64,000 nt of DNA from Maribacter sedimenticola. Lineage in GTDB: Bacteria > Bacteroidota > Bacteroidia > Flavobacteriales > Flavobacteriaceae. The notes beneath the pieces were generated by a model. The model saw only the letters and a list, made by a program, of their open reading frames with translations. It had not been told where the DNA came from and searched no databases. A program made the translations under genes and the position numbers. This document shows, piece by piece, positions 1 to 64,000 of this stretch. How positions within the stretch are numbered: position 1 is the stretch's first letter; each line of letters begins with the position of its first letter. Location: positions 461,501 through 525,500 of the forward strand of contig NZ_FZNV01000001.1 in the NCBI RefSeq assembly GCF_900188415.1. The letters are read 5' to 3'.

Positions 1-1063
1 CTACTAAAAGTGCTTTTGCATATGCTTCTTGAATAGCTTCTAAGGATTGTAATAAGTCTTCAAGTGGGTCTTTAATATTATGGCTGGCATCAATCATCCA
101 AGCTAAATCAGGATTCTGAGGATTATTTTCCATACCATATACCAATTCATTAAAAATTAAGAACAAGGCATAAGGTTTTACACTACCTACCGTACTATCG
201 TCATCACCATACTTACTGTCGTTAAAATGAAAACCGCCTAATTTTCCTTTTAGCATTAAGGTTGACACTATTTGTTCAATATTTGTATTGGGTAGGTGAT
301 GGCCTAAATCTACCAACGTATATGCCTTTTCACCGCACGCATTTGCCAGCATAAAAGAGGTGCCCCAATCTTGTATTACGGTACTATAAAAATTAGGCTC
401 GTAAGGTTTGTACTCAATAAACATTTTCCAATCCTCTGGTAATGCCGAATATATACTTTTTAAACTGTTTTCAGTATGTGTTAAGGCCGATTGAAAATTG
501 CGTTGACCAGCAAAATTGGCGCCATCTGCCAACCAGACCGTTAAGCTTTTTGACCCTAGTTTTTCACCTATTTTAATGACATCTATATTATGTTGAACGG
601 CCTGTTCACGTACCGATGCATTTAAATTGGAGAGCGATCCAAACCTATAACTTTCCTTTGCATTTTTTTGATCTTGAAAGGTATTGGAGTTTACGGCATC
701 GAATACTAAATCATTGGCGCTCGCCAATTCTTTGATGGCATTGTAGTCTTGAGGAATATCCCAAGGAATGTGAAGGGAAATTGCCCCTGCAGTTTTGGTA
801 AGGGCATGTAGAACACCTACATCTTCAATTTTTTGTTCCAATGAAGCGGGCTCCCCAAAAAAACCGAACCTACCAAAACGGGTTCCACCGGCACCCAATG
901 CCCAACTTGGAATAGCTACCTGAAAATTGGCCAACTTTCTAAGGATTGTATGTACATCCTTATCTTGTTTATCCAATTGTCCGGACAAAAAATTAAATTG
1001 ATCGGTATGGTGCTGTTCTACCTTTTTGTTTTCCGTTAGAATATGGTCTTTATTTAGTTGCAT
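1..1063 (-). CDS. rhaI: L-rhamnose isomerase / sugar isomerase, 3' end cut by window edge
   Basis: About 354 codons are visible from the ATG at 1063; the C-terminus lies outside the window. The protein resembles the Pseudomonas stutzeri-type L-rhamnose isomerase (TIM barrel, metal-dependent), which converts L-rhamnose to L-rhamnulose in the cytoplasm, not the E. coli RhaA type. Seen: IPSWALGAGGTRFG near the N-terminus, IEYKPYEPNFY, DLGHH and HFNDSKYGDDD, which look like the metal- and substrate-binding acidic and His residues of this xylose-isomerase-like fold. There is no signal peptide. It lies 69 bp downstream of the aldolase/dehydrogenase gene in the same direction, so the two probably form one rhamnose operon. 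The kinase and permease expected for the pathway are not in view and may follow beyond the left edge. Family assignment is firm; sugar specificity is supported mainly by context. Confidence 0.85.
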   Translation of the reverse strand, partial: MQLNKDHILTENKKVEQHHTDQFNFLSGQLDKQDKDVHTILRKLANFQVAIPSWALGAGGTRFGRFGFFGEPASLEQKIEDVGVLHALTKTAGAISLHIPWDIPQDYNAIKELASANDLVFDAVNSNTFQDQKNAKESYRFGSLSNLNASVREQAVQHNIDVIKIGEKLGSKSLTVWLADGANFAGQRNFQSALTHTENSLKSIYSALPEDWKMFIEYKPYEPNFYSTVIQDWGTSFMLANACGEKAYTLVDLGHHLPNTNIEQIVSTLMLKGKLGGFHFNDSKYGDDDSTVGSVKPYALFLIFNELVYGMENNPQNPDLAWMIDASHNIKDPLEDLLQSLEAIQEAYAKALLV

Positions 1064-1081
1064 ACACAGTTGATTTAAAAT

Positions 1082-1112
1082 AGACCTGTTGGCTAATTAC
1101 ACCAACAGGTCT
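1082..1112 (-). terminator. strong intra-operon hairpin between rhaD and rhaI
   Basis: A perfect 11-bp stem (AGACCTGTTGG with CCAACAGGTCT) and 9-nt loop is followed on the minus strand by ATTTTAAAT. It lies after the rhaD stop and 19 bp before the rhaI start. It could be a partial terminator, an mRNA 3'-end stabiliser or an attenuator that sets different levels for the two genes. Stem seen directly; function inferred. Confidence 0.6.
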
Positions 1113-1132
1113 GCACTCACTCACTCAATTTA

Positions 1133-3229
1133 CTATCGTACAAATGCATTGGCCATACCGCCATCTACATTAATGATGTTTCCTGTGGACTTATCCAAAA
1201 TGCCTACCAGTGCAAAGACACCATTGGCAATATCCGCAGGATATATAATTTCGTTCAATAAATTTCTTTTGGCATAATGTGCCGGTAGTTCCTCTACGGA
1301 GATACCATAGGCCTTTGCACGGCCTTCCGCCCAGTCTCCTTCCCAAATTTTGCTACCCACGATGACGCCGTCTGGGTTGACTACATTTACCCTGATTTTA
1401 TCGGAAGCCAATTCTGCCGCCAATAAGCGCGACATATGTTGCTGGGCTGCCTTTGCTGTTCCGTAACCAACATTATTAGGACCGGATACCAATCCGTTTT
1501 TACTGGCAATATTTATAATGTCACCTCCCAAACCTTGTTTGCGTAAAATTGCGACTCCTTGTTTGGCTAATTCAAATTGACCTTTAACCAATACATTCTG
1601 TAAAATATCCCAATCTGCATCTGTAGTTTCGGTCAATGGTTTTGAAATTGCCAAACCGGCACTATGTACTATAATATCAATACCACCGAATTCTAAACAT
1701 GCTTTTTTATAAGCTTCTGTAATCGATTCGTTTTTTGTGACATCACATACCGCATAACTGGCTACATCACGTGCATAGGTGTCAACGGCTTCCTGTAATC
1801 TATCTTCCGCGATATCACTTAATACTACATTGGCACCTTCTTCCGCTAATTTATCTGCGATTGCTTTACCAATGCCACCACCTGCGCCTGTAATAAAGGC
1901 TACTCTTCTGGATAATGGTTTTTCTTTGGGCATTCGTTGTAGCTTGGCTTCTTCTAATAACCAATATTCTATATCAAAAGCTTCTTGCCTTGGCAATGAT
2001 GTATATGCCGATATAGCTTCCGCACCACGCATAACATTAATCGCATTTACATAGAATTCATTGGCTACACGCGTAGTTTGCTTATTTTTTGCAAAACTGA
2101 ACATACCCACACCAGGATAAATAATGATTACCGGATTGGCATCACGTATGGCTGGACTATTGGATTTTTTACACGTGTCGTAATAATCTTTGTATTCTTG
2201 CCTATATTTTTGGAACGATGGTTGCAGTTTTTTTAGAATAGCATCCGTATCGCTTAAATCTTCATCTGTTTTTAAATCCAATACCAATGGTTGGATCTTG
2301 GTACGTAGGAAATGGTCGGGACAAGAGGTGCCCATTGGTGCCAAACGTTCCAAATCATTGCTGTTAATGAATTCAAGCACAATGTCATTGTCATTGAAAT
2401 GACCGATCATTCTAGCCTCGGAAGAACATAAACCTCTAAGCATTGGCATAAGTTGTGCCGCTTTTTCCAATCGTTCTTCTTTGGGTAGGCTTTGTAATTT
2501 TTGTCCACCGAAAACACTTCCTTTTTCCTTTATTTTTTTCTCGATATATTCCGAAGCCATTTCGATGACCTCTAAACTGTTTATGTAGGACTCATAAGAG
2601 GTGTCGCCCCATGTAAAAAGTCCATGGCTCCCTAAAACAATACCTCTAATACCCGGGTTGTCGTTTAAACATTTTTCCAATTGAAGCCCCAGGTCAAAAC
2701 CAGGTCGTTGCCATGGTACCCAGCCCATGGTGTCTCCCCAAATTTCTTTGGTCACCTGTTCACTATCTTTGGCCGCGGCTACCGCAATCAAAGCATCTGG
2801 GTGTAAATGGTCTATATGCTTAAAAGGTAGTAACCCGTGTAAGGGTGTATCTATAGAAGGTGCTTTACTATTTAAATCATAAATACAATGGTTGAACAAG
2901 CCTACCATACGGTCTTCATCATCTAAACCGCCGTATACATTTTTTAAGTCGCGTAAACGCTCGGTATACAATCCTGCAATACCTGCCTTGGTCAAAGTGC
3001 CTATATCACCACCAGAACCCTTGATCCACATTACCTCAACATCTTCATTGGTCAGTGGGTCTTTTTCTATGGTTTTACAACTGGTGTTACCGCCTCCGTA
3101 GTTGGTAATTCTTAAATCTGCCCCCAATATATTGGAGCGGTATAAAAACAGGGCAACTTGGTCATCACCAAATTGAGCGGCTTTTTTTTCATCCCAAAGG
3201 TAATTAACGTGTTTAAAGTTTTTTTGCAT
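1133..3229 (-). CDS. rhaD: bifunctional rhamnulose-1-phosphate aldolase / L-lactaldehyde dehydrogenase (SDR) fusion
   Basis: A 698-residue cytoplasmic fusion. The N-terminal two thirds is a class II aldolase domain (HLHPD, GSHGLFTWG) that would split L-rhamnulose 1-phosphate into DHAP and L-lactaldehyde. The C-terminal ~250 residues are a short-chain dehydrogenase (TGAGGGIGKA nucleotide loop, NIASKNG, catalytic YGTAK) that would oxidise or reduce lactaldehyde. This architecture is the known aldolase/alcohol-dehydrogenase fusion of rhamnose pathways in many bacteria. I chose the ATG at 3229 over the upstream in-frame ATG at 3277 because the predicted -7 box (3261-3268) would place transcription start downstream of 3277, and because MQKNFKHVNYLWD is the typical family start. 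It is followed by rhaI and transcribed divergently from the GntR regulator. Confidence 0.92.
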   Translation of the reverse strand: MQKNFKHVNYLWDEKKAAQFGDDQVALFLYRSNILGADLRITNYGGGNTSCKTIEKDPLTNEDVEVMWIKGSGGDIGTLTKAGIAGLYTERLRDLKNVYGGLDDEDRMVGLFNHCIYDLNSKAPSIDTPLHGLLPFKHIDHLHPDALIAVAAAKDSEQVTKEIWGDTMGWVPWQRPGFDLGLQLEKCLNDNPGIRGIVLGSHGLFTWGDTSYESYINSLEVIEMASEYIEKKIKEKGSVFGGQKLQSLPKEERLEKAAQLMPMLRGLCSSEARMIGHFNDNDIVLEFINSNDLERLAPMGTSCPDHFLRTKIQPLVLDLKTDEDLSDTDAILKKLQPSFQKYRQEYKDYYDTCKKSNSPAIRDANPVIIIYPGVGMFSFAKNKQTTRVANEFYVNAINVMRGAEAISAYTSLPRQEAFDIEYWLLEEAKLQRMPKEKPLSRRVAFITGAGGGIGKAIADKLAEEGANVVLSDIAEDRLQEAVDTYARDVASYAVCDVTKNESITEAYKKACLEFGGIDIIVHSAGLAISKPLTETTDADWDILQNVLVKGQFELAKQGVAILRKQGLGGDIINIASKNGLVSGPNNVGYGTAKAAQQHMSRLLAAELASDKIRVNVVNPDGVIVGSKIWEGDWAEGRAKAYGISVEELPAHYAKRNLLNEIIYPADIANGVFALVGILDKSTGNIINVDGGMANAFVR

Positions 3230-3260
3230 CTTGGATTGCTTAGTGTTATTATGATAATTC

Positions 3261-3311
3261 CAAAGATAGGAGAACAAGAATTTTTAGCTGTCCTGTAGTG
3301 TTATGGTAGTT
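3261..3311 (-). promoter_or_regulatory. predicted promoter of rhaD-rhaI with shared activator motif
   Basis: On the minus strand ACTACAGGAC (3299-3290) is followed, starting exactly 31 bp after its first base, by TATCTTTG (3268-3261), a perfect match to the Bacteroidota -7 consensus TAnnTTTG. No TTTG -33 element is present at the usual distance; the ACAGG motif occupies that place. The same layout occurs at five PUL promoters in this window. Predicted leader about 25 nt. Confidence 0.7.
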
Positions 3312-3368
3312 TATCCTAATTGATTACTATTTTTATGCTTTATTTAATATAGCGTTAATAATGCCCTA

Positions 3369-3384
3369 TTAGGTTTTTACCTAA
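3369..3384. promoter_or_regulatory. small inverted repeat in the rhaD/gntR divergent region
   Basis: TTAGGT and ACCTAA flank a TTTT loop, 45 bp before the gntR start. It may be an autoregulatory operator or a leader hairpin. It is short and AT-rich, so chance is possible. Confidence 0.25.
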
Positions 3385-3428
3385 ATTATCCAACATCTTT
3401 TAATCTATTAATTTCCAGAAACAATAGA

Positions 3429-4475
3429 ATGGCCGAGCACTTGAATATAGTAATAAATGAATCTTCTAGAGTACCTAAATACAAGCAAATTGTAGAATCT
3501 ATTATTGCGGATATTTCAAAAGGCAAATTAAAGATCGGTCATAAAATACCATCTATTAATGAATTGAGCGAGTATTGCGACCTTTCTAGGGATACCGTAG
3601 AAAAGGCTTACAGGGAATTAAAAAATAGAAAGGTCATTGTATCGGTCAAGGGTAAAGGGTTCTATACTGCCAAAACGGACTTGATTTCCAAAATCAATGT
3701 TTTCTTTCTGATCAATAAACCTAGCTCCTATAAAATGCGTATTTACAACTCGTTCGTTGATGGTATTGGGGTAGATGGTCATGTAACCTTATCTATTTAC
3801 CATTGTGATGAAACCCTGTTTGCGTTGGAGATTCAAAAGAATTTAGGATCGTTTGACTATTATGTGATCATGACCCATTTTAAAAATGAGCGGTTAGAGC
3901 ATGTAAGTTATACGGATAATACCTTAAAGGAATTGGAACGTATTCCAAAGGATAAATTGATTATACTGGATAATGATAAGCCCGAAATAAAGGGGAATTA
4001 CGGCGCTATTTACCAAGATTTTCAACAGGATATTTATAGTGCCTTAAAAGAAGGTATAGAAAAGCTTAAGAAGTATGATAAGCTTATTCTGGTCTATCCT
4101 CAAAAATCTGTTTTTCCATATCCTAGAAGAATTTTAAGAGGGTTTGTCCAATTCTGTGGCGAGTACAATTTTGACCATGAAATTTTGGATGAAATCTATG
4201 AGGACATGGAGTTGAGCAGTAGGGATGTTTATATTACCATAGAGGAAATGGACCTTGTTAAATTGGTGCAGCAAGTAAACGCAAAAGAATTGACCCTGGG
4301 CAAGGATATTGGTATTATTTCCTATAATGATACCCCTTTAAAAAGTTTGCTGGGCATTACCGTAATCAGTACGGATTTTAAGACCATGGGAGAGACTGCT
4401 GCCTATATGGTGCTAAAGAATAAAAAAGAAAAGGTAAAGAATGTATTTAAATATATTGAGCGGAATTCTGTTTAG
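3429..4475 (+). CDS. GntR-family transcriptional regulator with LacI-like sensor domain
   Basis: 348 residues. Positions ~12-78 form a GntR winged helix (PKYKQIVESIIADI, then IPSINELSEYCDLSRDTVEKAY and GKGFYTA). Residues ~85-345 look like a periplasmic-binding-protein/LacI-type effector domain (GIISYNDTPLKSLLGITVISTDF near the end), the architecture known from B. subtilis AraR. It sits between the rhamnose catabolic genes (divergent, 199 bp apart) and the first PUL operon (83 bp downstream). It is the only DNA-binding regulator encoded inside the PUL, so it is the prime candidate for reading the shared CAGCATAGTACAGGAT promoter motif, with rhamnose or a rhamnose derivative as effector. That role is inferred; whether it activates or represses cannot be read from the sequence. 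Confidence 0.88.
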   Translation: MAEHLNIVINESSRVPKYKQIVESIIADISKGKLKIGHKIPSINELSEYCDLSRDTVEKAYRELKNRKVIVSVKGKGFYTAKTDLISKINVFFLINKPSSYKMRIYNSFVDGIGVDGHVTLSIYHCDETLFALEIQKNLGSFDYYVIMTHFKNERLEHVSYTDNTLKELERIPKDKLIILDNDKPEIKGNYGAIYQDFQQDIYSALKEGIEKLKKYDKLILVYPQKSVFPYPRRILRGFVQFCGEYNFDHEILDEIYEDMELSSRDVYITIEEMDLVKLVQQVNAKELTLGKDIGIISYNDTPLKSLLGITVISTDFKTMGETAAYMVLKNKKEKVKNVFKYIERNSV

Positions 4476-4493
4476 TGCTTAAGGTGGTATAGG

Positions 4494-4544
4494 CCTAAGC
4501 CGTATAGTACAGGATGGCATATCTATAAATCACTATTATTTTTA
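4494..4544 (+). promoter_or_regulatory. predicted promoter of the CE12-GH2-CE12 operon
   Basis: AGTACAGGAT at 4506-4515 is followed by TATTTTTA at 4537-4544, i.e. the -7-like box starts 31 bp after the first base of the motif, as at the other five sites. The upstream half (CCTAAGCCGTAT) is the most divergent of the six. Predicted transcription start is ~4550, leaving only a ~9-nt leader before the TTG start. Confidence 0.6.
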
Positions 4545-4558
4545 GAAAAAATAGACGA

Positions 4559-5881
4559 TTGATTAGTTTACTAATAAATTCAAAAAAACGTATTGTAGCG
4601 TTTATAACCGTAGTAGTTTCATTTGTTGCAAATGGACAAACTGAAGATATCCCTACAAATTTTGTTTTTGGTACTCCTATTGCTAATACAGAATATACGG
4701 TAGTAGATTCAAGCCAGCCCTATACAGAACAATTAGGTTATGGGTTTGATTTTAACACGTCCAAAAATGTGCAGTTTCATCATAACGGTTTCAGTATAGA
4801 CAGGGCCCCGGTTTACTTTTCTGTCATGAAGCCGGAAGGAAATTACAAGGTCAAAATTGATTTTGAAGGGGCGGAGTCTGCAACTACTATCATCTTAAAA
4901 GCAGAATCCAGAAGGTTAATGTTAGATACTATAATTGGCCCAAACACCACGTTTTCCAAATCTGTAATGATCAACGTAAGAACGCCAAAAATAATCGGTG
5001 GAGGTGAGATTACTCTAAAGGATAGGGAGTTGACCTATTTAAATTGGGACCGTAAATTAACCTTGGAATTTTTAGGAACTGCCAAGGTAAGAGCAATTCA
5101 GGTTACGCCAATACCGAAAATTACCAGTATTTTTTTAGCCGGTGACTCTACCGTTACCGACCAAGATTTAGAACCTTGGGCCTCTTGGGGGCAATTTATA
5201 TCCCGCTATTTAACAGATCGCGTTGTAGTTTCTAACTATGCCTATTCCGGGGCTTCATTGAGCTCTTTTAAAGTGAGTCGTCGATTGGAGAAAATAGGCT
5301 CCTTGTTGACGAAGGGCGATTATCTTTTGATAGAATTTGGACATAATGACCAGAAGCAGAAAGGGGAAAATGATGGTCCATGGCTCAACTATACAAAGTT
5401 GTTAGTGGAATTCGTTAATACAGCGCGGGAAAAAGGAGCAATCCCCGTTCTATTGACTCTGGTCCAAAGACGATATTTTGGTGAGGATGGGAAGTTGAAC
5501 GATACTCATGGCGAATACCCAGATGCAGTACGTTCAGTTGCTAAAAAGATGAACGTTCCTTTGATAGACCTTACAAAAATTACCACTATGCTTTATGAAA
5601 GTTGGGGTGATGATCGTTCTAGAAAAGCGTTTGTACAATATCCGGCAAATACATTTCCCGGCCAGAACACAGCCTTGGAAGACAATACCCATTTCAATGC
5701 ATTTGGCGCTAATGAAATTGCGTTGTGCGTCATTCAAGAAATTAAAAGACAAGGCCTACCATTAGAAGTATTTTTAAAGCACACAATCCCTGCTTATAAT
5801 CCTGAATTTCCAAATGATATTTCTCAATGGACCTTGCCACTTAGCAATCGATTTGAACCTACAAAGCCAGACGGAAATTAA
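4559..5881 (+). CDS. rhamnogalacturonan acetylesterase-like SGNH hydrolase (CE12-like) with N-terminal accessory domain
   Basis: 440 residues, probably secreted: a Lys/Arg-rich N-terminus and hydrophobic stretch ending at NGQ (~residue 27). Residues ~30-185 are a beta-rich, galactose-binding-like module. Residues ~190-400 are an SGNH/GDSL esterase with block I GDSTV (Ser197), the oxyanion block GHND (261-264) and the terminal DNTHF (Asp375, His378). These match CE12 enzymes that remove acetyl groups from rhamnogalacturonan. The frame contains no ATG near the start; the TTG at 4559 is used here because an upstream in-frame stop lies at 4526-4528 and a start further in would lose the signal peptide. 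It is first in a three-gene operon with the GH2 (13 bp later). Esterase class is firm; the substrate rests on family and context. Confidence 0.82.
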   Translation: MISLLINSKKRIVAFITVVVSFVANGQTEDIPTNFVFGTPIANTEYTVVDSSQPYTEQLGYGFDFNTSKNVQFHHNGFSIDRAPVYFSVMKPEGNYKVKIDFEGAESATTIILKAESRRLMLDTIIGPNTTFSKSVMINVRTPKIIGGGEITLKDRELTYLNWDRKLTLEFLGTAKVRAIQVTPIPKITSIFLAGDSTVTDQDLEPWASWGQFISRYLTDRVVVSNYAYSGASLSSFKVSRRLEKIGSLLTKGDYLLIEFGHNDQKQKGENDGPWLNYTKLLVEFVNTAREKGAIPVLLTLVQRRYFGEDGKLNDTHGEYPDAVRSVAKKMNVPLIDLTKITTMLYESWGDDRSRKAFVQYPANTFPGQNTALEDNTHFNAFGANEIALCVIQEIKRQGLPLEVFLKHTIPAYNPEFPNDISQWTLPLSNRFEPTKPDGN

Positions 5882-5894
5882 ATAGAAGTCAATA

Positions 5895-8750
5895 ATGAAG
5901 AACAATTTTTTCCTATTCCTAAGTGCTCTTTTGAGCTTAATACTAGTGAACGCTCAAGAAACCGAAAAAATATATCTTTCAGGTGTTGATTTTGAACATC
6001 CTGTACAGTGGGACTTTATGGTAAACGGAGGTAGGAACAGTAATCAGTGGTCTACCATAAATGTGCCTTCACATTGGGAATTTGAGGGTTTTGGAGAATA
6101 TACCTATGGTAGATGGTACAAAGAATTAGACCAGGACGAACCCAGTAAGGAAGAAGGTTTTTACAAACATACGTTTATGGTGCCAGCTTCCATGGAAGGA
6201 AAAAAGGTAGAGATAGTTTTTGGTGGAGCCATGACCGATACCGAAGTAAAAATCAATGGTAAAAGTGCAGGTGAAATACACCAAGGCGGCTTCTATGAGT
6301 TTTCGTACGATATCACCTCTTTATTAAATTATGGGGATGATAATCTGTTAGAAGTTCATGTGTCCAAACATTCTGCAAATGCTTCAGTAAACGCTGCCGA
6401 ACGAAAGGCAGATTGGTGGTTGTTCGGAGGAATATATCGCCCTGTGTGGTTATCGGTGTCGCCAAAAACGCATATTGCTCATGTAGCCATTGATGCACAA
6501 ATGGATGGTACGGTCACATCAGAATTGACTGTAGAGAATTTTTCGCAAATGGGCAGTATGGAGGTCTTTTTGACCAAAGTGAACAGTACTGAAAAAATGG
6601 GGAGCGAAGTGTTTATCCTCAATCCAAAAAAATCATCTTTTAATCTCAAAACCAAATTCAGCGATATTGACCCATGGTCTCCTGAAACCCCTAATTTATA
6701 TGACCTTCATTTCAGTTTACAACAAAATGGGGAGACCGTTCATAATGTTACCAAAAGAATTGGATTTAGAACCCTGGAATTCATTAAAAAAGACGGCATT
6801 TATGTAAATGGAAAGAAAATTATTATGAAGGGTATCAACAGGCATACCATTTGGCCAGAGTCCGGTAGAAGTACCAGTAAACGTATTAGTATAATGGATG
6901 CTAACCTGTTGAAGGATATGAATATGAATGCGGTGCGTAATCACTATCCGCCAGATACCCATTTTTTAGAAGCCTGTGATTCTTTGGGGCTTTTTGTGTT
7001 AGATGAATTGGCAGGATGGCAAAACGGCTATGATACTGAAGTAGGCACAAAATTGGTTACCGAAATGGTTCGGAGAGATGTTAATCATCCATCGGTGCTT
7101 ATTTGGGACCATGGCAATGAAGGCGGGTGGAATTATGAATTAGACCCATTATTTAAAGAATTAGACCCCCAAGATAGGATTGTAATACACCCGTGGTCAG
7201 ATTTTGATGGTTGGGATACGCACCATTATCCCGCTTACCAAACTGGGGTGCATCGATTTGTAAATGGGGAGAATGTATTTTTTCCCACCGAGTTCATGCA
7301 CGGTACGTATGATAACGGACATGGCGCCGGACTAGAGGATTTTTGGAACCATTTTAAGGAGAGTCCACTTTTTGCTGGCGGATTCATGTGGGCTTTTAGC
7401 GATGCCGCTGTGTTGAGAAGCGATTGGAAAGGACAAGAGCACGTGTATGACTCAAAAGGTTCATTGGCACCCGACGGAATTTTAGGTCCGCATCGTGAAA
7501 AGGAGGGTAGTTTTTTTACGGTTAAAGAAGTTTGGGCTCCCATACAATTTGCTCCTGTAAAAATCACCAAAAAGTTCGACGGTACTTTCTATATCACCAA
7601 CGATTATATATATTCAAATTTAAACTCAACTTCATTAAAATACCGTGTTGTACAAGCAGCGAAAAATGCCTTTTATTCAAATAGTTCCCCTAAAATCATT
7701 GAGAGCGGTACACTTAAGGCTCCAAATTTAGAGCCTAAAGAAACCGGTAAGTTGATGATGCCTATTTCTAATAGTTTTTTTGAAGGTGATTGGCTTGAGA
7801 TTACGGCGCACGACCGGCATAATAGAGAAATTTATACATGGTCATGGCCTATTCATGATGCTCCTTACTATGCCCAAAGATTCTTGTCCGTTACAAATGA
7901 AAAAACTGTGGCCAAGGTCATGAAATCTGGAAATGAAATACTATTAACAGGTGGCGGCGTAACCATAAAATTGGATGCAGAAAGCGGAAAAATTAAAAGT
8001 GTATCGAATAAGAAAGAAATGATCCCTTTTAATAATGGTCCAGAACCTATAGGGATGAAAGCAGGTGTAAAAAGTGTAGATACGTATACAGACGGGCAAA
8101 ATGCTGTTTGTCTAGTGAATTATACCGGAGGCATCCACTCCATAAAATGGACCATGTACCCAGATGGTCGCTTGCATATGGAAATGATAGCGCTCAAAAA
8201 CGCTGGAAGAAACAGTGGTTTTGATGGTGCCTTTGTAGACGATAATATTAGCGCATTTGGTATTTCGTTCAATTTTCCAGAAGATGGAGTAGAGGGCATT
8301 AAATGGTTGGGTAGAGGACCTTACCGTGTATGGAAAAATAGGATAAAAGGAACTACCTACGGACTTTGGGAAAAGGAATATAACAATACCATTACGGGCG
8401 AAAGTTTTGAAAATTTGATTTATCCTGAATTTAAAGGCTATCATGCCAATATGTACGCCGCTGCTTTAATGGCTAATAACCATGGTTTTAAGGTGTTCAG
8501 TGAATCTGAAAAGGTTTTTCTCCGTTTATTCACACCAGAAGAACCTAAAAATGGGTTTCCGGGCAGTCACCCTCAACCGGAATTTCCATCTGGCGATATT
8601 TCCTTTTTATATGAAATACCGGCCATGCGCTCTTTTAAACCTTTAGCACATCATGGGCCGCATAGTCAGCCGGCCAGTATCCGCATTAAAAGTGGCGATG
8701 AAGGCATTCCCATGAACCTATGGTTCGATTTTAGACCTCAAACCAATTAA
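5895..8750 (+). CDS. GH2 family glycoside hydrolase (beta-galactosidase-like), secreted
   Basis: 951 residues with a signal peptide (hydrophobic to ~residue 20, ending NAQ). Residues ~35-190 are the sugar-binding jelly-roll, ~195-295 the immunoglobulin-like domain, and ~300-560 the TIM barrel, with GNEGGW (acid/base Glu409) and PTEFMHG (nucleophile Glu466). Residues ~690-945 resemble the C-terminal beta-sandwich domain of large GH2 beta-galactosidases (GRGPYRVWKNR). A GH2 in such a locus would trim beta-linked galactose or a uronic acid from side chains; which one cannot be told. It sits between two acetylesterase genes, with its stop 2 bp before the next start, so it is almost certainly co-transcribed with them. 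Confidence 0.9.
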   Translation: MKNNFFLFLSALLSLILVNAQETEKIYLSGVDFEHPVQWDFMVNGGRNSNQWSTINVPSHWEFEGFGEYTYGRWYKELDQDEPSKEEGFYKHTFMVPASMEGKKVEIVFGGAMTDTEVKINGKSAGEIHQGGFYEFSYDITSLLNYGDDNLLEVHVSKHSANASVNAAERKADWWLFGGIYRPVWLSVSPKTHIAHVAIDAQMDGTVTSELTVENFSQMGSMEVFLTKVNSTEKMGSEVFILNPKKSSFNLKTKFSDIDPWSPETPNLYDLHFSLQQNGETVHNVTKRIGFRTLEFIKKDGIYVNGKKIIMKGINRHTIWPESGRSTSKRISIMDANLLKDMNMNAVRNHYPPDTHFLEACDSLGLFVLDELAGWQNGYDTEVGTKLVTEMVRRDVNHPSVLIWDHGNEGGWNYELDPLFKELDPQDRIVIHPWSDFDGWDTHHYPAYQTGVHRFVNGENVFFPTEFMHGTYDNGHGAGLEDFWNHFKESPLFAGGFMWAFSDAAVLRSDWKGQEHVYDSKGSLAPDGILGPHREKEGSFFTVKEVWAPIQFAPVKITKKFDGTFYITNDYIYSNLNSTSLKYRVVQAAKNAFYSNSSPKIIESGTLKAPNLEPKETGKLMMPISNSFFEGDWLEITAHDRHNREIYTWSWPIHDAPYYAQRFLSVTNEKTVAKVMKSGNEILLTGGGVTIKLDAESGKIKSVSNKKEMIPFNNGPEPIGMKAGVKSVDTYTDGQNAVCLVNYTGGIHSIKWTMYPDGRLHMEMIALKNAGRNSGFDGAFVDDNISAFGISFNFPEDGVEGIKWLGRGPYRVWKNRIKGTTYGLWEKEYNNTITGESFENLIYPEFKGYHANMYAAALMANNHGFKVFSESEKVFLRLFTPEEPKNGFPGSHPQPEFPSGDISFLYEIPAMRSFKPLAHHGPHSQPASIRIKSGDEGIPMNLWFDFRPQTN

Positions 8751-8752
8751 AT

Positions 8753-10264
8753 ATGCATACGATTAAATCAGTCCTATTAGTTGTTTTTTCTAGTGTACTA
8801 TTTGTGCAATGTACCTCTTCAAGTATTGAGAAACCTACCGTTTATATGGTAGGAGATTCTACGGTTAAGAACGGACAAGGGGATGGTGCTGGCGGACTAT
8901 GGGGGTGGGGAGATTTTATTGGCCAGTTTTTAGATAGTACAAAGGTGAATGTCGAAAACCATGCATTGGGGGGCACTAGCAGTAGAACGTTTCAAGATTT
9001 AGGACTTTGGGATTCGGTACACCGTAAACTGAACAAAGGAGATTATGTGTTGATTCAATTTGGGCATAATGATGATGGGCCAATAAATGATGATTACAGG
9101 GCGCGTGGTACTATCAAGGGAATCGGTAATGAATCGGAAGAGATTGATAATATACTCACCGGTAAACATGAAATTGTACATTCCTATGGATGGTATATAC
9201 GAAAAGTAGTAACAGAAGCGAAAGAGAAAGGTGCCATCCCTATTGTATTATCGCCTATTCCAAGAAATAAATGGAACGAAGGCAAAGTGCCTTTAAATAA
9301 TACCTCTTATGGTCTGTGGGCGAAACAGATAGCACAAGAAGAACAAGTGACCTTCATAGATTTGAATACGAAGATGGCCCAGAAAATGGAATCCATAGGT
9401 GAAACAGATATCACGGGAACTTATTTCTACGAACACGACCATACGCATACCAGTGCAAAAGGGGCAGTCATGGCAGCAGAAGTCATTATTGAAGCATTGA
9501 AGAAATCATCCAATTCTTTAGCTGATTTTATATTGGGAAACCCTTTGGTCAAGTTGCCTAAAAAACGGAATTTATTTTTGGTGGGCGATTCTACTATGGC
9601 AGATAACGGTGATGAAAATGCCGTAGGCTGGGGTGTTCCTTTTCCTATTCATTTTGATACGACACGAATACATATAATCAATAAAGCAAGGGGAGGTAGA
9701 AGCTCAAGAACATTTATGTATGAAGGATTATGGGACAGTGTATTAAAACAAGTACAACCAAAGGATTTTGTATTGCTTCAATTTGGACATAATGATGCCG
9801 GAAATATAGCAAGGGCAAAATACAGAGGTTCCTTAAAGGGAATTGGAGATGAATTACAAGAAGTAGTGCGGCCTGATAGTATGTTAGAAACCGTTCATAC
9901 TTTTGGCTGGTACATGAAAAAATATATACGGGATACCAAGGCGAAAGGAGCTCTGCCTATTGTACTAAGTTTAACGGTGCGTAATGAATGGCCGGGTGGT
10001 ATTGTTGAGCAACGGACGGATTCATATATAAAATGGGCACGGGAAGCTGCGAAAGCAGAAAATGCCATTTTCTTGGATATTAGTGATAGTTTAGCAATTA
10101 AATATGGTGAATTGGGTAAAGAAAAAGTTAATGCATTTTTCCCAAAAGACCACACGCATACCGGGGCTAAGGGGGCGGCATTCAATGCAAGAATCATTGC
10201 CCAAAGCTTACGAAACTGTTCCACTTGTGGATTAAGGGAATTTATTTTACCTATTAAGGATTGA
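8753..10264 (+). CDS. tandem-domain SGNH acetylesterase (two CE12-like domains), lipoprotein
   Basis: 503 residues with a lipoprotein signal (LFVQC, Cys20). There are two complete SGNH esterase units in one chain. Unit 1 (~28-250) has GDSTVKNG (Ser36), QFGHNDDG and HDHTHTSAKG. Unit 2 (~275-500) has GDSTMADNG, QFGHNDAG and KDHTHTGAKG. Both retain Ser, Gly, Asn and Asp/His, so both look active. The family is the rhamnogalacturonan/pectin acetylesterase group CE12, which normally has one such domain or a different accessory domain. It is the last gene of the operon and ends only 4 bp from the convergent GH115 gene. The duplicated units differ enough to be an old duplication, perhaps specialised for different acetyl positions (inference). 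Confidence 0.85.
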   Translation: MHTIKSVLLVVFSSVLFVQCTSSSIEKPTVYMVGDSTVKNGQGDGAGGLWGWGDFIGQFLDSTKVNVENHALGGTSSRTFQDLGLWDSVHRKLNKGDYVLIQFGHNDDGPINDDYRARGTIKGIGNESEEIDNILTGKHEIVHSYGWYIRKVVTEAKEKGAIPIVLSPIPRNKWNEGKVPLNNTSYGLWAKQIAQEEQVTFIDLNTKMAQKMESIGETDITGTYFYEHDHTHTSAKGAVMAAEVIIEALKKSSNSLADFILGNPLVKLPKKRNLFLVGDSTMADNGDENAVGWGVPFPIHFDTTRIHIINKARGGRSSRTFMYEGLWDSVLKQVQPKDFVLLQFGHNDAGNIARAKYRGSLKGIGDELQEVVRPDSMLETVHTFGWYMKKYIRDTKAKGALPIVLSLTVRNEWPGGIVEQRTDSYIKWAREAAKAENAIFLDISDSLAIKYGELGKEKVNAFFPKDHTHTGAKGAAFNARIIAQSLRNCSTCGLREFILPIKD

Positions 10265-10268
10265 TTCT

Positions 10269-12710
10269 TTAATCCATAATAGCCAACTCATAAAAATGAG
10301 GACTATCCGCAGGATATAGCGCTACCTGATCCAATACTATGCCTGTTTGATTTACGTAAACCTTAAGAGCTACCTTACCGGTCTTCCCTACTTGTACGGG
10401 AACTTTTACCACCGTACTGTTGCGCAATACATTTTCTTTCCATTGATCGCTTCTGCCTTTTGTGTTCAATGTTATGGGTACTAGCCGTTCACCATCTATT
10501 TCTATACGTATTTCATGGTCAAACGTGTTGGAATGGGTTGGGAGGCATCTAAGTTCAAACAAATATGCACCAGCTTGTTCCACATCAAATTCATACGCTA
10601 CCCATGGTTGGTCATTTTTAAAGCGGGTGTTTGACAAAGGAAATAGGGTTATTGCTTGGTTACTGTACCCTAATCCCTCTATAGTTTTCCAGTTGCCTTT
10701 AGATGTCTTGAACCCGGATGCTTTTTTAGCTTCACCTTTAAAAGTGACATTAAAATTCCTTTTTGTATCCATGTTAGGCTTATGGGATTCTGGTGCATCA
10801 AACACCGGTAAGTTCCTTGGTGCCATGGACATCATATGGTTCCATTTTCCACCTTTTAGCTCTTTGTTATAATAAGCGGTAAGTTCTTCTATGGTGTTAA
10901 ATGCCTCTTCACTTTTTTTGATATAAGCTGCCTTGTTGGCCTCATCCTTCTCGGTCAATGCCAATTGTTGATAAAGAAACTTACGGTTCATTAATGCCGC
11001 TCCTTTTACCGGATATGCTACTAATTGAAACCAAGCTGCCAATTTCTCTTGTGGCAAAAAAGATTGTAGACTATCGGTTTTTTTATAGAGCATATCATAT
11101 GCTGTAATTCTATCTTTTGCATGCTGGTTGGAAAAGTCGGTTATCCCGGTAGGGGTGGAAGGTTCGGTTTGGCTCCAACCCATATATTCTGGTTTGCGCA
11201 AAAATGCCAATCGGTAATATTCGTCCATGACCATGACAATCTCATCTGCAATCTCAGCGCCAAATTCCCGAGCGGACCATTGTCTTAAATGTTCATGAAT
11301 TGTAGACTCCTCAATTGAATTGATATCCCAAGCCAAGTCCAGAAAAAATTCCATACCGTATTCTCCAGGTTTGATATCCCCCACATTGGCGATCCATATT
11401 TTTCTTGCACCGTTAGCATAGGCCCTACTCATTTCATACCAGATAAGTCCGGGTTGGGTGGTGCTCAGCCAAAGATAATCGTGGGGTCTGCCCCAATAGC
11501 TTAAATGGTAGTATACACCGCTTCCGCCAACTCGTTTTTGCTCTTCTTCATTGCTCAATCTGCGTATATATCCATAATTATCATCGGTCCACATTAACGT
11601 AATATCCTCCGGCACCTCTAGTCCTTCGTTATAGATATCCAGGACTTCTTTATAGGGGATGAAAACTTGAGGAATCTGGGTTATTGGTTTTTCCAAAGTG
11701 TTGGATAGCATTGTGCGCTGCGTAGTCATAATGGTATCCACAAAAGCCATTCCCTCGGCCAGACTTGATATGCCTTCCATACCGCTGTCATGAATACCGC
11801 GCATACCCAAGGTCATAATGGTATTGACGTTTTTCTCTTTGATTTCAGCAATTCGAGATTGCCAGTATTCATTGATACGTTTTTTGTTGGTACTGTATTC
11901 GTACTTGCCGAAATCATGGTTCCATTCAGAAACATTATTACGCATCATAGGTTCTGCATGAGAGGTGCCAATGACCATATGGTATTTTTCGGCCATGCCC
12001 GCATTACCTTCGACCGTAAAAAATCCTTGCGTGCAAGGGTGCATGGCAGGCCAAATTGTATTTGCTTTTAGGCGCAATAGCAATTGAAAAATCTTTTCAT
12101 ACGTTTTTGGACCAATATCACCGGTCTCGGTTTCAAAGGTTTTGGCCGCCCAAGGTTGTAAGCCCCAATCTTCATCGTTTAAAAATATACCCCGGTATTG
12201 AACGGAGGGTGATTGAACAATACCTTTTTCAGGTAGTTCTAGTTGTAATTTTTCTTTTTTGGATGGGACAACATCTGCCCACCATTGCCAAGGTGAAACC
12301 CCAAGTTGTTCTGCCAATTCAAAAATGCCATATACGGTTCCGCGAACATCACTACCTGTAATGACGATATTTTGTTGGGTATTCTGGATGCTAAAAGCCT
12401 CCCATTTCCCTAGTAAGGAATCATTGGATCTAGTAAGGGTCGTTAACAGCTTGTCTTTAACTTCACCTATATAAATACCGGTTTCCTTTTGGGTATTCGT
12501 TTTAATAACATTGGGCTTAGCGCCAGTAATGCGTTCTATGTCTTTTGAAAGTTCTTCCGCAGCCCAGAATATTAGCGGGTCGCAATTAGGGTCCACATAT
12601 ATGGATGTTGCTTGGGTTTCATCGGCAATTAAAAAACCATTTGTAACTGTTTGTTTTGTACAGGATACAAATTGAATCGATAGTATTAGTATGAGTAAAC
12701 GCTGTATCAT
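10269..12710 (-). CDS. GH115-like alpha-glucuronidase, lipoprotein
   Basis: 813 residues with a lipoprotein signal (IQFVSC, Cys18). The N-terminal region shows WAAEELSKDIERITGA and GSDVRGTVYGIFELAEQLG; the core has PSVQYRGIFLNDEDWG and GTSHAEPMMRN. These are hallmarks of family GH115, which removes (4-O-methyl-)glucuronic acid from xylan and, in some members, from arabinogalactan side chains. A C-terminal beta-sandwich (~residues 650-810, ending LDQVALYP) is also present. It is the last gene of the long minus-strand enzyme operon, 7 bp after the (alpha/alpha)6 gene. In a rhamnose-rich PUL it would remove glucuronate decorations; that substrate is inferred. Confidence 0.85.
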   Translation of the reverse strand: MIQRLLILILSIQFVSCTKQTVTNGFLIADETQATSIYVDPNCDPLIFWAAEELSKDIERITGAKPNVIKTNTQKETGIYIGEVKDKLLTTLTRSNDSLLGKWEAFSIQNTQQNIVITGSDVRGTVYGIFELAEQLGVSPWQWWADVVPSKKEKLQLELPEKGIVQSPSVQYRGIFLNDEDWGLQPWAAKTFETETGDIGPKTYEKIFQLLLRLKANTIWPAMHPCTQGFFTVEGNAGMAEKYHMVIGTSHAEPMMRNNVSEWNHDFGKYEYSTNKKRINEYWQSRIAEIKEKNVNTIMTLGMRGIHDSGMEGISSLAEGMAFVDTIMTTQRTMLSNTLEKPITQIPQVFIPYKEVLDIYNEGLEVPEDITLMWTDDNYGYIRRLSNEEEQKRVGGSGVYYHLSYWGRPHDYLWLSTTQPGLIWYEMSRAYANGARKIWIANVGDIKPGEYGMEFFLDLAWDINSIEESTIHEHLRQWSAREFGAEIADEIVMVMDEYYRLAFLRKPEYMGWSQTEPSTPTGITDFSNQHAKDRITAYDMLYKKTDSLQSFLPQEKLAAWFQLVAYPVKGAALMNRKFLYQQLALTEKDEANKAAYIKKSEEAFNTIEELTAYYNKELKGGKWNHMMSMAPRNLPVFDAPESHKPNMDTKRNFNVTFKGEAKKASGFKTSKGNWKTIEGLGYSNQAITLFPLSNTRFKNDQPWVAYEFDVEQAGAYLFELRCLPTHSNTFDHEIRIEIDGERLVPITLNTKGRSDQWKENVLRNSTVVKVPVQVGKTGKVALKVYVNQTGIVLDQVALYPADSPHFYELAIMD

Positions 12711-12717
12711 ATGTTTA

Positions 12718-14862
12718 TTAAGGCATTTTTGTTAATCCTTCCCATTTCACGTTCCAAGTGCCATCTTTTGGAAAACCAGGGTTGTTAATTGTGTTTCCGT
12801 CAAAACCGGCACACATCATGGCCACAGCTGCAAGATAACCTCCATTTCCGGGTAAGTAAAGTGTTAATCTAGGAGTTTGGTAATTATGGCCGCTAGGCAA
12901 ATAGGTATTTGTAATCTCGTCTCTTAAAAGTGCTTTTATTGCATCTTCTGGCCTGTTTAATCTGGTGGCGGTCATGGCTTCAAGTGGAAAATCCCACCCC
13001 CAGGTATGGTCCCAATTCCAAACTTTGTCCACCATATCAAAAGTACGGTTCATTGTGGGGATATCCACATAATCGTTCTGTGGAAGAAAACTCATGGCCC
13101 CTAAAACGGCCGGGTGATCAATGGTATGTTTGCTTGTTGGGGAGTATGAATTAGGTACACTCTCCGCCGCTAAATATACACCGTCTTGTTGTGCCATTGG
13201 CGATATTTTATCGATGACTTTTTGCCATTTTGGACTAGTTTCCATTCCCAATCTTTTTTTCCATTCCTGTGCTCGTTCCAAGGCCCATTTCCAATATGAA
13301 AGTTCTAATGGCGGATTGTAAGTTTCCAATTTGTCAAAACATTCTTGTGCGGGTATGACTCCTTTACCCAAGATGTACCTGTCATTTTCAGGGTCATAAT
13401 TAGCATAGGATGCCATGAAATCTGCGGTCTCAAAAATGAGCTTTTGATATTTTTTTAAATTTTCTTCCGTAGGGTTGTCCCTATAGATGAGTTCGGCAAG
13501 GTAAATGACATGTGGCTGTTGCCATATAAGGAAAGAGCCCACATTTGATGACGTTTCGCCACCTTCATTATCGGTCATTTTTTGCCATCGTACTCCTTCA
13601 TATCCTTGGCGTTGTGCCAATTTTTTTGCGCCTTCAAAAGCTGTAAAATACCAGCCGATACTTTGTTCCAAATAACCGGTACGTCCCCAAAGTGGATAAT
13701 GGGCGGTATGCCACCAATACATTTCCATATGAGGTTTTCCAAACCAACTATTATAGGTTAGTCCGGTTTCCTGAACGGGATAGTTACCGGCACATTGCGA
13801 CCGCGTTAGGTATTGCGAAAGTACCACCCTGCGCTCAAGTTCAAATGCTCGCTCATCGGTACATTCGGAAAAATCTACCGCACCACCGGACAACCAAAAA
13901 TCTTTCCACATGTTGCTGCTGTTAGCCCCTACCGTAGTGAAATTTTGTAAAGGCTGTTTTGGCTCAATTTCACTGAATGTTACGGTAGCTTCTAAAGCAG
14001 TTGAGGTGGACGGTGTGATACTATAATAGTGGTCCTCCATTTTAGTAATACTGCTTTTGTTGGATAGTTTTGCCGAAACGAAATACCGGTCACTATCCAA
14101 CGTACGGGAAAAAAGAAATTCGTTGCCCGGTTTGTTTTCAACTGTGGTAGTATGTTTTTTATGCGTTGTATAATTAGTGCCCTTATCTGAAAACTCACCT
14201 GTAGGGTAAGGGAATCTGAGTTTTAACCGAATTCTTTGTTGTGCTATGAGGGGAGATTCAATTTTTACCGAAATAGCATCCGTTTCAGCATCTGCATAGG
14301 TAAGCACTTTTATGGGTGAACCTTCAACCTCAAAATTACTTTCTATTTGGCCTGTCCAAAGATTGAGCGTTTGGTCAATATTTTTTAAATCGGCAGGGAG
14401 CGCCTCTGAACCATCTTTCTTTATAATGATCAACCCTACATTCCCTAATTGTAGGCGATGCGGATTGGACCTAAAATAATCCGATGCGGCATTGTTTCGT
14501 TCATTTTCACGGTCTTGAATGGCATATAGGGCATTTGGGTTGCCATTAAAATCATAGGCCTTTAATGCTTCTTCAAATTTAAAACCACCTTCATTGGGCG
14601 AGGTATGCCAGCCCCATTCCGATTGGGTTCCTAAGGGAACTCCATTTTGATAATGTTCGGGAAAACTTTGAAGTCCGGTAGCGTCTACGGTAAAAGAAAA
14701 CTTTCCGTTACCTACGTTTAACGAACCTAAGGTATCTATGGATTGTATGTTCACATTATGTCTTGTCACCAATGCAGGTCGGTCTATTTTATCTTGACAG
14801 AAACTCTTTTGGGGCCATTGTAATGTAACAATCAGAAATGCTATAAAAAGGAAATTTTTCAT
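12718..14862 (-). CDS. secreted (alpha/alpha)6-barrel glycosidase-like protein, family not recognised
   Basis: 714 residues with a signal peptide (to SFCQ, ~23). The first ~330 residues are a beta-sandwich like the N-terminal domain of GH65/GH95-type enzymes (LGSLNVGNGKFSFTVDATG). The rest reads as a six-hairpin helical barrel: MEMYWWHTAHYPLWGR, GYEGVRWQKMTDNEGGETS, WNWDHTWGWDFPLEAM and LYLPGNGGYL. The TDNEGGE stretch is in the place where clan GH-L enzymes keep an acidic catalytic residue. I cannot place it in a CAZy family with confidence. Lying between GH28 and GH115 in the operon, it is probably an exo-acting hydrolase on rhamnose-, galacturonate- or fucose-type residues. Hydrolase fold fairly sure; substrate unknown. 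Confidence 0.7.
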   Translation of the reverse strand: MKNFLFIAFLIVTLQWPQKSFCQDKIDRPALVTRHNVNIQSIDTLGSLNVGNGKFSFTVDATGLQSFPEHYQNGVPLGTQSEWGWHTSPNEGGFKFEEALKAYDFNGNPNALYAIQDRENERNNAASDYFRSNPHRLQLGNVGLIIIKKDGSEALPADLKNIDQTLNLWTGQIESNFEVEGSPIKVLTYADAETDAISVKIESPLIAQQRIRLKLRFPYPTGEFSDKGTNYTTHKKHTTTVENKPGNEFLFSRTLDSDRYFVSAKLSNKSSITKMEDHYYSITPSTSTALEATVTFSEIEPKQPLQNFTTVGANSSNMWKDFWLSGGAVDFSECTDERAFELERRVVLSQYLTRSQCAGNYPVQETGLTYNSWFGKPHMEMYWWHTAHYPLWGRTGYLEQSIGWYFTAFEGAKKLAQRQGYEGVRWQKMTDNEGGETSSNVGSFLIWQQPHVIYLAELIYRDNPTEENLKKYQKLIFETADFMASYANYDPENDRYILGKGVIPAQECFDKLETYNPPLELSYWKWALERAQEWKKRLGMETSPKWQKVIDKISPMAQQDGVYLAAESVPNSYSPTSKHTIDHPAVLGAMSFLPQNDYVDIPTMNRTFDMVDKVWNWDHTWGWDFPLEAMTATRLNRPEDAIKALLRDEITNTYLPSGHNYQTPRLTLYLPGNGGYLAAVAMMCAGFDGNTINNPGFPKDGTWNVKWEGLTKMP

Positions 14863-14883
14863 TTTCTACAGTTTTTAATGCGT

Positions 14884-16365
14884 TTATTTATTGGAAGAAT
14901 ACGTAGATGCGGGGAAAATAACCCCTGGTGAATTCTCTATGGTTAACGGTAAGCCGTCCTCGGTATGTAGACTTACATTGGTCAAGCTCCAGTTTTTACT
15001 ATATTGGATATTACCAGCCGTTTCTGCCTCTATATGCACATTGTCCAATGTTATTTGTTCAACCGTTGAACTTTCCAAACCTTTTACGTTAATTGCTTTT
15101 TTAGCTCCTTTAACTTGAATGTTTCTTAGGGTAATATTTTTAAAGTGAGGAATGCCTTTTGATTCCGGTTCAACTTTATTGAGCATCTTTTTCCAATGAA
15201 CGGGAATTTCTTCAGGGTCAAATTCTTCCGGTAATTTGGAATAACTGTAGGTTGGATTCCAATTCATGGAAACTTCCATAAATGTACGTACACTATCCAT
15301 CTGTATATTTTCAAGATAAATATCCTCTACCGTTCCACCACGGGTAGTGGCCGATTTTATGTTGAGTCCGTTTTTGGTTCCCAAGCCCTTTATGTTGGAT
15401 GCATAAACATGTCGAATACTCCCCGATGTTTCACTGCCCAAAGTCACCAAACCTGAACCTGCCCTGGCAATACAATCACGAATCACCACATATTCCGTAG
15501 GTCTGTTTACCCTTAAACCGTCCCAATCACGACCTGCTTTTAGGCAAAAATTATCATCGTTACAATCAATATCACAATTCTGCACCAAGATATATCTAGA
15601 GGAATCTATGTCAATACCATCTGTACTTGGCCCATGGCCACCAATATTATTTCGTATGGTTAGGCCATCTACGGTAATATGTTCCGAATACAATACCTGA
15701 ACGGTCCAAAAACCTGCTTTTTGAATGTTGAGGTTTTTTAGGAATACGTTTTTAGCATTGGATATTAAAAAAGTTCGTGGCCTTTTGGCATCATAATCTA
15801 CGATCCAGCGCAAACCTCTAGGCTCATAGTCGTTCTTTCGAAGGTCCCAATAATAGTCCCAGAAGACTTTACCTTCGCCATTTACCAAGCCATCACCATC
15901 TATCAATACATTGTTTTCATTACGAACATTTATTAATGCTGCTGGCCATTTCATTTCTACGCCCGCTATACGGGTATCTATTTCCTCGTAATCGGCAATG
16001 TTTTGACTGCCTCTAATTTCCACTCCTTTATCTATTCTAAAATGAACCCCTTCCTTAATAAAAATAGACCCGCTCAAATAAATGCCAGGTTCAAAAAATA
16101 CTGTTCCGCCACCATTTTTTGCACATTCATCAATTGCTTTTTGAATGGCTTCGGTGGTCAACTCACTGCCATCATTTACCGCGCCATATGCATTTACGGA
16201 ATATGCTTTTGAATTTAATGTTAAGGGTGAAGCACCAACTTTAGAGACCCATGAAGGCGCTGAATTTTGGGAATTTTGGTTATCCTTTACTTCAGCATTC
16301 TTTTCTTTGCAAGAGAATGTGAGCCCCAATAGTGTTATATATAGTAGAATTGAATGTATTTTCAT
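14884..16365 (-). CDS. GH28 polygalacturonase-like hydrolase, lipoprotein
   Basis: 493 residues with a lipoprotein signal (LTFSC, Cys19, followed by KEK, a possible surface-export signal). A right-handed beta-helix protein starting with the usual YSVNAYGAVNDGSELTTEAIQ. Catalytic region: STDGIDIDSS and CNDDNFCLKAG, giving the Asp and Asp-Asp of GH28. The canonical GHG is replaced by GSETSGS and the RIK by NIKS, as in the exo-acting and rhamnogalacturonan-directed branches of the family. It would cleave galacturonic acid linkages at chain ends or in the Rha-GalA backbone. It lies between the rhamnose mutarotase (37 bp) and the (alpha/alpha)6 gene (21 bp). Family assignment is strong; exo versus endo and precise linkage are open. 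Confidence 0.9.
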   Translation of the reverse strand: MKIHSILLYITLLGLTFSCKEKNAEVKDNQNSQNSAPSWVSKVGASPLTLNSKAYSVNAYGAVNDGSELTTEAIQKAIDECAKNGGGTVFFEPGIYLSGSIFIKEGVHFRIDKGVEIRGSQNIADYEEIDTRIAGVEMKWPAALINVRNENNVLIDGDGLVNGEGKVFWDYYWDLRKNDYEPRGLRWIVDYDAKRPRTFLISNAKNVFLKNLNIQKAGFWTVQVLYSEHITVDGLTIRNNIGGHGPSTDGIDIDSSRYILVQNCDIDCNDDNFCLKAGRDWDGLRVNRPTEYVVIRDCIARAGSGLVTLGSETSGSIRHVYASNIKGLGTKNGLNIKSATTRGGTVEDIYLENIQMDSVRTFMEVSMNWNPTYSYSKLPEEFDPEEIPVHWKKMLNKVEPESKGIPHFKNITLRNIQVKGAKKAINVKGLESSTVEQITLDNVHIEAETAGNIQYSKNWSLTNVSLHTEDGLPLTIENSPGVIFPASTYSSNK

Positions 16366-16402
16366 GACTTTGTTTTGGCTATCGGTAATTAATTGACTGG
16401 TC

Positions 16403-16717
16403 TTAATCCATATAAAAAACTTCGGTTAAATTTTTTGATAGTGGAGAGTTATCGGCATTGGTCTCCATAATATCCCCCATGTACGCCCACCATTTTTTGA
16501 CAATGGGATGCTTGGGTAGCAAAGCTTCGTCAAAATCGTCACTTAACTTTTGAAATGCAAATAGGGTAGAGGTTGCCTCATCTAAAAAAATTGAGTACTC
16601 CGAAATTCCCGTCTCTGAAAGAAGTTTTGAAAGCTCAGGCCAAATTTCATCATGTCTTTTTTTATATTCTTGCTCATTGCCTTTTATGAGTTTCATGGTG
16701 AATGCATTTCTTTTCAT
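16403..16717 (-). CDS. rhaM: L-rhamnose mutarotase
   Basis: 104 residues, no signal peptide, the usual length for RhaM/RhaU proteins. Recognised by AFTMKLIKGNEQEYKKRHDEIWPEL at the start, ISEYSIFLDE in the middle and the WWAYMGDIMETN segment towards the end. The enzyme interconverts the alpha and beta anomers of L-rhamnose in the cytoplasm so that released sugar enters the isomerase reaction quickly. It lies inside the extracellular-enzyme operon, 4 bp from the sulfatase, although the other rhamnose catabolic genes are over 13 kb away. This directly ties the operon to rhamnose release. Confidence 0.93.
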   Translation of the reverse strand: MKRNAFTMKLIKGNEQEYKKRHDEIWPELSKLLSETGISEYSIFLDEATSTLFAFQKLSDDFDEALLPKHPIVKKWWAYMGDIMETNADNSPLSKNLTEVFYMD

Positions 16718-16721
16718 GGCA

Positions 16722-18077
16722 TTATTGAATATCTAGGTTAACATTTTGGTCGTCTAATTTAAACTGGTCCTCTAGGCTTACTTTTAAACTGGAAAATAGG
16801 GCTTCCTGTTCCTTTACTACATTATTGGTTTCTTCTGGATCTAATTCAATATTGTATAGCTCGTATTCGGTATCGGAAGTTAAATGTCTTGTTCTGATCA
16901 GCTTCCAAGGTTTTTCTATAATACTTTCCTGTAGATGACCACGCACATAAATAGAAGAGTTTAAAGTGTCTTTGCCAGTAAGGGTGGGCCAAATATTTCT
17001 TCCTTCCACTAAAGCCGGTATTTCATCAATACCTGCCAAGTCTAGTATAGTTGGCATCATATCTATGGCAGAAATATAATTATTGGATATGCCGGGATTT
17101 AACTTGCCTTTCCAATATAGTACTGCGGGTACCCTAATAGCTCCTTCATAATTGGAAGTCTTCCAATCTTTTAAGGGTGTATTGCTGCCTAAAACGTCAT
17201 TTGCGGCATGTCTACCCTCATATTGATTGCTTGGAAACCAATTTTCCATTGCCCCATTATCGCTCATAAATAGAATAATGGTATTTTCCGTTAGTCCTAA
17301 ATCATCAAGTTTGTTCAGGACTTTGCCAATATTATTGTCCATATGAGACATGGCCGCGGCAAAATCCCTTCTTGATGAATTTTTAATAGAATGAACATAA
17401 GGTTTTTTCCATGCTTCGGTTTCTTGTAGCGGAAAATGTGGAGCACTATAGGCCAATTGTACATAAAAACTTTTGGTCGTATCTCTGTGCTTAGTAAGCC
17501 AATTGATGGCTTCTGTCCCAATTAAGTCAGTAGCATGGCCATTTTCAGAAATAAAAGTTCCGTTTTTATGCCAACTTGGATCTCCGTTTTTATATTCATG
17601 GGAATACTGGTCTATTTGCCCATGTAGAAATCCGTAGGAATAATCAAAACCATATTTTTTTGGTCCACTAGAGGGTTTTAATCCTAAATGCCATTTTCCG
17701 AATAATGCGGTTTGGTATTGATACTTTTTTAGTTGTTGGGGTAGGGTAACAATGCTGTCCGGTAGGCTTATTTCGCTTCTATTGCTTATTGGCGCTACAA
17801 TACCTATTCGACTAGCTGGGCGACCCGTTAAAAAACTTGCCCTAGATGGTGAACAGGTAGGGCTCACGTAAAAACGATTTAATTGAATTCCTTCTTTTGC
17901 AAGTACATCAATATTTGGCGTAAATATTTCTGAGCCATTATATCCCACATCATTCCAACCTGCGTCATCTGCTATAATGACCAAAATGTTGGGAGTAGTA
18001 GCTTTAACTACTTCCTTTTTTTCGTCATTACAACTCAGAAAGAGGGTTAGGGTTAGCAACAGGATATATCGACACAT
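16722..18077 (-). CDS. sulfatase (formylglycine-dependent, S1 type), lipoprotein
   Basis: 451 residues with a lipoprotein signal (LFLSC, Cys16, then NDEKKE, an acidic stretch like surface-export signals). Alkaline-phosphatase-fold arylsulfatase: metal-binding DD at 37-38 (IIADDAGWND), the CSPSR motif (Cys75 becoming formylglycine) followed by ASFLTGR, GKWHLG and MSDNGA. It hydrolyses sulfate esters; activity needs a maturase encoded elsewhere. Its place between GH105 (3 bp) and the rhamnose mutarotase (4 bp) suggests the target glycan carries sulfate, unlike land-plant pectin. Subfamily and position specificity cannot be told here. Confidence 0.92.
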   Translation of the reverse strand: MCRYILLLTLTLFLSCNDEKKEVVKATTPNILVIIADDAGWNDVGYNGSEIFTPNIDVLAKEGIQLNRFYVSPTCSPSRASFLTGRPASRIGIVAPISNRSEISLPDSIVTLPQQLKKYQYQTALFGKWHLGLKPSSGPKKYGFDYSYGFLHGQIDQYSHEYKNGDPSWHKNGTFISENGHATDLIGTEAINWLTKHRDTTKSFYVQLAYSAPHFPLQETEAWKKPYVHSIKNSSRRDFAAAMSHMDNNIGKVLNKLDDLGLTENTIILFMSDNGAMENWFPSNQYEGRHAANDVLGSNTPLKDWKTSNYEGAIRVPAVLYWKGKLNPGISNNYISAIDMMPTILDLAGIDEIPALVEGRNIWPTLTGKDTLNSSIYVRGHLQESIIEKPWKLIRTRHLTSDTEYELYNIELDPEETNNVVKEQEALFSSLKVSLEDQFKLDDQNVNLDIQ

Positions 18078-18080
18078 AAA

Positions 18081-19436
18081 TTACTCTACTTTTAGCTGTA
18101 AGGAACTATCGTTAATTTCAAATGTATTTGCTTTTATAAGCTTGATAACTTCTGAACCCGCAAGCAATACCGGTCCGTAACCATGGGCGGCGAATACATT
18201 TATCGGTCTATGATAATAAAACGCAGGGTCAAAGCCCATACCGGTTCCCACGCAAGTACCTTCTACCTGACCTTTTTCATTGACCTTGGTGGCAACCGCA
18301 TTCCATCCTAAGATTACTACCGGTGAAAAGGCCATTTTATCTATATAGCCGTTATTGATTGCCTTGGCTATTGAATATGTATATATGGCCGTTGCCGAGG
18401 TTTCCAGATAGCTATCGTTACGGTCAATTAATTGATGCCAGAAACCGGTACCATCTTGGTACTGAACCAACCCTTTGATATGCGCCTGTAATTGCTCTAA
18501 GACATCTTGATAGCCTTCATGTTCCTTTGGTAACACATCCAATAATTCTACTAGTGTCATTACGGCCCAACCATTGGCTCGTGCCCATCTGTATTCTGGG
18601 TGGTAGTCCATAGCCTCTACCCAACCATGCATATACAATCCTTTTTCCTCATTGAACATTCTTTTGGAAAATTGGCGAACCTGCTTTACGGCATCATCAT
18701 AATATTTGTTATCACCTGTCAATTTTCCCATCTGTGCCAAAGCTGGTACGCTCATAAACAGATCGTCCAACCATAGGGTATTTGCCTGGGGTCTGTTCCT
18801 TGCCAAAGTACCATCTGGAAAACGAAATTGTTTATTACTGATATAGTCAATGAAATTATCTATTAATGGTTGTAATTCTGCATTTAGACCTGCTCTCTTT
18901 GCCTTTATCATAGCGGCACAAATGGCACCCGCATCATCTAATGCATGAGGCTGCAATGATTGTACTATTGGCGAAGGATAATCTTTATCCTTCTTATATT
19001 TTTCCAAGTAAAATGGAGCTATGTCAGCAATTAATTTCAGTCTTTTATTGGTGTAGTCGGCATATTTAGGGTCTCCCGTTACTTCCGTAATTTGAGTCAT
19101 GCCTGCATAGGTAACGCCCCATTCATAACTGGTCAACCTAAAGGCTCCTGGTTCAAAAATGCTATTCTGGTTTAGTTTTTTAAAATCGGTTATTTCCTTT
19201 TTGGTCGTTGCATCAATTAATTTAGCAGCAGTCTCAGTTTCAAGATAGTTATATACACGATCTAGTGTTGCCACAATTTCATCAATGGATTTTACGCCAT
19301 ATGGTGTAGGATAATCTGGTTGTAGAAGATGCAACGGTGTCGTTACATCATTGGCTGGTTCTTGTGCCAGAATTATGTTCAAGCATAGGAAACTAAATAT
19401 GAGGGTAATTTTAAAGGTTGAACGAATATTTTTCAT
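18081..19436 (-). CDS. GH105 unsaturated rhamnogalacturonyl/uronyl hydrolase
   Basis: 451 residues from the ATG at 19436 (an earlier in-frame TTG at 19445 is less likely), signal peptide ending LAQ. (Alpha/alpha)6 barrel of GH105/GH88 type: LWLDDLFM with the likely catalytic Asp, WARANGW, the SYLETSATA segment and CVGTGMGFDPAFYYHRP near the end. GH105 enzymes hydrate and release 4,5-unsaturated uronic acid from the non-reducing end of lyase products (rhamnogalacturonan or ulvan oligosaccharides). It lies 19 bp downstream of DUF4861 in the enzyme operon. A second, shorter GH105 (37653-38777) lies in the GH106 operon and differs strongly in sequence, so the two probably act on different oligosaccharides. 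Confidence 0.92.
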   Translation of the reverse strand: MKNIRSTFKITLIFSFLCLNIILAQEPANDVTTPLHLLQPDYPTPYGVKSIDEIVATLDRVYNYLETETAAKLIDATTKKEITDFKKLNQNSIFEPGAFRLTSYEWGVTYAGMTQITEVTGDPKYADYTNKRLKLIADIAPFYLEKYKKDKDYPSPIVQSLQPHALDDAGAICAAMIKAKRAGLNAELQPLIDNFIDYISNKQFRFPDGTLARNRPQANTLWLDDLFMSVPALAQMGKLTGDNKYYDDAVKQVRQFSKRMFNEEKGLYMHGWVEAMDYHPEYRWARANGWAVMTLVELLDVLPKEHEGYQDVLEQLQAHIKGLVQYQDGTGFWHQLIDRNDSYLETSATAIYTYSIAKAINNGYIDKMAFSPVVILGWNAVATKVNEKGQVEGTCVGTGMGFDPAFYYHRPINVFAAHGYGPVLLAGSEVIKLIKANTFEINDSSLQLKVE

Positions 19437-19455
19437 GTTGATCAAGTTGTTTTGG

Positions 19456-20733
19456 TTAAAGTGTGATTTTAATGTTGACAGACAGTTGGTCTGTCATATC
19501 TAGAACATAGTTGATGAACTCATTTCTATCTACAAATTTTTCATCACTTAGCTCCCAACCGGCTATAGCAAAGTATTTTACCGGTTCATTGTCCTTAATA
19601 TCCAATATGGCCAGATAAGAGTTCGATAAATTACCGGTTTTTGGAGCCTCCATATAGCCCAAATACTTTTCTTTAGGAAGTATTATGGCCATGCCTAGCC
19701 ACCATTCCTTATCGTAAGATTGTTTATCATGGGTCAATAGGATTACATATTTACTATTATTCTTTATAACCTCCAAAGGCATATCATTATGAATATTTAC
19801 CAGTCCAACCACTAAATTTTCATCACCTGTAAGACCGTTTATCGTTACCGTGTTTTGATAGCCATACATACCTGGCCAAATAGAAGTGGTTTCCTTAACA
19901 TCATAATTTCCGTTGGCAGTATTCCAATTTGTATACTTATACTGTAATGTGGTATTTACCGGACCTTCATGTAGAATTTTGAATTTGGTTTCTTCAACAT
20001 TGTTCACCGTGTCGTTTACGGTAACCCCTAGTCTCATTAAGGTGCTGTCCTTTATAAGACCAAATCCGCCTAGGCCCAATGAATTGCCTACGGCCAAAAT
20101 ATCCCTGCCCCAGTCTTCCATGGTATGGTAATTGTCTTCAACTGCACCGTCTGCAGAGATGCCAACATTTTCCGGGGAAATTGCAGTGGTCTTTTTACCA
20201 AAAAGGTCTTTCGCATTTCTTCCATCCAAATAATGCCTAAAGCCTACTTTGTCATTTTCCCATGATGGTCCGTCCGTTTGATACTGTTGGTAACCAATGC
20301 TCAATGGTAATTCATTGGCCAACATGGTTTCACGCGTTTTAGGTTTTACAGGAGCATCTTTGGATGCACGCTTGCCAAACCTGGCACTTGTTCGTTGGGG
20401 GTATTTTGGCAATTGTTTGGACCATGCAATTGTAATGGTCTTTGTTTCTTCTGGGGCAAAGTCCATCACAAAAAATAACTCGTCCCATGCTGTATCGTTA
20501 TCCGTAGCATTGACTTGCGAAGCAATGGTGTCTGTTCCGGATATGACAATAGGATGTATTGCCGTACTATCAATTACCGTTAACTGTGTTCTTTTAATGG
20601 AGATAGGTTTATCTACCAATTTAATTTTAGAGCTGTTGGTAAGTTGTATTTCTTGGTTTTTTACTTGGGGACTTGTACAAGAAGAGCCAAATAGAAAACT
20701 GGACAAGACTAGACTGTAAATTGTTTTTTTCAT
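19456..20733 (-). CDS. DUF4861 family lipoprotein
   Basis: 425 residues with a lipoprotein signal (FGSSC, Cys19). The sequence has the features of the DUF4861 family that recurs in uronate-polysaccharide loci: WDELFFVMDFAPEETKTI, YHTMEDWGRDIL, LGLGGFGL and WWLGMAIILPKEKYLGY. It looks all-beta and has no catalytic motif I can name. It lies 12 bp after the PL22-like lyase and before GH105, so it probably works on the same uronate oligosaccharides, perhaps as an enzyme of undescribed activity. Function not known to me. Confidence 0.75.
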   Translation of the reverse strand: MKKTIYSLVLSSFLFGSSCTSPQVKNQEIQLTNSSKIKLVDKPISIKRTQLTVIDSTAIHPIVISGTDTIASQVNATDNDTAWDELFFVMDFAPEETKTITIAWSKQLPKYPQRTSARFGKRASKDAPVKPKTRETMLANELPLSIGYQQYQTDGPSWENDKVGFRHYLDGRNAKDLFGKKTTAISPENVGISADGAVEDNYHTMEDWGRDILAVGNSLGLGGFGLIKDSTLMRLGVTVNDTVNNVEETKFKILHEGPVNTTLQYKYTNWNTANGNYDVKETTSIWPGMYGYQNTVTINGLTGDENLVVGLVNIHNDMPLEVIKNNSKYVILLTHDKQSYDKEWWLGMAIILPKEKYLGYMEAPKTGNLSNSYLAILDIKDNEPVKYFAIAGWELSDEKFVDRNEFINYVLDMTDQLSVNIKITL

Positions 20734-20745
20734 AAATAAATGGTT

Positions 20746-22005
20746 TTACTTAGGATGTACAGGCACGATCATAATATCGTTTTTGGTCAATAGACTTGAA
20801 TTGAAAAGTATCCATTTTCCATCAGGACTTATAGATTGATGCATATGAGCCTCGCTAGAAAATGGACTTTTGCTTAATAAACGATGACCCGTAGTTAACA
20901 AGGTCGTATCTTTTGGGTTATCTGCATTAATTCGATATAATTTACCATCAAACGTATCACCAGCAATCCATTTTCCATCTGGTGTGGCATTACAATGCCA
21001 ATAACCACCATCACCGGTTTGCCCATGAAATTTCAACTCGTTGGTTCTTAAGTTCAATGAATAGATGCCCGTTTGGTTTTCTTGTAACCGGTCTAAATGT
21101 CCCATTAAATGAAAAAGTACTTTATCCGGACCCATAAAAACCTCGTGGGTGACCCAGTCATTTTCACGTTCCTCATAAAGCGGTCTGTTCGTTACCTTAC
21201 CATTTTTATCTATAGAAAGATACCACATTCGTTGTGGAGAATCACCTCTGGTTTCCCAGCAATACATAAGTTCCCCTTCTACAAAGGGATTGGCTTGTAA
21301 GTGCCCCACCCAAAAAGGAACCTCTTTTAACTTTACCGTTTTTCCAGTTATGAAATCTACTTTATATATGGCGTATAACGATTCATTGATTTTGGAGGAA
21401 AAGTAAGCTGCTTTTTCACTAGCGTCCAGACCTAAGCCAGAAGGTTTAATATTTTTTGGTACGGTCGCCAAAAGTGTTTCATAATCCTCTGAACTCTTGA
21501 CATTACCGGTTTCACTATCTTTCAATAGTTGTTCAATATCTATTTCAATTAGATTGTTTCCTTTAAATTGATAGGCAACATTTTTGTGCCATCCTAGATG
21601 AAAGTCCCTACCGTTTTTACCCGTGGTAATCTGTGTAATGGTAAAATCATTGGTAGAGATAGCATAATATTGACTGTCGTAGTTATCTTTTTTTGAAGTT
21701 CTATTAGAAGTGAAAACAATATACTTTCCATCTGCAGTCCATTGCGGATGTGTTTGGTACATTTTTGAATTACCATGTCTTGAAGTAGTAAGTGCATTTA
21801 CGGTAACCCCTGTAACTTTATCTTTAAAGGTATAGTTTTCAGAAAGGAAACGTTGCCCGAATATATCATCACCTGCTATATCAAATGTATTGTACACGTT
21901 GGCAAGGTGGGTATAATCTTTACCATCAATATTCTGTGCTTGGATATTTTGAAAAAATATAAGGCTAAAAATAAGTATTAGAATTTGGTCAATGGACTTT
22001 TTCAT
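20746..22005 (-). CDS. oligogalacturonate lyase-like beta-propeller (PL22-like), with signal peptide
   Basis: 419 residues from the ATG at 22005; an N-terminal hydrophobic segment ends NIQAQ. Seven-bladed propeller with TolB-like repeats (HPQWTADGKYIVFTSNR, WHCNATPDGKWIAGDTFDG, AHMHQSISPDGKWILF). The paired His/Gln in these repeats match the metal-binding site of PL22 lyases, which split short oligogalacturonates to unsaturated products. Known PL22 enzymes are mostly cytoplasmic, so the signal peptide is unusual and suggests periplasmic action. It is the first enzyme gene after SusD, separated by a hairpin. Could instead be a propeller-type lyase of a related family. Confidence 0.75.
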   Translation of the reverse strand: MKKSIDQILILIFSLIFFQNIQAQNIDGKDYTHLANVYNTFDIAGDDIFGQRFLSENYTFKDKVTGVTVNALTTSRHGNSKMYQTHPQWTADGKYIVFTSNRTSKKDNYDSQYYAISTNDFTITQITTGKNGRDFHLGWHKNVAYQFKGNNLIEIDIEQLLKDSETGNVKSSEDYETLLATVPKNIKPSGLGLDASEKAAYFSSKINESLYAIYKVDFITGKTVKLKEVPFWVGHLQANPFVEGELMYCWETRGDSPQRMWYLSIDKNGKVTNRPLYEERENDWVTHEVFMGPDKVLFHLMGHLDRLQENQTGIYSLNLRTNELKFHGQTGDGGYWHCNATPDGKWIAGDTFDGKLYRINADNPKDTTLLTTGHRLLSKSPFSSEAHMHQSISPDGKWILFNSSLLTKNDIMIVPVHPK

Positions 22006-22038
22006 ACTATTCAAGATAAAATTTTAAATTGAAAAAAA

Positions 22039-22063
22039 GACCCTGCAACTGTAAAACAGGGCC
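22039..22063 (-). terminator. hairpin with T-run between susD (first pair) and PL22-like gene
   Basis: GACCCTG and CAGGGCC pair (one G-T) around an 11-nt loop. On the minus strand the stem is followed by seven T. It has the form of an intrinsic terminator but lies inside the presumed operon, so it probably lets only part of the transcripts continue into the enzyme genes. Confidence 0.7.
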
Positions 22064-22100
22064 TTTTAAAACTAACTGCAACAAAGTCATTAGTTGCTCT

Positions 22101-23678
22101 TTAATAACCAGGGTTTTGTCCTAGTTTATTGTTCGATTCCAATGCGGTTTTTGGAATAGGATAAATGGTTCTAAACGGCTCTGATACTTCTTTAAATTCC
22201 CACGCATCTCCAAATTTTCCAAATCTGATCAAATCCCTTCTTCTGGACATTTCAAATGCAAGCTCCCTACCTCTTTCATCCAATATGTCGTCTAGGGTAA
22301 CCGCATCTAAAGGTTCAGCATTACTACGCTCACGAATTTCGTTTACGAGTGGTAAGGCGGCGGCAAAATCATTGCTTCTTGCCAATGCCTCCGCTTTGAT
22401 CAATAATATATCGGCATATCTTATAAAGGCAATATCATTGCCTGCATTACCTCCATTAGTATTTGGGTCCAAGCCCCATTTAATCCACTTAATTCCTGCG
22501 TTCATAGGTTGTAATCTAATTCCGGTTGCAGGTATAATATTGTAAGGAACAGGTCCCTCAGTAGATTTACCTGGAACATATAATGTAGAATTGTTATCTG
22601 GCACAACTCGCTCAACCATTACAACCTCTCCTGTGGTAGGGTCTACCAAATCACCATAACCTATAAACATGTCTTTTCTAACATCTTCGTCTTCATAAAG
22701 AGCGAGTACCGATGGTCTAGTGCCAAACCCATTTTGAGGTGTATACGGTAAGCCGAACAGCCCACCTTGAATACCTGGCAGCACTTTTTGTACCAAAGGA
22801 TGACCAATTCCACCGGCAATATCTGGTGAGTACACAGCACCAAAAATAAATTCATCGTTATTGCTATTATCAAATGTAAAGTTGTCAAAATATTCTGGTA
22901 ACAATCTGTAGGCGTTTGAGTTGATTACCAAATCTGCATATTCGATAGCTTTATCATTTTGGGCAGTTCCCGTATATACCTCTGCATTTAAATAAATTGT
23001 CGCCAGCATAGCTTGGGCAGCTTCTTTGGTAAATCGTCCAAAATAAGCATCACCTGCTTCTGCTTTGGCAGGTAGGTCCTCAGCGGCCGCTATAAACTCT
23101 GAGGTTACAAAATCAAAAACTTCTGCCCTTGTGTTTTGCTCGGGCAAGTTCAATGCATCAACTTTTGGTAAGGTAAAGATGGGAACATTACCAAATAAAT
23201 CCATCAAGAAGAAATAGGCATAGGCCCTTAAAGCTCTAAGTTCAGCAATGGGACCCGCAATTTCTTCAGGAGACAAAGCAGAACCTTCCAAGGATGCTAT
23301 TAAGGCATTTGTTTGGCCTACGGTCTTAAAATAGGAATCCCAAGTACCCGCTACATATGCGTGATCTTCTTGCCATTTATGTTCCATTAATTCGCTAAAA
23401 TTAGCACCGCCCCACCAGCCTTGTATTTTTTCATGTACGACTACCTGATCAGCAGGTAATTCCAGACATCTATATTCTACGCCCATACCTGTTGTGGCGG
23501 CAAAGTTTCTATATACACCCGAAAGCGATGAAAGAACTTGAGATTCGTTCGAATAAAATGTTTCTGGCGTATAAATGGAATATACATCTTCTTCTAGACT
23601 ACAACCTGATGTTCCTATGATAAGCATACCCATAACTGTCAGTTGTATGAATCGATAAAAGTTTGTTGATTTTTTCAT
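22101..23678 (-). CDS. SusD/RagB-family glycan-binding lipoprotein (pair 1)
   Basis: 525 residues from the ATG at 23678 (MKKSTNF); the longer start at 23708 is less likely. Lipoprotein signal ending in GTSGC, followed by SLEEDVY, an acidic stretch like surface-export signals of Bacteroidota. Typical SusD features: STPETFY-like N-terminus, AELRALRAYAYFFLMDLFGNVP, RYADILLIKAEALAR and RRRDLIRFGKFGDAWE, ending PIPKTALESNNKLGQNPGY. It forms the lid of the outer-membrane SusC/D importer and binds oligosaccharides. It starts 32 bp after SusC pair 1. Confidence 0.96.
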   Translation of the reverse strand: MKKSTNFYRFIQLTVMGMLIIGTSGCSLEEDVYSIYTPETFYSNESQVLSSLSGVYRNFAATTGMGVEYRCLELPADQVVVHEKIQGWWGGANFSELMEHKWQEDHAYVAGTWDSYFKTVGQTNALIASLEGSALSPEEIAGPIAELRALRAYAYFFLMDLFGNVPIFTLPKVDALNLPEQNTRAEVFDFVTSEFIAAAEDLPAKAEAGDAYFGRFTKEAAQAMLATIYLNAEVYTGTAQNDKAIEYADLVINSNAYRLLPEYFDNFTFDNSNNDEFIFGAVYSPDIAGGIGHPLVQKVLPGIQGGLFGLPYTPQNGFGTRPSVLALYEDEDVRKDMFIGYGDLVDPTTGEVVMVERVVPDNNSTLYVPGKSTEGPVPYNIIPATGIRLQPMNAGIKWIKWGLDPNTNGGNAGNDIAFIRYADILLIKAEALARSNDFAAALPLVNEIRERSNAEPLDAVTLDDILDERGRELAFEMSRRRDLIRFGKFGDAWEFKEVSEPFRTIYPIPKTALESNNKLGQNPGY

Positions 23679-23710
23679 GATTTTTTTATTAATGTTTTTA
23701 TAGACCATCC

Positions 23711-26695
23711 TTAAAAAGTTATACTCGTTCCAATCTGAAATATTCTTGGTCTTGGGTATACCAAATAATCTATACCAATAGATCTTGTTCTTACTTCTGG
23801 GTCAAAACCTGTATAACCGGTGATGACAAATAAATTACGTCCGGATAAATAGATCTTTGCCTTTTTAATAAAGCCTACGTTATCTGTATTAAAATTGTAA
23901 CCTACCGTTAAATTATCTAAGCGTAAATAACTACCATCTTCTATCCATTGAGATGAATATTGGGCGGTCTGTGCCCTGCTAGAACCTGTGTCCAATGCTG
24001 AGCGAAGAACGTTTACACCTGGGGTTTGACTTACATAAGAGAATTCAGCTGCCGTATTGTTATAAATATCATTTCCAACAACACCCCTAAAATTAATGGA
24101 GACATCAATGTTTTTATATTTGAACGTATTATTGAATCCATAGGTCCAATCTGGGTTTGCATCCCCAATTACGACTTCGTCTGCGCCATCTTCCCCATCT
24201 ACATCTAAATAGGTTTCTAGACCATCTGCATCATATCCTGTAAATTGCCTTCCATAAAATGTATTTAACGGTAGGCCGGGTTTAATTATTTGTGTAAGTG
24301 CATTGTTACCAACCACCCCGGATCCACTTGAAGTTCTTATTTCATCTCTTTGAAAATTATCATTGGACAAACTTAGAACCTCATTCTTGTTGGTTGAAAA
24401 ATTGACGTTGGATGTCCAGCTAAAGTTATCATTGGTTATGATATCTCCGGTAACATTAATTTCCAACCCTTTGTTCTCAACTTCACCTACGTTGGCCCAT
24501 TGTGTATTGACCACGGAAGGTGCGGCAGTTGAAAATTGCAATAGTAAATCATCGGTGTTTTTGATGTAATAATCAACAGAACCATATAGACGTTGGTCAA
24601 AAAAACCAAAGTCCGCCCCAAAATTCATTTGGCTGGTCTGTTCCCATTTTAAATCCTGGTTTTGAAAATTAGTGGGCAAAACACTAGGTATGGCCTGACC
24701 GCCAAAAACATATATGGCAGACCCTGCTATTGATAATTGTTCCCTATAAAGGTTATTCGGTATTTCTTGGTTACCCGTTATACCATAACCTACCCTAAGT
24801 TTTAAATTACTGACCTTAGAGTTTTGCATAAAATCTTCATCGGTAACATTCCAAGCAAGAGCACCTGAAGGAAATGTTCCCCATTTGTTATTATCACCAA
24901 ATCTACTAGACCCATCACGCCTTAACGTAAAGGTTAAAAGGTAACGGTCTTTTAATTTATAATTTAATCTACCATAATAGGAAGAAAGACGATTAGCATC
25001 TTTATAAGACGTATTCGATTGAATTGTTCCTGATTGTATTAAGTTCCATTCAGTAGCATCGGATACAAAGTTATTTGCTGATGTAAATGTGTTCTGTGTT
25101 TCGAACCTTTGAAAAGAATACCCTGCCAATAAACTTAAATAACTGTCATCGGATATTTGCTTGTCAAACGTAAGATTGGTCTCGGCCAAAATATTTCGAT
25201 TGGTGTATTTGCTTATCGATGCCGTACCTCCTTGGCCTTCACCTGCGGGATGTGTAGAAGGAATATTCGTAAACCTACTAACATCTTCATTTGAGTATCC
25301 TAAATTGGTTGAAATTTTGAGTCCCTCAAGAATTGTGAATGCTGCATTCATGTTGCCCAAGAGCAATGAACTGTCACTTTCATCACTTACTTGTGTCCAT
25401 GAAACAGGATTAATACGTAGCGCTCCTATTTGATAGAAACTACCATCTTCGTTATATACCGGTAGTGTTGGTGCCCAACGTAGTGCATCTTTAAGTAAGT
25501 TGCCACCTTCATCTGCTATATTTGAGTTTACTGCGGCCCTGGTTTCGTCTAATTTGGCATAGGTTAAATTTACCCCAATGTTAAGTCTGTCATCTAACGT
25601 AGTATGGTTACCGTTAATACGTGCCGTGTATTTTTTAAGGCCGGAAGAAAGTAGTGTTCCTTCTTGATTATTGTATCCTAATGAAGCTGTAAAATTGGTA
25701 GTCCTTGACCCACCGGCAAAGGATAAATTGTGATTTTGTGTAACTGCAGATCTAAATACTTCTTTTTGCCAATTTGTATTTACGCCTTCATCTGAAAAGG
25801 GTAGGTCATTACTATTTGCGTATGCTCTATACTCATCTGCATTTAAAAATGGCAATAATTCAGGTACATAGGCTATTCCCGTATAAGAATCGTACTGTAA
25901 AAATTCTCCGTATTGTCCCTTGTTTTTAGTAGTAATAACGATAACACCATTGGCACCACGCGATCCATAAATGGCTGTTGCAGAGGCATCCTTTAATACA
26001 TCTATACTGGCAATGTCCGCCGGGTTGATCAAGCTTAATGGATTTATAGCTTCTTCGGATAGCGGAGAAGATCCTGAGGTTACTGTCCTAACGCTATTAT
26101 TGGCGCTTCCAAATTGTAGCGGTACCCCATCAATAACATATAAAGGTTCATTACCTGCGGATATTGAACTTGTACCACGTATTCTTACCGTAGACGAAGC
26201 GCCTGGCTGTCCACTGCTCTGTACAATGTTAACACCTGCAATCTTTCCTTGTAATAATTGTTCTGGTGCAACTGGCAGGGCCTGAACAAAGCTTTCTGCT
26301 TTTAACGAAGCTACGGCACCGGTAACATCCTTTCTTTTTTGGCTACCGTATCCTATGACTACGATTTCATCTAATTGTTGGGTGTCTTCGCTAATAACTA
26401 CATCAATATTATTTCTGCCATCTACCTGTTCCTCCAAGGTTTGAAATCCTATATAGGAAAATACCAAAACCGCATTCTCCGTAGTTGTAGTTATTGAATA
26501 TTTCCCATCAAAATCTGTACTGGTACCATTTGAGGTTCCTTTTTCCACCACATTTACGCCTGGGACTGTTTGGCCGTTGGTATCGGTAACTGTGCCGCTC
26601 AATAGTTGTTCTTGGGCAGAAACCGTTACCGTCAATACCATAAAGGCGAATAGTAATAGTTTTTTAAAAAGTTGAGTGTTCTCTTTTTGTTTCAT
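23711..26695 (-). CDS. SusC/RagA-family TonB-dependent outer-membrane transporter (pair 1)
   Basis: 994 residues from the ATG at 26695 (MKQKENTQ); the ATG-like start at 26767 would lie upstream of the predicted transcription start. Signal peptide ending TVSAQ, then a carboxypeptidase-regulatory-like domain (LSGTVTDTNGQTVPGVNVV), TonB box region (LDEIVVIGYG), plug (LLQGKIAGVNIVQSS, KDASATAIYGSRGANGVI) and a C-terminal barrel ending FQIGTSITF. No STN domain, so it does not look like a sigma/anti-sigma transducer. It imports oligosaccharides energised by TonB. Leads the long minus-strand operon. Confidence 0.96.
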   Translation of the reverse strand: MKQKENTQLFKKLLLFAFMVLTVTVSAQEQLLSGTVTDTNGQTVPGVNVVEKGTSNGTSTDFDGKYSITTTTENAVLVFSYIGFQTLEEQVDGRNNIDVVISEDTQQLDEIVVIGYGSQKRKDVTGAVASLKAESFVQALPVAPEQLLQGKIAGVNIVQSSGQPGASSTVRIRGTSSISAGNEPLYVIDGVPLQFGSANNSVRTVTSGSSPLSEEAINPLSLINPADIASIDVLKDASATAIYGSRGANGVIVITTKNKGQYGEFLQYDSYTGIAYVPELLPFLNADEYRAYANSNDLPFSDEGVNTNWQKEVFRSAVTQNHNLSFAGGSRTTNFTASLGYNNQEGTLLSSGLKKYTARINGNHTTLDDRLNIGVNLTYAKLDETRAAVNSNIADEGGNLLKDALRWAPTLPVYNEDGSFYQIGALRINPVSWTQVSDESDSSLLLGNMNAAFTILEGLKISTNLGYSNEDVSRFTNIPSTHPAGEGQGGTASISKYTNRNILAETNLTFDKQISDDSYLSLLAGYSFQRFETQNTFTSANNFVSDATEWNLIQSGTIQSNTSYKDANRLSSYYGRLNYKLKDRYLLTFTLRRDGSSRFGDNNKWGTFPSGALAWNVTDEDFMQNSKVSNLKLRVGYGITGNQEIPNNLYREQLSIAGSAIYVFGGQAIPSVLPTNFQNQDLKWEQTSQMNFGADFGFFDQRLYGSVDYYIKNTDDLLLQFSTAAPSVVNTQWANVGEVENKGLEINVTGDIITNDNFSWTSNVNFSTNKNEVLSLSNDNFQRDEIRTSSGSGVVGNNALTQIIKPGLPLNTFYGRQFTGYDADGLETYLDVDGEDGADEVVIGDANPDWTYGFNNTFKYKNIDVSINFRGVVGNDIYNNTAAEFSYVSQTPGVNVLRSALDTGSSRAQTAQYSSQWIEDGSYLRLDNLTVGYNFNTDNVGFIKKAKIYLSGRNLFVITGYTGFDPEVRTRSIGIDYLVYPRPRIFQIGTSITF

Positions 26696-26711
26696 AATTA
26701 AAGGTTGATTT

Positions 26712-26725
26712 TGTAATCGATTGCA
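26712..26725. promoter_or_regulatory. near-palindromic operator candidate in susC (pair 1) leader
   Basis: TGTAATCGATTGCA, nearly its own reverse complement, ~6-19 nt downstream of the predicted transcription start. The same 14-mer with one change lies at the same place before the second susC. Form and position fit a LacI-type repressor operator. Confidence 0.5.
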
Positions 26726-26736
26726 TTTCTGGTGTT

Positions 26737-26787
26737 CTAAATTATTGATTACAATTAGGGTTGGCATCCTGTACTTGCCTGAGAATT
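26737..26787 (-). promoter_or_regulatory. predicted promoter of susC/susD pair 1 and downstream enzymes
   Basis: Minus-strand motif TCTCAGGCAAGTACAGGAT (core AGTACAGGAT at 26775-26766), with TAATTTAG (26744-26737) starting 31 bp after the first core base. Predicted start of transcription ~26731, leader ~36 nt. Confidence 0.68.
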
Positions 26788-26879
26788 TACCAGTTTGCCC
26801 ATTTTATTTAAATTATATTCTGAAAATCATACATCTTGCCAGTAATTATTAGGAAATATTTAAAAAAAACCACAAAAAA

Positions 26880-26902
26880 AGCACTGTTCATAGAACAGTG
26901 CT
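26880..26902 (-). terminator. intrinsic terminator of susC/susD pair 2 transcript
   Basis: Perfect 10-bp stem AGCACTGTTC/GAACAGTGCT with an ATA loop, followed on the minus strand by TTTTTTT. Lies 38 bp after the second susD stop and upstream of the first susC promoter, so it separates the two susC/susD units. Confidence 0.85.
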
Positions 26903-26939
26903 TCCTTACTAAAACTAACTCAAACAACTCAAATTTTTT

Positions 26940-28883
26940 CTAATAACCCGGATTTTGCATGGCTTGTTTTTCATCTGCTGTCAAGGTTCTACCTTCGGTA
27001 TATATACCGTCCAAGAATGTCTGGGGTATAGGTCTTAATACATGATGGTCCTTAATATTTGGTGCAGCTTCAGGGTTAAACGCAATAGTTCTTTCAACCA
27101 AGGTCAATGTTCTGCTCAAATCTTCCCATCGGTGCCATTCCCCACAAAGTTCCCTTGTACGTTCATTTAATACTAGGTTCAACATACGGTCATATTCACC
27201 ACTAATACCTAATTTGTTGAAAATTGCTTCATCTTCCGCTGGTAAATTATTGATGTCCGTAATGGTAAGGTCAGTGGCATCCGTAGTTACAGGAATATTG
27301 TTGGATTCATAGTATGAATTTTCCTTTATGTATGAATTATCCTCTACCGGTTGGCTGAATTCGGATGTTGGGTAAGCCTCGGCACCATCGGTATAAAATG
27401 CCCTGTCCTCACCATTTTTATAAGCGCCCCTATTTCTTACGGCATTGATATAATCCAGACCTTCACCATAAGCGCCCATTCTTATTTTTGCCTCTGCGGC
27501 CATTAGATAGGTTTCTGCCGATCTGGCTAAAATCTCATCACGTAAGCCCCTGTTATCATTTATGGAACTTCTTGATGAATCAAAATGCTTGGATAAAGAA
27601 GGAAATCTAGGGTTTGGCAATAAACCAACACCATCTTCCGCATAGGCAACATATACATGGGGTATGGTCTTGCCATTGTATAGTATGTCTGGATTATTGT
27701 TGTTTATCGTAAGGTCAAAACGGTCATCATCTGGTGTATTTATAATATACATAATTCCCAAGTCCTCCCCTGCGGTATACTCCACGCCATCAAAAACACC
27801 ACCTCTGTTTACCCTGTGTTTGGTTCTAAAGGTTTTCCAGAACCGCGAATCGTTGACATGATCAAAAACATCATACGTAAAATAGGTGGCGGCCAGTCGA
27901 CTATAGGGCCTCATACCTGTTAAATCTCTTTTCATCATGGGTAGATCATCATACCTTGCGGTAAACGGAACGGTGCTAAAATTAGAAGTTGCCAATGACC
28001 TATCCCTACTAAACTGTGCGGAAAGTATTAGTTCAGGTAAAAACTCATTGGGACCGTCCGGTTCCGTATAGTCCCATAATTCTTGATAATTGGCAGCTAA
28101 CGGATGGTTGGCGATTACTTCATCGGACAATCTTACAACAGCCTGTAGATCTGCCGTTTTTGTTTCTCCGTTCCAAGAATCGTTGATTTCGCTTGCTCTG
28201 GTCAAATAAGCCTTTGCCAAATAATGTGCTGCGGCATCCTTACTGATCTGTGCCGGAAAAACGACGGCATTGTCCAGTAGTTCATACGCCTTAGTGAAAT
28301 CCTCTATTACCTGTGCTAGTACTTCTTCTGCAGATGCCCTGGTAAATTCAAGTTCCACTGTGGTACTTACGGTTAACTTTAATGGTACCCCGCCATACTG
28401 TCTTACTAATTTTAAATAATTATAGGCTCTTAGGAAATGTGCCTCGCCCAATGCCGTTTTCTTGACTGCTGGATTATCTGAGTCTATGGCGTTTATAGAC
28501 TCGATCAATTGGTTGGTCATGGCTATACCAGCATAAAAGTTATCCCATGGCTCCTCAGCTTGTGTACGTGTGGTGATGACTACAGAGTTGAACCTGCTGT
28601 CATAATTGTTCCACGGACTATTGGTGTCATCCCCGCCAACATGAAACTCGTCGGTTCCATAATTGGTGGTGGCAAATTGCTGTTCTGAAGGAAATGTCGA
28701 TGCCAAAACCTTATAAGTTGCCCCTGTCGCCAAGGAAAGAATACCTTCTTCCGTTTCAAAAAATTCGTTGCTTCGCTGTGTGGTCAGTTCTTCTTCCAAA
28801 AAATCGTCACTACAAGAACTAAGGTACCCTACTAGCAGTAATGCGGTACATATGTTAACAATGTGTTTTTTATAATTTTTCAT
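26940..28883 (-). CDS. SusD/RagB-family glycan-binding lipoprotein (pair 2)
   Basis: 647 residues, longer than the first SusD. Lipoprotein signal ending GYLSSC, then SDDFLEEEL, a strongly acidic surface-export-like stretch. SusD hallmarks: LGEAHFLRAYNYLKLVRQYGGVP, ETYLMAAEAKIRMGAYGEGLDYINAVRNR and LNERTRELCGEWHRWEDLSR, ending QAMQNPGY. Cell-surface partner of SusC pair 2, 32 bp downstream of it. The extra ~120 residues relative to pair 1 suggest a different binding surface and therefore a different oligosaccharide. Confidence 0.96.
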   Translation of the reverse strand: MKNYKKHIVNICTALLLVGYLSSCSDDFLEEELTTQRSNEFFETEEGILSLATGATYKVLASTFPSEQQFATTNYGTDEFHVGGDDTNSPWNNYDSRFNSVVITTRTQAEEPWDNFYAGIAMTNQLIESINAIDSDNPAVKKTALGEAHFLRAYNYLKLVRQYGGVPLKLTVSTTVELEFTRASAEEVLAQVIEDFTKAYELLDNAVVFPAQISKDAAAHYLAKAYLTRASEINDSWNGETKTADLQAVVRLSDEVIANHPLAANYQELWDYTEPDGPNEFLPELILSAQFSRDRSLATSNFSTVPFTARYDDLPMMKRDLTGMRPYSRLAATYFTYDVFDHVNDSRFWKTFRTKHRVNRGGVFDGVEYTAGEDLGIMYIINTPDDDRFDLTINNNNPDILYNGKTIPHVYVAYAEDGVGLLPNPRFPSLSKHFDSSRSSINDNRGLRDEILARSAETYLMAAEAKIRMGAYGEGLDYINAVRNRGAYKNGEDRAFYTDGAEAYPTSEFSQPVEDNSYIKENSYYESNNIPVTTDATDLTITDINNLPAEDEAIFNKLGISGEYDRMLNLVLNERTRELCGEWHRWEDLSRTLTLVERTIAFNPEAAPNIKDHHVLRPIPQTFLDGIYTEGRTLTADEKQAMQNPGY

Positions 28884-28915
28884 GTGTTGTTTATTTTATT
28901 AGTCAAGCTGATTTT

Positions 28916-31900
28916 TTAAAATTCTACGTTCATTCCTACGGTGAAACCTCTATTGGATGCAGAGTTACCAAGGGAGTATCCTTGAGAGTTATTGGCCGGT
29001 CTTGTAACATCTAGATCGATCCAATCAACTTTTGAGAAAATAAAACCGGGATTTTGGGCCTGTACATAAAAACGTAGTTTGGATAGTCCAATATCACTCG
29101 TAATTTTTTGTGGTAAATTATATCCTAAGGATACGTTTCTTACCTTAATAAAAGAACCGCTTCTATAACCTAACGTGCCAAAATAAGTGTCCCCGAAACC
29201 TGCAGAATAGATGGGTTTCTGATATTCAGAATCTGTATTGTTAGGCGTGTAATAATCTACTTTTCTAGAATTATATCTACCTACCAAACCTTCACCGCCA
29301 GTGTTATAGGTATAACCAAAACGTCCAAATAGGAAGAACGAAAGCTCTAGGTCCTTATATTTAAAGGTATTTGTAAGGCCTAAAATATATTTTGGAATAG
29401 TATTGCCTATGATTACCCTATCATTGTTCGCATCAATTACATAATCGCCATTTTGATCTACCGGACGGGCATTACCAGGTGAAAAGGTATGTCCGTTAGC
29501 ATTGAACAATGCAATTTCCGCAGCATCTGATTCCTGCCATATACCATTGGATGCATAACCATAGATTACGCCCAATGATTCCCCAATGAACCAATTGTTG
29601 TTGATGTCGTCTTCCTTGCCATTGGCCAGCTCAACAATTTCATTTTCTTGCCAAGATGCACTGATATCCGTAGACCATTGAAAATCCTCTGTTCTAACGT
29701 TTACCGTATTCAGGGTCAAATCTATACCGTTGCTTTTTGTTTCCCCAACATTGGCAAATGTATTGATATACCCAGTAATTGATGGAATTGATTTTCTAAG
29801 CAATAGGTCCGTAGTATTGGAGGTATAGTAATCCATGCTTCCGGATACTCTGCCTGTAAAAAAGGAAAAATCCAACCCATAATTGTATTGTGTGGTTTTT
29901 TCCCAGCCCAGTTCTTGATTGGCAAGTGTTTCATCTAATTGTACGCCAGAAACAGCTGTTGATCCTACAGGATAGAATAGGGGAAGTAGTCCTCCTTTTG
30001 TGGAGTATGCGTCTATAGCGGCATTACCCGTAACACCTACACCTGCCCTAAGTTTTAGCTGATCGATCCAGTTAGAGTCGGCAAGAAAATTTTCCTGATC
30101 TATACTCCAACCTAAGGCAGCACTTGGGAAGAAAGCACCTTTGTTTCCTTCGGCCAACTGAGAAGCACCGTCATACCTTCCAGATACGGTCAGTAAATAT
30201 TTATTATCGAAACCATAGTTTAAACGGGCCATATATGAAAGCAATTGCCTTTCGGTTAAATCAGAATCATAACTTGAGAGTGCAACGTTATCGGCACTAA
30301 GAGCGTTCCATTTTTGACTCGCAAAGGGGATATTGTCCGCTGCCATAAAATTGGACTCTTCAATGAATTGGGTCTGACTTTGTAAAAGTGTTGCACCAAG
30401 GTCATGTTTTCCAAATGTCCTGTTATAGAGCAAAAGGTTGTCCAAGGTATAGGATAATCGTTGTCTCTTACGTAAAGCGGCATAACTGGAACCAGTTCTT
30501 ATGACCGATTGACCATCTAAATAGCTGCCATTTCTATAGGTTTCTATATCCGGACCAAAGTTTGTCCTGAATTTTAGTCCTTCCCAGGCAGAACCAAATG
30601 CCCCAAAATCTAACTGGGCGTAAAAGCTTGCAAAAGCCCTTAGGGTTACCCGTTGGTCCTGTGAATAATCCACCTCGTTAATAATGGTCTTTACCGCAAT
30701 GTCCCCGCCTGGGAATTCAATTCTATTGCCTTCACTATCATAAGGGAGCGTATATTGAAAAATAGACCTTGCACTTTGGTAAAGTCCACTTTGGGCCGAA
30801 ACACCTACGTTACCTGAAGTGGATTGTCCATATTCCTGAGTACTGTAGGAGGTATTGATATTTCCTCCAAATGTAAACCACTCCGTAGGTGTCAACTCAA
30901 CGCTAACGTTGGCATTGTAACGCTCGTAACTTTGGCCCACTACACTACCGGTGTTATTGATATACCCAAACGAACCGTACGCCTTCATTTTTTCAGAACC
31001 ACCACTGGCACTTAGGGTATGTTGATTTGTAAACCCTGTTTGGGTTACAAAATCGGTAAAATCGGTCGTGATTAATTTGGTACCGTCCCAGGTGCCACCT
31101 TCCCAACCTCTTAGAATGTTGTTGAATGCCGTATCATCACCAGAAAAAATGGCCTCGTCATTTGCAATAGTGGGTTGGTCGCCTCTAGGGAAAGTGTCAG
31201 GGTTTTCATAATATTTGGCCCATCTTCTATATTCCACAAATTCACCTGCGTTAAACTGTGGTGCTGCTTCGTTCAGGGTCTGGGTCGTTATTGCCGTATT
31301 ATAGCTTAAGGTAAACCGCCCTGATTTTCCTCTTTTGGTAGTTACGATTACAACACCGTTTGCACCACGTGAACCATAAATGGCCGTTGCGGATGCATCC
31401 TTTAAAATATCGATAGATTCAATATCCGTAGGATTTATATTATCTATTCCACCGGATATAAGCGGAATACCGTCCAATACATAAAGAGGGGCGTTAGACG
31501 CAGAAAGCGATCGTTGTCCCCTAATGGTAATACTTCCTATACTACCTGGTCGTTCATTGGATGAAATATCAACACCTGCGGCCTTTCCTTGCATAGCCTC
31601 AATGGCATTGTTTACGGGCCTTGAGTTGATATCTTCAGAGGATACACTAACTATTGATCCCGTAACATCTGATTTTTTAGTGGTACCATACCCTACGACG
31701 ACAACTTCGTCCAAAAGGGCACTATCTTCTTCCATAGAAATGTCATAGGTGGAATTTGCACCTATTAAAAGTTCCAAGGGCTTATACCCAATAGAGCTGA
31801 ACACCAATGTTTGGCCTGCCGATGCGTCAATGGAATATTCTCCGTCAAAATTTGCACTGGTACCTGTATTGGTACCTTTTATAACAATATTTACACCCGG

Positions 31901-32029
31901 TAGAGGAATACCGGAATTATCGGTAATTACGCCCGATATGGTTTTTTCCTGGGCACTAATACCCAGCGAAATCAAGAAAAAACATAAGAACAATGTTTTT
32001 TTGAAATTAAGTCGATTTAAGTTTTTCAT
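28916..32029 (-). CDS. SusC/RagA-family TonB-dependent outer-membrane transporter (pair 2)
   Basis: 1037 residues. Signal peptide ending LGISAQ, carboxypeptidase-regulatory-like domain (ISGVITDNSGIPLPGVNIV), TonB box region (LDEVVVVGYGTT), plug (IEAMQGKAAGVDISS, KDASATAIYGSRGANGV) and barrel to the C-terminal Phe. No STN domain. With the partner SusD it forms a second importer in the same locus, transcribed from its own promoter and closed by its own terminator at 26880-26902. It therefore forms a two-gene unit independent of the enzyme operon. Confidence 0.96.
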   Translation of the reverse strand: MKNLNRLNFKKTLFLCFFLISLGISAQEKTISGVITDNSGIPLPGVNIVIKGTNTGTSANFDGEYSIDASAGQTLVFSSIGYKPLELLIGANSTYDISMEEDSALLDEVVVVGYGTTKKSDVTGSIVSVSSEDINSRPVNNAIEAMQGKAAGVDISSNERPGSIGSITIRGQRSLSASNAPLYVLDGIPLISGGIDNINPTDIESIDILKDASATAIYGSRGANGVVIVTTKRGKSGRFTLSYNTAITTQTLNEAAPQFNAGEFVEYRRWAKYYENPDTFPRGDQPTIANDEAIFSGDDTAFNNILRGWEGGTWDGTKLITTDFTDFVTQTGFTNQHTLSASGGSEKMKAYGSFGYINNTGSVVGQSYERYNANVSVELTPTEWFTFGGNINTSYSTQEYGQSTSGNVGVSAQSGLYQSARSIFQYTLPYDSEGNRIEFPGGDIAVKTIINEVDYSQDQRVTLRAFASFYAQLDFGAFGSAWEGLKFRTNFGPDIETYRNGSYLDGQSVIRTGSSYAALRKRQRLSYTLDNLLLYNRTFGKHDLGATLLQSQTQFIEESNFMAADNIPFASQKWNALSADNVALSSYDSDLTERQLLSYMARLNYGFDNKYLLTVSGRYDGASQLAEGNKGAFFPSAALGWSIDQENFLADSNWIDQLKLRAGVGVTGNAAIDAYSTKGGLLPLFYPVGSTAVSGVQLDETLANQELGWEKTTQYNYGLDFSFFTGRVSGSMDYYTSNTTDLLLRKSIPSITGYINTFANVGETKSNGIDLTLNTVNVRTEDFQWSTDISASWQENEIVELANGKEDDINNNWFIGESLGVIYGYASNGIWQESDAAEIALFNANGHTFSPGNARPVDQNGDYVIDANNDRVIIGNTIPKYILGLTNTFKYKDLELSFFLFGRFGYTYNTGGEGLVGRYNSRKVDYYTPNNTDSEYQKPIYSAGFGDTYFGTLGYRSGSFIKVRNVSLGYNLPQKITSDIGLSKLRFYVQAQNPGFIFSKVDWIDLDVTRPANNSQGYSLGNSASNRGFTVGMNVEF

Positions 32030-32048
32030 AGATTGTTAAGTTATTTTG

Positions 32049-32062
32049 TGTAATCGATTGTA
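32049..32062. promoter_or_regulatory. near-palindromic operator candidate in susC (pair 2) leader
   Basis: TGTAATCGATTGTA, 13 of 14 bases identical to the element before susC pair 1, ~8-21 nt after the predicted transcription start. Confidence 0.5.
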
Positions 32063-32075
32063 CAATATGGAATCA

Positions 32076-32126
32076 TGAAATTATATATTAAAGAAATATG
32101 TACTATCCTGTACTTACCTGAGAAAA
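32076..32126 (-). promoter_or_regulatory. predicted promoter of susC/susD pair 2
   Basis: Minus-strand motif TCTCAGGTAAGTACAGGAT (core at 32114-32105), with TAATTTCA (32083-32076) starting 31 bp after the first core base. It shares 18 of 19 bases of the motif with the other susC promoter although the flanks differ. Confidence 0.68.
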
Positions 32127-32285
32127 TTGTTAAAATGAAAATTTATACAAATATGTTTTATCATATTCGTAAAATAGCTGTAAAATATTCTGTTAAAAGC
32201 AACCTTATAATCTTATGCCTATGCTTATAAATTGAGGTATTTGAATTAATGGAAACTGTAAAAACTACTGCTCAATAACAGGGTA

Positions 32286-34709
32286 CTATTTTACAATTTT
32301 AACATCTTGAAGTTCATGGGCGGAAACCTCTATCTGTAAAACACCATTGGTATAATTCAATTGAGAAATATTCATGCTATTATTGTTAATGGCAATACTT
32401 GATGGTTTTTTGGATAGATGTATTGTTAAAGTATAGGTGGCAATACTGGAAACATAGGAACCTTTTGGTTGTTGAATTTTAATATGTACGTATTCTTCAG
32501 ATTCTTCAGTCTCTATAATTGTAGTCGCAAATTCGCCACTTGTATAATTTAATGATTTACCATCATCTGCATATAATGTAAAAGCACTTTTTCCTTTAGG
32601 GTATAGGTGTAGGTCAATATTGGTAATCTCATTTTCACCTATATAGTTTTGAGATTTTTGCATCGGTATTATCGCTCCTCCCTTTATGAAAATCGGAATT
32701 TGGTCCAATGGGCAAAGAACACTAATATGTTGTTTTCCTTGAAACACTTCTTTGGTCCAATAATTTGTCCATTCGCCTTCTGGTAGATAAACAACTCTGG
32801 TTTTTGCGCCTTTATCAACTACAGGGCATACCATCATACTTTCACCCAATAGATACTGGTCTGTAATTTCATATGTATTGGCATCATCTTGATTGTCCAA
32901 TACCAAGGCACGCATTAATGGTTTTCCTGTATTGTGGTTTTGGTATGCCGTGCTGTATAAGTACGGAATTAATTGGTATCTAAATTCATCATAGAATTTG
33001 AATATTCGAGTAGCTTCTTCGCCGTAATTCCAAGGCTCTTTATAATTTGGATGCTCCATGCCAAATAAATGCGCGATCGGACTCAATAATCCAAATTGGG
33101 TCCAGCGAATGTATAATTCGGGGTCGGCAACGTGTTCAAATCCTCCCATACAGTGCGCCCAATTACCCACACCGGATAACCCAATGTTTAATCCGGCCTT
33201 GATTACAGGTTCAAAATATTGCCATTCGCTTGGCCAATCTCCCGCAAAAATAAAGGGGTAGCGTTGTATACCGGCATACCCTTCTCGGGTGTGGTTCATT
33301 CCACGAATTTTATTATACTCTTGAAATTTCTCAAATGGTGCTTTAGCGTAGGCCAACGGAAAAAGGTTATGTAACGACTTTATCTCTTCTCCTTGCGGAC
33401 CAACTTTATCACTTTCATTCGCTTTATGTCCAAAAGCACTGCCTTCATCTGTTTTTAAGAACATGGCACCTTGGTCGGCCACATTTTTCACCCCTTCTTT
33501 CCACCACCAATCCACTGATTTTTTATCAAAGAAATTGACAAACTCACCTTCTCCATTTTCTTCGGGATATACATAGCCACCTTTTCGTGCCTTATCCAGC
33601 AATCTATAGGTTTTTCCATTGTCAAAACGTGGGCGTAAATGAAGTCCTACCGCATTTAAGTTCAACGCATATAAACTATCGAACATGGCCTTAGGATTTT
33701 TGAAGGTTTCCCGCCATTCAAAAGTAGTAGCGCCCTTGCCACCATTTTCGCCAAAGAACCTCCAAGTGGAATCTAAGTGCAGCACATCTAAAGGAATACC
33801 TAATGTCCTGAATTTTTTGGCAAGATCAATTACATATTGTGTTGAGGTTTCCGCTTCATGTCCCCATGTGCCTCCGCTATAGGTGCCAACATGTAGTCCC
33901 AGGGCGAATTTAGGTAACAGAGGAGATTTTCCGGTAATGTTGGTATAGGTGTCAAGCAAGGTTGAAAAATCAGGACCATACATTACGTAATAATCCAATT
34001 CACCTCCTTCGGCATTGAAAGAAAAGGTATCATTTGAGCTATGCCCCATATCCCAATTGGTTGGGTGAGCGTTATGCAAGAATAACCCATAGCCTGCAGT
34101 ACTCATGAAAAAAGGTACTGGTGAGTAGTTTGCTTCAAGCGGATTATATGCCCCAATAATGTGCGGTAGCCCTTGACCTCTACCTACATTCAAACGTAGT
34201 TTTTTACCGCGTCGGTCAAGAAAATCCATGCGTTCTCCAAAACCAAAAAAGTGTTCGTCTGGTTGTAGTTTAAAAGTTGTTCCGGTATGTTCACTAGAAG
34301 TATATGAGCTACTGTTATGTTTGTTTTTATGTTCTTCTAAAAGCACTTTTCCGTTCCGGTCTAATATGGAAATCGCAAAAGGTTTCTTGCCAATTTTTAA
34401 TTTAATTTTATCCGTTGAAAATTCGAGTTCTTGATCGTTTTCTTTCTTGTTATAATTTACTTGAGGCCAATCATAGCGGACTACCATCCAAGGTTCGTTC
34501 TCTGCAAATTCCCCGTTCCAAGAAGTTCTAATGCGCGCCGCATCGGTTGAAATAAATTCAATTTTTACTTGACCATTACTAGTCCTTAGTGTTATTTCAT
34601 TACCGGTTTCAGATTGTATTTCTTCAAAGTTGCCTAAAAAAGTTTGTGCAGTGGCGCAAAAACTAAAGGTGAAAATGCAAAAAATAAGAGATAAACGTAA
34701 AAATTTCAT
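32286..34709 (-). CDS. GH31 family glycoside hydrolase, secreted
   Basis: 807 residues from the ATG at 34709 (a TTG two codons earlier is ignored). Signal peptide ending FCATAQ. N-terminal beta-sandwich with FFGFGERMD, catalytic barrel from ~residue 255 with VLHLDSTW, FLKTDEG (nucleophile Asp421) and IFAGDWPSEW (acid/base Asp491), then C-terminal beta domains (LYADDGKSLNY). GH31 members are alpha-glucosidases, alpha-xylosidases, alpha-galactosidases and relatives; the nucleophile motif KTDEG does not settle which. It is a single-gene unit divergent from GH106, with promoters back to back, so it belongs to the PUL regulon. Substrate likely an alpha-linked side-chain sugar (inference). Confidence 0.92.
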   Translation of the reverse strand: MKFLRLSLIFCIFTFSFCATAQTFLGNFEEIQSETGNEITLRTSNGQVKIEFISTDAARIRTSWNGEFAENEPWMVVRYDWPQVNYNKKENDQELEFSTDKIKLKIGKKPFAISILDRNGKVLLEEHKNKHNSSSYTSSEHTGTTFKLQPDEHFFGFGERMDFLDRRGKKLRLNVGRGQGLPHIIGAYNPLEANYSPVPFFMSTAGYGLFLHNAHPTNWDMGHSSNDTFSFNAEGGELDYYVMYGPDFSTLLDTYTNITGKSPLLPKFALGLHVGTYSGGTWGHEAETSTQYVIDLAKKFRTLGIPLDVLHLDSTWRFFGENGGKGATTFEWRETFKNPKAMFDSLYALNLNAVGLHLRPRFDNGKTYRLLDKARKGGYVYPEENGEGEFVNFFDKKSVDWWWKEGVKNVADQGAMFLKTDEGSAFGHKANESDKVGPQGEEIKSLHNLFPLAYAKAPFEKFQEYNKIRGMNHTREGYAGIQRYPFIFAGDWPSEWQYFEPVIKAGLNIGLSGVGNWAHCMGGFEHVADPELYIRWTQFGLLSPIAHLFGMEHPNYKEPWNYGEEATRIFKFYDEFRYQLIPYLYSTAYQNHNTGKPLMRALVLDNQDDANTYEITDQYLLGESMMVCPVVDKGAKTRVVYLPEGEWTNYWTKEVFQGKQHISVLCPLDQIPIFIKGGAIIPMQKSQNYIGENEITNIDLHLYPKGKSAFTLYADDGKSLNYTSGEFATTIIETEESEEYVHIKIQQPKGSYVSSIATYTLTIHLSKKPSSIAINNNSMNISQLNYTNGVLQIEVSAHELQDVKIVK

Positions 34710-34734
34710 ATTCAAAAGTTACAGTGTGATGGGG

Positions 34735-34785
34735 GTAAGTTACAGGTAGAAAATATTGATTGTATCCTGTACTATGCTGTCAGTA
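34735..34785 (-). promoter_or_regulatory. predicted promoter of GH31
   Basis: Minus-strand motif GACAGCATAGTACAGGAT (core at 34773-34764), with TAACTTAC (34742-34735) starting 31 bp after the first core base. Forms an inverted pair with the GH106 motif across 11 bp. Confidence 0.6.
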
Positions 34786-34796
34786 ATTTGATTTTG

Positions 34797-34847
34797 TATT
34801 TTCAGCATAGCACAGGATGGTCATGTTTGTGAATGATGTTATTTTAG
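34797..34847 (+). promoter_or_regulatory. predicted promoter of the GH106 operon
   Basis: TTTTCAGCATAGCACAGGAT (core 34809-34818), with TATTTTAG (34840-34847) starting 31 bp after the first core base. The predicted transcription start falls at or next to the ATG at 34853. Confidence 0.6.
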
Positions 34848-34852
34848 GGGCT

Positions 34853-37642
34853 ATGGAATTTTCGCTTAAAAGAATTAAGAAAAGTGTTAGTAATTGTTGC
34901 TGTTTGTTGTTGTGTGCAACTGCAGTTTTACATGCACAAAATCAGCATAAAAACGGCCCTAATGCACAGGAAAGTCTTGTGTTTACTGAAAACATTGACA
35001 GTGAAATACCTGCAAACACTACAAAACCATGGACCCGCTGGTGGTGGATGGGTAGTGCAATTGATGAACAAAACATTAAGGCCTCTTTAATCTCGTTTTC
35101 TAAAGTAGGTTTGGGTGGTGTAGAAATTACGCCAATTTATGGGGTAGAAGGGGAAGATGCCAATAACGTTCCCTTTTTATCTGAACAGTGGTTGGCGCTG
35201 TTGGATTTTACCATTAAAACAGCCGATAGTTTAGGCATGCAGGTAGATATGAATCTGGGAACGGGTTGGCCCTATGGCGGACCGCAAATAGATTTGGAGC
35301 ATGCAGCAACACGATTGGTTGTAGATAGTGTTCAACTATTGAAAGGGCAACGCTTTACGGGAAATCTAACTCCGCAAAATGTGAAGGATACCCTTGGTGC
35401 CAAAATAGCCGCCGTTATGGCTTTTGGCAAAGATGGTAGTGTGGTTGATTTAACATCTAACCTACAAAACAATAGTTTAAAATGGAAAGCCAAAAAAACC
35501 GATTATACGTTGTATACCGTCTTTACCGGTAAAACAGGGCAAAAGGTAAAACGTGCTGCGCCAGGCGGAGAAGGATATACGGTAGACCATTATTCCAACA
35601 AGGCATTTGAACAATATGTAACCCGATTTAATGCGGCACTTAAAAACAATGGCAAAGGGTTGCGGGCTATTTTTAATGATAGTTATGAGGTTTACGGAAC
35701 AGATTTCACCCCTGATTTTTTCGAACAATTTGAGCGGCTTAGAGGATATGATTTAAAACCGCATTTGCAAGAATTATTCGCTACCTCTGATACTGAAATG
35801 GCGAATAGAATTAAGAGTGACTATCGTGAAACCTTGTCAGATTTGTTATTGACCGAATTTGATGAACCTTGGACGGAATGGGCAAACCAACATGGGTATA
35901 CATCTAGATTACAAGCGCATGGTTCGCCAGGTAATCTAATCGATTTTTATGCCGCAGCGGATATTCCTGAATGTGAAACATTTGGTTCCATGCCCTATGA
36001 TATTTCTGGGTTTAGAAGGGAAAAAGAAGATATTAGGGAAGGTGATGCCGATCCGGTAATGCTGAAATTTTCTTCTTCTGCCGCGCACATTGCAGGTAAA
36101 CCTTTGGTGTCATCAGAGACATTTACATGGTTACGCGACCATTTTAAAACCTCGTTATCGCAAACTAAACCAGAAGCTGAAGATTTGTTGCTGAACGGTG
36201 TTAACCACATATTTTTACATGGTTCTACCTACTCGCCAAAAAGGGCGGTTTGGCCAGGTTGGAAGTTTTATGCGTCGGTAAATTTTAATGAAAACAATAC
36301 CATTTGGGAAGATGCCCCGGCATTGTTCTCCTATATTGAAAATTGCCAGAAACTGTTGCAATCAGGTAAGCCGGACAATGAAATATTACTCTATTGGCCT
36401 ATTCATGATGTATGGGACGATTATTTAAAGGGTCAACGCTTTTTTCAGTTTAAAATCCACTCGTTGGATGAATGGCTGCACGGCACCAAGTTTTACGGTC
36501 TTGCAACCGAATTAGCACAACAAGGGTATGCGACCGACTTTATATCTGACCGATTTATTGAAGACCTATCCTATGAAAATGGTTCATTGCAAACCCAAGG
36601 TGTTGCCTATAAAAGCTTGGTGGTGCCAGATGCCGATAAAATGCCATTGGCTACATTCAAGAAGCTAGTAGAACTTAAAAAACAGGGAGCTCAAATAATC
36701 TTTCAAGGGCTACCGGAGTCCGTGCCTGGCTTTGCTGATTACCAGGAAAAGAATCACACCTTGTCACAGTTAAAGACTGAGAACAAATTAGTGTTGCATC
36801 CTGAAAAGTCAATTGGTAAGGCCTTACGTGATAATGGACTGTATCCAGAAACGATTGTTGAAACCGGACTCAAATTTATCCGCAGAGACATCAATGGGGA
36901 AAAAATCTACTATTTGGTGAACCATACGGCAAATGCTATAAGCGGAACATTTCCTATACAAACAGAAGCTGAAAAGGTAATTCTTTATGACCCATTGTCT
37001 CAAAAAGTAGGCGTGGGAAAAAGCGAAATTCAGAATGGTATAACCTTAGTGAAGTTACATATTCCTTCTGGCGGTTCACTCTTTTTAAAAACCGCCCAAT
37101 CATCTAGCAAGGAATCATGGGTGTATTTAAAAGAATCAGAAACATCGCATGTATTAAATGGTGAATGGAAGATTGATTTTATAAAAGGCGGTCCCTCATT
37201 ACCAGAATCAGCAACTTTAAATGAGTTGAACTCTTGGACGGAATTAGGGGGGGATGCTTCTTATTTTTCAGGAACGGCACGATATGAAACTACATTTGAA
37301 AATCCTGATGCTACTATAGAAAATTGGAAGTTACGCTTTAACGAAGTTCGAGAAAGTGCTAAAATTTGGCTCAATGACGTGTATGTAGGTACGCTTTGGG
37401 CAAATCCTTTTGAGTTGGAGTTATCGAATTTAAAATCGGGAAAAAACACATTACGAGTAGAAGTTACCAACTTGCCCGCAAACAGAATCAGAGCTAAAGA
37501 ACTACGGGGAGAAGAATGGAAGATTTTCAAGGAAATTAATATGGTGAATAAGGATTATCAAAAATTTGATGCCACAATTTGGAGCCCTACACCATCAGGA
37601 TTACTAGGAGAGGTTTCCTTAATACCATTAATCAAAAACTAA
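34853..37642 (+). CDS. GH106 alpha-L-rhamnosidase
   Basis: 929 residues from the ATG at 34853 (MEFSLKR), with a signal peptide ending VLHAQ. In-frame ATGs at 34817 and 34823 lie upstream of the predicted -7 box and are rejected. GH106 signature near the N-terminus: TRWWWMGSAID, GLGGVEITPIYGVEG, MNLGTGWPYGG; then FNDSYEVYG and SSETFTWLRDH in the core; a C-terminal galactose-binding-like domain (KIWLNDVYVGTLWANPFELE). The family removes terminal alpha-L-rhamnose, in characterised cases from rhamnogalacturonan-type glycans. First gene of a four-gene operon. If the promoter is right, the mRNA is leaderless or nearly so. Confidence 0.92.
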   Translation: MEFSLKRIKKSVSNCCCLLLCATAVLHAQNQHKNGPNAQESLVFTENIDSEIPANTTKPWTRWWWMGSAIDEQNIKASLISFSKVGLGGVEITPIYGVEGEDANNVPFLSEQWLALLDFTIKTADSLGMQVDMNLGTGWPYGGPQIDLEHAATRLVVDSVQLLKGQRFTGNLTPQNVKDTLGAKIAAVMAFGKDGSVVDLTSNLQNNSLKWKAKKTDYTLYTVFTGKTGQKVKRAAPGGEGYTVDHYSNKAFEQYVTRFNAALKNNGKGLRAIFNDSYEVYGTDFTPDFFEQFERLRGYDLKPHLQELFATSDTEMANRIKSDYRETLSDLLLTEFDEPWTEWANQHGYTSRLQAHGSPGNLIDFYAAADIPECETFGSMPYDISGFRREKEDIREGDADPVMLKFSSSAAHIAGKPLVSSETFTWLRDHFKTSLSQTKPEAEDLLLNGVNHIFLHGSTYSPKRAVWPGWKFYASVNFNENNTIWEDAPALFSYIENCQKLLQSGKPDNEILLYWPIHDVWDDYLKGQRFFQFKIHSLDEWLHGTKFYGLATELAQQGYATDFISDRFIEDLSYENGSLQTQGVAYKSLVVPDADKMPLATFKKLVELKKQGAQIIFQGLPESVPGFADYQEKNHTLSQLKTENKLVLHPEKSIGKALRDNGLYPETIVETGLKFIRRDINGEKIYYLVNHTANAISGTFPIQTEAEKVILYDPLSQKVGVGKSEIQNGITLVKLHIPSGGSLFLKTAQSSSKESWVYLKESETSHVLNGEWKIDFIKGGPSLPESATLNELNSWTELGGDASYFSGTARYETTFENPDATIENWKLRFNEVRESAKIWLNDVYVGTLWANPFELELSNLKSGKNTLRVEVTNLPANRIRAKELRGEEWKIFKEINMVNKDYQKFDATIWSPTPSGLLGEVSLIPLIKN

Positions 37643-37652
37643 CACAAAATAT

Positions 37653-38777
37653 ATGAAGTGCAGTAAAATGATACTTATTTTGGGAGTATGTCTTTTTCAG
37701 GGTATGCTGAACGCCCAAGAAATAAACAGGGATTCCGTCTTAAAGAATATGCAACTTGCCAACAATTATTTTATGGAGAAATGGCAAGATGTGGGCAAAA
37801 CCATAATCACCAATAAGGAACGGCCCAGTAATATTTGGACCCGTGGGGTGTATTACGAGGGGTTAATGGCCTTGCATGAAATTTATCCTAAAGAGGAGTA
37901 TTACAACTATGCCTATGACTGGGCAGAGTTTCATAAGTGGAGTTTTAGATATGGTACCGCAAACAGAAACGCTGATGATTACTGCGCTGCTCAAACCTAT
38001 ATTGATCTTTACAATTTAGAGCCTGATCCAAAGAAATTAAAGAATACAAAGGCAACGATAAATATGTTGCTGAACACGCCTCAAGTAGATGATTGGTCAT
38101 GGATAGATGCCATACAAATGGGTATGCCCGTTTTTGCTAAACTCGGCGTGTTGGAGAACGATGACCGATATTTTGAAAAAATGTATGAGATGTACATGTT
38201 TACCAGAAATAGTCATGGTGATAATGGGTTGTATAATCCTAAAGACGGACTCTGGTGGCGCGATGCTGATTTTGACCCACCATATACGGAACCTAATGGG
38301 GAAGATTGCTATTGGAGTCGTGGTAACGGTTGGGTAATTGGGGCATTGGCCAAAGTGTTAACGATTATTCCAGAAGATGCTCCGCACCGCCAGCAATATG
38401 TAGATGACCTTGTAGCCATGTCAGAAGCACTGGTTCCCATTCAACGTAAAGATGGTTTTTGGAACGTTAGTCTACACGACCCAAAACATTACGGTGGTAA
38501 GGAATTATCCGGCACGGCATTATTTGTTTACGCAATGGCCTACGGTGTAAATAATGGCATATTAAGTAAAGAAAAATATCGACCTATAATTGAAAAGGGA
38601 TGGAATGCTATGGTAAAGGATGGTCTGCATGACAACGGATTTTTAGGTTTCGTGCAATCTACAGGTAAAGAACCAAAAGACGGACAACCACTTTCCTATA
38701 CCAAAACACCTGATTTTGAAGATTACGGATTAGGATGTTTTCTGCTAGCAGGCAGTGAAGTCTACAAAATGAAGTAA
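37653..38777 (+). CDS. GH105 unsaturated uronyl hydrolase (second copy)
   Basis: 374 residues with a signal peptide ending LNAQ. (Alpha/alpha)6 barrel with WTRGVYYEGLMAL, NADDYCAAQTYIDLY (likely catalytic Asp), WSWIDAIQMGMPVFAKLG, YWSRGNGWVIGALAKVL and GTALFVYAMAYGVNNG. The standard GH105 length, with a different active-site setting from the copy at 18081-19436. It would remove unsaturated uronic acid from lyase-made oligosaccharides, probably in the periplasm. It follows GH106 by 10 bp and precedes the esterase-GH43 gene by 24 bp, so release of unsaturated uronate and of rhamnose is co-expressed. Confidence 0.93.
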   Translation: MKCSKMILILGVCLFQGMLNAQEINRDSVLKNMQLANNYFMEKWQDVGKTIITNKERPSNIWTRGVYYEGLMALHEIYPKEEYYNYAYDWAEFHKWSFRYGTANRNADDYCAAQTYIDLYNLEPDPKKLKNTKATINMLLNTPQVDDWSWIDAIQMGMPVFAKLGVLENDDRYFEKMYEMYMFTRNSHGDNGLYNPKDGLWWRDADFDPPYTEPNGEDCYWSRGNGWVIGALAKVLTIIPEDAPHRQQYVDDLVAMSEALVPIQRKDGFWNVSLHDPKHYGGKELSGTALFVYAMAYGVNNGILSKEKYRPIIEKGWNAMVKDGLHDNGFLGFVQSTGKEPKDGQPLSYTKTPDFEDYGLGCFLLAGSEVYKMK

Positions 38778-38801
38778 ATTCAGATTCAAATCCGACCAAA
38801 A

Positions 38802-40583
38802 ATGAATTTTAAAAGTTTTTTACTAGTAGTTTGCTTTACCACTTTGGGCTTTTCACAGCAAAAGGAAATTACCTTATGGCCAGACGGAGTTCCTGGCAGT
38901 ATTCAAAATGATGCCTATGAAGAATCAGTAACCTATGATGTTTTAGAAGTTGTGCGGGGCGTATCTAAAGTATCACAACCGACCCTTACACCGTTTTTGG
39001 CCGATAGTTCTATTGCTAATGGTACCGCGGTAATAATTTGTCCGGGTGGTGGGTACACGCATTTGGCCATTAATAAAGAAGGATGTAAAGTTGCAAAATG
39101 GTTGAATACGCTCGGTATTTCTGCCTTTGTACTTAAATATAGAATGCCTACGGATGAAACTATGACCGACAAAACAGTAGGTCCGCTACAAGATGCACAA
39201 GAAGCAATGCGCATGGTCCGTAAAAACGCAAAACGCTATAATATTGATGCCAGTAAAATTGGAATTTTAGGTTTTTCTGCTGGCGGACATTTGGCAAGTA
39301 CACTATCCACCCATTTTAATGACAAAGTTTATGAGCACGATGCATCAATCAGTGCAAGACCAGATTTTTCGGTATTGGTTTATCCGGTAATTTCTATGAA
39401 AGATGGTGTTACACATGCGGGTTCTAAGCGAAACTTATTGGGTGAGAATCCATCCGAAGAACGTATCAATCAATATTCAAATGCACTTCAAATTCACAAT
39501 ACCACACCACCAACTTTTTTAGTGCATGCTACCGATGATACCGTAGTACCTGTTGAAAATAGTTTGGAATATTATAACACGCTAAAGCAGTACGATGTGC
39601 CGGCAGAGTTACATATTTATGAAAATGGCGGACATGGTTTTGGACTAGGAGTTTCGGGCACAAATGCAAACTGGCCAAACGATTTAAAACAGTGGTTTTT
39701 AGCACATGATTTGGTAAAGAAAGATGAGGTATACCTCTTTTCTTATTTCGTAGGTAATGGAGAAGATGGTTTACATTTTGCCTATAGTGAAGATGGGTAT
39801 AAATGGGAAAGTCTTCGCAACGGAGCATCTTATTTAACCCCAGAAGTAGGTAAGGATAAGCTCATGCGCGACCCTTGTATTATTAAAGGTGGCGATGGTA
39901 AATATCATATGGTTTGGACCGTTAGTTGGACGGATAAAGGAATTGGTTATGCATCATCAGATGATTTAGTGAAATGGTCAACACAGCAATTTATTCCTGT
40001 AATGGGAAAAATGGAAGGTACCCGAAATACTTGGGCACCAGAGATTACCTATGATGATGCTACAGGCGTATATATGATTTATTGGGCAAGTACTATAGAA
40101 GGTAAGTTTCCAGAAACCAAAAGCAAAAAAGAAAACGGGTATAACCACCGCATGTATTATACCACTACCAAAGATTTTAAAACTTTTACGGATACTAAAC
40201 TACTTTATGAGCCTGGCTTTAACGTAATCGATTCATCTATTTATACATGGGAAGATAAATTTATCATGTTCTTGAAAGATGAAACTGTTGAGCCTGAGCA
40301 AAAAAATATTAAAATGGCGTTTAGCGATAATCTGGAAGGACCTTATTCGCAAGCAAGCAACCCTATTAGTGGAGATTATTGGGCAGAAGGGCCAACGGCC
40401 ATTCGTATAGAAGGCAAATGGATCGTCTATTTTGATAAGTATAAGAATCATGCCTATGGTGCAGTTGCTTCTAGCGATTTAAAGAACTGGGAAGATATTT
40501 CTGATCAGGTTTCTTTTCCTGAAGGGTTACGCCACGGTACTGTAATAAAAGTACCAAGGTCAATGTTGAAGAATTTAAAGTAG
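38802..40583 (+). CDS. two-domain enzyme: alpha/beta-hydrolase esterase fused to GH43-like five-bladed propeller
   Basis: 593 residues, signal peptide ending GFSQ. Residues ~20-302 are an acetylesterase-type alpha/beta hydrolase: oxyanion PGGGY (81-85), nucleophile GFSAGG (Ser159), acid in TDDTVVP (Asp245 or 246), His278 in NGGHGFG. Residues ~310-590 are a GH43-like beta-propeller: RDPCI (Asp357), NTWAPEITYD, NVID (Asp477) and AEGPT (Glu529), the three acidic residues expected of GH43/clan GH-F. Both halves look catalytically complete. Such a fusion would deacetylate and then cut an arabinose-, xylose- or galactofuranose-like side chain. Operon member between GH105 and GH78. The GH43 placement is less sure than the esterase. 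Confidence 0.82.
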   Translation: MNFKSFLLVVCFTTLGFSQQKEITLWPDGVPGSIQNDAYEESVTYDVLEVVRGVSKVSQPTLTPFLADSSIANGTAVIICPGGGYTHLAINKEGCKVAKWLNTLGISAFVLKYRMPTDETMTDKTVGPLQDAQEAMRMVRKNAKRYNIDASKIGILGFSAGGHLASTLSTHFNDKVYEHDASISARPDFSVLVYPVISMKDGVTHAGSKRNLLGENPSEERINQYSNALQIHNTTPPTFLVHATDDTVVPVENSLEYYNTLKQYDVPAELHIYENGGHGFGLGVSGTNANWPNDLKQWFLAHDLVKKDEVYLFSYFVGNGEDGLHFAYSEDGYKWESLRNGASYLTPEVGKDKLMRDPCIIKGGDGKYHMVWTVSWTDKGIGYASSDDLVKWSTQQFIPVMGKMEGTRNTWAPEITYDDATGVYMIYWASTIEGKFPETKSKKENGYNHRMYYTTTKDFKTFTDTKLLYEPGFNVIDSSIYTWEDKFIMFLKDETVEPEQKNIKMAFSDNLEGPYSQASNPISGDYWAEGPTAIRIEGKWIVYFDKYKNHAYGAVASSDLKNWEDISDQVSFPEGLRHGTVIKVPRSMLKNLK

Positions 40584-40656
40584 TCTGTTATAACATTGGG
40601 ACATTCTGCAGGACTTTGCAGAGACTACGGGTTACCAAAACAATAAATAATTAATC

Positions 40657-43600
40657 ATGGGAATCAAAAGAGGCGTAAGGGTAAGTAGTTTTATCATTTG
40701 GGCAACGGTATTCTCGTGTGCTTTGGGCTTCTCACAAACACCCATTACAGATGTAACGGTAGAATATGTAAAAACTCCTTTAGGGATAGATATCGATACA
40801 CCACGATTTGGTTGGAAAATGAAAACCGACCTTAGTAAAAAAGGTCAGTCGCAATCGGCATATCAAATTATAGTTTCTGATGAATCTGGTGACACTACTT
40901 GGGATTCCGGAAAGGTAACTAGCGATATTTCTTTGGCTATTGCTTATGAAGGAGAAGCTTTGTCACCACGAACACGCTATACTTTTGTGGTACATGTTTG
41001 GGATGAGGAAGGGAAACAAAGCACCGCTACGTCATGGTTTGAAACCGGCTTGATGGACGATAACCCAAATTCCGAACAGTGGAACGGTGCACAGTGGATC
41101 GGTGGCGGGGACAATGATATGGTCTTTTATTCCCACTATTTATCGGTCTATAAATTTGAATATACCGTACAATTGGATAAGAAATCCAAGAGCGATAAAG
41201 CGTCCTTTATTTTTGGAGCCAATGATGCCCGTTTGTTGGATAAGAATAAAAATATTCAAGGTGTTGCAGCTACGAAAAACGAGAGTTATGTAAATTTTGA
41301 ACTGGATATTAGTGCGGTAGACGGTTCTGAAGAAGGAAAAGCAAAACTTATAGTATATCGCAAAGGATATACCAATGAAGATGATGAATATACTCCTTTT
41401 AGGTCGTATGAAATACCGTTAGATAAAATCAATGAAGGGAACAAATTTGATGCACATACGTTTTACACACATTGTAATTTTGGTTTGTTCAAAGTGTATT
41501 TAAATGGAGAGGATGATGAAGATTTAATTTCTACCGATGATGTTATTTCAGCATCCCCTTTTGCACCAAAGGGCTTTAATTTAAATCCGATAGGAACAGG
41601 CAATGATTATATCACTTTCCCTATGTTGGCAGATATTGGGTTTTCCGTTAATCCATCCCAAAAAGCATCATTTTCAAATATTGTAGTCAGGAATTTACGT
41701 GCGCCTTCCAATATAATATTTGCGGAAAATATAGATTCAAATTCTACGTACAACGGTATTTTTTCAGAAGCAATTCAACAGAACGCCGCTATAAGTATTA
41801 ATGAAAATGCCATTGAAATTGATGGAGGCACCACCGGATATAAGGTTATTACGGACCCAAGCCAAAATGCGGCCCCTATGTTGCGAACGGAGTTCAATAC
41901 CGCTACTAAGAACATTGCAAAGGCAAGATTATATGTTACCGCACGCGGTATTTATGAAATGTACCTAAACGGAAAACGAGTGGGTGAGGACTATTTTAAT
42001 CCGGGACTTACGCAGTATAACAAAACACATATGTACCAAACATATGATGTAACGGATATGGTGAATTCTGGTACAAACGCGCTTGGAGGTTGGCTTAGTG
42101 AAGGTTGGTGGAGTGGCAATATTACCTATCAAGGAGATTTTTGGAACTTTTTTGGAGACCGGCAGTCGTTACTTGCGCAATTGATAATATCATATGATGA
42201 TGGCTCCGAACAAACCATCACAACCAATGATGAGGAGTGGGAGCTATTTACGAATGGACCAATAAAATACGGTAGCTTTTTTCAAGGCGAGGTATATGAT
42301 GCCACCAAGGAAAACTTGGTTGAAAATTGGTCAACTGCTGCATATGATACTAATGGCTGGAAAAAAGCAGTAGAAGTTTCATTGACCGGGACCATCTATA
42401 CGGGTAAAGAATTAAATTTTGATGGTTTTAAATTGACGGCGCAAGTGGGTGAAAACCCTAGTGTTATTGACACCTTAAAAGCGATAGCTGTAGATGAGGT
42501 TCGTCCCGGGGTATTTGTTTATGACATGGGTCAGAATATGGTGGGTTTTCCAAATATAAAACTACCAAGTGGAAGCGCTGGAGATACCATTACCATGCGT
42601 TATGCAGAAATGCGTTATCCGGATTTGGAAGAACATGGAGATGCTGTAGGCATGGTAATGATGGAGAATATCCGGGCGGCTTTAACCCATGATACCTATA
42701 TTAGAAAAGGAGGGTTAGAGACTATTCAGCCCCGCTTTACATTTCACGGCTATCGATATATTGAGATTACCGGAATAGACAAAGCCTTGCCATTAGAGGC
42801 TGTAAACGGTTTGGTGGTGAGTTCTATTAAAGAAATTACATCAAACTATGAGACGTCAAATAAACTAGTCAATAAATTATGGGAGAATATTACATGGTCG
42901 CTGCGTGGTAATTTCTTGTCCATACCTACCGATACACCTGCACGTAACGAACGTATGGGATGGAGCGGGGATATTAGTGTATTTTCTGAAGCGGCTACCT
43001 ATTTGGCGAACATTGGTCCGTTCTTAGACCGACATCTATTGGCTATGCGCGATGTGCAACGGGAAGATGGTCGCTTTACGGATGTAGCACCTCTTGGCGG
43101 CGGATTTGGTGGAACCCTTTGGGGAAGTGCCGGTATAATTGTAGCATGGGAAACCTACCAGCAATACGGGGATTTGGGTCTATTGGGTAGGCATTATGAG
43201 GCCATGAAGGCTTATGTGGAATTTTTAAACAGTAAAATTGACCCTGAAACTGGCATATTACACGAAGGCCCGTTAGGAGATTGGCTTAGTCCCGAAGGAT
43301 ATAAGAATGACGATACGTTGCTGTGGGCAACTTATCATTTACGTGATATTGAAATTTTAAGTAAAACGGCTGCCTTATTAGGAAAATCTGCAGATGCGGT
43401 AACATATCAAAAGCAATACGATGAAAGAAAACAATTTTTGAACCGCACATATGTTGACATTGAAACAGGTAAAACAGTACATCTAGGCAATCAGAGTTTC
43501 AGTTTTGGACCTCCGTTGCCAAAAGATAAAATGAAGCATAAAGGTGATTTTATAGACACCCAGGCATCGTATGCAATTCCCTTAAATTTTAATGTATTAT

Positions 43601-44295
43601 ACAATGAACATATTCAAAAGGCGACTGCCAATTTGGTAGCTTCAATTGAACGAAGTAACGAAGACGAGTTGTGGGTGCATAGACCAAAATATTCCTTAAT
43701 GACCGGTTTTATTGGTACGGCATCTATAAACCATGCATTGTCCGAGAATGGGGAGCATAAAACGGCATATAAACTTCTTCAGCAAACGACCTACCCATCT
43801 TGGTTGTATCCTGTAGTGAACGGTGCTACTACCATTTGGGAGCGATTAAACTCCTATACCGTGGAAGATGGTTTTGGGGGCAATAATAGCATGAACTCTT
43901 TTAACCATTATTCTTTTGGGGCAGTAGCCGCTTGGATGTATAATTATTCCCTCGGTATTCAACGAGACGTCAACAATCCTGGTTTTAAACATTTTGTATT
44001 GCAGCCAATCCCGGACCCTACCAAGGAAATGACGTTTGCAAAAGGGTATTATGATAGTATGTACGGTCGAATTGCAAGCGAATGGCAATGGGTTGAAGAT
44101 GGCTGGACGTATTCGGTAACCGTACCTGCAAATACTACGGCAACGTTAAAAATAAACACTACAGAGTTGGGCAATATAACTGTAGGCGGTAAGAAAATTA
44201 AAAAAGCAAAAGGAGTTTCTTTTACAAGTCAGAATGGCAAAAATGTGGTATTGGAGCTCGTTTCTGGAACGTATAGTTTTAAGGTAAACGAATAG
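40657..44295 (+). CDS. GH78 alpha-L-rhamnosidase, large secreted form with inserted domain
   Basis: 1212 residues, signal peptide ending GFSQ. Order: N-terminal fibronectin-like domain (~20-130, WDSGKV, TRYTFVVHVWD); an inserted beta-sandwich of ~240 residues (~150-395, with LamG-like HTFYTHCNFGLFKVYLNGE); the GH78 N-domain (~400-600, YLNGKRVGEDYFNPG, GWWSGN); the (alpha/alpha)6 barrel with DTPARNERMGWSGD (759-772, general acid Glu765) and GPLGDWLSPEG; a C-terminal beta domain. The enzyme releases alpha-linked L-rhamnose. It lies 73 bp after the esterase-GH43 gene without an obvious promoter. The insert may be a carbohydrate-binding module. Confidence 0.94.
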   Translation: MGIKRGVRVSSFIIWATVFSCALGFSQTPITDVTVEYVKTPLGIDIDTPRFGWKMKTDLSKKGQSQSAYQIIVSDESGDTTWDSGKVTSDISLAIAYEGEALSPRTRYTFVVHVWDEEGKQSTATSWFETGLMDDNPNSEQWNGAQWIGGGDNDMVFYSHYLSVYKFEYTVQLDKKSKSDKASFIFGANDARLLDKNKNIQGVAATKNESYVNFELDISAVDGSEEGKAKLIVYRKGYTNEDDEYTPFRSYEIPLDKINEGNKFDAHTFYTHCNFGLFKVYLNGEDDEDLISTDDVISASPFAPKGFNLNPIGTGNDYITFPMLADIGFSVNPSQKASFSNIVVRNLRAPSNIIFAENIDSNSTYNGIFSEAIQQNAAISINENAIEIDGGTTGYKVITDPSQNAAPMLRTEFNTATKNIAKARLYVTARGIYEMYLNGKRVGEDYFNPGLTQYNKTHMYQTYDVTDMVNSGTNALGGWLSEGWWSGNITYQGDFWNFFGDRQSLLAQLIISYDDGSEQTITTNDEEWELFTNGPIKYGSFFQGEVYDATKENLVENWSTAAYDTNGWKKAVEVSLTGTIYTGKELNFDGFKLTAQVGENPSVIDTLKAIAVDEVRPGVFVYDMGQNMVGFPNIKLPSGSAGDTITMRYAEMRYPDLEEHGDAVGMVMMENIRAALTHDTYIRKGGLETIQPRFTFHGYRYIEITGIDKALPLEAVNGLVVSSIKEITSNYETSNKLVNKLWENITWSLRGNFLSIPTDTPARNERMGWSGDISVFSEAATYLANIGPFLDRHLLAMRDVQREDGRFTDVAPLGGGFGGTLWGSAGIIVAWETYQQYGDLGLLGRHYEAMKAYVEFLNSKIDPETGILHEGPLGDWLSPEGYKNDDTLLWATYHLRDIEILSKTAALLGKSADAVTYQKQYDERKQFLNRTYVDIETGKTVHLGNQSFSFGPPLPKDKMKHKGDFIDTQASYAIPLNFNVLYNEHIQKATANLVASIERSNEDELWVHRPKYSLMTGFIGTASINHALSENGEHKTAYKLLQQTTYPSWLYPVVNGATTIWERLNSYTVEDGFGGNNSMNSFNHYSFGAVAAWMYNYSLGIQRDVNNPGFKHFVLQPIPDPTKEMTFAKGYYDSMYGRIASEWQWVEDGWTYSVTVPANTTATLKINTTELGNITVGGKKIKKAKGVSFTSQNGKNVVLELVSGTYSFKVNE

Positions 44296-44336
44296 GTTAT
44301 TATAATTAGGGTTGAATTTTTAATTCTTTTAAAAAT

Positions 44337-45317
44337 TTAAACTGTACGCCCACTCAATTTTTCAAGCAATTCCATGACCAAAACTCCATCTTCTACCGGA
44401 CATGGATTCTCTGCCTTGTTCAAGAAATAATCTACAGTAGCTTTAATCATGGGTTCTTGCACATGTTTTGGGTTATCAAAAGCGAAGGTTTCAATTCCAT
44501 TTTCAGTAGTAAGGAATACGCTGTCTCCAAAAAAGGAAAATTTGATAGTTCCTTCTGTACCATAAATGATGCATTCGTCCTTTTTGCTTTTATCGGCTAC
44601 ATTAAAGTTCCATACTCCTCTAAATTGAACTCCACTTTTAAAAGATAGTATTCCGTTTACAACTTCTTCAACTTTAGAAGTGTTTTTTGACTGTTTAGAA
44701 AACCCGGTAGCCGCGGCTATAGGCCCGAAATAATGAATCATTAAATCGATTTGATGTGGTGCCAGGTCATAAAAATATCCACCACCGGAAACCTCGGGAT
44801 TTAACCGCCAGTTTTCTTCTGAAGCTGCAACCAGGTTAGCTACTTTTGGTTGTAATATTTGGATGTCTACATGGGTGATGTTTCCAATGATTTTTTCGTC
44901 TAAAAGTTCCTTTACCTTTAAAAATGCAGGTAATTTTCTGCGATAGTGCGCCACGGTAAGTTTGCCGCTACTTTTGGTAACAGCATCACAAATTTGTTTT
45001 GCCTCAACAGCATCTAGAGCCATCGGTTTTTCCAGGTATACTAGTTTGCCGGCATCTAAAGCTTTTAGGGCATATTCCAAATGGGTGGAGGGTGGTGTTG
45101 CAATGTACACGGCATCAATTTGCTCATTGTTCAAGATATCCTCGGCATCACTGCTAAAGTTGGGAACATTATGCCGTTTGGCAAAGTCTTTTGCTTTTGC
45201 TTCATCTCGCCGCATTACCATAACTAAGTTTGAATGTTCAATGCGTTGAAAAGCCGGGCCACTTTTTATTTCTGCAACATCTCCACAGCCAATTATTCCC
45301 CAATTAATAGATTTCAT
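44337..45317 (-). CDS. Gfo/Idh/MocA family oxidoreductase
   Basis: 326 residues, no signal peptide, cytoplasmic. N-terminal Rossmann fold (NWGIIGCGDVAE), the family motif YLEKPMALD with its Lys-Pro pair, and HYRRKLP and YFYDLAPHQIDLM in the C-terminal substrate-binding half. Acts on a sugar, inositol or sugar derivative with NAD(P); the precise substrate cannot be read. It converges on GH78 with a 41-bp gap and marks the right edge of the PUL. It may process a PUL-derived sugar but shows no copy of the shared promoter motif, so membership is uncertain. Confidence 0.88.
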   Translation of the reverse strand: MKSINWGIIGCGDVAEIKSGPAFQRIEHSNLVMVMRRDEAKAKDFAKRHNVPNFSSDAEDILNNEQIDAVYIATPPSTHLEYALKALDAGKLVYLEKPMALDAVEAKQICDAVTKSSGKLTVAHYRRKLPAFLKVKELLDEKIIGNITHVDIQILQPKVANLVAASEENWRLNPEVSGGGYFYDLAPHQIDLMIHYFGPIAAATGFSKQSKNTSKVEEVVNGILSFKSGVQFRGVWNFNVADKSKKDECIIYGTEGTIKFSFFGDSVFLTTENGIETFAFDNPKHVQEPMIKATVDYFLNKAENPCPVEDGVLVMELLEKLSGRTV

Positions 45318-45432
45318 AATGAGTTTATTATAACTTTCTTAAAACTACAAAATAACCTTGAGTTACTATTTGTGCCAATAGGATTCTTAAAATTGGACCC
45401 ATTAAATTATTTTTGATCAAAATTTAAGAATA

Positions 45433-46302
45433 ATGGCTTCAGGTTTTTTTGCGATTTTAGATGATGTAGCGGCACTGCTAGACGATGTTGCGACAATGAG
45501 TAAGGTCGCTACCAAAAAAACGGCAGGTATCCTAGGGGATGACCTGGCGGTAAATGCTGAAAAGGCATCCGGTTTCGTGTCCAGTAGGGAAATCCCGGTA
45601 CTTTGGGCCATTACTAAAGGTTCGCTATTAAATAAAATTATTATCCTGCCCATTGCGTTTTTGTTAAGTGCATTTTTACCCTGGGCCGTTACCGTAATTT
45701 TAATTCTTGGTGGCGTGTATTTGGCCTATGAAGGCGCGGAAAAAATATATGAGTTTTTCGTTCCCCATGAACATGCCTCCAATTCTATGGAAACAAAGTC
45801 GATGAGCAAGGCGGAAATTTTGGAAATGGAAAAGACAAAAATAAAATCTGCCATAGTTACGGATTTTATTCTGTCCATAGAAATTGTAATTATTGCATTG
45901 GGAGCCGTTATCCAAGAACCGCTGGTTACCCAAATAGCGGTAGTTTCTTTTGTGGCCCTATTGGCTACCGTTGGTGTTTATGGAATAGTGGCGTTAATCG
46001 TAAGAATGGATGAATTTGGAACACGATTGATCAATATAAACGAGGAAGATAATAGTATATCAGATAAGATCGGTCGTTTCTTCGTCAATGCATTGCCCAA
46101 AGTAATTAAGGCCTTGTCCGTAATTGGTACGATAGCCCTGTTATTGGTATCTGGAGGTATTTTTGTACACAATATAGATTTTTTCCATCATTTATTGCCC
46201 AATGTACCCGGTATAATAGTGGAGTTCGGAGTTGGTTTAATAGTAGGGTTTTTGGCACTTCTTATTTTTAATGGGGTAAAGGCTTTATTTGTAAAAAAAT
46301 AG
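45433..46302 (+). CDS. DUF808 family inner-membrane protein
   Basis: 289 residues. Begins MASGFFAILDDVAALLDDVA, the signature of the DUF808 (YedI-like) family, then KTAGILGDDLAVNAEKASGF and about five membrane segments (for example IIILPIAFLLSAFLPWAVTV, LLVSGGIFVHNI, the final FGVGLIVGFLALLIF). Function unknown in the family. A TATTTTTG -7-like box lies at 45408-45415, 18 bp before the start. It stands alone between the oxidoreductase (divergent) and a minus-strand gene (convergent). Confidence 0.88.
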   Translation: MASGFFAILDDVAALLDDVATMSKVATKKTAGILGDDLAVNAEKASGFVSSREIPVLWAITKGSLLNKIIILPIAFLLSAFLPWAVTVILILGGVYLAYEGAEKIYEFFVPHEHASNSMETKSMSKAEILEMEKTKIKSAIVTDFILSIEIVIIALGAVIQEPLVTQIAVVSFVALLATVGVYGIVALIVRMDEFGTRLININEEDNSISDKIGRFFVNALPKVIKALSVIGTIALLLVSGGIFVHNIDFFHHLLPNVPGIIVEFGVGLIVGFLALLIFNGVKALFVKK

Positions 46303-46361
46303 TTGGGTATGTCTAGCGGATTTTCTTTTGTGGCGATTCTAGTGGTTGTCCCATCATAAGT

Positions 46362-47090
46362 TTATGGAACAAATGAGCTTGCCTTATCTACGTGAAGGGG
46401 TACATAGGTCTGTATGATATAGGGGGTAATTTTACGCAACGTTTCTCCCGTTACGGGGTGCAGGCCTGGTGAGGTAAAATATTCTATTTCTTGATCTTTG
46501 TTTTTAGAGTACCATATTAAGGGCATATCGTTTTCATTAAAGAAATTGTAAGATTGGGAAACCTTTACTTTTTTAAAGCTGGTCAGCTTTACCTTATCTA
46601 ATGGGATAATAGGTGTACCATAGTTAGATAATTGACCATGGTCACAGGTTACGGCTACGTAGACCGAGTCTGCCCATGTCATGCATGAGGGACTTACAGA
46701 TTTTATATCTCGTTGGTTCACTATCCAATTTTGATATCCAAACATTAAAAGAACCATGCCAAATGCAATACTAATGGTAATGATCAATCGCCTTTTATTG
46801 CGTACGGTAACCGGAAGCTCCTTTGCCGGTGGAGGTGCAATTTGTACATAGTCCTTAAAATTTTCATATCCTAGGTATTTGCAAAAGAGATCAATGCTAT
46901 CTGCATTTGGTTTTCCATACTTTGTTTTTTTGTTCAAGTACCTATCATATGCTCTTTCCAGTGTTCTGGAACTTAAGTCGGTCTCATTGCTTATATGGTT
47001 CGATAAAGCAAATTTTGAATGTTTTGGATGCTCATTTTTGGCTTTTTTGAACACCTCGTATACAATTTCCCCAATAATTTTTTCATTCAT
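46362..47090 (-). CDS. unrecognised single-pass membrane protein
   Basis: 242 residues. Residues 1-85 are charged and helical (EVFKKAKNEHPKHSKFALSNH, SSRTLERAYDRYLNKK, DLFCKYLGYENFKDYV) and read like a small cytoplasmic DNA- or protein-binding domain. A membrane helix follows at ~98-118 (LIITISIAFGMVLLMFGYQ), then a ~120-residue outer part with WADSVYVAVTCDH and TPIIPLDKVKL. There is no enzyme motif. It is divergent from the mini-lipoprotein and two-component genes across a 375-bp structured gap, so it might take part in the same sensing system; that is a guess from position only. Confidence 0.7.
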   Translation of the reverse strand: MNEKIIGEIVYEVFKKAKNEHPKHSKFALSNHISNETDLSSRTLERAYDRYLNKKTKYGKPNADSIDLFCKYLGYENFKDYVQIAPPPAKELPVTVRNKRRLIITISIAFGMVLLMFGYQNWIVNQRDIKSVSPSCMTWADSVYVAVTCDHGQLSNYGTPIIPLDKVKLTSFKKVKVSQSYNFFNENDMPLIWYSKNKDQEIEYFTSPGLHPVTGETLRKITPYIIQTYVPLHVDKASSFVP

Positions 47091-47465
47091 TGCTCCAATA
47101 ATAAAGAATTTAAATAGAAATTTTTAAAAAGACACCTTGTAAACCCTTGGTTTTAATGGTGTCGATAATATGTCGAAAACAAGTCGGTGCCTTGTCTGTA
47201 GCCGTAAGTTCTTCATCCCCTTACTTTGTTCCCAAGAATGATAGCCGCTATGCATTGCTAACATAGCATTTCTAGAACGTCATTCTTACGGAAATCCGTA
47301 ATACGGTCATAATTCGGTCAAATTGGAAAGTAGCCGGTTCTTATCGTATTTGATTTCCACTTTCCACAAAAAACACGGAGTACTCCTATACCCTAGGATT
47401 GGTATCAATGAATTTGGGATAACCCCAAACGGCCATTCCTATGTCAAATTTTAATGTAAAAAATC
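47091..47465. other. 375-bp gene-free stretch with several inverted repeats and a direct repeat
   Basis: Seen here: a bulged stem 47131-47163 (GACACC, AAACC / GGTTT, GGTGTC); nested dyads 47234-47287 (AAGAATGA with TCATTCTT enclosing GCTATG with CATAGC); a 7-bp hairpin 47286-47301 (TTACGGA-AA-TCCGTAA); direct repeats CGGTCA at 47304-47309 and 47315-47320, one helical turn apart; and a stem 47413-47429 (TTTGGG/CCCAAA). No ORF of note. It may hold divergent promoters, response-regulator sites and a structured 5' leader or small RNA for the mini-lipoprotein gene. Confidence 0.5.
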
Positions 47466-47642
47466 ATGAAAAAAATTAGCATAACCTTAATGGCCATAGT
47501 ATGTAGTTTTTTGCTTTACTCGTGTACTACAGATTCGGTTGCGGAAATAGACGGTTTGTACAATACCCAATCTACGGAAGGGGATGATGGTGATCCACCG
47601 CCACCGCCACCACCGCCACCACCAGGTGCAAATGATGAGTAA
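47466..47642 (+). CDS. 58-residue polyproline mini-lipoprotein
   Basis: Start ATG at 47466 and stop at 47640-47642. The N-terminus is a lipoprotein signal (MKKISITLMAIVCSFLLYSC, Cys20), leaving a 39-residue mature peptide: TTDSVAEIDG, an acidic GDDGD, ten consecutive prolines, then GANDE. A terminator follows at 47660-47693 and the TPR kinase starts 68 bp after the stop. No family known to me; the polyproline run suggests an extended spacer or a ligand for a protein with a proline-binding site. The long structured leader and strong terminator imply a separately expressed transcript. Real gene likely because of the clean signal peptide, ATG and terminator; function unknown. Confidence 0.68.
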   Translation: MKKISITLMAIVCSFLLYSCTTDSVAEIDGLYNTQSTEGDDGDPPPPPPPPPPGANDE

Positions 47643-47659
47643 TCGTTATTAATTCATTA

Positions 47660-47693
47660 AATTGGGCCGTACATTGGTATGGCCCAATTTTTA
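47660..47693 (+). terminator. intrinsic terminator after the mini-lipoprotein gene
   Basis: Stem AATTGGGCC / GGCCCAATT (9 bp) around a 12-nt loop, followed by TTTAGTT. It separates the mini-lipoprotein transcript from the kinase gene. Confidence 0.75.
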
Positions 47694-47710
47694 GTTAAAA
47701 TACACTGCAT

Positions 47711-49639
47711 TTGAAAAGAATTTTACTTTTGATACTACTAGGTATGTGGTCCTGTTCACCTACTGTAGAAGAAGGTTTTTCCAATAATCGGCAAAGTGAG
47801 GTAAATAGGTTCTACAATGCTTCCCTGAACAAAGAACTTTCGTTGATCGAACAAATGCAACAGATCAATAAGGCGTTTTCTTTGGTTGATATTGATAAGG
47901 CTGAATCCTATTCCAAAATTCTCTATCAAAAGAATAGGCTGCACCTAATGACACAGGAAATAGATAGCCTTAAGTATTACCACCAACTTCTGGTGACACA
48001 TGCCTTACAGCAGGAAGATTTTGTAATCCTGGGATCCCAATACTATGTAATGGCCTATTATTATGACCAAATTGCCCATCTTACAGATAGTGCCTTTGTC
48101 AATTATAACCGTTCTAAAAGTTACTATCAAAAGGTAAATGATAGTGCTTGGGTGGCTAAGAACCTATTGCATATGGGAATCATTCAAAAAAATAAAAATG
48201 ATTTTTTTGGCAGTAAGGAAACCTTGACGGAAGCCATTGAATACATAAACCCTACAATGGATAGCAATACACTTGCCAGCTGTTATAACCTATTGGCCAC
48301 CAACCACAGAAAATTGCTCAATTATAACGATGCTATTGATTATTATGAAAAGGCCATTACAGTAAGTAATGTGAAAATAGACCAGCTAATTTTTACAAAT
48401 AACAAGGCCGCAGTATACACAGATGCTGACCAGAACGAAAAGGCGGTTTCATTGTTGAACACCTTGGTTAAAGATAGTATCCTTGCACAGCATAAAGAAG
48501 TGTACGCACGGGTACTGGATAATTTGGCATATGCAAAGTGGCGTATGGGAAATATGGTAAACGAGCAACATTTTTTAGAACCATTGCGTATTAGGTCCCA
48601 AATTAAAGATGATAGGGGCAAAATGGCCAGCTTTACCCATTTGGGAGAATTTTATAGTGCCATTGATAAAAATAGGGCAAGGGCCTTGTTTGATTCCGTA
48701 ATACAATTATCCAAAAAACTAAAGACGCCAAGGGCGGAAAAAGAAGCATTGGCCAATATAATGGATTTGGCCCCAAACAATTTGGAGGTACGTAACCGGT
48801 ATGTGTTTTTGCAGGATAGTTTATATGAGCAGGAACTTAAGGTTAAAACCCAATTTGCAAAATTTAAGTATGATGATAGGGTTACCCAGGCAAGCAATCT
48901 AAGATTGGAAAAGGAGAATGCAGAACAACGTCTGCGTGCCGCACAACAGGAAAAACAAAAAATAGTAGTACTCTCCATTGGCGGTATTATTTTACTATTG
49001 GCCCTTTTTGGTATCTATTATTATGGGCAGCGCTCCAGAAAACTGGTACAGGAAAACAAAACTGCCAAATTGGAGGCTACCTATGCAACGGAGGCCGAGC
49101 TGTCCAAAAAGCTGCATGATGAATTTGGTGGAAAGCTTAATCATGCCATGCTGTTATTACAGGATACCGATAATCATGACGCAGTCATGGATATTGTAGA
49201 TGCCCTTTATAGCCAGAGCAGGGATATTTCTAGGGAAATAAACGATGTGGATACCGGTATTCATTTTAAGGAAGTTTTATTTGGAATGATGGGCAATTAC
49301 TGTAAGAATACTAAATTGATCATTACAGGGAGCAATGAGGTAGATTGGTCCAAAATTTCAACGCTTTCCAAGAAAACGCTGTATAAAGTGTTACAGGAAC
49401 TTATGATCAATATGCACAAGCATAGCAAGGCTACATTGGTTTCCGTTTCATTTGAAAAAATGGGCAAAAAAATACAAATAGACTATGCGGACAATGGCGT
49501 AGGAGCCCCAAAAGAGGCCTTTCATGTAAAAAATGGACTATGGAATACGGAAAAGCGTATTCATGCCATTGATGGAACTATTATTTTTGATTCTGAAGAA
49601 GGGCGTGGCTTTGAAGCGCGACTGGTATTACCGAATTAA
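47711..49639 (+). CDS. TPR-containing sensor histidine kinase (HisKA_3/LytS-NarX-like), lipoprotein-like N-terminus
   Basis: 642 residues from a TTG start at 47711. N-terminal MKRILLLILLGMWSC looks like a lipoprotein or signal sequence. Residues ~85-350 contain TPR-like helical repeats (LASCYNLLATNHRKLLNYNDAIDYYEKAI). A coiled coil (~385-412) precedes a membrane helix (~413-433, IVVLSIGGIILLLALFGIYYY). The dimerisation/phosphotransfer segment KKLHDEFGGKLNHAML has phospho-acceptor His469, and the ATPase domain has LQELMINMHKH and YADNGVGAP. Periplasmic TPRs sensing an unknown signal would drive phosphorylation of the response regulator starting 10 bp later. This type is common in Flavobacteria with uncharacterised inputs. 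Confidence 0.9.
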   Translation: MKRILLLILLGMWSCSPTVEEGFSNNRQSEVNRFYNASLNKELSLIEQMQQINKAFSLVDIDKAESYSKILYQKNRLHLMTQEIDSLKYYHQLLVTHALQQEDFVILGSQYYVMAYYYDQIAHLTDSAFVNYNRSKSYYQKVNDSAWVAKNLLHMGIIQKNKNDFFGSKETLTEAIEYINPTMDSNTLASCYNLLATNHRKLLNYNDAIDYYEKAITVSNVKIDQLIFTNNKAAVYTDADQNEKAVSLLNTLVKDSILAQHKEVYARVLDNLAYAKWRMGNMVNEQHFLEPLRIRSQIKDDRGKMASFTHLGEFYSAIDKNRARALFDSVIQLSKKLKTPRAEKEALANIMDLAPNNLEVRNRYVFLQDSLYEQELKVKTQFAKFKYDDRVTQASNLRLEKENAEQRLRAAQQEKQKIVVLSIGGIILLLALFGIYYYGQRSRKLVQENKTAKLEATYATEAELSKKLHDEFGGKLNHAMLLLQDTDNHDAVMDIVDALYSQSRDISREINDVDTGIHFKEVLFGMMGNYCKNTKLIITGSNEVDWSKISTLSKKTLYKVLQELMINMHKHSKATLVSVSFEKMGKKIQIDYADNGVGAPKEAFHVKNGLWNTEKRIHAIDGTIIFDSEEGRGFEARLVLPN

Positions 49640-49649
49640 AAACAATGTA

Positions 49650-50318
49650 ATGATGTTCAATAAAATACTGATTGCCGAAGATTTTCAAGATACCAATAAA
49701 GGGATTGTCAATGCACTGCAATCTAGATTGGAAATTGAAAACATTCAAGAGGAATTATATTGCGATAAGGCTTTTAACAGGTTTAAATTGGCCTATGATA
49801 GTGGTATACCCTTTAAATTGCTGATAACCGACTTGACCTTTAAGGAAAGCCATGTGGAACGTAGATTAACATCTGGCATGGAATTAATTGCGGCGGTACG
49901 CGCCGTGGACGAAAGTATAAAGGTAATCGTGAATTCCATGATAGATAATCCAGCGGAAATAAATAGGTTGTTCAAAGACCTTAAAATAAATGGTTATGTC
50001 TGCAAAGGGCGTAATAGTTTAAATGAATTGGTCTATGCCATACAAGAAGTTTATCAAAATAGAACCTATGTTTCTCCTCAACTAAACCTCAATACGGCCA
50101 GCAGTGTTTTTGAGATGGATAGGTATGACCTTATTATACTCAAGGATTTGGCAGATGGCTATACCAAAAGGGAAATTTCAGCCAGATTGAAACAGCAACA
50201 AATATCGCCCAATAGCGAAAGTACGATAGACAAAAAAGTAAGTAAACTTTTTGATGAATTTGGTGCCAAGAACACGCACCATCTTATCGCAAAATTAATC
50301 AAGCAAGGGAAACTGTAG
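49650..50318 (+). CDS. LuxR/NarL-type response regulator
   Basis: 222 residues from the ATG at 49650 (a second ATG is the next codon); the reading frame extends further upstream but only into the kinase gene. Receiver domain: acidic pair Glu10-Asp11 (ILIAEDF), phospho-acceptor Asp61 (LLITDLTF), conserved Lys in VCKGRN. Residues ~155-220 form a LuxR-like helix-turn-helix (DLADGYTKREISARL, STIDKKVSKLFDEFGAKN). Partner of the kinase 10 bp upstream. Candidate targets are the CGGTCA direct repeats at 47304-47320 upstream of the mini-lipoprotein, which is an inference. Confidence 0.92.
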   Translation: MMFNKILIAEDFQDTNKGIVNALQSRLEIENIQEELYCDKAFNRFKLAYDSGIPFKLLITDLTFKESHVERRLTSGMELIAAVRAVDESIKVIVNSMIDNPAEINRLFKDLKINGYVCKGRNSLNELVYAIQEVYQNRTYVSPQLNLNTASSVFEMDRYDLIILKDLADGYTKREISARLKQQQISPNSESTIDKKVSKLFDEFGAKNTHHLIAKLIKQGKL

Positions 50319-50346
50319 CATATCGATTAAATCATATTTGAATATT

Positions 50347-51162
50347 TTATTGAGCAATTTTAAACTTCAAGTATACAGGCAAATGGTCAGAAAGTTTACG
50401 TGAGCGCTCCAAATTTTCACATGTACGAACAAAATCAATGACCCCACTTTCTGTTTTAGCAAGACTCGTGGAATGGAAAATATTATCTATAGGATGATTG
50501 CGGTATTCAAACTCATTACAAACTCTTTTCAAAGTTGTCTTTTCATTGGTTACGGCAGGGTTAAAACCTAAGGATTTTAAATTGGTGAAAATTTTGTGTG
50601 ATTCGTTTATGTTGAAATCTCCAGCAATGATCATGTTAGAAGCTGTATTGATGGATAAATATTGGGTCATTGCCATAATCTCGGCTTCAGGGTTTTTATG
50701 ATGGGGCCTGGAGTGAAAGTTTAAAAGGGTTAGTTTCTGGCCAAGTACATAAAAGTCCAATAAAAAAGGTTCCCTGTCAACCGTCGTTTCCAATTCCTTG
50801 ATAAGCTTTCCCCGGTTCTTGATTTTAATATGTTTCGTTTTCCAGATAAAGGCATAGCGCTCAGTAGTATTTTTAGGAATTTTTGTGGGGTTGCTAATGA
50901 CATAGTCCCATTGCGCCCCTTTACGGTTCAACAGGTCCGCCAACTTTGCTACCGCTTGGGCACCGCCATAACCAGAAACCACTTCTTGTAAGGCTACGAT
51001 ATCGGCATCTCTAACCAGTTCAGCAATTTGTTCCAATTCCTCACTATTTTTTGTTTTTCCAAAATCCTGAATGTTCCATGAAATTAAGTGAATTTCCTTT
51101 TGCTGAGAAAAGGTAAACAATGTAAAAAATAAGAATAGAGTTAAAAATAACGTTTTATGCAC
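50347..51162 (-). CDS. endonuclease/exonuclease/phosphatase-family protein, secreted
   Basis: 271 residues from the GTG at 51162 (TTG at 51186 is the alternative; the frame has no ATG at its start). Signal peptide ending FTFSQQ. EEP fold: LISWNIQDFG (Asn metal ligand), ALQEVVSG (catalytic Glu), IAGDFNI and the C-terminal SDHLPVYLKF (Asp-His). The family covers DNases, phosphodiesterases and lipid phosphatases; a secreted member may be an extracellular nuclease that scavenges phosphate or nucleotides. It converges on the response regulator with a 28-bp gap. Confidence 0.88.
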   Translation of the reverse strand: MHKTLFLTLFLFFTLFTFSQQKEIHLISWNIQDFGKTKNSEELEQIAELVRDADIVALQEVVSGYGGAQAVAKLADLLNRKGAQWDYVISNPTKIPKNTTERYAFIWKTKHIKIKNRGKLIKELETTVDREPFLLDFYVLGQKLTLLNFHSRPHHKNPEAEIMAMTQYLSINTASNMIIAGDFNINESHKIFTNLKSLGFNPAVTNEKTTLKRVCNEFEYRNHPIDNIFHSTSLAKTESGVIDFVRTCENLERSRKLSDHLPVYLKFKIAQ

Positions 51163-51291
51163 ATCATTGGTTTTGGTAGAGTGCAAAGCTATGTAAAGTG
51201 ATGTAATTGAAATTACGTATTTCTGTATTTAAAGAAAGGTTTGGTCCTTTAGTTTAAGTGCAGATGGTAAGCAACTACCCATAAACGAAAA

Positions 51292-51315
51292 AAGCTCTCA
51301 ATTTCTTGAGAGCTT
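51292..51315 (-). terminator. intrinsic terminator of tRNA-Asp transcript
   Basis: Ten-bp stem AAGCTCTCAA/TTGAGAGCTT with TTTC loop; on the minus strand it begins 4 bp after the tRNA 3' end and is followed by TTTTTC. Confidence 0.8.
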
Positions 51316-51319
51316 CTTG

Positions 51320-51393
51320 CGGTCTGGACGGGACTCGAACCCGCGACCCCCTGCGTGACAGGCAGGTATTCTAACCAACTGAACTACCAGACC
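51320..51393 (-). tRNA. tRNA-Asp (anticodon GTC)
   Basis: Minus-strand cloverleaf: acceptor GGTCTGG/CCAGACC, D arm with GTTCAGTTGGTTAGAAT, anticodon stem CCTGC/GCAGG with loop CTGTCAC (GTC), T arm GCGGGTTCGAGTCCCGT, discriminator G. CCA is not encoded. Confidence 0.97.
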
Positions 51394-51465
51394 GTGGCGT
51401 TTAGCGAGTGCAAATATATGTTGTTTATTGTATTGCGCAAACATTTTATGAAAATATTTTTCATG

Positions 51466-52395
51466 CTATAGAAATTTATTTCGCTCTACCAAGAAGGTGT
51501 TCAGTACGGTAGAGAAATCACTTTGTACATCCACATCCACATATTTTATTTTGTATTGTGCGCATTTGGTCTTAATATCAGCAATATAGCTGTTGATTTT
51601 TTTATGGTATGCATCCTTTATATTGTCCGCATAGAGGTCCAAATGTTCTCCGGTCTCAACATCTATAAAGCGCTTTGGGGTGTTTTCAAAATCAAAAAAT
51701 ATTTCATGTTTTTTATCCATAGGATGAAAAAGGACCACATCATGCTTGTTGTACTTTAAATGCCTTAGTGCTTCAAACAGGGCATCATCATCTTTTTCCG
51801 TTTGGAACATATCCGTAAACAAAAAAATGAGGCTTCTTCGTTTTATATTCTCTGCTATTTGATGCAGGTAGGTATAGGTTTTCGTTTCCTTTGGGGCTGC
51901 TGTGGCATTGCCTATAGTGTTAAGTTGGGCCAGCAACATTTGAAAATGGCGCTCACTACCCTTTTCCGGAGCATAGTAGCTATAGGTGTCCGCATAAACA
52001 CTTAGGCCTACGGCATCTCGCTGTCTTTTTAATACGTTCATAAGCGCTGCAATGGCCACAACACTAAAACCAATCTTATTAAGCGACCCAAGCTGTAAAC
52101 GATCAACTTTAGGATAGTACATTGAGGCAGAATTGTCCAGGATCATATGACACCTAAGATTGGTCTCCTCCTCATAGCGCTTGGTATAAAGCTTATCTGT
52201 TTTTGCAAAAAGTTTCCAATCTATATGTTTAGTACTCTCCCCATTATTATAGATTTTATGCTCGGCAAACTCTGCCGAAAACCCATGGAACGGACTTCTG
52301 TGTATACCACTTATAAAGCCTTCTACCACTTGGTTGGCCAATAGTTCCAGATTGGGGAACAAGGAAGACTTGTTTAATTCTGATTGTACGTTCAC
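51466..52395 (-). CDS. DUF58 family protein
   Basis: 309 residues, soluble. Starts with a typical DUF58 opening (LELLANQVVEGFISGIHRSPFHGFSAEFAEHK), then GESTKHIDWKLFAKTDKLYTKRYEEETN and a von Willebrand A-like MIDAS-type DNSASM segment. DUF58 proteins usually act with MoxR AAA+ ATPases and batA/batB-type proteins in the cell envelope; no MoxR gene lies in the window. It precedes tRNA-Asp with 72 bp between. Confidence 0.92.
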   Translation of the reverse strand: MNVQSELNKSSLFPNLELLANQVVEGFISGIHRSPFHGFSAEFAEHKIYNNGESTKHIDWKLFAKTDKLYTKRYEEETNLRCHMILDNSASMYYPKVDRLQLGSLNKIGFSVVAIAALMNVLKRQRDAVGLSVYADTYSYYAPEKGSERHFQMLLAQLNTIGNATAAPKETKTYTYLHQIAENIKRRSLIFLFTDMFQTEKDDDALFEALRHLKYNKHDVVLFHPMDKKHEIFFDFENTPKRFIDVETGEHLDLYADNIKDAYHKKINSYIADIKTKCAQYKIKYVDVDVQSDFSTVLNTFLVERNKFL

Positions 52396-52460
52396 AGGAA
52401 TAAAGATACTAAAGACGGTACAACTTCACGTTTTCCTTTATACCGAAAATTGAATAAAAT

Positions 52461-52492
52461 AAAAAAGAGCCTACAATTGTGGGCTCTTTTTT
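52461..52492 (-). terminator. intrinsic terminator after trxA
   Basis: AAAAAAGAGCC and GGCTCTTTTTT pair around TACAATTGTG, giving T-runs on both strands. It can stop trxA (minus, 27 bp away). Confidence 0.88.
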
Positions 52493-52518
52493 ATTTTTTG
52501 ATCTATAAGGTTTAAAGA

Positions 52519-52836
52519 CTACAAAAGTGCATCAATTGCATCTGTATATACTTTTTTTGGAGATACGCCTACTTGTCTACTAACGATCTCACCGCCTTTA
52601 AATACCAATACCGTTGGTATGTTACGTACACCGTACTTTGCGGCAAACTCTTGGTTGGCATCTACATCTACCTTACCTACAACAGCTTTTCCTTCATATT
52701 CACTACTAACTTCGTCAATAATAGGACCTACCATTCTACAAGGACCACACCATGCTGCCCAAAAATCCACTACTACCGGTTTATCGCTTTTTAAAACTAC
52801 CTCGTCAAAAGTAGCATCTGTTATTTCTAATGCCAT
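52519..52836 (-). CDS. trxA: thioredoxin
   Basis: 105 residues, the standard length, cytoplasmic. Active site WCGPC at residues 29-33 within VVDFWAAWCGPCR, the cis-proline in NIPTVLVF and the terminal GVSPKK helix. General disulfide reductase. Upstream on the minus strand TAAATTTG (52867-52860) is a good -7 box 24 bp before the start codon. It stands as a single gene with its own terminator. Confidence 0.97.
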   Translation of the reverse strand: MALEITDATFDEVVLKSDKPVVVDFWAAWCGPCRMVGPIIDEVSSEYEGKAVVGKVDVDANQEFAAKYGVRNIPTVLVFKGGEIVSRQVGVSPKKVYTDAIDALL

Positions 52837-53016
52837 GTTATATGCTTTTATTGATTATGCAAATTTAGTCAATTATTTAACTGATTCCTTACGGATTGAC
52901 AATTCGTTTTACCTATTAAGGTATCAAGCTAATTTATTTGGCTTTTACGTTATTTTGGCCTTTAGATTTTCTTGTTTTTTACATTTAAAGAGCATTGAAC
53001 CCTTTATTTATGGTTT

Positions 53017-56000
53017 TTAATTTAATTTATAATGCACCCCGCTACTGTCCAAGTTATGCAGAAGCTCACTTGAAATCTGCACTTTTTGTTTTCTGCTAAT
53101 TAAATTGACCTTGATTTTTTCTTCCATTTCATACACAACAAAATTAATAGGATGCTCCCCTTTATGGTTGACCAAGGTATCTTTAAGCTCCAGGACCTTT
53201 TCCTCTTGTAATTCTGCAATATTCAATTTAATGGTAAGTTTGCGGGCATAGGTCTCCATGACCTCCTGTAACATCATAAAACTGTTGAATTGCATTCTGG
53301 GATCACCTTTTTTACCGGTTTCCTTGTTGGTCCATCCTTCTCTCACAAACAATTTGACGTAGGCAAAAGAATTGATCATTAGAAAATGCCTGAATTTAAG
53401 GTACTCTTCGCCAAAAATCCTGAATTCAAAAGAATCCATATAATCTTCCATTGTAAACGCCGCCCATCCTTTACCGTTTTTAGATACCCTGTGCTGTACA
53501 TCCGTAATTACCCCTGCAAAAGTAAGTTCCCTGTTCACATAGGAGGGCAGGTCACTGGCACATGCAATATTGGCATTGCAGAATGCCTTTATTTCAGTCT
53601 TGAAATCATCTAGCGGGTGACCGGATATATAAATACCCACTACCTCTTTTTCCCTCCGTAATTTTTCCATAGTGCCCCATTCCTCGCATGGTGGCACGGT
53701 AGGTTCTGGTATTTGTACTTCACTAGCATCGCCAAATAAACTTACTTGTGCGGAATTTTCGTTTTCCTGAAATTTTGCACCGTATTTAATGACCTTTTCC
53801 AAGAAGGTAATACCGTCACCATCATCATGAAAATATTGCGCCCTATGGGTGGTTCCAAAAGAATCGAACCCACCTGCGACCGCTAAATTTTCAAATGCTT
53901 TTTTGTTTGCGGCGCGGAGGTCTATACGCTTGGTAAGGTCAAATACGGACTTGTACGGCCCATCCTTTTCACGGTTCTTGACAATGGTCTCTACCGCACC
54001 ACGCCCAACTCCTTTTACGGCACCCATACCAAAACGAACTGCACCGGCGTCGTTCACCGCAAATTTGTAATAGGATTCATTGACATCCGGCCCAAGTACG
54101 TCCAAGCCCATACGCTTACATTCTTCCATAAAGAACGTTACCTGCTTAATGTCGTTCATGTTGTTGCTCAATACCGCGGCCATATATTCGGCAGGGTAGT
54201 GGGCCTTGCAATAGGCAGTCTGGTAGGCGATCCATGCATAACAGGTGGAGTGCGATTTGTTGAAGGCATAGGCGGCAAATGCTTCCCAGTCTTTCCAAAT
54301 TTTCTCCAGTTTGTCCACCGCATGTCCTTTAGCGGAAGCCTGTTCAATGAACTTGGGCTTCATCTTATCTAGTACGTGCTTTTGCTTTTTACCCATAGCC
54401 TTACGCAGAACATCGGCCTCACCTTTGGTAAAGTCGGCCAATTTTTGCGAAAGGAGCATCACTTGCTCTTGGTAGACCGTAATTCCATAGGTCTCCGCAA
54501 GATATTCCTCACAGGCGTCCAAATCGTACACAATTTCTTCGGTACCGTGTTTACGGGCAATGAAACTGGGTATATATTCCATTGGGCCCGGGCGGTACAG
54601 GGCGTTCATGGCAATTAGATCGGCAAAGACCGTAGGCTTTAACGAACGCATGTGCTTTTGCATTCCGGGGGATTCATATTGGAAAACCCCAACCGTTTCC
54701 CCTCGTTGAAAGAGCTCGTACGTTTTTTCGTCGTCCAACGGAAAATTCTCCGGGTCTAGCTCAATACCATGTTTCGCCTTTACGATTTTAACGGTATCCT
54801 TGATCAAGGTCAAGGTCTTTAATCCCAAGAAATCCATCTTTAATAATCCTGCGCTCTCAACAACGGAGTTGTCGAACTGGGTACAGTACATATCAGAATC
54901 CTTGGCAAGTGCCACAGGTACGAACTTGGTAATGTCATCTGGCGTAATAATCACCCCGCATGCATGAATACCGGTATTACGTACGGAACCTTCTAGAATA
55001 TAGGCCTGGTTTAGGGTTTCGGATTCTAATCCGTCCCCTTCGGAAATGTTAAGAAGTTCGTTTATCTTTTCAAGTTCTTCACTGTTGAACTTGCTCCGTA
55101 ACACTTTTTCATCGACCCCAATGATCTTTTTTAATTTAGACATGTTGGGAATCAACTTTGCCATACGGTCCGCATCGCCCAAAGGTAAATCCAATGCCCT
55201 GGCCGTATCCCTGATAGAGGATTTGGCGGCCATGGTACCGTAGGTGATAATCTGTGCCACCTGGTTGGAGCCATATTTGTCAATAACATAGTCCATAACG
55301 CGGCTACGGCCCTCATCATCAAAGTCTATATCAATATCGGGCATACTTACACGATCCGGATTCAGGAAACGCTCAAAAAGTAGGTCGTACTTAATGGGGT
55401 CTAAATTCGTAATCCATAAACAATATGCAACGGCGGAACCTGCTGCCGATCCACGACCCGGACCAACAGATACGTCCATACTACGTGCGGCCCTAATGAA
55501 ATCCTCAACGATCAAAAAGTAACCCGGGTACCCCGTTTTTTCAATTACCTTAAGCTCAAAATCAAGTCTTTCGTCAATCTCTGGAGTAATTTCGCCATAC
55601 CTTTTTTTGGCCCCTTCATAAGTAATGTGGCGCAGGTATTTGTTTTCGCCACGTTTACCGCCATCCAGTTTATCCTCCTCGAACTGAAATTCCTCTGGGA
55701 TATCAAAAGCTGGCAACAATACATCCCGCGCCAGGGTAAAGGTCTCTACCTTGTCCACAATTTCTTGGATATTGATGATAGCCTCAGGTATATCCTTGAA
55801 CAGCTCTTTCATTTCATCCGAAGACTTGAAGTAATATTCTTGATTGGGCAAGCCATACCTGTAGCCACGTCCACGGCCTATTGGGGTAGCCTGTTTTTCA
55901 CCATCCTTTACACATAATAGAATATCATGTGCATGCGCATTTTCCTTTGCGGCATAGTAGGTGTTGTTCGTAGCAACCAATTTTACATTGTGCTTCTTGG

Positions 56001-57453
56001 AAAATTGGATCAACACTTGATTAACCCGATCTTCATCTTCCTGACCGTGGCGCATGATCTCTATATAAAGGTCATCGCCAAATGTTTCTTTCCACCAAAG
56101 TAAAGCTTCTTCCGCTTGGTTTTCACCAACGTTCAAAATTTTACTGGGAACCTCACCGTATAGGTTTCCGGTCAATACAATTACATCTTCCTTATATTGT
56201 TCTACTATTTTTTTGTCGATTCGTGGCACGTAATATTTACCGTCCACAAAGGCAATGGAAGACATTTTTGCCAAATTAAGATATCCCTTCTTGCTTTTGG
56301 CAAGCATGACGATCTGGTAGCCATTGTCTTTTTGCGATTTGTTGGTATGGTCTTCGCACACCTGGAACTCACAACCTATGATCGGGGTAATTTCCAGTTC
56401 CGGTTCCGGTAATTCGTTCAAGGGTTCCTGACCTTCTTCCAGTGTTCCGTTTTGGGTAGCTTCATACCTTTTTAAATTAGCCTCGTTTCTCGTTACCACC
56501 CCTTTATTATGGTTGATCACACCGTTCACAAAATGGAACGCCCCCATCATATTGGCATGATCGGTCATGGCCACTGCAGGCATTTTTGCTTTTGCCGTAT
56601 TTGCGATCAAATCTGGAATACTGGTGGTAGATTGTAATATTGAAAATTGGGTGTGGTTATGCAAGTGTGCAAAATTGGCCGACTCTAATGTTGCCAGATT
56701 TTCCTTGATTTCTTCTTGGGAAACCCCACTTGTATCCTTTTCCCAAAGTGCATCGGCTATTTTTTTTGATGCTTTTTTTAGGTTGATGTGCTTAAGGCCT
56801 ATAAGTTGTATTTCTTGTGGATTGGCCTCGTTGAAATTCTTGAAATAGTCTGGCTGAACATCTAGTTGCTCGGCAGTATATTGATGCTTTCGGATAAGTT
56901 CCAAAAAGCAACGTGTAGTCGCTTCAACATCGGCGGTAGCATTATGCGCTTCGCCAAATGGTTCGCCAAACAAATATTGGTGCAGTTCCGTAAGCGTTGG
57001 TAGTTTGAATTTACCACCACGGCCACCGGGAATCTGACAAAGCTGTGCAGTGTGCTCCGTACAGGTGTCCAAAACCGGAAGCTCCTGTAATGGGTTTTCA
57101 ACCCCCATGCGGTGAAACTCCGCTCCCATAATATTTACATCAAAGCCAACATTTTGTCCAACGATAAACTTTGTTTTGGACATGGCAATATTGAACTTCT
57201 CCAACACTTCTGCCAAGGAAACACCTTGCTGTTCCGCCAGCTCGGTAGAAATACCGTGTATTTGCTCCGCATCATAGGGAATATTGAAACCGTCCGGGCG
57301 TACCAAATAATCTTGATGTTCAATGCAATTGCCCATTTCGTCATGCAACTGCCAAGCTATCTGTATACAACGCGGCCAATTGTCAGTATCGGTAATAGGG
57401 GCATTCCAGTTTTTGGGAAGACCGGTGGTTTCAGTGTCAAAAATGAGGTACAT
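53017..57453 (-). CDS. dnaE: DNA polymerase III alpha subunit with fused N-terminal DnaQ-type proofreading exonuclease
   Basis: 1478 residues, about 300 longer than E. coli DnaE. Residues 1-190 are a DEDDh 3'-5' exonuclease (FDTETTG with Asp6/Glu8, GQNVGFD, HNATADVEAT). From ~265 comes the PHP domain (AHLHNHTQFS, MTDHANM), then the family C polymerase core with PDIDIDFDDEGR at ~705-716 (catalytic Asp residues), helix-hairpin-helix and a C-terminal OB fold (LTFAGVITDVQHRVSKNG). Replicative chain elongation and proofreading in one chain; this fusion is known from Flavobacteria and relatives. Monocistronic as far as can be seen. Confidence 0.96.
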   Translation of the reverse strand: MYLIFDTETTGLPKNWNAPITDTDNWPRCIQIAWQLHDEMGNCIEHQDYLVRPDGFNIPYDAEQIHGISTELAEQQGVSLAEVLEKFNIAMSKTKFIVGQNVGFDVNIMGAEFHRMGVENPLQELPVLDTCTEHTAQLCQIPGGRGGKFKLPTLTELHQYLFGEPFGEAHNATADVEATTRCFLELIRKHQYTAEQLDVQPDYFKNFNEANPQEIQLIGLKHINLKKASKKIADALWEKDTSGVSQEEIKENLATLESANFAHLHNHTQFSILQSTTSIPDLIANTAKAKMPAVAMTDHANMMGAFHFVNGVINHNKGVVTRNEANLKRYEATQNGTLEEGQEPLNELPEPELEITPIIGCEFQVCEDHTNKSQKDNGYQIVMLAKSKKGYLNLAKMSSIAFVDGKYYVPRIDKKIVEQYKEDVIVLTGNLYGEVPSKILNVGENQAEEALLWWKETFGDDLYIEIMRHGQEDEDRVNQVLIQFSKKHNVKLVATNNTYYAAKENAHAHDILLCVKDGEKQATPIGRGRGYRYGLPNQEYYFKSSDEMKELFKDIPEAIINIQEIVDKVETFTLARDVLLPAFDIPEEFQFEEDKLDGGKRGENKYLRHITYEGAKKRYGEITPEIDERLDFELKVIEKTGYPGYFLIVEDFIRAARSMDVSVGPGRGSAAGSAVAYCLWITNLDPIKYDLLFERFLNPDRVSMPDIDIDFDDEGRSRVMDYVIDKYGSNQVAQIITYGTMAAKSSIRDTARALDLPLGDADRMAKLIPNMSKLKKIIGVDEKVLRSKFNSEELEKINELLNISEGDGLESETLNQAYILEGSVRNTGIHACGVIITPDDITKFVPVALAKDSDMYCTQFDNSVVESAGLLKMDFLGLKTLTLIKDTVKIVKAKHGIELDPENFPLDDEKTYELFQRGETVGVFQYESPGMQKHMRSLKPTVFADLIAMNALYRPGPMEYIPSFIARKHGTEEIVYDLDACEEYLAETYGITVYQEQVMLLSQKLADFTKGEADVLRKAMGKKQKHVLDKMKPKFIEQASAKGHAVDKLEKIWKDWEAFAAYAFNKSHSTCYAWIAYQTAYCKAHYPAEYMAAVLSNNMNDIKQVTFFMEECKRMGLDVLGPDVNESYYKFAVNDAGAVRFGMGAVKGVGRGAVETIVKNREKDGPYKSVFDLTKRIDLRAANKKAFENLAVAGGFDSFGTTHRAQYFHDDGDGITFLEKVIKYGAKFQENENSAQVSLFGDASEVQIPEPTVPPCEEWGTMEKLRREKEVVGIYISGHPLDDFKTEIKAFCNANIACASDLPSYVNRELTFAGVITDVQHRVSKNGKGWAAFTMEDYMDSFEFRIFGEEYLKFRHFLMINSFAYVKLFVREGWTNKETGKKGDPRMQFNSFMMLQEVMETYARKLTIKLNIAELQEEKVLELKDTLVNHKGEHPINFVVYEMEEKIKVNLISRKQKVQISSELLHNLDSSGVHYKLN

Positions 57454-57793
57454 AGCTAATTTTCTGTGTGTTCAATAGGTCGGTCAGCAGACCTAAAAAG
57501 AGCCCATAAAATTACTAAAAAAGAGGTGTTGGTAAAAGCTGAGTTACTAGTAGTTATTAACGGTTGCAATTTTATGTGGAGGGCAACGCTTTTTAAGATT
57601 GATGGTTATGTACTGCATTATTTAAAAAGTTTTGTGTCAAGATGATTAAATTACCTGCATATACTGTTGCCAATTCCGTAAATTCAATTATATTTGCACC
57701 CGCTTTTAGATGGGCATTGCTCATTGAGGGCGAACGAGTTAAAAAAACTAGAATTAATAATCAAGGGTCGGGCACCCTACAAATTAATGTGAT
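57454..57793. other. 340-bp divergent intergenic region between dnaE and rpsP
   Basis: Holds the rpsP promoter (57667-57696), a dyad TAGGTC/GACCTA at 57476-57495 in the dnaE leader, and a short hairpin AGGGT/ACCCT at 57764-57778 just before rpsP. No ORF or RNA gene is recognised in the middle part. Confidence 0.6.
57667..57696 (+). promoter_or_regulatory. housekeeping-type Bacteroidota promoter of rpsP-rimM
   Basis: TTG (57667-57669), 19-bp spacer, TATATTTG (57689-57696), a full match to the TTTG/TAnnTTTG layout. Predicted leader ~90 nt. It is a useful contrast to the PUL promoters, which lack the -33 element. Confidence 0.75.
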
Positions 57794-58369
57794 ATGCCAG
57801 TAAAAATTAGATTACAGAGACACGGTAAAAAAGGTAAACCATTCTATTGGGTAGTTGCTGCAGATGCAAGAGCAAAAAGAGATGGTAAATTTTTGGAAAA
57901 ATTAGGAATCTACAATCCTAACACTAATCCTGCAACTATTGAGCTTAATGTTGATAATTCTGTTAAGTGGTTGCAAAACGGTGCACAACCTACAGATACG
58001 GCTAGGGCTATCCTTTCTTATAAAGGTGTACTTTTAAAGAACCATTTGTTGGGCGGTGTTCGTAAAGGGGCATTGACCGAAGAGCAGGCAGAAGAAAAAT
58101 TCAATGCTTGGGTTACTGAAAAGGAGCAAGCAATTGCCGATAAAGTTGGTGGTTTGGACAAAGCTAAGCAAGAAGAGCGTGCTAAGGCATTGGCTGCTGA
58201 GAAGGAAGTAAACGAGAAGCGTGCTGCAGAAGCTGCCGCTGCCGCTTTGCCAGAAACACCAGAAGGTGAGAATGCAGAGGAAGAAGTAGAAGCTGTAGAA
58301 GCTGCCGGCGAGCCAGAGCAAGCTGTTGAAACTCCAGAAGCTCCTGCAGAGGAAGAGGATAAAGCATAA
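57794..58369 (+). CDS. rpsP: 30S ribosomal protein S16 with long acidic C-terminal extension
   Basis: 191 residues against ~80-90 in most bacteria. Residues 1-80 are a normal S16 ([46 protein letters not shown]). Residues ~85-150 are charged helices, and the last ~45 residues are Ala/Glu/Pro-rich ([18 protein letters not shown]). Long tails on S16 are common in Bacteroidota. Part of the 30S subunit. It is followed 13 bp later by rimM, the usual partner gene. Confidence 0.97.
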
Positions 58370-58382
58370 ATTTTAAGAAACG

Positions 58383-58910
58383 ATGCGCAAGGAAGATTGT
58401 TTCTACCTAGGTAATATCGTTTCAAAATATAGTTTCAAAGGGGAGGTGCTGGTAAAACTGGACACTGACGATCCCGAGATTTACGAAAATATGGAATCAG
58501 TATTCGTTTCTTTAGGAAACAATCTGGTTCCATTTTTTATTAAAAGATGTCGGCTTCATAAATCAAACTTGCTCCGTATTGATTTTGAAGAAGTAAAATC
58601 AGAATCAGATGCGGACCGTATCATGAAATGCGGCCTTTATCTACCGTTGACCCAATTACCAAAGCTTACCGGCAATAAATTTTACTACCATGAGGTCATA
58701 GGGTTTACCGTAATGGATAAGGTTCATGGGGATATAGGCATTATCCAAAGTGTAAACGATACTACGGCACAGGCATTGTTTGAAGTGCTAAAGGATGATA
58801 AGCAATTATTGATTCCTGTTAACGATGACATTATTACCAACGTAGACCGTGAGCAAAAAACCATAGAAGTAACTACACCGGAAGGTTTGGTAGAGCTGTA
58901 CCTATCCTAA
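58383..58910 (+). CDS. rimM: 16S rRNA processing protein RimM
   Basis: 175 residues. N-terminal RimM barrel (YLGNIVSKYSFKGEVLVKLDTDDP) and C-terminal PRC-barrel (YYHEVIGFTVMDKVHGDIGII, LLIPVNDDIITNVDREQKTIEV). Helps maturation of the 30S head by binding S19. Co-transcribed with rpsP. A 191-bp gap follows, with no clear terminator beyond a weak CCTAA/TTAGG dyad at 58906-58935. Confidence 0.96.
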   Translation: MRKEDCFYLGNIVSKYSFKGEVLVKLDTDDPEIYENMESVFVSLGNNLVPFFIKRCRLHKSNLLRIDFEEVKSESDADRIMKCGLYLPLTQLPKLTGNKFYYHEVIGFTVMDKVHGDIGIIQSVNDTTAQALFEVLKDDKQLLIPVNDDIITNVDREQKTIEVTTPEGLVELYLS

Positions 58911-59101
58911 ATTATAATTTTAACCCCACTTAGGTTTTTATTGAGTTTTATACAGTTCTTTAGGAAAATCATAATTTTTAGAGGTTATACTTGCTATATT
59001 TTAATATTATTTAACCGCTAGCCATTGTTATTGGTCGAATTTTAATTGTGAATACTGCCTAAGTTTAGTAAGTTCAAAGGTGCTTTGTAAATTGGTCACC
59101 A

Positions 59102-61453
59102 ATGCGTATAAAATTTAGGAAACCTGTTAGTATTGTTTTATTGATGTTAGCAAGTGCTCTGCTCATCTTGGGTTGCAATACCAATAGTGGGCCTAAAATT
59201 GCCATGGAAGCAAGTGGTAGTCAAAAGCAAATCCCAGATAATGTTGACTTCACCTTTCATGTTAAACCTATCCTTTCCGATCGTTGTTTTAAATGCCATG
59301 GGCCGGACAAAAATGCCGTAGAAGGTAATCTGTCCTTGCATTCTGCAGAAGAGGCCTATAAAGCTTTAGGCAAACTTAACGACCGTTTTGCCATTGTTCC
59401 CAAAGATGCCGCAAAGAGTGAATTGGTGCACAGGATTTTTACGGATGACAAGAATTTGATCATGCCACCCCCGGAATCCAATTTGGTTCTGGAGGAATAT
59501 GAAAAGAAAATTCTTAAAAAATGGATAGATCAAGGAGCCGAATACAAAACACATTGGGCGTTCATGCCACCTGTTACTCCGGAAATACCCAAAAAAGAAA
59601 CATCAAAGGATTGGGGTGAAAATGAAATTGATGCCTTTATCCTAAAAAAATTAAATGAACACCGTTTAAGTCCCAACCCACGGGCCAGTAATGAGAAATT
59701 ATTGCGTAGGGTAACGTTTGACCTTACCGGTCTACCACCAACCTTAGCTCAGATCAAGGCATTTGTTAGTGACCCCAGTGAAAGTCATTATGAACAAATT
59801 GTAGATTCTTTATTGAATACGGTAGATTACGCGGAGACCATGGCTGCTGAATGGATGGATATTGCCCGTTATGCAGATACACATGGTTATCAAGATGATT
59901 TTGAAAGAACCATGTGGCCTTGGAGAGACTGGGTCATCCATGCTTTTAAAGAAAATATGCCTTATGATCAATTTGTTACCTACCAGTTGGCAGGGGATTT
60001 ATTGCCCAATGCAAATTTGGAGCAAATTTTGGCAACGGGATTTAATAGGAATCATAAGATAACCGCGGAAGGCGGGGTAATTCCTGAAGAATATAGGGTA
60101 GAATATGTAGAGGATAGGACAACTACCTTGGGTACGGCGTTCTTAGGCCTTACCCTTGAATGTGCCCGATGTCATGACCATAAATATGACCCTATAAGCC
60201 AAAAAGAACATTTTCAGTTTTATAGTTTTTTCAATACCATACCTGAACAAGGGCTGTTGGCCAATGCCAATGAACTCCCCACACCCTATATTACTATCAC
60301 CCCAAAAGAGGTCAACGATGTATTGGGATTTATCAATTTAGAAAAGAGTGATATGAAAGAGGTACCGGTTATGGTCATGAAAGAAATGGATGAACCTAGA
60401 TCTTCCTATATACTGGATAGGGGTATCTATGATCAACATACGACACAAGTATATCCTGACACTCCTTCCTCCATTCTTCCTTTTGATGAATTTCCAAAGA
60501 ACAGGCTGGGGCTGGCCCAATGGTTGTTCAACAAGGAACATCCCTTAACGGCAAGGGTTTCCGTAAATAGATTATGGCAGCGTATGTTCGGTAATGGAAT
60601 TGTATCCACATCGTTTGATTTTGGTAACCAGGGTGCCTTGCCTACCCATCCCGAATTATTGGATTTCTTGGCCATTAAATATCGAACGGAAGGGTGGGAT
60701 ACCCAAAAAATGTTGAAATATATGGCTATGTCCGCAACTTACCGGCAGGATACCAAGGTCAACAAGGAAAAACTGGAAAGCGACCCTGAAAACAAATTTC
60801 TTGCTCGTGCCTCTAGATTAAGGCTTTCTTCTGAAGCTATCCGCGATCAAGCATTGGCCTTTAGCGGTCTTTTGAGTAAGGAAGTGGGGGGACCCAGTGT
60901 AAAACCTTATCAGCCAGAAGGTATTTGGGAAGAGACAACCGGTGGCGGTGGAGGCAGCACGGCTTCCTATACGGTTAGCGAGGGTACGGATGTCTATAGA
61001 AAAAGTTTATATACCTTTTGGAAACGAACGGTACCACCACCAAGTATGATGACCTTTGATAGCAGCTCTAGGGATTACTGCTCGGTAAAAAGACAGGAGA
61101 CCAATACGCCCCTTCAGGCATTGGTACTTTTGAACGATCCTCAATTGGTAGAGGCGGCTAGGGCAGCTGCCGTGACAGAAATGATTGCTCAACCCAATAA
61201 CGAACAAGAACAAATCAAGACCTTGTTCTTTAAGGCAACATCCAGAATACCTACTGCAACGGAATTGACATCGTTATTTGAATATTACAAACAGATGCTA
61301 CAAAAAGTGGAGCAAGGTGAAATCAATGCTCAGGAATATCTGGGTATCGGTAAAAGTAAGTACCCAAAAGATCTGCACGCAGATGCACTGGTAGCGATGT
61401 CATTAACGGCACATACTATTCTTAATTTGGACGAAACCATAAATAGAGGTTAA
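59102..61453 (+). CDS. haem-motif (PSCyt1/DUF1549/DUF1553) lipoprotein
   Basis: 783 residues, lipoprotein signal (LILGC, Cys25). Residues ~50-130 hold a c-type cytochrome-like motif CFKCHG (Cys62, Cys65, His66) in the planctomycete-cytochrome C domain; ~165-370 is DUF1549 (FDLTGLPPT, AEWMDIARYADTHGYQDD, and a second CARCHDHKYDPI at ~354); the C-terminal half is DUF1553 (RVSVNRLWQRMFG, NTPLQALVLLNDP). Function unsettled; these proteins are abundant in marine planctomycetes and Bacteroidota and often lie beside DUF1501 proteins, as here. An electron-transfer or oxidative step on a carbohydrate or sulfated substrate has been suggested by context only. First gene of an operon. Confidence 0.92.
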   Translation: MRIKFRKPVSIVLLMLASALLILGCNTNSGPKIAMEASGSQKQIPDNVDFTFHVKPILSDRCFKCHGPDKNAVEGNLSLHSAEEAYKALGKLNDRFAIVPKDAAKSELVHRIFTDDKNLIMPPPESNLVLEEYEKKILKKWIDQGAEYKTHWAFMPPVTPEIPKKETSKDWGENEIDAFILKKLNEHRLSPNPRASNEKLLRRVTFDLTGLPPTLAQIKAFVSDPSESHYEQIVDSLLNTVDYAETMAAEWMDIARYADTHGYQDDFERTMWPWRDWVIHAFKENMPYDQFVTYQLAGDLLPNANLEQILATGFNRNHKITAEGGVIPEEYRVEYVEDRTTTLGTAFLGLTLECARCHDHKYDPISQKEHFQFYSFFNTIPEQGLLANANELPTPYITITPKEVNDVLGFINLEKSDMKEVPVMVMKEMDEPRSSYILDRGIYDQHTTQVYPDTPSSILPFDEFPKNRLGLAQWLFNKEHPLTARVSVNRLWQRMFGNGIVSTSFDFGNQGALPTHPELLDFLAIKYRTEGWDTQKMLKYMAMSATYRQDTKVNKEKLESDPENKFLARASRLRLSSEAIRDQALAFSGLLSKEVGGPSVKPYQPEGIWEETTGGGGGSTASYTVSEGTDVYRKSLYTFWKRTVPPPSMMTFDSSSRDYCSVKRQETNTPLQALVLLNDPQLVEAARAAAVTEMIAQPNNEQEQIKTLFFKATSRIPTATELTSLFEYYKQMLQKVEQGEINAQEYLGIGKSKYPKDLHADALVAMSLTAHTILNLDETINRG

Positions 61454-61455
61454 GC

Positions 61456-62949
61456 ATGAGCGAAAAGAAAATTCTTGAGGAACGGTCGTTGATCTTAAAT
61501 AGACGTTCATTTTTGGGTAAAGCTGCAATGGGTGTAGGAGGACTTGGACTGGCATCCATATTGGGTACCGACCTTTTTAGAAAAGGGTCAAACGGTTTGT
61601 ATACCGCAGATAACGGTCCCGGGGGTGTACAAGGTATTTTGGATTCCCTGCATCATCCGGCAAAGATTAAACGGGTCATCTATCTGTTTCAAAGCGGCGG
61701 TCCTTCCCAATTGGAATTATTTGATTACAAACCGCTATTAAATAAACGAAGGGGAGAAGATCTACCGGAATCCATTAGAAATGGTCAGCGTTTAACGGGC
61801 ATGACCTCCGGTCAGGATAGTTTTCCGTTGGTGGGTTCAAATTTTGGTTTTCAAAGGCATGGTAAGAACGGAACGTGGGTTAGCGATCTTCTTCCCTACA
61901 CGGCAAAAATGGTCGATGATATCTGTATTATCAAGTCCATGTATACAGAGGCGATCAATCATGACCCCGCGGTTACCTTTTTTCAAACGGGTTCCCAGCA
62001 ACCGGGCAGACCAAGTATGGGTTCATGGTTAAGTTATGGTCTTGGCAGTGAGAACGAAAACCTTCCTGCGTTTACAGTATTGTTGTCAAGGGGGTCGGGG
62101 AGACCTAATGGGCAGCCTTTATATACCCGCTTATGGGGTAACGGATTTTTACACTCCTTGCACCAAGGTGTACAGTTTAGGGCGGCAAAAGACCCAGTTC
62201 TGTACCTGAACGACCCCAAAGGCACTACAGCAGAGGTCAAAAGGGCCATGTTGGATCAATTGGCCGAACTTAATGATCAACATTATCAAGAATCTAACGA
62301 TCCGGAAATTCAAAGTAGAATAGCTCAGTATGAAATGGCTTACCGCATGCAGACTTCGGTACCGGATGTTATGGATACAGGGAAGGAACCGGACTATATT
62401 TATAAAATGTATGGGTCGGATGCCAAAATTCCCGGTACCTATGCTGCAAATTGCCTTCTTGCAAGGAGACTGGCGGAAAAAGATGTACGGTTCATTCAAT
62501 TATACCACATGGGGTGGGATCAACATGATAATTTGCCCGGAGCCATACAGAAACAGGCCAAGGACGTTGATCAAGCATCTGCGGCATTGGTTGCCGATCT
62601 TAAACAACGTGGGTTATTGGAAGATACTTTGGTAATTTGGGGAGGAGAATTTGGCCGTACCAATTATTCCCAAGGTCTTTTGACCGATACTACATATGGA
62701 CGGGATCATCATCCTAGATGTTTTACTATGTGGATGGCCGGTGGCGGTATAAAACCAGGTATGGTCTATGGTGAAACCGATGAGTTTGGGTATAACATTA
62801 TTAAAAACCCCGTGCATGTCCATGATTTTCAGGCAACCATGTTGCATCAGCTGGGCATTGATCATGAAAAATTCACCTATAAATACCAAGGACGTCGTTT
62901 TAGACTTACAGATGTGGAAGGTACTGTGGTAAAAGATATTTTAACCTGA
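61456..62949 (+). CDS. DUF1501 family protein (alkaline-phosphatase/sulfatase-like fold), Tat signal
   Basis: 497 residues. Twin-arginine signal (NRRSFLGKAAMGVGG) near residue 17, so exported folded. Family hallmarks: YLFQSGGPSQLELFDYKP, QTGSQQPGRPSMGSWLSYGLGS, IQLYHMGWDQHDNL, WGGEFGRT and GRDHHPRCFTMWMAGGG. The fold is related to sulfatases and alkaline phosphatases, but no CxPSR formylglycine motif is present. It pairs with DUF1549/DUF1553 (2 bp gap) and overlaps the next gene by one base (ATGA). The physical coupling suggests a complex or shared pathway in the envelope; activity unknown. Confidence 0.92.
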   Translation: MSEKKILEERSLILNRRSFLGKAAMGVGGLGLASILGTDLFRKGSNGLYTADNGPGGVQGILDSLHHPAKIKRVIYLFQSGGPSQLELFDYKPLLNKRRGEDLPESIRNGQRLTGMTSGQDSFPLVGSNFGFQRHGKNGTWVSDLLPYTAKMVDDICIIKSMYTEAINHDPAVTFFQTGSQQPGRPSMGSWLSYGLGSENENLPAFTVLLSRGSGRPNGQPLYTRLWGNGFLHSLHQGVQFRAAKDPVLYLNDPKGTTAEVKRAMLDQLAELNDQHYQESNDPEIQSRIAQYEMAYRMQTSVPDVMDTGKEPDYIYKMYGSDAKIPGTYAANCLLARRLAEKDVRFIQLYHMGWDQHDNLPGAIQKQAKDVDQASAALVADLKQRGLLEDTLVIWGGEFGRTNYSQGLLTDTTYGRDHHPRCFTMWMAGGGIKPGMVYGETDEFGYNIIKNPVHVHDFQATMLHQLGIDHEKFTYKYQGRRFRLTDVEGTVVKDILT

Positions 62950-63983
62950 TGAAAAGAAGAACGTTTGTGAAAAATACAGCTATAGCATCGGCAGGTTTGT
63001 TGGGTTGCGGTAATGTTTCCGCTAATATGTGGGCGTATAAGGATGCCATAATAGGTCATGGCACGCATCAATATAAAATAGACCTTAATTGGGGCGCACT
63101 AAACCCCAGTTACTATCCTGTGAATGATTGCCATGAAATGGTTCAAGATTCTAAGGGGCGCATTTTACTTTTGACCAATCACATAAAAAACAACATCATT
63201 GTTTATGACCGAAATGGTAAATTGTTGGAAACGTGGGGGACGGATTACCCCGGTGCGCATGGTTTAACACTGCATGTAGAGAATGGGGAAGATTTTCTTT
63301 ATATAGCGGACAATACGCGACACGAAGTGGTAAAAACGACCATTGATGGTAAAGTGGTACAGGTTTTTACCTATCCTAAAGAATCCGGAAAATATGAATC
63401 CAAAGATCAATACATACCCACGGAAACGGCTATTGCTGACAATGGGGATGTCTATATAGCAGATGGATATGGAGCACAATTTATTATGCGGTACAATGCC
63501 AAGGGAGAATTGCTGCAAACGTTCGGTGGTAAGGGGGATGAGGACCATCTTTTTCAAAATGCACATGGTCTATGTATCGATACCAGAGAGGGAAAGGAAC
63601 CTGAACTTTTGATTACGGCCAGAAAGCAAAATAAGTTAAAACGGTTTACCATGGATGGTGAGTTTATAGCCAGTATACCTTTGCCAGGGGCATATATCTG
63701 CAGACCGGTCATTAAAGGGGATACTATTTATTTGGCAACAATATGGTCTGGGGATGGTTCTAATGGCACAGGATTTATCTCAATTCTTAACCGGGACAAT
63801 CAATTGATCTCTGCACCGGGAGGATGTGCTCCGGTTTATGAAAATGGCCAGTTAAGACCTATGTATCAAGCAGTGAAGGTCTTTACCCACCCCCATGATG
63901 TATGTGTGGATGACGATGAAAATATCTATGTGGCACAGTGGAATTCAGGAAAAACCTATCCCATTAAATTAAATAGAATATAG
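62949..63983 (+). CDS. NHL-repeat/six-bladed beta-propeller protein with Tat-like signal
   Basis: 344 residues. KRRTFVKNTAIASAG is a Tat-like signal sequence. The mature part shows NHL/SMP-30-like blades: HEMVQDSKGRILLLTNH, YPGAHGLTLHVENGEDFLYIAD, TETAIADNGDVYIADGYG, FTHPHDVCVDDDENIYVAQWNSGKTYP. Repeated acidic and His positions near blade starts could bind metal, as in peptidylglycine-type lyases and SMP-30 enzymes. Its start overlaps the DUF1501 stop, so it is translationally coupled. Could be an enzyme (lactonase- or lyase-like) or a binding protein. Confidence 0.85.
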   Translation: MKRRTFVKNTAIASAGLLGCGNVSANMWAYKDAIIGHGTHQYKIDLNWGALNPSYYPVNDCHEMVQDSKGRILLLTNHIKNNIIVYDRNGKLLETWGTDYPGAHGLTLHVENGEDFLYIADNTRHEVVKTTIDGKVVQVFTYPKESGKYESKDQYIPTETAIADNGDVYIADGYGAQFIMRYNAKGELLQTFGGKGDEDHLFQNAHGLCIDTREGKEPELLITARKQNKLKRFTMDGEFIASIPLPGAYICRPVIKGDTIYLATIWSGDGSNGTGFISILNRDNQLISAPGGCAPVYENGQLRPMYQAVKVFTHPHDVCVDDDENIYVAQWNSGKTYPIKLNRI

Positions 63984-63984
63984 C

Positions 63985-64000
63985 ATGCGCGTAACCCTAT
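63985..64000 (+). CDS. possible start of a further operon gene, cut by window edge
   Basis: An ATG (63985) one base after the preceding stop opens a frame reading MRVTL to the window end. Spacing fits another co-transcribed gene, but only five codons are visible. Confidence 0.3.

Follow-up and report, generated by a model that had tools for sequence, protein, structure and literature searches.

A repeat site in fixed register upstream of six operons of a rhamnose-linked PUL in Maribacter sedimenticola, and the GntR/LacI-type protein that may act on it

In Bacteroidota a large share of carbohydrate use runs through PULs. The 64,000-nucleotide stretch of Maribacter sedimenticola DNA analysed here (the window) raises the question of how the operons of one such locus, spread over both strands, could be controlled together with the rhamnose catabolic genes beside them, and by which protein. 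The genes concerned are the following.

1133..3277, minus strand: RhaEW, bifunctional rhamnulose-1-phosphate aldolase/dehydrogenase (TIGR02632, 941.5 bits, cut-off 567.75)
3429..4475, plus strand: proposed regulator, RhaR-like, with GntR winged helix (residues 17-79) and LacI-type sensor (Pfam, model)
4559..10264, plus strand: SGNH (CE12-like), GH2, double SGNH operon (Pfam; CE12 label from the sequence-only reading introduced below)
10269..26767, minus strand: susC1, susD1, PL22-like, DUF4861, GH88, sulfatase, GH28, a 714-aa protein and GH115 (Pfam; mechanical ORF starts)
26940..32029, minus strand: susD2 and susC2 (Pfam)
32286..34715, minus strand: GH31 (Pfam)
34817..44295, plus strand: GH106, GH88/105, BD-FAE esterase, GH78 operon (Pfam; mechanical ORF starts)

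The RhaEW coordinate 3277 is a mechanical ORF start, the likely one being the ATG at 3229, and the regulator gene sits between the rha operon and the PUL.

An earlier, sequence-only reading had described a common upstream motif at six of these units, and each of its cores lies where it had been placed, base for base, with starts at 3299- (rhaD, that reading's name for rhaEW), 4506+ (CE12), 26775- (susC1), 32114- (susC2), 34773- (GH31) and 34809+ (GH106). All six are oriented toward their own genes and stand 5' of six operons of the rhamnose-linked PUL region. The TA that had been reported at core position 32 is present in every one (positions 32-33), as are TT at 36-37 and C at -6, and the upstream CAG ascribed to four sites is indeed carried by four of the six. 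The corresponding candidate regulon promoters are:

3261..3305, minus strand: rhaEW; CATAACACTACAGGACAG ... TATCTTTG; predicted start ~3256; matrix score 28.0
4500..4544, plus strand: CE12/SGNH-GH2-SGNH operon; predicted start ~4549 (pattern and matrix)
26737..26781, minus strand: susC1-susD1 and the following genes as far as GH115; predicted start ~26732 (pattern and matrix)
32076..32120, minus strand: susC2-susD2; predicted start ~32071 (pattern and matrix)
34735..34779, minus strand: GH31; predicted start ~34730 (pattern and matrix)
34803..34847, plus strand: GH106-GH88/105-BD-FAE-GH78; predicted start ~34852

The predicted GH106 start at 34852 falls one base 5' of an in-frame ATG at 34853, and the GH106 and GH31 sites stand back to back, the left unit CAGCAT being identical in both.

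First-order Markov simulation of the window (300 runs) never produced the complete pattern of C at -6, core and TAnnTT, which is observed six times, while the bare core ASYACAGGAY, observed seven times, reached a simulated mean of 0.54 and a maximum of 4 (300 windows); the seventh core, at 43817-, lies inside the GH78 coding sequence and is without TA at 32. Genome-wide, ASYACAGGA-N22-TAnnTT has eight exact matches, namely the six sites and two others, the first of these in an ORF judged zwf-like by eye, the second at C11:883517, where position 10 is A. When C at -6 is also required, the 4.27-Mb genome holds six exact matches, all in the window, and the reversed control none; the exact pattern is confined to the six sites and does not show the random scatter over the genome that the sequence-only reading had named as counting against its own proposal. 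With one mismatch allowed, 51 genome matches stand against 37 for the reversed control, and single-mismatch matches are therefore mostly noise. A stricter motif with at most three mismatches brought no new regulon members in this genome (four matches, two of them window sites, against three for reversed controls). A two-mismatch match at C20:64458 falls between ORFs. Across 120 genomes, a manual tally gave 90 pattern matches against 9 for reversed-pattern controls.

The scan of relatives that had been proposed as a check finds the motif accompanying rhamnose/PUL genes in other species as well. In 80 loci found only via the regulator (3429-4475), TA stands exactly at 32 in 108 of 123 intergenic cores (30 at the next best offset); in 40 stretches fetched separately around the regulator it does so in 31 of 39 (10 at the next best offset), the two sets overlapping in part (Maribacter stanieri, M. 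antarcticus, Pseudozobellia thermophila and Galbibacter marinus are in both). Six of the 15 misses in the larger set belong to five susC arrays of four units each, in which the final CAGGAY unit stands 27 bases before TA and keeps the same register; with these arrays set aside, 9 of the 123 cores are still out of register, L235 and L238 being one base short. Cores inside ORFs of the 80 loci have TA at 32 too, in 9 of 24. Eighteen of the 80 loci have no in-register strict core, for which contig ends and variant cores may be part of the cause. In one genome (G059) with rhaEW and a regulator about 12 kb apart, neither of the two stretches scanned (L098, L195) holds a site. Loci L161-L180, chosen partly via the strict pattern, served for targets and the first matrix and are excluded from these register counts.

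The core letters fix positions 1-10, so that conservation there is no evidence; the positions that carry evidence are 11-12, 32 onward and, for the two register sets and the 84 sites below, -6 to -1, with 32-33 fixed for the matrices. Spacer positions 13-31 hold at most 0.10 bit each among 84 non-redundant sites. A 19-base spacer thus unconserved indicates that the sites are not copied promoters, and the earlier statements that the flanks are otherwise unlike each other, which is right for the spacer, and that this is not simple duplication both hold.

Across genomes the site stands 5' of rhamnose catabolic genes, in-register sites lying upstream of rhaEW in relatives too: 48 of the 108 in-register sites precede rhaEW, followed by CE12 (14), sulfatase (7), GH106 and SusC (5 each), GH2 (2), and GH31, DUF4861, GFO_IDH and a transporter (1 each), with 17 other targets and 6 sites for which no gene was found. 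Targets were named by their best BLAST match to window proteins, and the sulfatase and SusC matches, being 25-58% identical, give names at family level. The predicted regulon spans many Flavobacteriaceae together with Lewinella/Neolewinella and Agaribacillus, and the genome scan and the 80 loci strongly support the proposal of a rhamnose/PUL regulon with an upstream site in one orientation and fixed register.

As to the protein involved, the evidence points to the GntR/LacI-type product of 3429-4475 as the likely regulator. It falls in the GntR family (PF00392, E 1.5e-13, 50.6 bits, cut-off 27) and has a C-terminal LacI/periplasmic-binding-protein sensor (PF13377, 35 bits, cut-off 26.5), and its model (pLDDT 86.9) has its best PDB matches in the LacI family (best E 1.1e-12, TM 0.55 by query). 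Among named NCBIfam GntR equivalogs, 20 families matched at E <= 0.001, none above its cut-off. Zobellia species carry orthologues. The sequence-only reading had left the regulator unnamed. It is the one transcription factor among 21 proteins scanned with Pfam from 1133 to 44295, and the only recognised one among the 28 most shared gene clusters of the 80 loci, a count in which recognition covers named clusters and the regulator itself chose the loci. Rha-type homologues of the regulator were found in 25 of 120 related genomes, and rhaEW in exactly those 25. At least two strict sites are present in 17 of 18 genomes with an orthologue of at least 51% versus 1 of 102 others, and within the genus in 13 of 13 with the orthologue versus 1 of 23 others; since related genomes have the site, the regulator gene and rhaEW next to one another, these co-occurrence tests are not independent.

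The site reads as CAGKAYASYA-CAGGAYRS, a 10-bp direct repeat from -49 to -32, whose second unit overlaps the place of a -33 box. On a rough symmetry measure, in which all scores are negative, a direct shift of 10 is the least negative of shifts 3-15, and an inverted reading centred on core base 1 scores below it. The palindrome CWGTAC-N-GTACWG was considered for the strongest relatives and not adopted; the direct repeat scores less badly and the sister-type change alters both units alike. The repeat structure is supported, the arrays of four units and the paired change in the units speaking for a direct repeat. Regulators with the recognition helix SRDTIVRAY or SRDTVVRAY, not SRDTVEKAY, accompany CAGAAC-like units: at five loci of this sister type, whose sites were located by a matrix of which TA at 32 is a part, unit position 4 is A in all 8 left units and in 7 of 8 on the right, versus 10 of 84 left units of the main type. 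For a view without that requirement, TA at 32 was counted by hand for L139, L140, L141, L155 and L158; the co-variation count is restricted to loci with a known regulator, which excludes L194. Two paralogue clades likewise have 10-bp direct repeats beside their genes. All 16 susC promoters inspected in the 28% clade have them at roughly +3 to +22, and all 10 promoters of the gal-linked regulator genes have them somewhere from -53 to -18, in either orientation; both patterns were written after reading the sequences, with L214 and L216 (28% clade, other neighbours) left out.

In F. psychrophilum, TAnnTTTG is described as occupying -12 to -5 (PMC9723704), and anchoring it there places the motif at -49 to -34 with its centre at -41.5, a class II activator position. 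The sites show this placement (centre about -41.5, one orientation, fixed register in 108 of 123), the -12 anchor being borrowed from F. psychrophilum. The proposed activator role is well supported by this geometry; the missing -33 box, also adduced for it, is a weak argument that we reject, since other TAnnTTTG segments of the group show no TTG enrichment at the -33 place either. Weak -7 boxes were dropped as evidence too, the boxes not being uniformly weak (position 38 is T in 58/84 and 39 is G in 63/84 sites); the full TAnnTTTG occurs in 16% of the 69 sites of the first set.

We infer that the sites are probably operators of the adjacent RhaR-like protein and serve rhamnose-responsive class II activation. 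The LacI-type domain would sense rhamnose or an early catabolic product, and the protein would occupy both repeat units on one face of the DNA. From -41.5 it might touch RNA polymerase, through sigma region 4 or the alpha subunit, and thereby recruit it to the -7 box TAnnTTnG. One signal would then turn on rhaEW with the downstream isomerase, kinase, lactate-dehydrogenase-like and transporter genes, and likewise the glycan-releasing enzymes and two importing SusCD pairs.

Alternatively, the same protein could be a repressor that sits on -49 to -32 when sugar is absent and comes off when rhamnose or a derivative binds, which we consider unlikely. Such a role has precedent in the family, AusR (PMC8286568, PMC8073546) and AraR (PMC4218819) being described as repressors; the paralogue clades have their repeats, by patterns drawn post hoc, at repressor-like places (16/16 in the 28% clade, 10/10 gal-linked), and this group shows no evident -33 boxes in any case. 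A repressor, however, needs neither one orientation nor a single-base register over unrelated spacers, the gal clade shows how variable repressor-like placement can be, and nothing would hold the final unit of an array of four in register.

That the sites belong to another activator, of AraC type or a hybrid two-component protein with its gene elsewhere, and that the GntR protein next door is incidental, seems to us quite improbable. AraC proteins often activate adjoining RNA polymerase. Bacteroides RhaR is of AraC type, and the rha sites predicted for AraC-type regulators are direct repeats with a 21-bp period (PMC3870299). Against this, the GntR protein is the sole transcription factor among the 21 scanned, the unit change tracks its recognition helix, and its paralogues share the 10-bp repeat grammar. 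It is scarcely credible that the block serves an alternative (ECF) sigma factor as an extended -35-like element: the distance to the downstream box is fixed and PULs can be run by ECF sigma/anti-sigma pairs, but a repeat of 16 bases that extends to -49 and leaves a gap of some 21 bases matches the usual ECF -35/-10 pair poorly. The 21 PUL proteins scanned with Pfam include no sigma gene, and the downstream box is of the TAnnTTTG type, as for the primary sigma factor (PMC9723704). Finally, chance resemblance or promoter duplication, to which only the back-to-back GH31 and GH106 sites with their shared CAGCAT lend colour, is refuted by the simulation (0 full matches in 300 windows), the genome scan (90 versus 9 in 120 genomes), the 80-locus register and the uninformative spacer, and has next to no chance of being right.

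Activation by the adjacent GntR/LacI-type protein, the preferred reading, may be one case of something wider. We hold with about as much doubt as belief that Bacteroidota regulators of this type form a family with 10-bp direct-repeat operators, a per-unit base code and a sign set by the placement of the array, which would lie downstream of the -7 box or variably in repressor-like clades and be locked at -41.5 in the rhamnose clade activator. If placement sets sign, activators and repressors would have given rise to each other through moves of one kind of array, and activator-like and repressor-like placement offer a natural comparison within one regulator family. In practice, the pattern CAGKAYASYACAGGAYRS-N19-TAnnTT could serve to find rhamnose-linked PUL genes, and the predicted regulon can be read from sequence alone.

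Among known systems, AraR has the plan of GntR plus LacI-type sensor, FucR has the same domain plan and represses, the sensor domain of NanR differs from the LacI type, and AusR, the subject of a 2020 paper by Dudek et al., reportedly has a sensor domain of LacI type as well as operators that may be single, double or triple. The rhamnose regulators described by Rodionova et al. in 2013 are likewise local and use repeat operators, with RhaEW in some groups, but their twelve groups belong to the AraC, DeoR or LacI family, the main text making no mention of 'GntR' (PMC3870299). For B. thetaiotaomicron, a survey describes hybrid two-component, SusR-like, AraC, LacI, GntR, NrtR, ROK and Crp regulators, and FucR and ManR of Bacteroides are also GntR-family sugar regulators in Bacteroidota, for other sugars (PMC3878776). 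AraR of Bacillus subtilis (PDB 4EGY) has the GntR winged helix in common with the present regulator (phmmer E 9.5e-8) and is described as a repressor acting on palindromes (PMC4218819), whereas 10-bp direct repeats fit better here. NanR of E. coli is a GntR-type protein on tandem repeats, as proposed here, but is described as a repressor with repeats less than half a turn apart (PMC8012715). AusR of Zobellia galactanivorans, compared by description rather than alignment, is likewise a GntR-family regulator of a flavobacterial PUL and is described as a repressor, of alginate genes (PMC8286568, PMC8073546), whereas the locus studied here has a rhamnose regulon with an activator-like fixed site.

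All six promoter sites proposed from the sequence alone, with CAG-type cores upstream of rhaEW (there called rhaD), CE12, both susC genes, GH31 and GH106, and with a TA opening the -7 box (TAnnTT) at position 32 counted from the first core base, were recovered in the window. They share an invariant C at -6 that the earlier description lacked. The concern that the motif might occur at random in the genome was not borne out: in the 4.27 Mb assembly (G000, window on contig C10) an exact match that includes C at -6 (hereafter strict site) is found only at these six positions, and simulation yielded none in 300 windows. A seventh core, ACTACAGGAT at 43817 (-), has the C at -6, lacks the TA and lies within the GH78 coding sequence; it is probably due to chance. 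Judged by gene order and gaps, the six promoters lead six operons; these account for every gene scanned between 1133 and 44295 except that of the regulator, 20 PUL and rha genes in total. Pfam content identifies a rhamnose-linked PUL.

Pfam content of the window PUL
RhaEW and a GntR/LacI-type regulator
SGNH esterases (CE12-like), GH2, GH115, GH28, sulfatase
GH88/105 proteins, DUF4861, PL22-like protein
Two SusC/SusD pairs, GH31, GH106, esterase, GH78

RhaEW scores above the curated TIGR02632 cut-off. Past the left window edge the rha operon continues with L-rhamnose-isomerase-like, rhamnulokinase-like and L-lactate-dehydrogenase-like proteins, an NCS1-like transporter and an esterase; these score below their curated cut-offs. 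A 714-aa PUL protein (12718-14862) matches no Pfam family at 1e-5, with a weak partial kojibiose hydrolase match only, and is possibly an unclassified glycoside hydrolase.

The proposed scan of relatives gave, in 120 related genomes, 90 strict matches versus 9 for the reversed control, and 77 of the 90 fall in 18 genomes having at least two each. In 40 stretches around the regulator (offsets 20-44 compared), TA stands at 32 in 31 of 39 intergenic cores (10 cores at the next best offset) and TAnnTT in 25 (4 at the next best), versus TA in 2 of 12 ORF-internal cores. A second set of 80 loci of named genomes, picked through the regulator alone, gave TA at 32 in 108/123 intergenic cores (next best 30; offsets 13-49) and TAnnTT in 103/123 (next best 7; offsets 24-41); of its 24 ORF-internal cores 9 are in register, some of which may be true sites within over-long mechanical ORFs. 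At least one in-register site occurs in 62 of these loci and none in 18, and the species represented include, besides many Flavobacteriaceae, Lewinella/Neolewinella and Agaribacillus. Since spacer positions 13-31 carry no information in 84 non-redundant sites, the register appears to be maintained by selection rather than by copying. We regard the regulon as real with near certainty.

The putative regulator, P0001 (3429-4475, +), is a GntR winged helix fused to a LacI-type sensor and matches no NCBIfam model above cut-off. Of the 18 genomes with an orthologue of at least 51% identity, 17 hold at least two strict sites, versus 1 of 102 others; within the same genus (36 genomes) the figures are 13/13 versus 1/23. 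The exception, G076, carries the variant AGTACGGGAT, in register, upstream of rhaEW. Every one of the 25 genomes with rhaEW (at E <= 1e-150) has a rha-type regulator, called from recognition helix and neighbours. The assignment is weakest in G059, where the regulator lies ~12 kb off rhaEW and no site was found. Among 31 other genomes with some regulator match, 8 have short winged-helix matches only and 23 long ones, and the aligned long matches differ in their helix, with LMAF (next to galactose genes), VFKAY-like or IVKAY (a 28% clade). Because the genomes are related, all these counts are less independent than they look. That P0001 binds the sites is very probable.

A sister regulator type, ~41% identical and adjoining rhaEW, GH78 or GH106-like genes, has the recognition helix SRDTIVRAY or SRDTVVRAY in place of SRDTVEKAY. 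Its sites (one each in the relatives' loci L099 and L100, two each in L101, L102 and L103) are CAGAAC-AGTA-CAGAAY-like and retain TA at 32; position 4 of the unit is A in 8/8 left and 7/8 right units from the five loci, and in 10/84 main-type left units. Both units are altered together, which would fit a single protein reading each unit of the repeat. Genome G031 has two rhaEW copies whose site types differ, CAGAAC-like versus CAGGAT-like (L194 9516, L193).

A study of F. psychrophilum places TAnnTTTG at -12 to -5 (PMC9723704). Taking the T of TA as -12, the two CAG units span -49 to -34, with their centre at -41.5, and predicted starts differ by at most one base from those of the sequence-only reading. 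A centre at -41.5 is the location of class II activators. For GH106 the predicted start, 34852, is one base ahead of an in-frame ATG at 34853, and the message is possibly leaderless.

Fifteen of the 123 intergenic cores lack TA at 32. Six belong to five loci in which four 10-bp units stand in tandem ahead of susC-like genes, the last unit lying, like single sites, 27 bases ahead of the TAnnTT box; for L266 this distance was read from TATTTTTG at offset 52, a layout matching the other four loci, the script value being that of a later CAGGAC. Two of the remaining nine (L235, L238) show 26 bases, and seven are unexplained.

Four-unit susC-like promoters (locus, position)
L264 12791
L266 13974 (also L071 15702)
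L267 12122
L269 7618
L276 13111 (also L079 16421)

A class II activator acting at the sites would account for their position and orientation as well as for the register and the last-unit rule, and we consider this model as a whole probable. A repressor acting there has family precedent in AusR and AraR but leaves the register unaccounted for, and seems unlikely.

A galactose-linked paralogue clade (34-40% identity) adjoins galK, galT and galM (named by eye) and is a candidate galactose regulator in Bacteroidota. In 10/10 promoters examined, a 10-bp direct repeat that reads CTAGTAGGGT-CTAGTAGG, or nearly so, stands 5' of the regulator gene, between -53 and -18 and in either orientation. The 28% clade, divergent from susC, carries GTAGCATAGT-GTATCATAGT around +3 to +22 in 16/16 promoters examined, which are orthologous and hence represent few independent events; its conserved GTAGCATAGTGTATCATAGT repeat lies immediately 3' of TATATTTG, where a roadblock operator would be expected.

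Repeats of the paralogue clades
Galactose clade, upstream of the GntR/LacI-type gene near the -7 box: L104, L182-L185, L196-L200
28% clade: L161 8526-8972; susC promoters of L201-L213, L215, L217

Both placements resemble repression; the rhamnose clade, unlike either, keeps a single register and orientation across unrelated promoters. A 38% homologue (L301 6262-7320, -), whose neighbours were named by eye as xylose-isomerase-like and kinase-like, is perhaps a xylose member of the family. We found no GntR-type rhamnose regulator of Bacteroidota in the literature, as far as the sources extended; regulon databases such as RegPrecise may hold an earlier prediction. In the accessible part of Rodionova 2013, rhamnose regulators are of AraC, DeoR and LacI types only.
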